22,684 nt of DNA. Origin: Amoeboradix gromovi (taxonomy: Eukaryota; Sanchytriomycota; Sanchytriomycetes; Sanchytriales; Sanchytriaceae). The stretch spans positions 1 to 22,684 of the forward strand of contig JADGIF010000081.1 in the NCBI GenBank assembly GCA_018985225.1, written 5' to 3'. Shown here piece by piece: positions 1-22,684 of the stretch. The first letter of the stretch is position 1. The number at the start of each line of letters is the position of its first letter. The position numbers were made by a program, and so were the translations under genes. Below the pieces are notes generated by a model. That model was not told the DNA's origin and ran no database searches. It saw only the letters and a program-made list of their open reading frames with translations.

Positions 1-176
1 CTGAAAGGATCTGTAAATGACAGCCACAGTCTCTATCTAGAAGTAAATGATATCTTCTTCGGTTGCATTTATTTTAAACTAGATTTCTTTGAAATTCCAC
101 ATCTCTGTACAATTTGAATTAGTAATGCATTTACTAAATTCATTTACTTATCGTCCCTTCTCTGCATGATAAGGAG
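1..176 (-). mobile_element. Decayed TnpB/Fanzor 3' remnant (left-edge copy)
   Basis: On the minus strand this stretch aligns by eye with the TnpB part of copy A (2395-2560). The shared bases include AGAGAA..GACGATAA followed by an AATG-rich segment, then CTAGATAGAGA with TGGC.GT. In one frame it reads L-L-D-R-D, matching L-D-R-D-H-M-A of copy A. Several stops and frameshifts interrupt it, and the zinc-ribbon cysteines are mostly gone, so it cannot be functional. The copy is more diverged than A-E, and the window edge cuts it, so its right end is not visible. It could be an older insertion of the same family or a related one. Confidence 0.5.
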
Positions 177-329
177 AATCGCTAATTTTTACGACTAGAA
201 GTTTCCAGTTAGACGTGCTACTGAAGCATGATGTTCAGCATGATGTTTATGCAATCACAATATATTATTCATTCAGTGAAATTATATCTGCAAGATAATA
301 GGAAAAACTCAAGCCTTGTTTGCCATCTA

Positions 330-803
330 TTAGTATTTATTCAGTTGAGACAGACACCATTTGATTGCAAGTTTCTCATCATTGTCAAACATTTGCAAGC
401 TTTTTTCTAGTAGCTGTTGATTAGCACTTGGAAAAAGATGAAGCAGTCTTGTTAATTTAACATCGTTGGTTCTTTCAATTCTTCTTTGAGGTGCTTCTGC
501 TTTTAGAAATTTATTTTTTATGTTTTTGAAAAGGTGTAATTTCAAAATTTTGTTCTTAAGTCCAGTAAATCTGCCTGAACTTTCACCTAATCCAGTGCCG
601 TAAAGCCCTAGATTCGATCTTGAGGAAAATGTATTTAAGTTTCCTTCACTTTTGAAATAAACTGACTTGTACTCTGATTGAGAATTCAAGGTCTTGGATG
701 TGTATACACTCTGTGAGTCCACTGGTACTCTTTTAATTGTTGCAGTTTTTAACGAGAAGCGAGAATCATGCTTGCTGAGATTTTGATTAGAAATTCGAGA
801 CAT
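330..803 (-). CDS. Small basic protein with C-terminal CUE-like domain
   Basis: A 157-residue protein. Residues 1-115 are Ser/Lys/Asn-rich, low in hydrophobic residues and probably disordered. The last ~40 residues (117-157) resemble a CUE/UBA-type ubiquitin-binding helix bundle: LTRLLHLFPSANQQ, then an acidic helix, then LAIKWCLSQL. The LFP stands where CUE domains have MFP, and the closing Leu pair is partly kept (CLSQL). If correct, it would bind ubiquitin or act as an adaptor; there is no catalytic domain. No signal peptide or membrane segment is visible. It is divergently transcribed from the G-alpha gene with 132 bp between the start codons. AATAAA lies inside the last codons, three bases before the stop. 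The domain call rests on pattern only, and 'hypothetical protein' is the fallback. Confidence 0.6.
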   Translation of the reverse strand: MSRISNQNLSKHDSRFSLKTATIKRVPVDSQSVYTSKTLNSQSEYKSVYFKSEGNLNTFSSRSNLGLYGTGLGESSGRFTGLKNKILKLHLFKNIKNKFLKAEAPQRRIERTNDVKLTRLLHLFPSANQQLLEKSLQMFDNDEKLAIKWCLSQLNKY

Positions 804-935
804 TCCTAGTGGCTTGACCGATTTTCAATTCTATTTTAAATTATTACTTGTTAAATTAAGTTTCTCGAGATATTATTATAATTGTAGAGGATCGTATTTC
901 TTTATGTAATTTTAATTTTTCAAAGCCACAAAATA
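804..935. promoter_or_regulatory. Shared divergent promoter region, CUE-like / G-alpha
   Basis: A 132-bp AT-rich interval separates two divergent start codons and must hold both promoters. I see no clear TATA box or other named element. The sequence just before the G-alpha ATG is A-rich (ACAAAATAATGG). Confidence 0.5.
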
Positions 936-2019
936 ATGGGAAACTGTCAATCAAGCTCCGACTTTGGAGAACGTAGGGTATCTGATAAAATAGACCATGA
1001 GATTATGATATCAGCCAAAGAGTCGCGATCAAAACAGAAAGTTAAACTATTATTGCTTGGCACCGGAGAATCAGGCAAGTCAACTATAGTTAAACAAATG
1101 AAGATAATCAACATGGGCGGCTACAGTAAGGAAGAAAAGCTGAACTTCAGGCAAATAATATATAGCAACATACACAGCTCATTGATATGCTTATTTCAGG
1201 CCGCAGAGAAGTTGGACTTAAAGCTAGAGCCATCGAACAGGTCCGCATATAAAGAGGTAATTAAGAAAATAGATTCCATATTGCAAAATGAAAAAGACGT
1301 TTTTGACTCTGGGATAGCATTGAGCATTTCCAACATTTGGAAAGACCCAGCGATTGCTCAAGTGTTGCAAAGTGCTTCTTATATACCTGATAGCACGATA
1401 TAGTAGTTCTTATTAATATAGCTATATTTCAAACATAGAAAAAATTTGTAAGCCCGATTATATACCAGACGATCAAGCCATTTTAAGAAGTCGATTGCGA
1501 ACGACAGGAATATCACAGTGTGACTTCGAACTTGGTCCACTAACTGTTAGCCTGTTCGATGTAGGCGGGCAGCGAAGTGAACGTAGGAAATGGATTCATT
1601 GCTTTGAGGGAGTAACCAGCGTTATCTTCGTAGTGGCTTTTAGTGAATACAATCAAGTTTTGTTAGAAAACGACAGCATAAATAGGCTGGATGAAAGCGT
1701 CCGATTGTTTGATTCCATTGTAAATGCTAGATGGTTTTTACGGTCTAGCATTATATTCTTTATGAACAAATCCGATTTGTTTAAAGAGAAGTTGAAGACA
1801 TTTCCTTTAGAAACACTTTATCCAGACTACAATAATGGTCCCGATCCTTCGAAAGCTGGCAAGTACATTTTATCTAAATTTACAATTGTGAACCGTCAAA
1901 AACTTAAACTATATCCACATTTTACTAACGCAACTGATAGTAGTCAAATCAGAGTAGTATTTTCTGCTGTGAAAGACACCCTGCTGCAGCACACGCTCAA
2001 AGTGAATGGAATGTTCTAA
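936..2019 (+). CDS. Heterotrimeric G-protein alpha subunit (one 19-nt intron)
   Basis: Joining 936-1402 with 1422-2019 gives 354 residues, the usual G-alpha length. The N-terminus MGNC fits N-myristoylation at Gly2 and palmitoylation at Cys4, so it acts at the inner plasma membrane, coupling 7TM receptors to effectors. All nucleotide motifs are present: P-loop GTGESGKST (42-50), switch I with the catalytic Arg (R180 in LRSRLRTTGI), switch II DVGGQRSER with the GTPase Gln (Q206), NKSD for guanine, and TNATDS in place of the usual TCATDT. The C-terminus ends NGMF, so the Cys that pertussis toxin modifies in Gi is absent. Without splicing, the frame stops at 1401 just before the conserved YY.xNIEKI segment; removing 19 nt restores it exactly. 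AATAAA overlaps the stop codon. Confidence 0.95.
1403..1421 (+). other. 19-nt spliceosomal intron in G-alpha
   Basis: GTAGTTCTTATTAATATAG. It begins with GT, ends with AG, and has TTAAT four bases before the end. Without its removal there is an in-frame TAG at 1401. With removal, DSTI joins YYISNIEKI, as the family requires. Confidence 0.9.
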
Positions 2020-2023
2020 TAAA
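2018..2023 (+). terminator. Poly(A) signal AATAAA overlapping the G-alpha stop codon
   Basis: TAATAAA starts at the stop codon itself. The same overlap occurs on the minus strand for the second deacetylase-like gene (TGAATAAA). This implies very short 3' UTRs. The interval 2020-2251 after it contains no gene that I can see. Confidence 0.5.
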
Positions 2024-2251
2024 TAATGTCACTATTCCTTGTTGGACACTACAAATGCAAAAAACTCTTGCAAGTCAATATAATCTTTGATCGGTCACAG
2101 ATATGAGTCCATATTAAGACTAATTTCTCGACTATTGCTAAGATCTTTCCAAAGAAGTTCTTTCATTTTAATCTCTTGGATGCTGTTCTACAACTAGTAG
2201 GTGGGACACTGTCTCACATTATTCCCGCATTGATGTTTAACTATAATTTTA

Positions 2252-2873
2252 CTCCTTGTTAAAATTCCTGATTTCTGAGAAAATCGAGTTTCCACAGAGA
2301 AACTAGCAATGCTAGATGCTCTATTACAGTGATTGCTCACGCTTTCACTACCCTGAGGCGGGATTGAATAAGGATGCAGATACTTGGTATATGTTCCTTA
2401 CTGCCATATGATCTCTATCTAGCTTCAAATGACATTTTGTACAGGTTCAGGTTTCTAAATTGGTTTTCTTTAGAGTAACACACCTTGCACATGTCTGACT
2501 AGTAAATGCTTCATTACATTCGATTATCGTCTTTTCTCTTTGTTTGCATTTGAAATTCAAGCGTTCCTTGAATGTGTAATGGGACATTGTGGCCATATTT
2601 CTTGCGACCTTGCTCGACAAGCTACTTATCATTTGGCTAGTATTGAGTGACGGTAAGAATATAAGATCATATGTCTTTATATGCTGTACCTGCTAGTTAT
2701 TTCTTTAAATTTGACACGCTCAGGATCACATCTATTTATTCCATTAACAATTAGTCAGAATGGAAAATATCGAGTATTTAAGCCGTTGAGAAAATCTGGA
2801 AAAGTCATGAAATTATATAAAAATGCATACAAATTCGCAATAAATGATTTATTCAAGAAAACAATCGAGCTGT
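2252..2873 (-). mobile_element. IS607-like/Fanzor element copy A (deletion derivative)
   Basis: This is the longest copy and the one with most TnpB. In element orientation (minus strand), the left end begins ACAGCTCGATTG at 2873. After ~120 bp comes a recombinase N-terminus reading DPERVKFKEITSRYSI, the start of a MerR-like HTH, ending at a TAA. A deletion then joins it to the TnpB C-terminal region (2632-2395). That region reads MSHYTFKERL..KC, the RuvC-II segment IIECNEAFTSQTC with its Glu, and CARC, then a premature TGA at 2447. In the same frame after the stop come TCTKC and LDRDHMAVRNIY with the RuvC-III Asp. The right end closes at GGAG (2252). It is non-coding today but diagnostic. No target duplication is visible. 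Confidence 0.85.
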
Positions 2874-3029
2874 GTATATTTGTTATAGTATCTTTTTTAC
2901 TCTGCTTAAGTATCACACTTGATAGAAGATGAGAGGGTTTGTTACTGATATGCGCTGCTTAGATGCAAAGATATCTGGGATGTTTCTTAAGATGAGATGC
3001 TCCTAATAATTATCAATAAATTTATTATC

Positions 3030-4888
3030 TCACGGCTCAAATATCATGTTAACATTTTCGATTATTGATTCTACAACTTTACATGCATGCACCAGCTCAT
3101 CCTTCTCAACCCTTACTATACTTGGACCTACTCTTATAGCCAACTGAAAAGAATTAATCTTCTTTTTTTCCGCTATTCTACATTATTTATAAATTACTTG
3201 TTTAAATTTAACATCAAAGCCTTTAATGTGCAATAGTTAGAATCAGGCAGTTTGTTTACGCAATCGTGTACTCCAATAATCCTTCTTCTGTTGTCATCTG
3301 TTTTAACTGCAGCCATAAAATCCTGGATCATATCGTTTGGAATCAATCCATCTGGTAATTCTCTGAAGAACAGCAATATCATATCGCACAAAAGCGGCAT
3401 AGGAACGTTCCTATAGTCAACCGAAGGGGCGTGCTTGTTAAGCTGATTTCTCATTGAGATAATTGCATCATGGGATTCAGTAGACTGGTATATATCTACT
3501 CTTTCATTGTATCTATCCAAAGCATTCAGCAATTCCTCTAAAAATCTGGGCAAGTTAACATCATCCCGATCACATATATATTGAAGATCTACTCCAAAGT
3601 TGGTGTATATCACATCAGACGGGGTCTCATTCATTAAGCGACTATCATTCTTTGTAACCACGTGCATTTCTTCAATATGTTCAAGAAAGTTTTTGCTGTT
3701 GTTGTTGTACGAAAATCTAATAAAATCTGCCAAATCTTTTTCTAAATTGAACTTTTGAATAATCTCTAGCACTGTGGTTTGCAAAGCACCATCCTCTCCA
3801 ATTTCAGGATCGGTAGGACTCAATTGAAAACTGGGCTCTCTGTTTAAGACCAAGTGCTCAAAATCATTTTCGATATCAGTCATAGGTCCTGCTTCATCCA
3901 AACCACCATAAATCAAGTTCTTTTGATCATTAACTTTACGAACTTCCTTCCAATACATACCCCAAGCCCATTTGTATCTGTCTGCTAACTCATTACTGAG
4001 TTCCATCATGGAATGCAAAACTTTTGGTAAGTGAATCCTATAAAAGTTTTGATAAAACGCGATTAAGGATGAAATTTCTTTCTGGTACTTCTTGGATCTA
4101 TCACCCGTTTTGTTTGCGTATTTGGATTCGACATCCTGCAAAGCATCTATGCTTGGTTTGGATCCTAAAATGTTAAATGCTGATTTTCTCTTGGTAGCTG
4201 TTCGGTTTGGTTTTCCCAATTCTTGAACAAACTGAATTCTTTTATTAATTGAATCCTCCCATTTAGAAACGTACAATTCAAATTCTTTCTTCGCGGATTC
4301 AAGCTTCTTTTCTTGATCTTTTTTTCGTTTGGTCAACTCTTCTAAAGCATTTTTTAACTGTTTTCTACTATTGTCATGATTTCCATATATTCCTTTAATG
4401 TCTTGCCCAAGCGAGTCAAAACTGTGTCCCAATTCTAGATGTAAATTTCCAATCTCTAGGTGCAACCGATCTAGATATGAAAGTTTAGTGTTCATATCTA
4501 GTATAGCATCATTGGGAACCTTCTTCTGGTCTACTGATTTTTTCATCGCGCTCATGTTTGCAGATGTTGTTTTTCCTACCATCTTTTCAACTTGTGACTG
4601 TTTCTTCAAAAATTCGGAAATTTCAGAGAGCTGAAAGATCTGATATTTAAGGTACTCCATAAGATAATCAGGGCCTTCTTTTAAGTCGCATAATAAATTG
4701 ACCAAGCCATGTTCATTGAATCCAGTTTGTAATGGCTTATTTGGGTTTCTGTTAAAGTTAACTGGCTCAATCTGCCTTTCCATTGATTTGGTTAGACTTG
4801 AGTAGCTTTCCTTTGATGCTTCGCTTTGTATGTCTACTTGTCTAGCTAACGTAGCGAAACCTAATTTTGGAATTGAGTCTAAATTCAT
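3030..4888 (-). CDS. F-BAR / RhoGAP-domain protein, GAP site degenerate (one 20-nt intron)
   Basis: Joining 4888-3198 with 3177-3030 gives 612 residues. An F-BAR region spans about 57-320: an FCH start around FNEHGLVNLLCDLKEG and a long coiled coil with charged repeats. A RhoGAP domain spans about 431-612, from FGVDLQYIC through FFRELPDGLIP to LAIRVGPSIVR. No DEP domain is seen between them. The family links curved or tensed membrane to Rho/Cdc42 signalling in polarity and septation. The residues that make RhoGAPs work are altered. The arginine finger (IYRxSG) reads IYQSTES, with Gln468. The Lys of LLKxFLRELP is Leu. The Asn of NLAxVxGP is Gln. It may therefore bind Rho without stimulating hydrolysis. 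The last 48 residues appear only after splicing. AATAAA lies 3-4 nt after the stop. Confidence 0.9.
3178..3197 (-). other. 20-nt spliceosomal intron in the F-BAR/RhoGAP gene
   Basis: On the minus strand: GTAATTTATAAATAATGTAG. Without splicing, the frame stops at LNLNK. With it, the protein continues IAEKKKINSFQLAIRVGPSI, the conserved end of a RhoGAP domain. The donor is GTAATT and a TAAT box lies just before GTAG. Confidence 0.9.
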
Positions 4889-5158
4889 CTTGACCTGACC
4901 TATTTTTCAAATTGTAAGAGGCATTGGATTTCAAACAATTTTAATCAGGTTTAAATTTAGGGCAATAGTAATCACATTAAATCGTGGTTAGTTAAACTTA
5001 CTGAAAAATTTAATAATTTCAACATGAAAAATTTCGAGTAGCAAATAATTGATCATCAATATGACCACTATTTGCGCTTTATTTCTTGTCGTCTTTCGTA
5101 ACTATAATTGACATTTACTTAAACTTTGATAGGCGACGTTACCAACTCCAAACAGAAA
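4889..5158. promoter_or_regulatory. Divergent intergenic region, RhoGAP / deacetylase-like 1
   Basis: 270 bp between two divergent start codons, AT-rich, without a recognisable element. The plus-strand frame of the next gene is open back to 5126 but has no ATG before 5159. Confidence 0.4.
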
Positions 5159-5938
5159 ATGCTAAATATTTTCAGAACATTCGTGTTGATTTCTTTAAGC
5201 GGATTTCTATTCTACTACTTCTCTCCAAGTGACTCTAGCATTTCTCGTAGAGCTCCTACTAATTTCATTTCACAGTGTAGTACTTTAGTTCCTAACATGG
5301 TAGCTTTGACGATTTTGGACATCGGACCGCATCTGAATGATTGGCTAGCTGCATTGAGTATCCAGCAAGTAAAGGTTACTTTCATGTTGGATCGAGCAGG
5401 ATTAGGTAATGCTGAATTAGTAAATCAGATCTTTAATGCAGGCCATAACATTGGTATTGATGCGAGATCTGAGGCATTGACAACCTCTAATATAGTATCC
5501 ACTTTGAAAGAATTGAGCAACATAGTTGGCCCAATTATCAAAAAAGCTCCAAGATTCTACACCTTGAGCGATAACAATGCCGAACAATTAGCATCTGTAG
5601 CTTTGCAAGCTGGTTTGTATGCTGTTAAACTTAACACTGGGTTTTTAAAGACTGGTGACATTGTTGCCCAGGTTGCAAATGTTCAGCTCGTTGGCGACCA
5701 AACAATTATCGGGATGGTAGACTCTACAGCAAGTCTTATAAATACTAATCAATTTTCTGGATTTTTGGCTACTTTGAGAAATTCGAAAAACAATTTGGTA
5801 TCGCTTGCGGATTGCACTCAAAAGACATCAGCTTATGATTTATGGTTTCCAAATGAGAAATCAACAGCTGCACCTACTGAAAAAAGTGGTGAGACCAAAT
5901 TTAGTGCTGGAAGTGTAAATAAATGGTTGTGGTGGTAA
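5159..5938 (+). CDS. Membrane-anchored polysaccharide-deacetylase-fold protein 1, catalytically dead
   Basis: 259 residues from the first ATG. Residues 1-22 form a signal/anchor helix. A Cys (C40) precedes a degenerate NodB motif 1: fungal chitin deacetylases have ALTFDDGP, here it is ALTILDIGP. The second, metal-binding Asp is therefore Ile. Motif 2 (normally IGNHTxxH) reads IGIDARSEAL, with both metal His lost. Motif 3 (RPPYG) reads RFYTLSD. The closing ADC matches the conserved Cys of the family (DC/EC.G). The fold is likely retained while Zn-dependent chitin deacetylation is not. Possible roles are chitin binding, wall architecture or a decoy, all inference. It lacks the hydrophobic tail of its two neighbours and ends KWLWW. 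It converges on the next gene with 39 bp between stop codons. AATAAA is at 5943. Confidence 0.75.
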   Translation: MLNIFRTFVLISLSGFLFYYFSPSDSSISRRAPTNFISQCSTLVPNMVALTILDIGPHLNDWLAALSIQQVKVTFMLDRAGLGNAELVNQIFNAGHNIGIDARSEALTTSNIVSTLKELSNIVGPIIKKAPRFYTLSDNNAEQLASVALQAGLYAVKLNTGFLKTGDIVAQVANVQLVGDQTIIGMVDSTASLINTNQFSGFLATLRNSKNNLVSLADCTQKTSAYDLWFPNEKSTAAPTEKSGETKFSAGSVNKWLWW

Positions 5939-5972
5939 TATAAATAAATTTATGAGATTATAGAGATTTTAA

Positions 5973-5978
5973 TTTATT
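5973..5978 (-). terminator. Poly(A) signal overlapping the stop of deacetylase-like 2
   Basis: The minus strand reads TGAATAAA, so the signal starts on the last base of the stop codon. With AATAAA at 5943-5948 on the plus strand, the 3' ends of the two convergent genes must overlap or nearly so. Confidence 0.5.
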
Positions 5979-6875
5979 CACAACAAATTTAATACGCACA
6001 AGCACAGTAATATGGCGGAAAGTAGACCAGCGCTATTTTTTCCATTTCCTTTATTTTCAGGCTGGACAAATGAGTTCATGTAAGGCGGTACTCCTAGACA
6101 CTCACTCAAAGGAAGGACTTTATAATTGTAGGATTTAACAAGCTCGATATATGCTTCTATGTCTTTACGAACAAGTTTGTTCTCATCCATATGAGTATGT
6201 GCCCAAATATATTTTAAGCGGTTTCCACCAGCGACATAAGGGTCCATTGTGCTTTTGTAAGTGCCATATAAATCCGCGTTACTTTGTGTTAAATCTTGTA
6301 AGTAAACCTGCGCTTTGATGGGTAGAAAACCCATTTCCATTGCCCATTGAGAAGTTTTGACTTCTGTATCCCATGATACACCATACCTTAGTTAACAGAA
6401 ACTACTTGAAAAATACAAATTTTGGATACGAAGATCCTCCAATAAATGTCTTCATGGTCTCTGCGTATCCAGCGAGTGTTATTTTAAATGTGGTCTGATC
6501 CATATTATCCAAATCCTGAGGAAAAGATGGGAATGCTAATCCTATCTCCATACCATCTGCAACCAGCCCATCTATTTGTCCTTTTAATCCTGCCTGGCTT
6601 TCCACAGTTACAGGGTTAATAAAGAAAGTGCATTTTAGTCCACGAGAGATGCAAGCTTGCCTAAATTCATAAGTTTTGTTAAAACCAGGTCCATCTCCGA
6701 ACACTATTGACATTTGAGATATGGTATTACATTCTCTTCTAAAAAAATAGTTTGTTCCAGCTTGTCTTCTCTGAGCAGGCTTTCGAGATAGATCATTATC
6801 GCTACTCCCTCCAAATCCATAATAAGCTACTATTGCAGCAAGCAAAAAAACGGAAATTCTAAAAAGATTCAGCAT
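5978..6875 (-). CDS. GPI-type polysaccharide-deacetylase-fold protein 2, active site lost (one 19-nt intron)
   Basis: Joining 6875-6406 with 6386-5978 gives 292 residues. Residues 1-20 are a signal peptide; the last ~17 (SAGLLSAILLCLCVLNLL) look like a GPI-attachment tail. NodB motif 1 reads VFGDGP: the metal Asp (D61) stays, the catalytic-base Asp is Gly60. Motif 2 is IGLAFPSFPQDL, with no His. KCTFFINP and the end VLPLSECLGVP are clear family marks. The C-terminal half also holds IWAHTHMDENK and a run of aromatic residues. Secreted and surface-anchored, it probably binds or once modified wall chitin. Without splicing, the frame stops after PKFVFFK; removal of 19 nt continues YGVSWDTEVKTSQWAMEMGF. 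It is a paralogue of the genes on either side. Confidence 0.8.
6387..6405 (-). other. 19-nt spliceosomal intron in deacetylase-like 2
   Basis: On the minus strand: GTAGTTTCTGTTAACTAAG. Donor GTAGTT is identical to that of the G-alpha intron; TTAAC lies four bases before the acceptor end. Removal joins two halves of one deacetylase-fold protein that are otherwise in different frames. Confidence 0.9.
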
Positions 6876-7210
6876 TCAAATATAATGAGGCTTGGCCGGT
6901 TACGTTTACAGAAGCATCTAAAGGAGAAATTCCAAAACAAATGGGACATGCAACATGACTTATACAAAGACCTTCATAGAAATTTGATATTTTGACTGAG
7001 AACATTGGAAGACTTTCACATTTTGAAATAGTGCTAATGCTAACCTAGTAGGCATTGGTTAAAGTTGTGAACACCTTGCTACGCAGCTGCCCTGGTATCC
7101 GAATTGTACTTCATAGGCAAGAACTAGAACAACATTGTCCAACTGGGAAACGAAACGCCTGAAAAGCTTACGGTTATCCATAAAATGCAAATTATGTCCA
7201 AAACCATTTA
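6876..7210. other. Intergenic, no gene seen
   Basis: 335 bp between two minus-strand genes. It should hold the promoter of deacetylase-like 2 and the 3' end of deacetylase-like 3. All frames are broken and I recognise no repeat. Confidence 0.4.
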
Positions 7211-8152
7211 CTAAATGTAGCTTATCAGCATTATAGATAGTAAAGTTTCTAATCTGTTTGAATAAGAACCATAGTCCACTTTTGTTTTTTTTGAGTTATC
7301 TGAACTGCCCGTTACTGGATCAACGCAAACAGTTGGCATTTTGAAAAAACCTGGTGATGCATTTAGGCCTGCCGGTATGGAGTTTGCTATATTAATAATT
7401 AAACTACTTGATTTCAGAGTGCTTTCTGATCCTAAGCCTACGCAGTCTGACATCTGTACAACAGCGTACCCCGAGGCCGCAGCAGCATCTAATATCTGAT
7501 TGACAGCATTACTATCAATCGAATTAGTATCCGAATCTTCAATGCTAAACACATAACCAGCTCCACTGCTCATGTAGCTAGTCATAATGGCTATATCTTC
7601 TGTTTTTTGTAAATCGCCATTTCCCTTTGTGTTTTGTATGACGACAAATCCCATAGCATTAGCTATCTGAATCATGGGAGTCAAATCAACCAAACATATA
7701 TCTTTTGAGATATTTGGAATTCTTATAAACTTTGGCCATTGCCCTGCAAAATTCAATGCAACGGACACCTTGTCTGCATATTGCTTCAAGTAGTTGGCAA
7801 AATCTTGGGCGCTCATGGCAGCAATATCCTCAGGCCACAGTGGTATCTGCATTCCGACAATTTGATTTTTACTAAACGCATCATTAACTGCAGCCTTGTT
7901 CTCCAGATTTAACATATTCGGATTGACCATAAACGTAGCCTTTTCTTTTTTCAGCTGGAAGGAGTTCAATATAGAACCTGTCTTCGATGACGGGCCCCAA
8001 GTAGTCATGAAAGATACAGTTTTTGGTTTAGTGCACTGATTAAACATTCTTAACGCCTGCCTTTGCTCTTGTCCCGTCGAACTTCCTTCGTTAGATGTCA
8101 TGTAAGAAACGATGACTAAAATAGCTGTTAAAGTTTTTAAATTGTCAAACAT
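7211..8152 (-). CDS. GPI-type polysaccharide-deacetylase-fold protein 3, catalytically dead
   Basis: 313 residues, uninterrupted. A signal peptide covers residues 1-22. Cys40 precedes motif 1, which reads VSFMTTWGP against VALTFDDGP of fungal chitin deacetylases, so both Asp are lost. KATFMVNP matches the KATFFVNG strand. Motif 2 is VGMQIPLWPEDIAAMS, without His, yet it keeps the spacing of IGNHTWSHPDLTTLS. Motif 3 reads KFIRIPN. The end MSDCVGLG matches the family's ECLG. A Ser-rich linker follows, and the tail LLSIMLISYI is a short GPI-like hydrophobic end. Loss of every metal ligand in three neighbouring paralogues, with the fold kept, argues for a new non-enzymatic role rather than decay; this is inference. 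Confidence 0.75.
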   Translation of the reverse strand: MFDNLKTLTAILVIVSYMTSNEGSSTGQEQRQALRMFNQCTKPKTVSFMTTWGPSSKTGSILNSFQLKKEKATFMVNPNMLNLENKAAVNDAFSKNQIVGMQIPLWPEDIAAMSAQDFANYLKQYADKVSVALNFAGQWPKFIRIPNISKDICLVDLTPMIQIANAMGFVVIQNTKGNGDLQKTEDIAIMTSYMSSGAGYVFSIEDSDTNSIDSNAVNQILDAAAASGYAVVQMSDCVGLGSESTLKSSSLIINIANSIPAGLNASPGFFKMPTVCVDPVTGSSDNSKKTKVDYGSYSNRLETLLSIMLISYI

Positions 8153-8367
8153 GGCTGAATGGGTTATTATCTCGAAAAATCAATTTTATTTATAAATGTT
8201 TAAAGAAAGAGATTGATACTAGTGATTATTTTTCGTCTTGTGAGGTTCTGGTATTAAAATCAAATCGTGCTTTATTGATCTAGTTTTTTCGTCGAAGTGC
8301 CTCTTTTTGTTTTCTGGGTGAGACTCTCGCATTTAAAATAATCACTTTTACGGAAGATCTGGAAATA

Positions 8368-8715
8368 TCAAATGACTCTTGGATTACCTCTAAATGGTGG
8401 ATCCACACTGTCCAAAATGGAAGAAATCTCAAAATTGCCTTGCACAAGCGACATAATGTCATGCTTTATCTGGGCTAGAACATCAGTCAGGTCAAATTCA
8501 AATCTGACAACAGATCCAGATTCAATAACATCTGCAAATTCAGTAAACAAACGTTTTGATTCATTTGGCAAATGTTTCACAGCTTCGCAATTACCAAAAT
8601 TAAGTTGCTTTGCACATTTTAGCAACTCCATTTGAAGATCTTGAGTCATCAAAGACTCTAGGCTCTCAGTACTGATTCCAGAAATAACAGATAAAAGCAG
8701 AACTTGGATAAGCAT
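8368..8715 (-). CDS. Small secreted protein of unknown function
   Basis: 115 residues from the ATG at 8715. I preferred this start to an upstream one at 8757 because it puts a clean signal peptide (MLIQVLLLSVISGIS) at the N-terminus. The mature part is helical and has two cysteines nine residues apart (CAKQLNFGNC), suited to one disulfide. I recognise no family. The 3' end is uncertain. If the 19 nt from GTGTGG to TTTAG were an intron, the protein would lose its DPPFRGNPRVI end and continue in another frame to 8280, with a basic tail KQKEALRRKN. That segment lacks the TAAY box of the four good introns, so I keep the unspliced model. Confidence 0.5.
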   Translation of the reverse strand: MLIQVLLLSVISGISTESLESLMTQDLQMELLKCAKQLNFGNCEAVKHLPNESKRLFTEFADVIESGSVVRFEFDLTDVLAQIKHDIMSLVQGNFEISSILDSVDPPFRGNPRVI

Positions 8716-8757
8716 ATTTTTGTATGGATGTGTTAAGATTATATAACCCCCAATCAC

Positions 8758-9436
8758 TTAATATATTCGGCCATATTACGGGATTGAACTGTGATTCTAG
8801 CAAACTTGTTGCACCATCACTAATGCCAACAGTGTGATTACATGATGAGCCACTGGTATCAAAAGTTATGGTACTAAAATTTAACTCTCAAAATCCTCGA
8901 TTTAACATAGTCAAATATCTTTATTTTCTTCTCATGCCGTATCCAACAGGAAGTCATAGTTTGCGAAACATCCACAGGGAATAAGTGTCTGTGCAACTAC
9001 TAGCCAAAAATATCTCTAAATCTGTATTGTAATTATTAGAAATGCTGGCGATTAGAACCTAAATAAATCTGTTGCGTAGTTATTGAAGATGACTAAAATA
9101 CAGTAGAGCGCTAATGCTATTATAAATAGTAGCTCGAACAATGGCCTATGTTGTAGGCAAGAAATTTAAAAAAATGTTAGGAGATAAGCTCATTTTGCAT
9201 TTCAAAATTGCTTGATGCAGTGATTTTACACGTGCAAAAAAATTCTGGCTAAATTATATCACTTTACTGATCTGCACAGGAAGCGAATACAATATGTGAA
9301 GCGCAACCCGATATAAGAGTTCTTTTGAAATTCAAGCGAATGATTCTTGACACCCAAGTGCTAATAAATAATTTTCAGGTTACATAGGCTTCGAACGTCA
9401 AAATAGATGCCAATTATTGCGACTCAGATCTTTCTA
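8758..9436. other. Intergenic, no gene seen
   Basis: About 680 bp, AT-rich, with stops in all frames. I recognise no coding segment, RNA gene or repeat. It lies between the small secreted gene and element copy B. Confidence 0.4.
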
Positions 9437-9905
9437 CTCCTCATTAAAAGTTCTGATTTCCGACAAAATCGAGAATTTCCAGAGAGAAGCTAGCAATGCT
9501 AGATGCTCTATAACAGTGATTGCTCGCGCTTTTACTACCCTGAGGTGAGATTGAACAAGGATGCATATACTTGATGTATATATTCCTTGCTGCCATATGA
9601 TCTCTACTGTTGTACAAGTGGTAAGACCATTCACATACGAATTATTAAATAAATGGTTCGCAGGTTTATTTATCTTTGATTTCTTTCTAGGCATTGAAAG
9701 ATATCAAATTCTTCCGTGCTTGGACCAGCTCTCTCAGAGTTGATGAACGTATGCTGTACCTATTAGTTATTTCTTTAGATTCCATTTACCATTTGTGAAA
9801 AGGAAGAATATCGAGTATTTGAGGTATCGGAAAAATATGGAAAACTCATGCAATTATGTAAAAATACATAAAAACTCTCGATAAATGATTTATATTTTAC
9901 AAAAC
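9437..9905 (-). mobile_element. IS607-like/Fanzor element copy B (short, non-autonomous form)
   Basis: Minus-strand orientation; right end GAGGAG at 9437. It matches copies C and E base for base over most of its length. That includes the recombinase segment around MPRKKSKINK, FNNS, and the same junction to the RD-H-M-A-A-R-N end of TnpB, here frame-damaged (DNA AGTAGAGATCATATGGCAGC). The left end is the most diverged: ATAAATGATTTAT is kept, but the terminal CGAGCTGT is not seen. Length about 470 bp. No target duplication is visible. Confidence 0.8.
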
Positions 9906-10096
9906 TTAATAGCTGATTGATATTTCAAGCCGAATCTCATGAAAAGGTACCAAGTTGGAGCACCAACAAAAACGCTTGCGATGGTCATATGTATGGAGTC
10001 ATGTGGAGGGAATACGTCATTTACAACCAATTGGATCGTTAGAAAACAACTCAAAACTCGATGCTTGAAAATATACTTTGAGTGATTTTTGATAGG
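9906..10096. promoter_or_regulatory. Upstream region of the DUF1775 gene
   Basis: About 190 bp between copy B and the ATG. It holds CCAATTGG at about 10027, which contains a CCAAT box on both strands; whether it works is unknown. Confidence 0.3.
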
Positions 10097-10739
10097 ATGA
10101 ATGCTTTGATGATTGTATTAATGACCATATCTAAGGCGCACGTAACAGCCAACCCTAATTATGGAGCACCTAAGGCTTATTTGGCAACTTATTTCAGAAT
10201 CGGGCATTCCTGCTCTCCCTTAGAGAAGACCACGTCTGTAGAGATTGAGATTCCTGATGGTGTGTACACTGTCAGACCCAAGTACACGGCTGGATGGACA
10301 TTCAACGTGACGACTGTTCAACTGGAAACTCCAATTACTGGAGGCGAGACTCCAATCACCAGTAAAGTGACAAAGGTAACATTCAACAGTGCTGAGGGGC
10401 TAGCCAACGATGCTTACGAGGATCTGGGATTAAATTTCCAACTTCCGGACAAGGCAGGAACAAATTTGTTTTTCAAGACAACTCAGAAATGTCCAGGAAA
10501 CACAACTGCATGGGTCAACATCCCGGAAAACAATGACATAGCAAAGTGGGGAAAGACTGCAAAGCCTGCGCCGTACGTCATGATCAAAGCAGAAACCGTG
10601 CCTGAAGCATCCACACAGGATCCTGTTAATTTGGGAATTGCAGTTGCAGGTAATTGAAACTAATTAAGCACTAGTTATTAGCGTGATTGCGTTGTCTGTT
10701 GGAAGTGTAATAGCTATAAAAACAAGAAAACGAACCTAA
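10097..10739 (+). CDS. YcnI-like (DUF1775) copper-binding membrane protein (one 19-nt intron)
   Basis: Joining 10097-10649 with 10669-10739 gives 207 residues. A 14-residue signal peptide should leave His15 as the mature N-terminus (HVTANP). This is the start bacterial YcnI proteins use to hold Cu(II) in a mono-histidine brace. Further family marks are RIGHSC, VEIEIPDGV, GW at 66-67, NFQLPDKAG, TQKCPG..TAW (W139) and PAPYV. Two Cys (39, 132) fit the family's pair. After splicing, the C-terminus becomes a membrane helix (VNLGIAVAALVISVIALSVG) with a basic tail KTRKRT. That is the bacterial layout: exported domain, C-terminal anchor. In bacteria the family is tied to copper uptake or delivery. 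Here it may serve the tyrosinase at 13702 (inference). Confidence 0.85.
10650..10668 (+). other. 19-nt spliceosomal intron in the DUF1775 gene
   Basis: GTAATTGAAACTAATTAAG. Without splicing the protein ends at GIAVAGN. With it, the frame runs on through a transmembrane helix to a basic tail and stop at 10737. CTAAT lies four bases before the end, as in the other introns. Confidence 0.88.
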
Positions 10740-10742
10740 GTT

Positions 10743-10748
10743 AATAAA
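10743..10748 (+). terminator. Poly(A) signal of the DUF1775 gene
   Basis: AATAAA begins 4 nt after the spliced stop codon at 10737-10739, which supports the spliced model over the earlier stop. Confidence 0.45.
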
Positions 10749-10823
10749 TTTCAAGTATATACAAATCATTGTGCAAACTTAGGAATTAAGCAGAGGGTCC
10801 CGACTCAAAGCAAAATTTACGTA

Positions 10824-10829
10824 TTTATT
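10824..10829 (-). terminator. Poly(A) signal of the His-rich gene
   Basis: AATAAA on the minus strand, 6 nt after the stop at 10835, facing the end of the DUF1775 gene. Confidence 0.45.
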
Positions 10830-10834
10830 TGTAT

Positions 10835-11197
10835 TTAATGGTGGTGGGAATTTACCGTGTGGAGTTCCATTCCATCAGCAGTCTTATGAGGAATAGTAGG
10901 CGCGCCTTGGATAAAGGCCTTGGGAACGGTAGCCGTCTTACTACTTTTGGTATCAGAAGTTCCATTTGGAGAGGGTAAATTACCATCGGGGTGGCTGTGG
11001 TTATGTTCTGAGCTCATCAAACTATATAAACCGCCACCAGTGACAACACCTGCAGAAAAAGATGCCAAAGTCTTAAACCACGGACCTAGTCCATTTAGAA
11101 ACGATCTAGTGTTCTCGCCAACAGCGTGACCATGGCCGCCGCAACAGTCGCCAGGAATCGGGACTGCGAACAAGGTAATAAGCAGAAATATCATCAT
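10835..11197 (-). CDS. Small His-rich secreted or membrane protein, possible metal binder
   Basis: 120 residues from the ATG at 11197 (MMIFLLITLF...); a longer form from 11236 would bury the signal peptide. After the signal peptide come GDCCGGHGHAVGE (two Cys, two His) and a Gly-rich hydrophobic segment (about 43-62) that may span the membrane. EHNHSHPDG follows, then a Ser/Thr/Lys-rich tail ending NSHHH. There are ten His in 120 residues, grouped in three clusters, which suggests copper or zinc binding. I recognise no named family. It is convergent with the DUF1775 copper protein, 95 bp between stops, and the two are the natural candidates for joint work in metal handling. The function is inference from composition and position. 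Confidence 0.6.
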   Translation of the reverse strand: MMIFLLITLFAVPIPGDCCGGHGHAVGENTRSFLNGLGPWFKTLASFSAGVVTGGGLYSLMSSEHNHSHPDGNLPSPNGTSDTKSSKTATVPKAFIQGAPTIPHKTADGMELHTVNSHHH

Positions 11198-11532
11198 TTT
11201 GGAATTCTCTAAAACTGATGGATAAGCAAAGCTCACGTGATTTTAGCCAATGAGATTATGCCAATGTTTTATCACATCTTGATTAAGTACATTACTATAC
11301 AAAATTTTAACATGAGCTTGACCTTATGATCTCTTAACGTACAAGTCTATGGTTGATCATCGGTACTTTACCTCTAATTCCATAGTCTGGAGAATATGAG
11401 AACCCTTCAGTATATGAGACCCATTTTGATAAAATGTGTTTATTCCCAAGTAGTAGGAACACCTAGAAACCACACTAGGAATCAGACATCGTCATGTCAT
11501 CAAATATGAAAGCTTATCAGAAATAAGAAGGG
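11198..11532. other. Intergenic, no gene seen
   Basis: About 335 bp upstream of the His-rich gene. AT-rich, no open frame of note, no recognised repeat. Confidence 0.35.
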
Positions 11533-11805
11533 ATGTACTGTGAACAAGAGTACATTAAAAACATCAAGACAGAATATGAAAACAATTTTCGGTTGAGATA
11601 TTGCAACATGTGCTCAAATGCTAATCGGCTGAGCTATTTTAAAAGAGATATTGCCAGCGTATTTTTCATATTGAGAAAAAGCTTGATTGCATATTATGTG
11701 ACTGGCACATCTTTCTGCTCTTACGAGCGACAATATTATCAGAATAGAAAACTGGAAAGGCCGATTGAAATTACTGCTTTTTGTTTTAATATTCAACTAG
11801 AGTAA
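11533..11805 (+). pseudogene. Short ORF with a TnpB/Fanzor-like zinc/RD segment (tentative)
   Basis: A 90-residue open frame. Its middle, FRLRYCNMC...YFKRDIASVFFIL, recalls the end of fungal Fanzor/TnpB proteins: a C-x2-C pair followed by x-RD-x-x-A-x-x-x-I-L with the RuvC-III Asp. Only one C-x2-C is present, the RuvC-II segment is missing upstream, and it is not similar in DNA to copies A-E. It could be a relic of a second Fanzor family, or a chance ORF. There is no signal peptide. It lies between the His-rich gene and the secreted HAD gene, oriented toward the latter's 3' end. Confidence 0.25.
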
Positions 11806-11864
11806 CTGTATTATATTTATTGCTTTTGTGCCAGTTTGCGGTGATTACTGGCCATTGTTTCATA

Positions 11865-12992
11865 TTATTTAGTTTCTTCACTTGGCTGCAAAGTATCCTT
11901 CTGCTTGTCTACAGTTTCTCCAAGTAATGCATGATATTTCATCCAAGCAATTTCATCTTTGATGTCTTCAACACTTTTAATGTTGTCACCATAAATGGAT
12001 TTGTACTCATCAGACATGCCATCCACTATTACAAAGTCTTTCATTAATATTCTCGATTCTATCATAGGAATAGCAACAAGAACTTTTTTTAAAGGCAAGT
12101 TATTATCAACTACTATTGCGCAACTCTCAATGGCAGCATTCCGCTCTGGCATCCATTTTGGATTTGGATAGCAAATCTTCAAGAAGACGGCGTAGTCTTC
12201 AAAACAATCATCACTGCTTCCATAAGAATGGATGTAAATTGCTTTTAAACATATCATTCTGTAGTATCCAATGATAACTTCTGGACTTAAAACATTTTCT
12301 AATCCTAATTTTTCCAACTGCTCCGCAATTACATTTTCAGAGGACGAGCTAACCACGTAAACATCAAAGTGCTCTGCCGCATCAAGCACAAACTCTTTTG
12401 CTCCGTCTAGGCAGTATAAATCTCTTCTATTTCGTTCAGCCTGGTCATCGTAGTATCTGTATGTTCTGCAGAGAGTGTTATCCAAATCCAATATCATGAG
12501 CTGCTTTTGATTGACAGTTCTCTTGTCAGCTAGTGCTGGGGGGTTATTTAAAACCACTAGAAGATCGGCAAATCCGTCAACTTTTCTTTGGTGCGGATAG
12601 AAATTAAAATATTCTGAATTTGGAGTCCAAATTTCAAAATCACCACTCATAAGGCTATCTTTGATCTGAGGAAGCAACTGAATAGGATAAGCTTTGTAAT
12701 AATTATTGTAATGTTTCAATTTCAAGACTTCACTGGTTCCAGCTGGTAATTGGAAATCGTTTGATATCAGACCACGAAAATAGTCATCGCTTACAGTATT
12801 CACTTTGGAATCCAAATCATATTTCTTCAAGAATTCCTGCGTTTCGGTTGTAATGGCACCGACTATGAAAACTTCACTTCTCATAAGCAGCTCCTGGATT
12901 GGAACTGCAGGATCTATTTGCATATAAAACAGATGCAGCAGATCTTCATGAATAACTACTAAATGCGCAAAAAGCAAGTAATAAAAGAACAT
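11865..12992 (-). CDS. Secreted HAD-superfamily protein, FCP1/NIF-like phosphatase domain
   Basis: 375 residues. It opens with a hydrophobic leader (MFFYYLLFAHLVVIHE). Residues ~30-150 form an N-terminal domain (EVFIVGAI..., GDFEIWTP). A HAD domain follows: motif I LDLDNTL (169-174 region, nucleophile Asp then DxT), a cap-less NIF-like stretch with FDVYVVSSSS as motif II, and CAIVVDNN near 291-298 as the acidic motif. FCP1/SCP-type enzymes dephosphorylate Ser in nuclear proteins, so a leader peptide on this fold is unusual. It may act in the secretory path, outside the cell, or in a host. The N-terminal domain recurs alone at 21956-22336. No intron is needed. The catalytic Asp pair is intact, so activity is plausible. 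Confidence 0.75.
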   Translation of the reverse strand: MFFYYLLFAHLVVIHEDLLHLFYMQIDPAVPIQELLMRSEVFIVGAITTETQEFLKKYDLDSKVNTVSDDYFRGLISNDFQLPAGTSEVLKLKHYNNYYKAYPIQLLPQIKDSLMSGDFEIWTPNSEYFNFYPHQRKVDGFADLLVVLNNPPALADKRTVNQKQLMILDLDNTLCRTYRYYDDQAERNRRDLYCLDGAKEFVLDAAEHFDVYVVSSSSENVIAEQLEKLGLENVLSPEVIIGYYRMICLKAIYIHSYGSSDDCFEDYAVFLKICYPNPKWMPERNAAIESCAIVVDNNLPLKKVLVAIPMIESRILMKDFVIVDGMSDEYKSIYGDNIKSVEDIKDEIAWMKYHALLGETVDKQKDTLQPSEETK

Positions 12993-13076
12993 TTCACTAC
13001 CCCTGCGATGGAATAATTGTGTTAATCTGCTTTAATCAATCTGTGTAACCCTACTTTGTTTAATATTTAGGAGTTG

Positions 13077-13535
13077 CTCCTCGTTAAAAGTTCTGATTTC
13101 TGAGGAAATCGAGAATTTCCACAGAGAAACTAATGCTAGTTTCACCGTTACAGTCACTGCTCACGCTTTCACTACTCTGAAGCGGGACTGAATAAGGATG
13201 CAGATGTTTCATGTAAGTGTTCCTTGCTGCCATATGATCTCTACTGTTGCATATTCGGTAAGACCAATCACAAGAATTATTAAATAAACGGTTTACAAGT
13301 TTATTTATCTTTGATCTCATTCTAGGCATTGGAAGATACCTAATTGTTCCATGTTTGGACCAGTTCCTCAGTGTTGATGAATGTATGCTGTACCTGTTGT
13401 TTCTTTAGATTTGATTTACCATTTGCGAAAAGGAAGAACATCGAGTATTTAACCTATTAGAAAAAGTCATGAGATTATATAAAAATGCATACAAATTCGC
13501 GATAACTGATTTATTCAAGAAAACAATCGAGCTGT
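13077..13535 (-). mobile_element. IS607-like/Fanzor element copy C (short, non-autonomous form)
   Basis: In minus orientation the left end is ACAGCTCGATTG at 13535. The recombinase HTH reads YSIHSSTLRNWSKHGTIR, then YLPMPRMRSKINKLVNRL. This matches the IS607 TnpA pattern of TLRxW...GxIR followed by a basic segment. After FNNS the frame passes straight into CNSRDHMAARN, the RuvC-III end of TnpB, then HLHPYSVPLQ. The fusion frame is open for 81 codons here. The right end is GAGGAG (13077). Just outside it, GGAGTTGCTCC makes a small palindrome. Length 459 bp. Confidence 0.88.
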
Positions 13536-13701
13536 ATGATCCTCAAGTTTGTTTTACAAATTAATTTGAACTGAGAGATCGGTCAAAGAGTTGTCCCAAG
13601 TGTAGTTTGCATTTTAATTTGGTTGGGCATCCAATCAAGTCTAGCTTCGAGTTGATTGAGCGCTAGTTACTGATTAAAAGCCCCCAAGCCCACTAATCAT
13701 C
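13536..13701 (+). promoter_or_regulatory. Upstream region of the tyrosinase gene
   Basis: 166 bp between copy C and the ATG. It contains CCAAT (around 13632) but no clear TATA box. Because it is so short, the left end of copy C may contribute to the promoter. Confidence 0.3.
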
Positions 13702-15258
13702 ATGTTGTGGACTGTTTTATTTGCACAATTTACTGTGCCATGTGCCAATCCTAGATTGCGTAAAGATTTTCGAAGATATACTACCCAGGAATGGGCTGAC
13801 TTTACAAGGGCGTTCAAATCGATGAAATCATCAGGCGAGCTATCAAAATTCGCTGCTTTGCATTGGAGTATATATGGTGACATTCACAGTGGCGTAAGCG
13901 TCCGTAAAAGGAACTTTTTAACTTGGCATCGTGCTTTTATTTATGAATTGGAAACTCGATTGCGTCAAATATCTGGTAAGCCTATCACTCTGCCGTATGT
14001 CGACTGGGGTAATGAGGCAGATGTCTACAAAGGTGCTGTTAGTAAGAGCGTCGCTTTCAAAGGATATTACTATGGCGAAATGGTCGGTCAGTGCTTAACT
14101 GGCAATATTTATGATTCGTTCTCTTTAAGACCTGATTTTGTGGAATATAACAAACTTAGGGGAGATAACCGCCAATGTATCTATACCACCACCAATACTG
14201 CTGTACCAGTTGGTGGATGGGCTACAGTAGATGGTACTATCTTCAACAAGAAAGCCTTTGCCTCCTTTTCTGATGATGTGGAATATTCCATCCATTACCA
14301 AGTTCATACACACATTGGTGGACTAATGACATCTAAAATATCACCTATTGTTCCGATATTCTTTGCTGTTCATTCATTCGTTGATCTGATGTTTACTACC
14401 TGGCAGTATGTGCATAACCAGTGGAAAAACATGCCTGAATCATTTTCTAAATCCACATTTCAAATATTGTCAGGGAAAACCTACACACACGAACAAGTTT
14501 ATGGGATGAATGAAATGTGTGTGCGATATGAGCGGGTTCAGTCTTCTAGTTTGTCATCAAAAGATAGAAACACCTTGAGCCCTAAACTCTTGAAAAGAAT
14601 GTCTGAATTACAAGATCTACATAGTTCATTGATATCAGAACCCACAGCAACTACCACTCATTCACCCACATCAGCTGCAACGCTATCTTCCCAGGAGTCA
14701 ACAGAAACTGAGACTGTAGTCTACTTGAAACCAGTTGTAACTGTTCCTACAGACCAGCAAGTGTTGGAATACAACACCAAATTGAATTCATACTACAACG
14801 AGGTCAAAGCAATTTACTCCAAGGCTAATTCGAATGAGACAGATGCTGATGACGAAGCATACACTAAATGTGCTCAATTTTATGGAAACAGTTCATTTAT
14901 TCCAGTTACTACTAAGATGAACAGTACTCTGTTAAATGCATTTCATATAGATCCAGTCTCATACCAAAAGCATCTAGAGCTCAAGAACAAGAGGAATATT
15001 CAGATTGCGCAGCATGCAAAATTGCCAGTTTACGTCGGAAGCTCTAAAAGCACCGACTACAAAAAAGTACAAAGCAATTTGAACGCTACATACAAAGGCA
15101 TGAGATTGCAGGCGGAAACAGACGGAAAAACAGCCATGATTGAACAGGCTGCAACAGCTACCGAAGAGTTAAATTCAGCCCAAACAATCAAGGCATATGC
15201 AAGTGGATCACACGATTTAGTTACGGCAATGTATATTCTGACACTTATAGTGATTTAA
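13702..15258 (+). CDS. Secreted, GPI-type tyrosinase / catechol oxidase
   Basis: 518 residues. Signal peptide MLWTVLFAQFTVPCA. The binuclear type-3 copper site is complete. CuA: His54 (ALHW), His62 (DIHSG), His76 (FLTWHRAF). CuB: His198 and His202 (SIHYQVHTHIGG) and His224 (FFAVHSFVD). The oxidase oxidises phenols to quinones, as in melanin or wall cross-linking. Two variations stand out. The residue after the first CuB His is Tyr199, where monophenol-hydroxylating enzymes usually have Asn. The DP before FF is VP, and the first His of the HH pair is Val, though the ligand His stays. After ~300 residues comes a Thr/Ser-rich linker, then an Asn-glycan-rich, helical region unlike known tyrosinases. 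The tail SGSHDLVTAMYILTLIVI suggests a GPI anchor. It is flanked by copies C and D. Confidence 0.9.
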   Translation: MLWTVLFAQFTVPCANPRLRKDFRRYTTQEWADFTRAFKSMKSSGELSKFAALHWSIYGDIHSGVSVRKRNFLTWHRAFIYELETRLRQISGKPITLPYVDWGNEADVYKGAVSKSVAFKGYYYGEMVGQCLTGNIYDSFSLRPDFVEYNKLRGDNRQCIYTTTNTAVPVGGWATVDGTIFNKKAFASFSDDVEYSIHYQVHTHIGGLMTSKISPIVPIFFAVHSFVDLMFTTWQYVHNQWKNMPESFSKSTFQILSGKTYTHEQVYGMNEMCVRYERVQSSSLSSKDRNTLSPKLLKRMSELQDLHSSLISEPTATTTHSPTSAATLSSQESTETETVVYLKPVVTVPTDQQVLEYNTKLNSYYNEVKAIYSKANSNETDADDEAYTKCAQFYGNSSFIPVTTKMNSTLLNAFHIDPVSYQKHLELKNKRNIQIAQHAKLPVYVGSSKSTDYKKVQSNLNATYKGMRLQAETDGKTAMIEQAATATEELNSAQTIKAYASGSHDLVTAMYILTLIVI

Positions 15259-15259
15259 C

Positions 15260-15273
15260 AGTAAACAAATTGT
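15260..15273. repeat. 14-bp direct repeat, left side of copy D
   Basis: AGTAAACAAATTGT, identical to 15715-15728 on the other side of copy D. It starts two bases after the tyrosinase stop codon. Confidence 0.75.
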
Positions 15274-15716
15274 TTTCTTGAATAAATCATTTATCGCGAA
15301 TTTGTATGCATTTTTGCATTATTTCAAGACTTTTCCAGATTTTCCTAATAGCTTAAACACTCGATATTCTTCCTTTTTGCAAATGGTAAATCAATTCTAA
15401 ATAAATAACTAGCAGGTGCAGCATACATTCATCAACGTTGAGGAACTGGTGCAAACATGGAAATTCGAGGCCATGTACAATATGTGGCACTCTAAAGAAA
15501 ACCAATTTGAAGAGCTATTCATGTACATAGTGTCATTTGGAAGTGGACATGGACCACATGGCACCAAGGAACATACACATCAAGTATCTGCATCCTTATT
15601 CAATCCCGCCTCAGGGTAGTGAAAGCGTGAGCGATCACTGTAACGGAGATCTAGCATTGCTAGTTTCTCTGTGAAAATTCTCGATTTTCTCGGAACTCAG
15701 GTCTTTTAAAGAGGAG
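15274..15716 (+). mobile_element. IS607-like/Fanzor element copy D (opposite orientation)
   Basis: Plus orientation. The left end resembles the others from ATTGTTTTCTTGAATAAATC on, but the outer ACAGCTCG is absent. The recombinase HTH is interrupted near TTGAGGAACTGG and joined to a nearly complete TnpB zinc ribbon at 15473-15575. That reads PCTICGTLKKTN, SYSCT-stop-CH, then VDMDHMAPRN, where RD has become MD. After it comes YLHPYSIPPQGSESVS. The right end is GAGGAG at 15711-15716. Its deletion differs from those of A and of B/C/E. Frame shifts and a TAG make it non-coding. It abuts the tyrosinase stop codon. Confidence 0.85.
15281..15286 (+). terminator. Element-borne poly(A) signal behind the tyrosinase gene
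   Basis: AATAAA, 22 nt after the tyrosinase stop, lies inside the left end of copy D (CTTGAATAAATC, shared by the other copies). No AATAAA occurs between the stop and the element, so the transposon probably supplies the 3' end of this mRNA. Confidence 0.5.
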
Positions 15717-15728
15717 TAAACAAATTGT
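15715..15728. repeat. 14-bp direct repeat, right side of copy D
   Basis: AGTAAACAAATTGT, identical to 15260-15273. Its first two bases overlap the GAGGAG end of the element. Confidence 0.75.
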
Positions 15729-15782
15729 ATTTATGGGTCATATTTTATCCGAATTTACTCACAAGAAATGGCCATCATCTGC
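15729..15782. repeat. 54-bp dispersed repeat, copy 1
   Basis: Runs from ATTTATGGGTCATATTTTAT to GGCCATCATCTGC and matches 21910-21963 at 51 of 54 positions. It starts next to the direct repeat beside copy D. A short TAAAC stretch just before it is shared as well. No coding sense is seen. Confidence 0.8.
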
Positions 15783-15864
15783 GGCCCGCATTTCATAATT
15801 TTTAAAGCATATAATTACTTACTTTTCGCTAGTTGTTTCTCATACAGGTAGTTTATTGTTTTCA

Positions 15865-16276
15865 TTATGTTTCTATTTCTTCTTGTAGACAACTTTTGAT
15901 TACTCGTAGTTGCTCGGAGAGTTCCCAGTTTTTAAAGAAAGTGCTGGCTGATGTTCTGTTTCTTTTTTTCCAAGTAATTGTTTTGAAAATCTTGTGGTTG
16001 TAATAAAAATTGAAAACTGGTGTCTGACTCCAGGCGAGAACGAATATCATAATTTGTGCTTCTTATATCTTTTGTCTCTCCGTTTCTGCCTTTTAGGACT
16101 ACTATTTCTTTGTTTTTTAGCTGAACTCTTAATTCTTGTTATTGTTCTGCATAGCAACCGTTCTGACAATTAGAAAAACTTACCACAAACCCTAGTACGA
16201 AAGTAATATATAAAAGCAACAAAGAATAAATTCCAGACTTATTAAAAAAGTAAAAACATCATTTCGAACCTACCAT
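15865..16276 (-). pseudogene. Possible decayed secreted coiled-coil gene
   Basis: On the minus strand a frame reads SLLLLYITFVLGFV, like a signal peptide. A 21-nt intron candidate at 16163-16183 follows (GTAAGTTTTTCTAATTGTCAG, with a CTAAT box), then NGCYAEQ, a single TAA, and a charged helical run QELRVQLKNKEIVV. A frameshift near 15945 leads to KNWELSEQLRVIKSC and a stop at 15865. The good intron signals and the continuity on both sides of one TAA suggest a gene lost recently. The start is unclear: an ATG at 16276 would need a further 36-nt intron. I recognise no family. It may also be chance. Confidence 0.3.
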
Positions 16277-16333
16277 AGAAAGTTAGCGATTTAAGGGTGT
16301 TAATTTAAAACTTGATTTTTTGTTTCTCAGAAG

Positions 16334-16391
16334 CACCAATCAGACTTAACAAAATTTAATAGGAAACTTCAGCTAGAAATTCTGATTGGTG
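16334..16391. repeat. 11-bp inverted repeat with CCAAT boxes
   Basis: CACCAATCAGA at 16334-16344 and its exact complement TCTGATTGGTG at 16381-16391, 36 nt apart. Both arms carry a CCAAT box in opposite orientation. It may be a regulatory site or a relic of mobile-element ends; there is nothing coding around it. The rest of 16277-16737 shows no gene. Confidence 0.5.
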
Positions 16392-16737
16392 GTGTATTTT
16401 ATATTAGGATGAGGGCAATTAAGTATGGATGTGTAGCTGTTAAATACAATACAGCATACATTAGTTAGAGCTTCTCATCGTGTAAGTTGATTATATGCTT
16501 TCATCTTACACTGCTTGTAGCATTGCGCTGTTTAGATCTTTGACAATAATTTATTGAGTGAACCGCAATTAAGTCTTGAAACTAGAGAATATGACATAAA
16601 GAAGTACTGCAATTCTCTTTTATTAACAAGCTCTATTTAACATTTAATCTTGAAATCATTATTTATCATAATGTACCAGCTGAGACATTTTAGTCAATAC
16701 TCAATTATGGAGACAACCATATCTTTACAGATTTCGC

Positions 16738-17668
16738 ATGGCTTTCCGTTTAAAGTTTTTGGCTCTACTAGTGGCTTGCCATGATAATGCCACCAGATGA
16801 AATTTTGATACGCGAATTCAGCGATGGAGACGCCACAAAAGGTGTATACTTGTACAAATATACAGGCAGCATGATCAATGACAAAGTCGTAATTGCTGGT
16901 GTAAACTACGAAATTCCAAAACTCATGCAGACTCCAGAATACTTTATTAGAAAGTTTGGACGTAGTAGTGAAATCCAAGCTCGCTAAAAACATGATGAAA
17001 ATCTCAGGCATGTATTTCACATTAAATCGAGAGATCAAATTAGTGCTGAAAGTGATATACGAGTTTTTCTATGAAAACAATTATTTAACTTGCATATGCA
17101 CAGAACTCATTTCTGCAATTTAGTTAGGCAGCTTTTAGATGACAATTTAATTACCTTTAATGGTAATCTTAATAGTATCGACTTTAGACGTATGTACGAG
17201 ATATATGAATTTAACCTCGACGACATGTACCAGGAATTTTCGGAACACGAGCTGAGAGTTAGTCATTTGATAATACGCTTCGGTCTTCAAATCTGATTCA
17301 CTTGGACAGAGAGTCCACCTATGAATTTCCTCCTCTTGAGAATCATTGTAAATTTCACTGAGGTCTGAAAATTCAAGAAAAGATGAACTCTCGGACCGCG
17401 CATTAGGTTATTACTTGTACAGCAACTAAAAGAAACATAAGATCGAACTTCATAGCATACTAACGTGCTTACCCTCTTATGTTTAAGATCGAGTGTTATG
17501 ATTGTTGCCATTATTAATTTTTGTGATGAAATTACAAGTCTCACCAATCGTGACCTTAATTACACTTTGAGGACTGATCCTTTAGCATCAAATTGAACGG
17601 GTTGACTGAGTACTACAAAAGTCCTATTGCGTTCATTAAACAAATTCGCATGAGTGTTGCCTTTTTAA
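16738..17668 (+). pseudogene. Probable decayed secreted-protein gene, several frameshifts
   Basis: A signal-peptide-like start (MAFRLKFLALLVACHD) at 16738 runs into a stop. One frame over, a protein-like segment follows (EILIREFSDGD...YLYKYTGSMINDK). A further shift near 16968 gives KSKLAKNMMKISGMYFTLNR. Another near 17113 gives VRQLLDDNLITFNGNLNSID to 17296. A last trace, DLNYTLRTDPLA...LNGLTEYYKSPIAF, lies at 17555-17668. No tiny intron with the local consensus explains these shifts, so decay is more likely than splicing. The family is unknown. The interval 17297-17497 shows nothing else. Confidence 0.4.
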
Positions 17669-17698
17669 GGAGATAACTACCGAAACACGCAAGATTTA

Positions 17699-19758
17699 AT
17701 GAACACTTTTAGAGATCAGCATTTAGATAAGACTATAAAAAAGTCAGATTTTAGATTAAAGTTATGTTGCTGTGATGAGAATACCGATTTTATTATCGCT
17801 AATGATGAGGATGTTCTTATGTTTACCACAAATAACATCCCCTATGACGGAAACTCATCCGTTTGGTTACTTCCTCATTGGAAATTAAATAAAGAGAGAT
17901 TGAAACGTGAACGCCCATTCTGTAATCCATCCAAAGGCTTTGGATACTACGTTAATTGTAAAATAAAAAAATGCCGTACTGGCTATTACTATCCACTGAG
18001 TGTAGGTTATCACGATAAACCTGGCTTGACCAAGCTAACAATGACGACCAGGTTAGAAAAAACTGAAGAAGTAAAGGAATTGATTCGTTTTGATGGAAAG
18101 AAAACAGATTGGCAAACGGAGTATACTCCAATTCTGGATCCTAAAAAGACAAGAACAGAAGACATATATCCAAAGTACGAGGGGTTAAACATATCTCCAG
18201 AGTACACGGGGTTACCTAATGAGACTGATGATGGTGTTTTTTTGTATTTTGGTACTTTAATGTTGTTTGACCAGTTTGAATGGACTGTCAATAATAGTAT
18301 TAACAATAAAGACAGGGAATTTTCCAATAAAAAATGGAGAATAGTGTCATATTGTCTTGTTAGACTGCTATCTATTGCACTCGACAAAGAGCCGAACTGT
18401 GAAGATATGCTCAACCATAAGATTTGATCAGCGATGATGTTATGATCAACATGGATCCCTTTAATGGTGTCTTTGAGTGTATAAAATCTAAATATAAAGA
18501 GGTCTATAAAAAGTTTCTTAAAAAGGGAGATCATGACCTAAAAGTATTTAAGGATCGTATTGTGGTGCAAATTACAAATCGCATTTTATTAATTCTTAAT
18601 ATTTGTAATGACAGTGATTTCATAAATATCATAAAGGATGTTCAGTGTATTATAAAAGAACAAATAAGCAATTTCAAAGAATTTGATATTGAAATTTATT
18701 TAAGCGTTTTGAAAATATTTAAATTAAGAAAAGATCATCATCAATATAAAGAAGTTTATAAGACGCTAAAAGGATTTTGTAAGTCTCCAGATTCTGAGCA
18801 ACAGTTGTGGAATATGTTTAAACCAAATAGAGAAATAATAGAGATCGAAAGTCCATATGATTGGATGGCAGTTTATAAAAAAGAGAGATTTGAAAGAAAG
18901 GATGAACTTTTACGCTCTGTTCATTATATTCTGGAAGATCCTTATTTCTTCAATACAGTGATGGGTAGGATAAGTTTTAACGCAATAGTTCCTCAAGAGG
19001 AACGAGAGATTATTGATGCCATGATTAAGTCATATTACGAGTCCGAATCAAAAGATAGATACGAATGGAAAGAAGCCCCTAACTCTGATGATAAAAAGTT
19101 CAAATTTGCATGTCTTTTGTTTTTGTTTAAAAGAACAGGAAGCCCAGTTTTCACAAAAGAAGAGTTCTTAAAGCTCCTCAAGGAAACTCCAAACATTCAC
19201 TATCTACTACATGGTGGCTTAGCTCTGCTTGTGTTGAAGAAACTGAGCTTCTCTGTGGAGCAAGCCATGGTCCAATACAAAAAATTGATTCATCCAAAAG
19301 TGTGGCGATTATTAACATTTTATGAATCTAACTGTGCTACAATCAATATCGACCTTCATACATCCTTTTTAAAGGTGGGTCCTGAGATTCTTGGATTTAC
19401 TGTGCCGTTTATCATGGAGATGCTGAGAAAGCATACCAAGAAACTCAAAGAAGAGAATACCTCCAAGGACGACGGTTACCGAGGACTAAAAACTATAAAA
19501 TGGATTATTATTTGCGGGAAAGGTATTCATGGAGGTGGCGAAAGCAATCGTGGTAGAGGTAGAGGCAATCGTGGTAGAGATAGAGGTAGAGGCAATCATG
19601 GTAGAGGTATAGGCAATCGTGGTAGAGGCAATCGTGGAGTTTCTGAAATCCTAGACAAGACAATCGATAAAGGGATTATCGAAATAGAGGATAAACATCC
19701 ATTTAAAAAGTTAGTTAATTATAAAATTCCAAAACCTGAATTTCCTGAAATGCATTGA
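17699..19758 (+). CDS. Unrecognised 678-residue protein with C-terminal RG-rich tract
   Basis: Two long open frames overlap by four bases at 18424-18427. Removing a 23-nt GT-AG segment (18399-18421) joins them into 678 residues; this is the only local GT-AG pair found that restores the frame. Residues 1-233 include a CCC cluster and a DY/WQTEYTPILDP region. Residues 234-600 are charged and helical (DPYFFNTVMG, FLLKETPNIHYLL-like segments). Residues ~599-641 are an Arg/Gly tract (NRGRGRGNRGRDRGRG) built on a short tandem DNA repeat at about 19540-19640; such tracts bind RNA. There is no signal peptide, membrane helix or known catalytic motif. It could instead be two genes or a frameshifted one: the donor GTGAAG and 23-nt length differ from the other introns. 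Confidence 0.6.
18399..18421 (+). other. Candidate 23-nt intron (off-consensus)
   Basis: Starts GTGAAG and ends CTCAACCATAAG. CTCAAC could be the branch box. Its length restores the frame between the two halves and removes TAA at 18418. The donor is weaker than GTARTT, so a plain frameshift is not excluded. Confidence 0.45.
19540..19640 (+). repeat. Short tandem repeat encoding RG/NRGRG units
   Basis: Imperfect repeats of GGTAGAGGCAATCGT and GGTAGAGGTAGAGG inside the coding frame. Such arrays often vary in length between strains. Confidence 0.7.
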
Positions 19759-20075
19759 CACATATAGAGTTCTATATATGCTACTAATAAATCTTTTTCG
19801 AAATTCATGCAGTCTATATGAACCCAAGTGAAATTCTGACATGTGATAATAAACCAGAAATCAACATTTTTTGCAAATCTGTGACTTTATGGTGCATTGA
19901 AGATTTCTAGCGATTTTGAGAGCTTAGCATTTCTGGTGAGTGATGCTCTGTTCAAATTAAGCAGAGCTAATGATATTCAACATTAAGAAATATGATTATT
20001 TATTTTTTCAACTTTTTCCAATCCTGTAGTAGATCTGCAGCACCTAGTCCTTCATTCATGCTCATCATTTACTAA
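19759..20075. other. Intergenic between convergent genes, no gene seen
   Basis: About 315 bp holding the 3' ends of the RG-rich gene and the kinase-like fragment. AATAAATC occurs 25-30 nt after the RG-gene stop. TATAGA and TCTATA form a small palindrome (around 19763-19778). Nothing else is recognised. Confidence 0.4.
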
Positions 20076-20708
20076 TCAACACCTTGTAATTCTCATCGCA
20101 TAAAAAACCAAATATTTTATCTTTAATCTCATCCTCGGTTTGATACCCTTTAAAAGGAACACTTTTGTTGGTAAAGTAGTCCAATGATTTCCTTGAGTGA
20201 TTTTCCCAGTGCGTATATCCAAGAGATCTGCATCAGATTCCATAGTATTTAGTTCGTTACCTCTAGCAGATATACGGTCTAAGATCTCTGAAATAGCACT
20301 CTCGGCCTCCTCATTCTTTTTAACCACATTGTCTCTAGACCTAATACGAATGAACCAATCCGAAATAACAGTCATAAACCCATTATGCTTTGTACTCCAA
20401 TACACTAATTCAATTACCTTGATAATTAGTTCCTTATCCATAGTAAGTATCCTGTCCTTATACTTATTGAAATGCTCTTCTATAGCTTCCAAATCAGAGC
20501 ATTCTCTCTTACTTTTTATCTCGAGTAAACAAACTTCCAACGCAGATAGTAGCACAATCTCGATTGCATTAGGGACTGCGCTTGAAAGAATATAACTAAC
20601 GGTACCAAGGCCTTTGTTTTTTCTCTTTGGAATTGTTGAAGACCAACCAAAATCGATTAGCATTATTTTATATTGCGAGTTTTCAGCAAATCTTGTGTAT
20701 TTTTTCAA
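20076..20708 (-). pseudogene. Protein-kinase-like fragment, N-lobe and catalytic loop missing
   Basis: The open frame has no ATG before its diagnostic segment. YKIMLIDFGWSSTIPKR carries the DFG motif of a protein kinase, followed by GLGTVSYILSSAV as an activation-segment-like stretch. The rest (about 170 residues) is charged and helical. The glycine loop, the VAIK Lys and the HRD loop should lie upstream, but the minus strand there has stops, and transposon copy E begins about 160 bp further on. It looks like a kinase gene truncated by rearrangement or insertion. A short 3' exon of a spliced gene is a weaker alternative. Related lineages encode secreted kinase-type effectors, but this fragment is too short to assign. 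Confidence 0.5.
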
Positions 20709-20870
20709 AGCGTATTGGATGATTCTTTAGCAAATAATATGACCTCTTCAGAGGAGGAAGTGATTATTATCTAAGTCTTGATTGTCTCTTAAGCAGCAAG
20801 GAACCTCTTCCTGGTATGAGCACGGATCATCTTCATGCTTGTTGATTTGTTTATGTTTAGCATTTTATGG

Positions 20871-21366
20871 CTCCTCGTTAAAAGTCCTGATTTCCGAGAA
20901 ATCGAGAATTTCCACAGAGAAACTAGCAATGCTAGATGCTCCGTTACAGTGATTGCTCACGCTTTCACGACCCTGAGGCGGGACTGAATAAGGATGCAGA
21001 TACTTGATGTATATGTTCATTGCTGCCATATACTCTCTATTGTTACACATGTGGTATGAACAATCACATAAGAGTTATTAAATAAATAGTTTACGAGTTT
21101 ATTTATCATTGATCTCTTTCTAGGCATCGAAAGACATCTAATTGTTCCATGTTTGTACCAGTTCCTCAATGTTGATGAATGTATGCTGTACCTGCTAGTT
21201 ATTTCTTTAGATCTGACGTATTCGGTATTACAACCATTAATTCCATTTACTATTTGCGAAAATGAAAAGAATATCGAGTATTTAAGCTATTGGAAAAGTA
21301 TTGAATTATACAAAAATGCATACAAATTCGCGATAAATGATTTACTCAAGAAAACAATCGAGCTGT
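20871..21366 (-). mobile_element. IS607-like/Fanzor element copy E (non-autonomous, best-preserved ends)
   Basis: Minus orientation, left end ACAGCTCGATTG at 21366, right end GAGGAG at 20871. It keeps the fullest recombinase start. After a near-ATG (ATA) the frame reads VNGINGCNTEYVRSKEITSR, then YSIHSSTLRNWYKHGTIR, and MPRKRSMINK. The TnpB end reads CNNREYMAAMNIYIKYLHPY with SVPPQGRESVSNHCNG after it. The right end has two perfect hairpins: GATTTC-cga-GAAATC (20889-20903) and CTAGCA-A-TGCTAG (20923-20935). Copies B, C and D lack ~28 bp near the recombinase start that E and A keep. Length 496 bp. Confidence 0.88.
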
Positions 21367-21909
21367 CCGAGTTGGTGTTTTATTTGGGTTTTTTGAAAGC
21401 TCCTCTTAAGTAGTATGTCTGACCATCAGTAATCTGGTATGCCAATAGTGATATTTCCAATTCATTTATTTATTAACATTTTTATATGCTCTCCATGGCC
21501 GACGCAAAATTTATGCCCATCCAGGCATTTCCAGATGATATTAGGTCATCTTGTTTTTGCATCCTTCTTTCGTTCACATGTTGTCTGTTTGCGTGAAACC
21601 TTCGACCTTAACACAGTTTTTGTTTCGACACTGAGTTGGTGGCATGTATTAAAATGTTGTCACCAAGGTTATAACCAATAAACCTGATCTGGTGACTACA
21701 ATGTCATGACGGTTACCGATCAACAAACCATTGATTGGTTGATAAAGAATGACAAGTAGTATATTGGAGATAGGTACGTTATGTTCAAGGGAATCGCATC
21801 AAGGCTTCTCAAGTTCAAGGAACAACTACATTTGGTAAAACTACTAATTTGAAGCTACATTCATACTATGCTGGTGAAAAATATCCTTTTAGATGTTGAA
21901 ATTAAACGC
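21367..21909. other. Intergenic, no gene supported
   Basis: About 540 bp. A plus-strand frame at 21439-21681 lacks any recognisable motif. The minus strand there has broken frames with scattered Cys and His (for example IIWKC...HKFC) that might be a transposase trace, but too weak to call. Confidence 0.3.
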
Positions 21910-21963
21910 ATTTATGGGTCATATTTTATCGGAATTTACCCGCAAGAAATGGCCATCATCTGC
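21910..21963. repeat. 54-bp dispersed repeat, copy 2
   Basis: Second copy of the sequence at 15729-15782. Its inner edge joins the coding sequence of the truncated HAD paralogue and supplies the last two codons and the stop. Confidence 0.8.
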
Positions 21964-22336
21964 TTTGCAACTTTTCAGTTATTAAATCTGAAAAGGTGTA
22001 TACGTCATTGACTAATTTTTCGTGGTTTGATAAATCCCCATACACTCCTCTGTATGTAATCCAGAGTTCAAAATCTCCATAACCAGGGAAAGCAGTAGTT
22101 AGTTCCACTGGATTAAAAAGTGGGTGCGTAAAAATTTTTACACTTTTAACTAGTTCTTCAGGTAGTAAATTCTCTAAATATTTCTTAATCAATACCTCAG
22201 TATTTCCTATCACCGCAATTTCATGACGGGCAAACAAAGATTCAAGTTTTTTGCCCAACAAGGCATCAGAAGCTATTTCCAAGACAAATTCATGGATGAT
22301 AATTAATGTTGCAAAGCAAAGATTTAGAAAGATCAT
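21956..22336 (-). pseudogene. Truncated paralogue of the secreted HAD protein (N-terminal domain only)
   Basis: 126 residues, matching the first ~150 residues of the protein at 11865-12992. It has the same leader type (MIFLNLCFATLIIIHE), IAVIGNTEVLIKKYL against VFIVGAITTETQEFL, and GDFELWITYRGVY against GDFEIWTPNSEYF. It stops after ITEKLQ, just before the HAD motif I would begin, and the last codons come from the 54-bp repeat. Insertion or rearrangement at the repeat therefore probably removed the phosphatase domain. The remaining frame is intact, so it may still yield a small secreted protein; it could be a functional stand-alone domain rather than a dead gene. Confidence 0.65.
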
Positions 22337-22684
22337 GTTAGCCCCTTAGAGGACGTTGTTTGAAGTAATACCAGTAAGTGGTCACAAAATATGTTAGCGT
22401 TTCACAAAAGCACCAAAAGATCTTCTTTCAGAGAAACACTAATCTACACGAATACATCTGACTGGTAAAAGTCTAACCTTGGCCAAGCACTGATTAGTTG
22501 CAATTCTGTACGTGCTGTTGGCAAGATGCAATTTAGGGACAGAATAATGCGTAGAAATGAAATAAATAAAGCAACACTAACAACAGCTCACTTCATGCTT
22601 GGCAACGCTCCAGCACCAATTATGGCTATTCTGCACATGGGTTGAGGTTCTCCACGTGCCATAATACGCAAGAAACAACTTTCT
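22337..22684. other. Right edge, no gene seen
   Basis: About 350 bp upstream of the truncated paralogue. A short minus-strand frame near 22640 (IAIIGAGALPS) looks like the start of a nucleotide-binding fold but ends after 25 codons. AATAAATAAA occurs at about 22560. Confidence 0.3.

Follow-up and report, generated by a model that had tools for sequence, protein, structure and literature searches.

Eukaryotes and giant viruses carry IS607-type elements that encode a Fanzor2 protein, among them ACa-1, ACa-2, CRv-1, ISvMimi_1, and ISvMimi_2 (Bao and Jurka 2013, PMC3627910). As described in the available portion of that source, these elements combine Fanzor2 with an IS607-like serine recombinase and have neither terminal inverted repeats (TIRs) nor target site duplications (TSDs), and the family that we report here shares all of these features. 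IS607-type Fanzor2 elements in eukaryotes are already known, and the burst of mini-elements in our family is a variant of them: most of the family consists of gutted mini-elements, which number in the hundreds, whereas the available portion of PMC3627910 describes none such for the IS607 type. Bacterial IS607 is built likewise, with a tnpA whose product has an N-terminal MerR-type HTH and a tnpB, and it inserts by recombination at matching dinucleotides, as our family probably does; in the accessible parts of the sources (PMC4058570, PMC10711439) its overlap is GG, whereas here it appears to be AG, within a longer preferred site, WRCAG. The family CMe-1A, a Fanzor1 family, shares sequence in its 5' part with TE-N2_CMe, which is present in about 70 copies (PMC3627910); TE-N2_CMe differs from our mini-elements in being linked to Fanzor1, and its TE class is not assigned in the portion of the source at hand. 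The Spu-1 "ghost loci" of Spizellomyces punctatus hold a guide RNA without the protein, and action in trans has been proposed for them (Saito et al. 2023, PMC10432273). Within the available text of that study, ghost loci and mini-elements are alike in bearing a guide RNA (putative in our case) and no protein, but Spu-1 has inverted repeats, whereas the mini-elements are of IS607 type, have no TIRs or TSDs, and retain relics of the TnpA HTH. SpuFz is a Fanzor1.

The window, that is, the whole stretch of DNA analyzed, comprises 22,684 nt of Amoeboradix gromovi (contig JADGIF010000081.1 of assembly GCA_018985225.1, positions 1 to 22,684); that the host is eukaryotic is indicated by its EukProt entry and by an ABC-F protein whose nearest named relatives are fungal. 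Five repeats in the window, four on the minus strand and one on the plus strand, belong to one dispersed family. The original prediction had recognized these five related copies, and their places stand, with limits refined to 9437-9914 for copy 2 and 15269-15716 for copy 4. It had also supposed the family to be abundant, as is indeed the case: in the 6.78-Mb assembly searched, from which contigs under 10 kb are seemingly absent, we found 222 matches to the left end (27-base pattern, at most 3 mismatches) and 265 to the right end (34-base pattern), with 0 in the reversed controls for either. The five repeats are a real dispersed family, far above chance. The 64 paired copies that we examined were drawn from 69 loci and the window, and they measure 452-682 bp; since the loci were picked by best match, this sample leans to well-kept copies. 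The same loci and window also hold unpaired ends, 6 left and 15 right. A mini-element consists of a left end, a remnant of the MerR-type HTH of tnpA, a 3' piece of a Fanzor2-like tnpB, and a right end; it has no working tnpA-tnpB pair, the HTH relic being all that is left of the recombinase. The window copies, whose frames are interrupted by stops or frame changes, are gutted, non-autonomous internal-deletion derivatives of an IS607-type element. A single deletion junction is common to 15 of 15 copies of the tnpB-rich form. At one locus (C73) the left- and right-end patterns lie 131 bp apart, judging from pattern positions alone, which suggests that the ends may suffice.

Copy 1 (2252-2873, minus strand, 622 bp) has complete ends, beginning with A-CAG and ending with AAGGAG, and keeps the 3' part of tnpB without the HTH core (28 of 90 nt of the HTH segment are present). 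Its tnpB C-terminal piece (2384-2680, minus, one TGA inside) shares 51% identity with the TnpB from a longer relative, C218 (residues 447-544 of its 569-aa part), and the copy carries ECNEAFTSQTC, C-x2-C pairs, and RDHMA; PF07282 matches 2390-2581 on the minus strand with 57.5 bits (cut-off 26.3), with one TGA within. The right end of this copy (2252-2418, minus) is a putative reRNA scaffold, whose guide would be read onward, below position 2252. Copy 2 (9437-9914, minus, about 478 bp) is diverged in the first 21 left-end bases. Copy 3 (13077-13535, minus, 459 bp) is composed of a left end, the HTH remnant SSTLRNWSKHGTIR, an RDHMAARN remnant, and a right end, and copy 5 (20871-21366, minus, 496 bp) has complete ends and the HTH remnant SSTLRNWYKHGTIR. 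Over 67-90 nt the HTH DNA of copies 2-4 is 84.6-94.0% identical to that of copy 5. Against an HMM of the genome's own TnpA proteins, copies 3 and 5 score E=9e-4 and E=6e-5, whereas copy 2, at 84.6% identity to copy 5 in its HTH DNA, matches weakly at the protein level (E=2.7). HTH DNA is joined by an RDHMAARN-like remnant in copies 2, 3, and 5, in which no zinc pair is visible on reading the translations. Copy 4 (15269-15716) lies on the plus strand, in the opposite orientation, and is without the first 8 left-end bases; one of its frames combines an HTH remnant with MDHMAPRN and two C-x2-C pairs, of which the second contains a stop, and the Glu motif is absent. The predicted MerR-like HTH is thus present as DNA in copies 2-5 and missing from copy 1, and the predicted TnpB similarity is borne out by the PF07282 match in copy 1; no single copy carries the full list of marks. 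The predicted order, tnpA then tnpB, is correct in the element's own direction, which for four copies is the minus strand.

The HTH HMM was built from five TnpA proteins at other loci of the genome and run on 384 translated frames of the 64 copies; the best copy reached E=1e-6, and the top 30 hits were all sense frames. Having been built from other loci, the model rules out that the HTH is a chance word. The Glu of ECNEAFTS, which sits six residues before the zinc pair, had been taken for the RuvC-II Glu. It is present in copy 1, but it is the "alternative" Fanzor-type Glu and not the canonical one; Fanzors use a Glu at this non-canonical position, according to the accessible part of PMC10711439. 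We had considered that the protein was dead because the LPE site has lost its Glu (15 of 15 copies have S there), and dropped this idea because the alternative Glu is kept in the same 15.

Larger relatives with these domains exist elsewhere in the genome. All four TnpA proteins tested exceed the cut-off of NF033518 (transpos_IS607), and IS607-family catalytic domains are among the nearest solved structures to TnpA; PF00239 was found at eight loci, in four of which (C218, C135, C313, and the partial C304) the matched part is free of stops. TnpA is accordingly a serine recombinase with an N-terminal MerR-type HTH, as in IS607, and at C218 (L017) the tnpA ORF (2770-3399) overlaps the tnpB ORF (1476-3491), another IS607 hallmark. 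The tnpB of C218 is an open ORF of 672 aa; its tnpA has one in-frame TAG, inside the HTH. The C218 TnpB exceeds the cut-off of the guided_TnpB model, and its D471-P-G, E605, and D637 are invariant in an alignment of 32; it has the hallmarks of Fanzor2, namely the DPG, the alternative Glu, and the RuvC-III Asp, and its carrier is an IS607-type element of a eukaryotic genome. Its best PDB match is the TnpB-like protein L79, which we take to be the mimivirus Fanzor2. A strict Fanzor2 pattern modelled on the available part of PMC10711439 is passed by 98 of 120 listed entries; C218 is among the 22 that fail, its first zinc pair having the form CxC in place of CxxC, and in a quick tree it stands alone on a long branch. 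The NF033518 matches and this open TnpB overlapping tnpA uphold the central claim of the original prediction, a dispersed IS607-type/Fanzor family in a eukaryote, and the genome-wide profile search found both IS607 and TnpB similarity.

Full-length copies elsewhere in the genome had been thought possible as well, which holds in so far as larger relatives such as C218 exist; an intact long element with the ends of the mini-element family was not found among the places listed (100 of 222 left and 100 of 265 right ends). In this same set, 23 left ends are followed by a right end at a distance of up to 6 kb; the spans measure 131-618 bp in 22 cases and 4,002 bp in one, which we read as joining two different copies. 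Pieces of the family lie near three tnpA genes, not bracketing them as far as seen: at C135 (L018; frames 1512-2246 and 1633-3126) about 240 bp separate the end of a mini-element from the tnpA frame that follows, C313 has a single left end on the strand opposite to tnpA, and at C96 a family copy is some 2.5 kb from tnpA. Taken alone, the tnpB frame of C135 (498 aa) has no Pfam match, and a stop separates it from its zinc part.

Element boundaries were counted in the 52 of 64 copies in which the left match comes within 4 bases of the end and the right match reaches at least base 161 of 167. Just before these complete copies we observed a preferred site, (A/T)(A/G)CAG, with C in 50, A in 47, and G in 52 of the 52 copies; A or G precedes CAG in 47 of 52, compared with a background of about 51% (p=2e-9). 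No flanking duplication of at least 8 nt is present in 61 of 64 copies. The exceptions are one copy with 8 nt (shuffles give about 0.4) and two with 12 and 14 nt, L045 and window copy 4, both without the first 8 left-end bases. The left 14-nt duplication of copy 4, AGTAAACAAATTGT (15260-15273), is preceded by a C (CAG) and overlaps the first left-end-matched bases; the first two bases of the right one (15715-15728) are the right-end AG. In both odd copies the duplicated target directly follows CAG at the left junction and GAG, which belongs to the element, at the right one, and for this reason CAG is best read as target. An AG overlap at both junctions would fit most of these 52 (A in 47 and G in 52 at the left junction, A in 46 and G in 44 at the right) as well as the two odd copies. 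Right flanks differ between copies, and a search with joined flanks found no empty site among the fetched loci.

The right end includes the last tnpB codons and the stop, and probably a guide-RNA scaffold as well. We aligned 60 copies with a right end reaching at least base 161 of 167 and a left end within 22. RNAalifold returned a poor structure, and covariation gave no support for the right-end fold, since the observed values are matched in 124 to 311 of 500 shuffles; a three-hairpin model from single-copy folds pairs 94.8% of cells versus 37-48% when slid, and z-scores in five copies range from -0.6 to -2.7. Scanning the window for tRNAs and against Rfam gave no hits. As modelled, a right-end fold is plausible.

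The observed family, with its ends and site preference, its lack of target duplication, its pieces of TnpA HTH and TnpB, its tnpA-tnpB relative, and its coding source pool, is in our view probably explained by gutted elements of the IS607-Fanzor2 kind that TnpA moves in trans. An IS607-type transposon with TnpA and a Fanzor2-type TnpB would, through internal deletions, have given rise to mini-elements that retain their cis requirements, the left and the right end. Since larger relatives are present in the genome, the gutted copies may live off their enzymes, one of which would be the TnpA that acts on them. TnpA would excise the mini-elements as circles, in which the right end GAGGAG would be followed by the left-end CTCGATTG, and the circle would then be joined to (A/T)(A/G)CAG through a two-base overlap, AG. 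Fanzor2, also in trans, might load the right-end RNA, with the right-hand flank of each insertion as guide, and cut the empty site (CAG plus guide) on either the sister or the homologous chromosome; repair of the cut site would then copy the element back. This last, guide-RNA maintenance step, taken alone, we put forward tentatively.

Other origins would leave different traces at the ends. SINE-like retrotransposition would yield a fixed 3' end, 5' truncation, and target duplications, as seen in the two odd copies of the 64, with their shortened left end and 12-14 nt duplication; but most copies are complete at both ends (52 of 64), most are free of duplications of at least 8 nt (61 of 64), and no A-tail is seen in the right flanks inspected. 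With two odd copies only in its favor, this origin is very improbable, and we rejected it. Fanzor1 occurs in mariner, and at C9 a DDE_3 transposase ORF lies near a Fanzor1-like ORF, as could be expected if a eukaryotic cut-and-paste transposon had acquired a Fanzor and the mini-elements were its miniature copies. However, the ends, read directly, match in inverted orientation over no more than about 4 bases, in agreement with the predicted lack of TIRs, no TSD accompanies 61 of 64 copies, and the HTH of TnpA is present; this origin was rejected too, as hardly credible.

Codon tests bear on two further alternatives, and were run on 15, 29, and 63 copies covering at least 90% of the segment and, for the HTH, on 46 covering at least 80%. 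Among the 15 copies with one deletion junction, shared variants are mostly synonymous (33 versus 14.8 expected, p=3e-7), whereas private ones are neutral (22 versus 22.8 expected), and therefore the source copies were coding. Selection for a small regulatory protein, made of the TnpA HTH and the TnpB zinc domain or of the TnpB C-terminal part alone, could also produce the synonymous signal. The HTH and zinc parts share a frame in several copies of family A (open in the plus-strand copy of L005, with stops in L078, L082, L053, and window copy 4) and in family B (L089, L090) a single open frame spans both. Yet no synonymous excess is found over the last 27 codons (16 versus 15.6, 63 copies), and a weak one at the HTH (21 versus 13.4, p=0.027, 46 copies); the 15-copy form has differing frames on the HTH side and in TnpB, with the first ATG well inside. 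Moreover, the variants form a reticulate pattern, and C61, a longer TnpB piece, falls inside the diversity of the copies, so that recombination with long elements that were coding accounts for the signal, and such a protein seems to us quite unlikely. The copies may also be dead relics of a single past burst, the autonomous copy lost and nothing mobilizing or using the family now, which is a serious possibility, although we lean against it. The neutral private differences, the stops in 8 and indels in 6 of the 15 copies, and the absence, from the places listed, of a long element sharing these ends would fit; the low private divergence (110 changes in some 5,100 sites) and the still open frames of the related recombinase and tnpB speak against it. 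The relic reading gives the elements the same identity as the best explanation and differs in present activity only.

The hundreds of gutted copies might also serve as a reserve of guide RNAs, with one or a few nuclease genes protecting all of them in trans and some forms adding a small HTH-zinc protein that tunes TnpA or TnpB: since the right-end scaffold is kept, each mini-element would point the shared Fanzor2 at its own empty site. We regard this as speculative and rather improbable. The family would be a bacterial-type serine recombinase system yielding high-copy mini-elements in a compact, fungus-like genome, and mini-elements with precise ends, a WRCAG site, and varied right flanks would allow a direct test of the use of Fanzor to the elements that carry it.

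Comparison of the repeats in the window bore out the predicted five copies of one repeat and refined the limits of two: copy 1 lies at 2252-2873, copy 2 at 9437-9914, copy 3 at 13077-13535 and copy 5 at 20871-21366, all on the minus strand, and copy 4 at 15269-15716 on the plus strand. They are interspersed with host genes, by Pfam a G-alpha, a RhoGAP protein and a tyrosinase. The window also holds a DUF1775 protein (10082-10657, plus strand; PF07987, E=1.5e-30), here within a fungus-like genome, and a 65-nt direct repeat, 88% alike, at 15718-15782 (adjoining copy 4) and 21899-21963 (~0.5 kb past copy 5). For a host ABC-F protein on contig C49, the best named relatives are fungi (e.g., Smittium, Calcarisporiella, Sorochytrium, Allomyces). 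The original prediction had read the repeats as an IS607-type/Fanzor family; this reading holds, but the copies are gutted mini-elements, and none of those in the window has the full set of features that had been listed.

Evidence for a remnant of the TnpA helix-turn-helix (HTH) comes from an HMM built from five TnpA loci of the same genome (C218, C135, C49, C313 and C254), run against the 384 translated frames of 64 copies with both ends paired. The best match had E=1e-6, 14 of the 64 copies passed the inclusion threshold of the program, and the top 30 matches all lay in sense frames. Within the window, copy 3 matched at E=9e-4 and copy 5 at E=6e-5. The match of copy 5 spans VRSKEITSRYSIHSSTLRNWYKHGTIR and continues past it; the proposal that SSTLRNWSKHGTIR is a MerR-like HTH was therefore right.

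We searched 366 contigs (6,779,989 bases), each longer than 10 kb where its size was seen; a partial homologue lies on a 4.7-kb NODE contig in EukProt, and small contigs may be missing from the searched set. A 27-base left-end pattern (up to three mismatches) matched the assembly 222 times and a 34-base right-end pattern 265 times, against 0 for both reversed controls, in agreement with the suggestion that the family is abundant. Since recognisable ends average one per 26-31 kb of assembly, the window is dense in copies. Of the first 100 listed matches to each end, 23 left ends were followed by a right end no more than 6 kb downstream; 22 of these spans measured 131-618 bp, and the other, of 4,002 bp, is read as running from one copy into another. 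At C73:8220-8350 (plus strand), the two patterns, as pattern matches alone, lie 131 bp apart with little room besides the ends, a candidate minimal mobile unit. A second dispersed repeat, with matches 61-254 bp long and 72-97% alike, occurs in the flanks of L064, L084, L003, L036, L079, L002 and L086.

The 64 paired copies measure 452-682 bp (median 569.5) and comprise forms distinguished by internal deletion. Read along the element, the parts run from the left end through HTH remains of tnpA and a 3' piece of tnpB to the right end. A tnpB-rich form without the HTH core (15/64, including window copy 1) retains 114 tnpB codons, which start ahead of the zinc pair and run almost to the end, and one junction is common to all 15. 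The 30-codon HTH segment is at least 80% covered in 46 of the 64, with varying amounts of tnpB left. Several copies have the HTH in frame with the zinc part of TnpB; this frame is open in the L005 copy on the plus strand, and stops interrupt it in L078, L082, L053 and window copy 4. In many copies, a TAA within the right end closes the tnpB frame. A second mini-element family (L089, C346:12700-13600, and L090, C33:21050-21850, minus strand) has a single open frame in which the beginning of TnpA and the first portion of its HTH (MRNEKNSK...YDVSNT) run into the zinc domain of TnpB. About 20 further places match TnpA residues ~33-65 at 59-77% identity. A metagenomic TnpB of 608 aa (P0084) has MerR and HTH_17 domains in one protein and is perhaps a natural HTH-TnpB fusion.

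Boundaries were counted in the 52 copies whose ends are complete. The left boundary reads C (50/52), A (47/52), G (52/52), then CTCGATTG, and A or G precedes CAG in 47 of 52 (binomial p=2e-9 versus flank composition). The right end is TTTTAACGAG; in most copies GAG comes next (G 43, A 46, G 44 of 52). A minority of copies seems to end at the inner GAG, perhaps an alternative joint. Flanking duplications of 8 nt or more are absent in 61 of the 64 paired copies; one copy has 8 nt (~0.4 expected from shuffling), and two, window copy 4 and L045, have duplications of 12 and 14 nt, the 14-nt one of copy 4 lying at 15260-15273 and 15715-15728. In both, the left end is short of its first 8 bases, and ATTGT is common to the two. 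Because the target duplicated in these two copies comes right after CAG at the left junction and right after the GAG of the element at the right junction, the sequences suggest that CAG is target and AG a shared two-base overlap; possibly the recombinase joined one end and break repair joined the other. No empty insertion site was found in the fetched loci. L038 and L071 have ~20 bases of left flank in common, and their right flanks differ.

Genome-wide HMM searches found both domains: serine recombinase (PF00239) at eight loci of the assembly, and the TnpB zinc/RuvC-III domain (PF07282) in at least 150 matches, all above the cut-off, with 150 of 342 candidates scored. Partial serine recombinases at C80 and C43 emerged from a protein search, and all four TnpA proteins tested passed the NCBIfam IS607 transposase cut-off. 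Full-length copies had been suggested as possible elsewhere in the genome, and larger tnpA/tnpB relatives do exist at C218 and C135, but none was seen bracketed by the ends of the mini-element family of the window (family A). At C218, a 672-aa tnpB frame overlaps tnpA, which uses another frame and has an in-frame TAG within the HTH. This TnpB scores 117.6 bits against guided_TnpB (cut-off 100), has the TnpB-like protein L79 as top PDB match, and carries D471, E605 and D637, residues that do not vary across 32 aligned proteins, a selection out of 120 listed. A strict pattern of DPG plus alternative Glu, modelled on the description in PMC10711439, is found in 98 of the 120; the C218 protein departs from it because its first zinc pair is CxC. 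At C135, the tnpA frame overlaps a 498-aa frame with a DPG motif, which alone has no Pfam match, and the zinc part sits downstream, past a stop. C61 holds a TnpB piece with a DPG motif and one TAG, continuing into a family A right end. Among the matches listed, neither family A end pattern occurs within 5 kb of ten serine-recombinase loci. By sequence similarity, family A pieces lie near three: at C135 a mini-element stops ~240 bp before the tnpA frame, on the same strand; C313 has a lone left end on the opposite strand; and C96 has one copy. As far as seen, these do not bracket tnpA and tnpB.

Other Fanzor-related frames were also observed. C351 (L026:546-2789, plus strand) has an open 748-aa frame with PF07282 and CKCH ... 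DRDVNAS, which by eye appears Fanzor1-like. On C9, a DDE_3 transposase frame (L027:1-639, plus strand, 213 aa) has a Fanzor1-like frame nearby in the same orientation (L027:1568-2464, 299 aa, PF07282), an arrangement resembling the mariner-Fanzor1 elements described in PMC3627910; a family A mini-element on the minus strand adjoins the pair.

In the 15 tnpB-rich copies, private differences are neutral (22 synonymous versus 22.8 expected; 36, 38 and 36 by codon position), and those common to at least two copies are strongly synonymous (33 versus 14.8 expected, p=3e-7; 10, 8 and 37 by position). Neither of the two other frames of the segment is enriched in synonymous differences; in frame +1 they are depleted (5 versus 15.2, p=0.0013), which would be expected from variation at third positions of the true frame. 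Over 79 codons in 29 copies, the shared excess persists (36 versus 20.7, p=3e-4); it is absent from the last 27 codons in 63 copies (16 versus 15.6) and weak in the HTH segment (21 versus 13.4, p=0.027). In-frame stops occur in 8 of the 15 copies and indels in 6. Because shared variants are mostly synonymous and private ones neutral, we conclude that the sources were under protein constraint and that individual copies decayed. The constraint would have acted either on long elements recombining with mini-elements or else on a truncated protein; shared variants are reticulate among copies, and the longer C61 piece groups among them at 88-93% identity.

Right ends of single copies fold into hairpins (z-scores -0.6 to -2.7 in five copies), three in 4 of the 5 folded. 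In an alignment of 60 right ends, 94.8% of cells are paired under the three-hairpin structure versus 37-48% when it is slid, a control that favours this structure because it was derived from those same sequences; compensatory changes were no commoner than in shuffles. By analogy with Fanzor and TnpB, the right-end RNA may have a guide role. The "ghost loci" of Spizellomyces are described as having a guide RNA and lacking the protein (PMC10432273). Among the papers listed by the literature searches, judged by titles and the start of abstracts, we recognised none on IS607-type mini-elements that reach high copy number in a eukaryote. Fanzor2 elements of the IS607 type are already described from eukaryotes and their viruses (PMC3627910); they are the known part of this finding, and the variant here is the gutted mini-elements.
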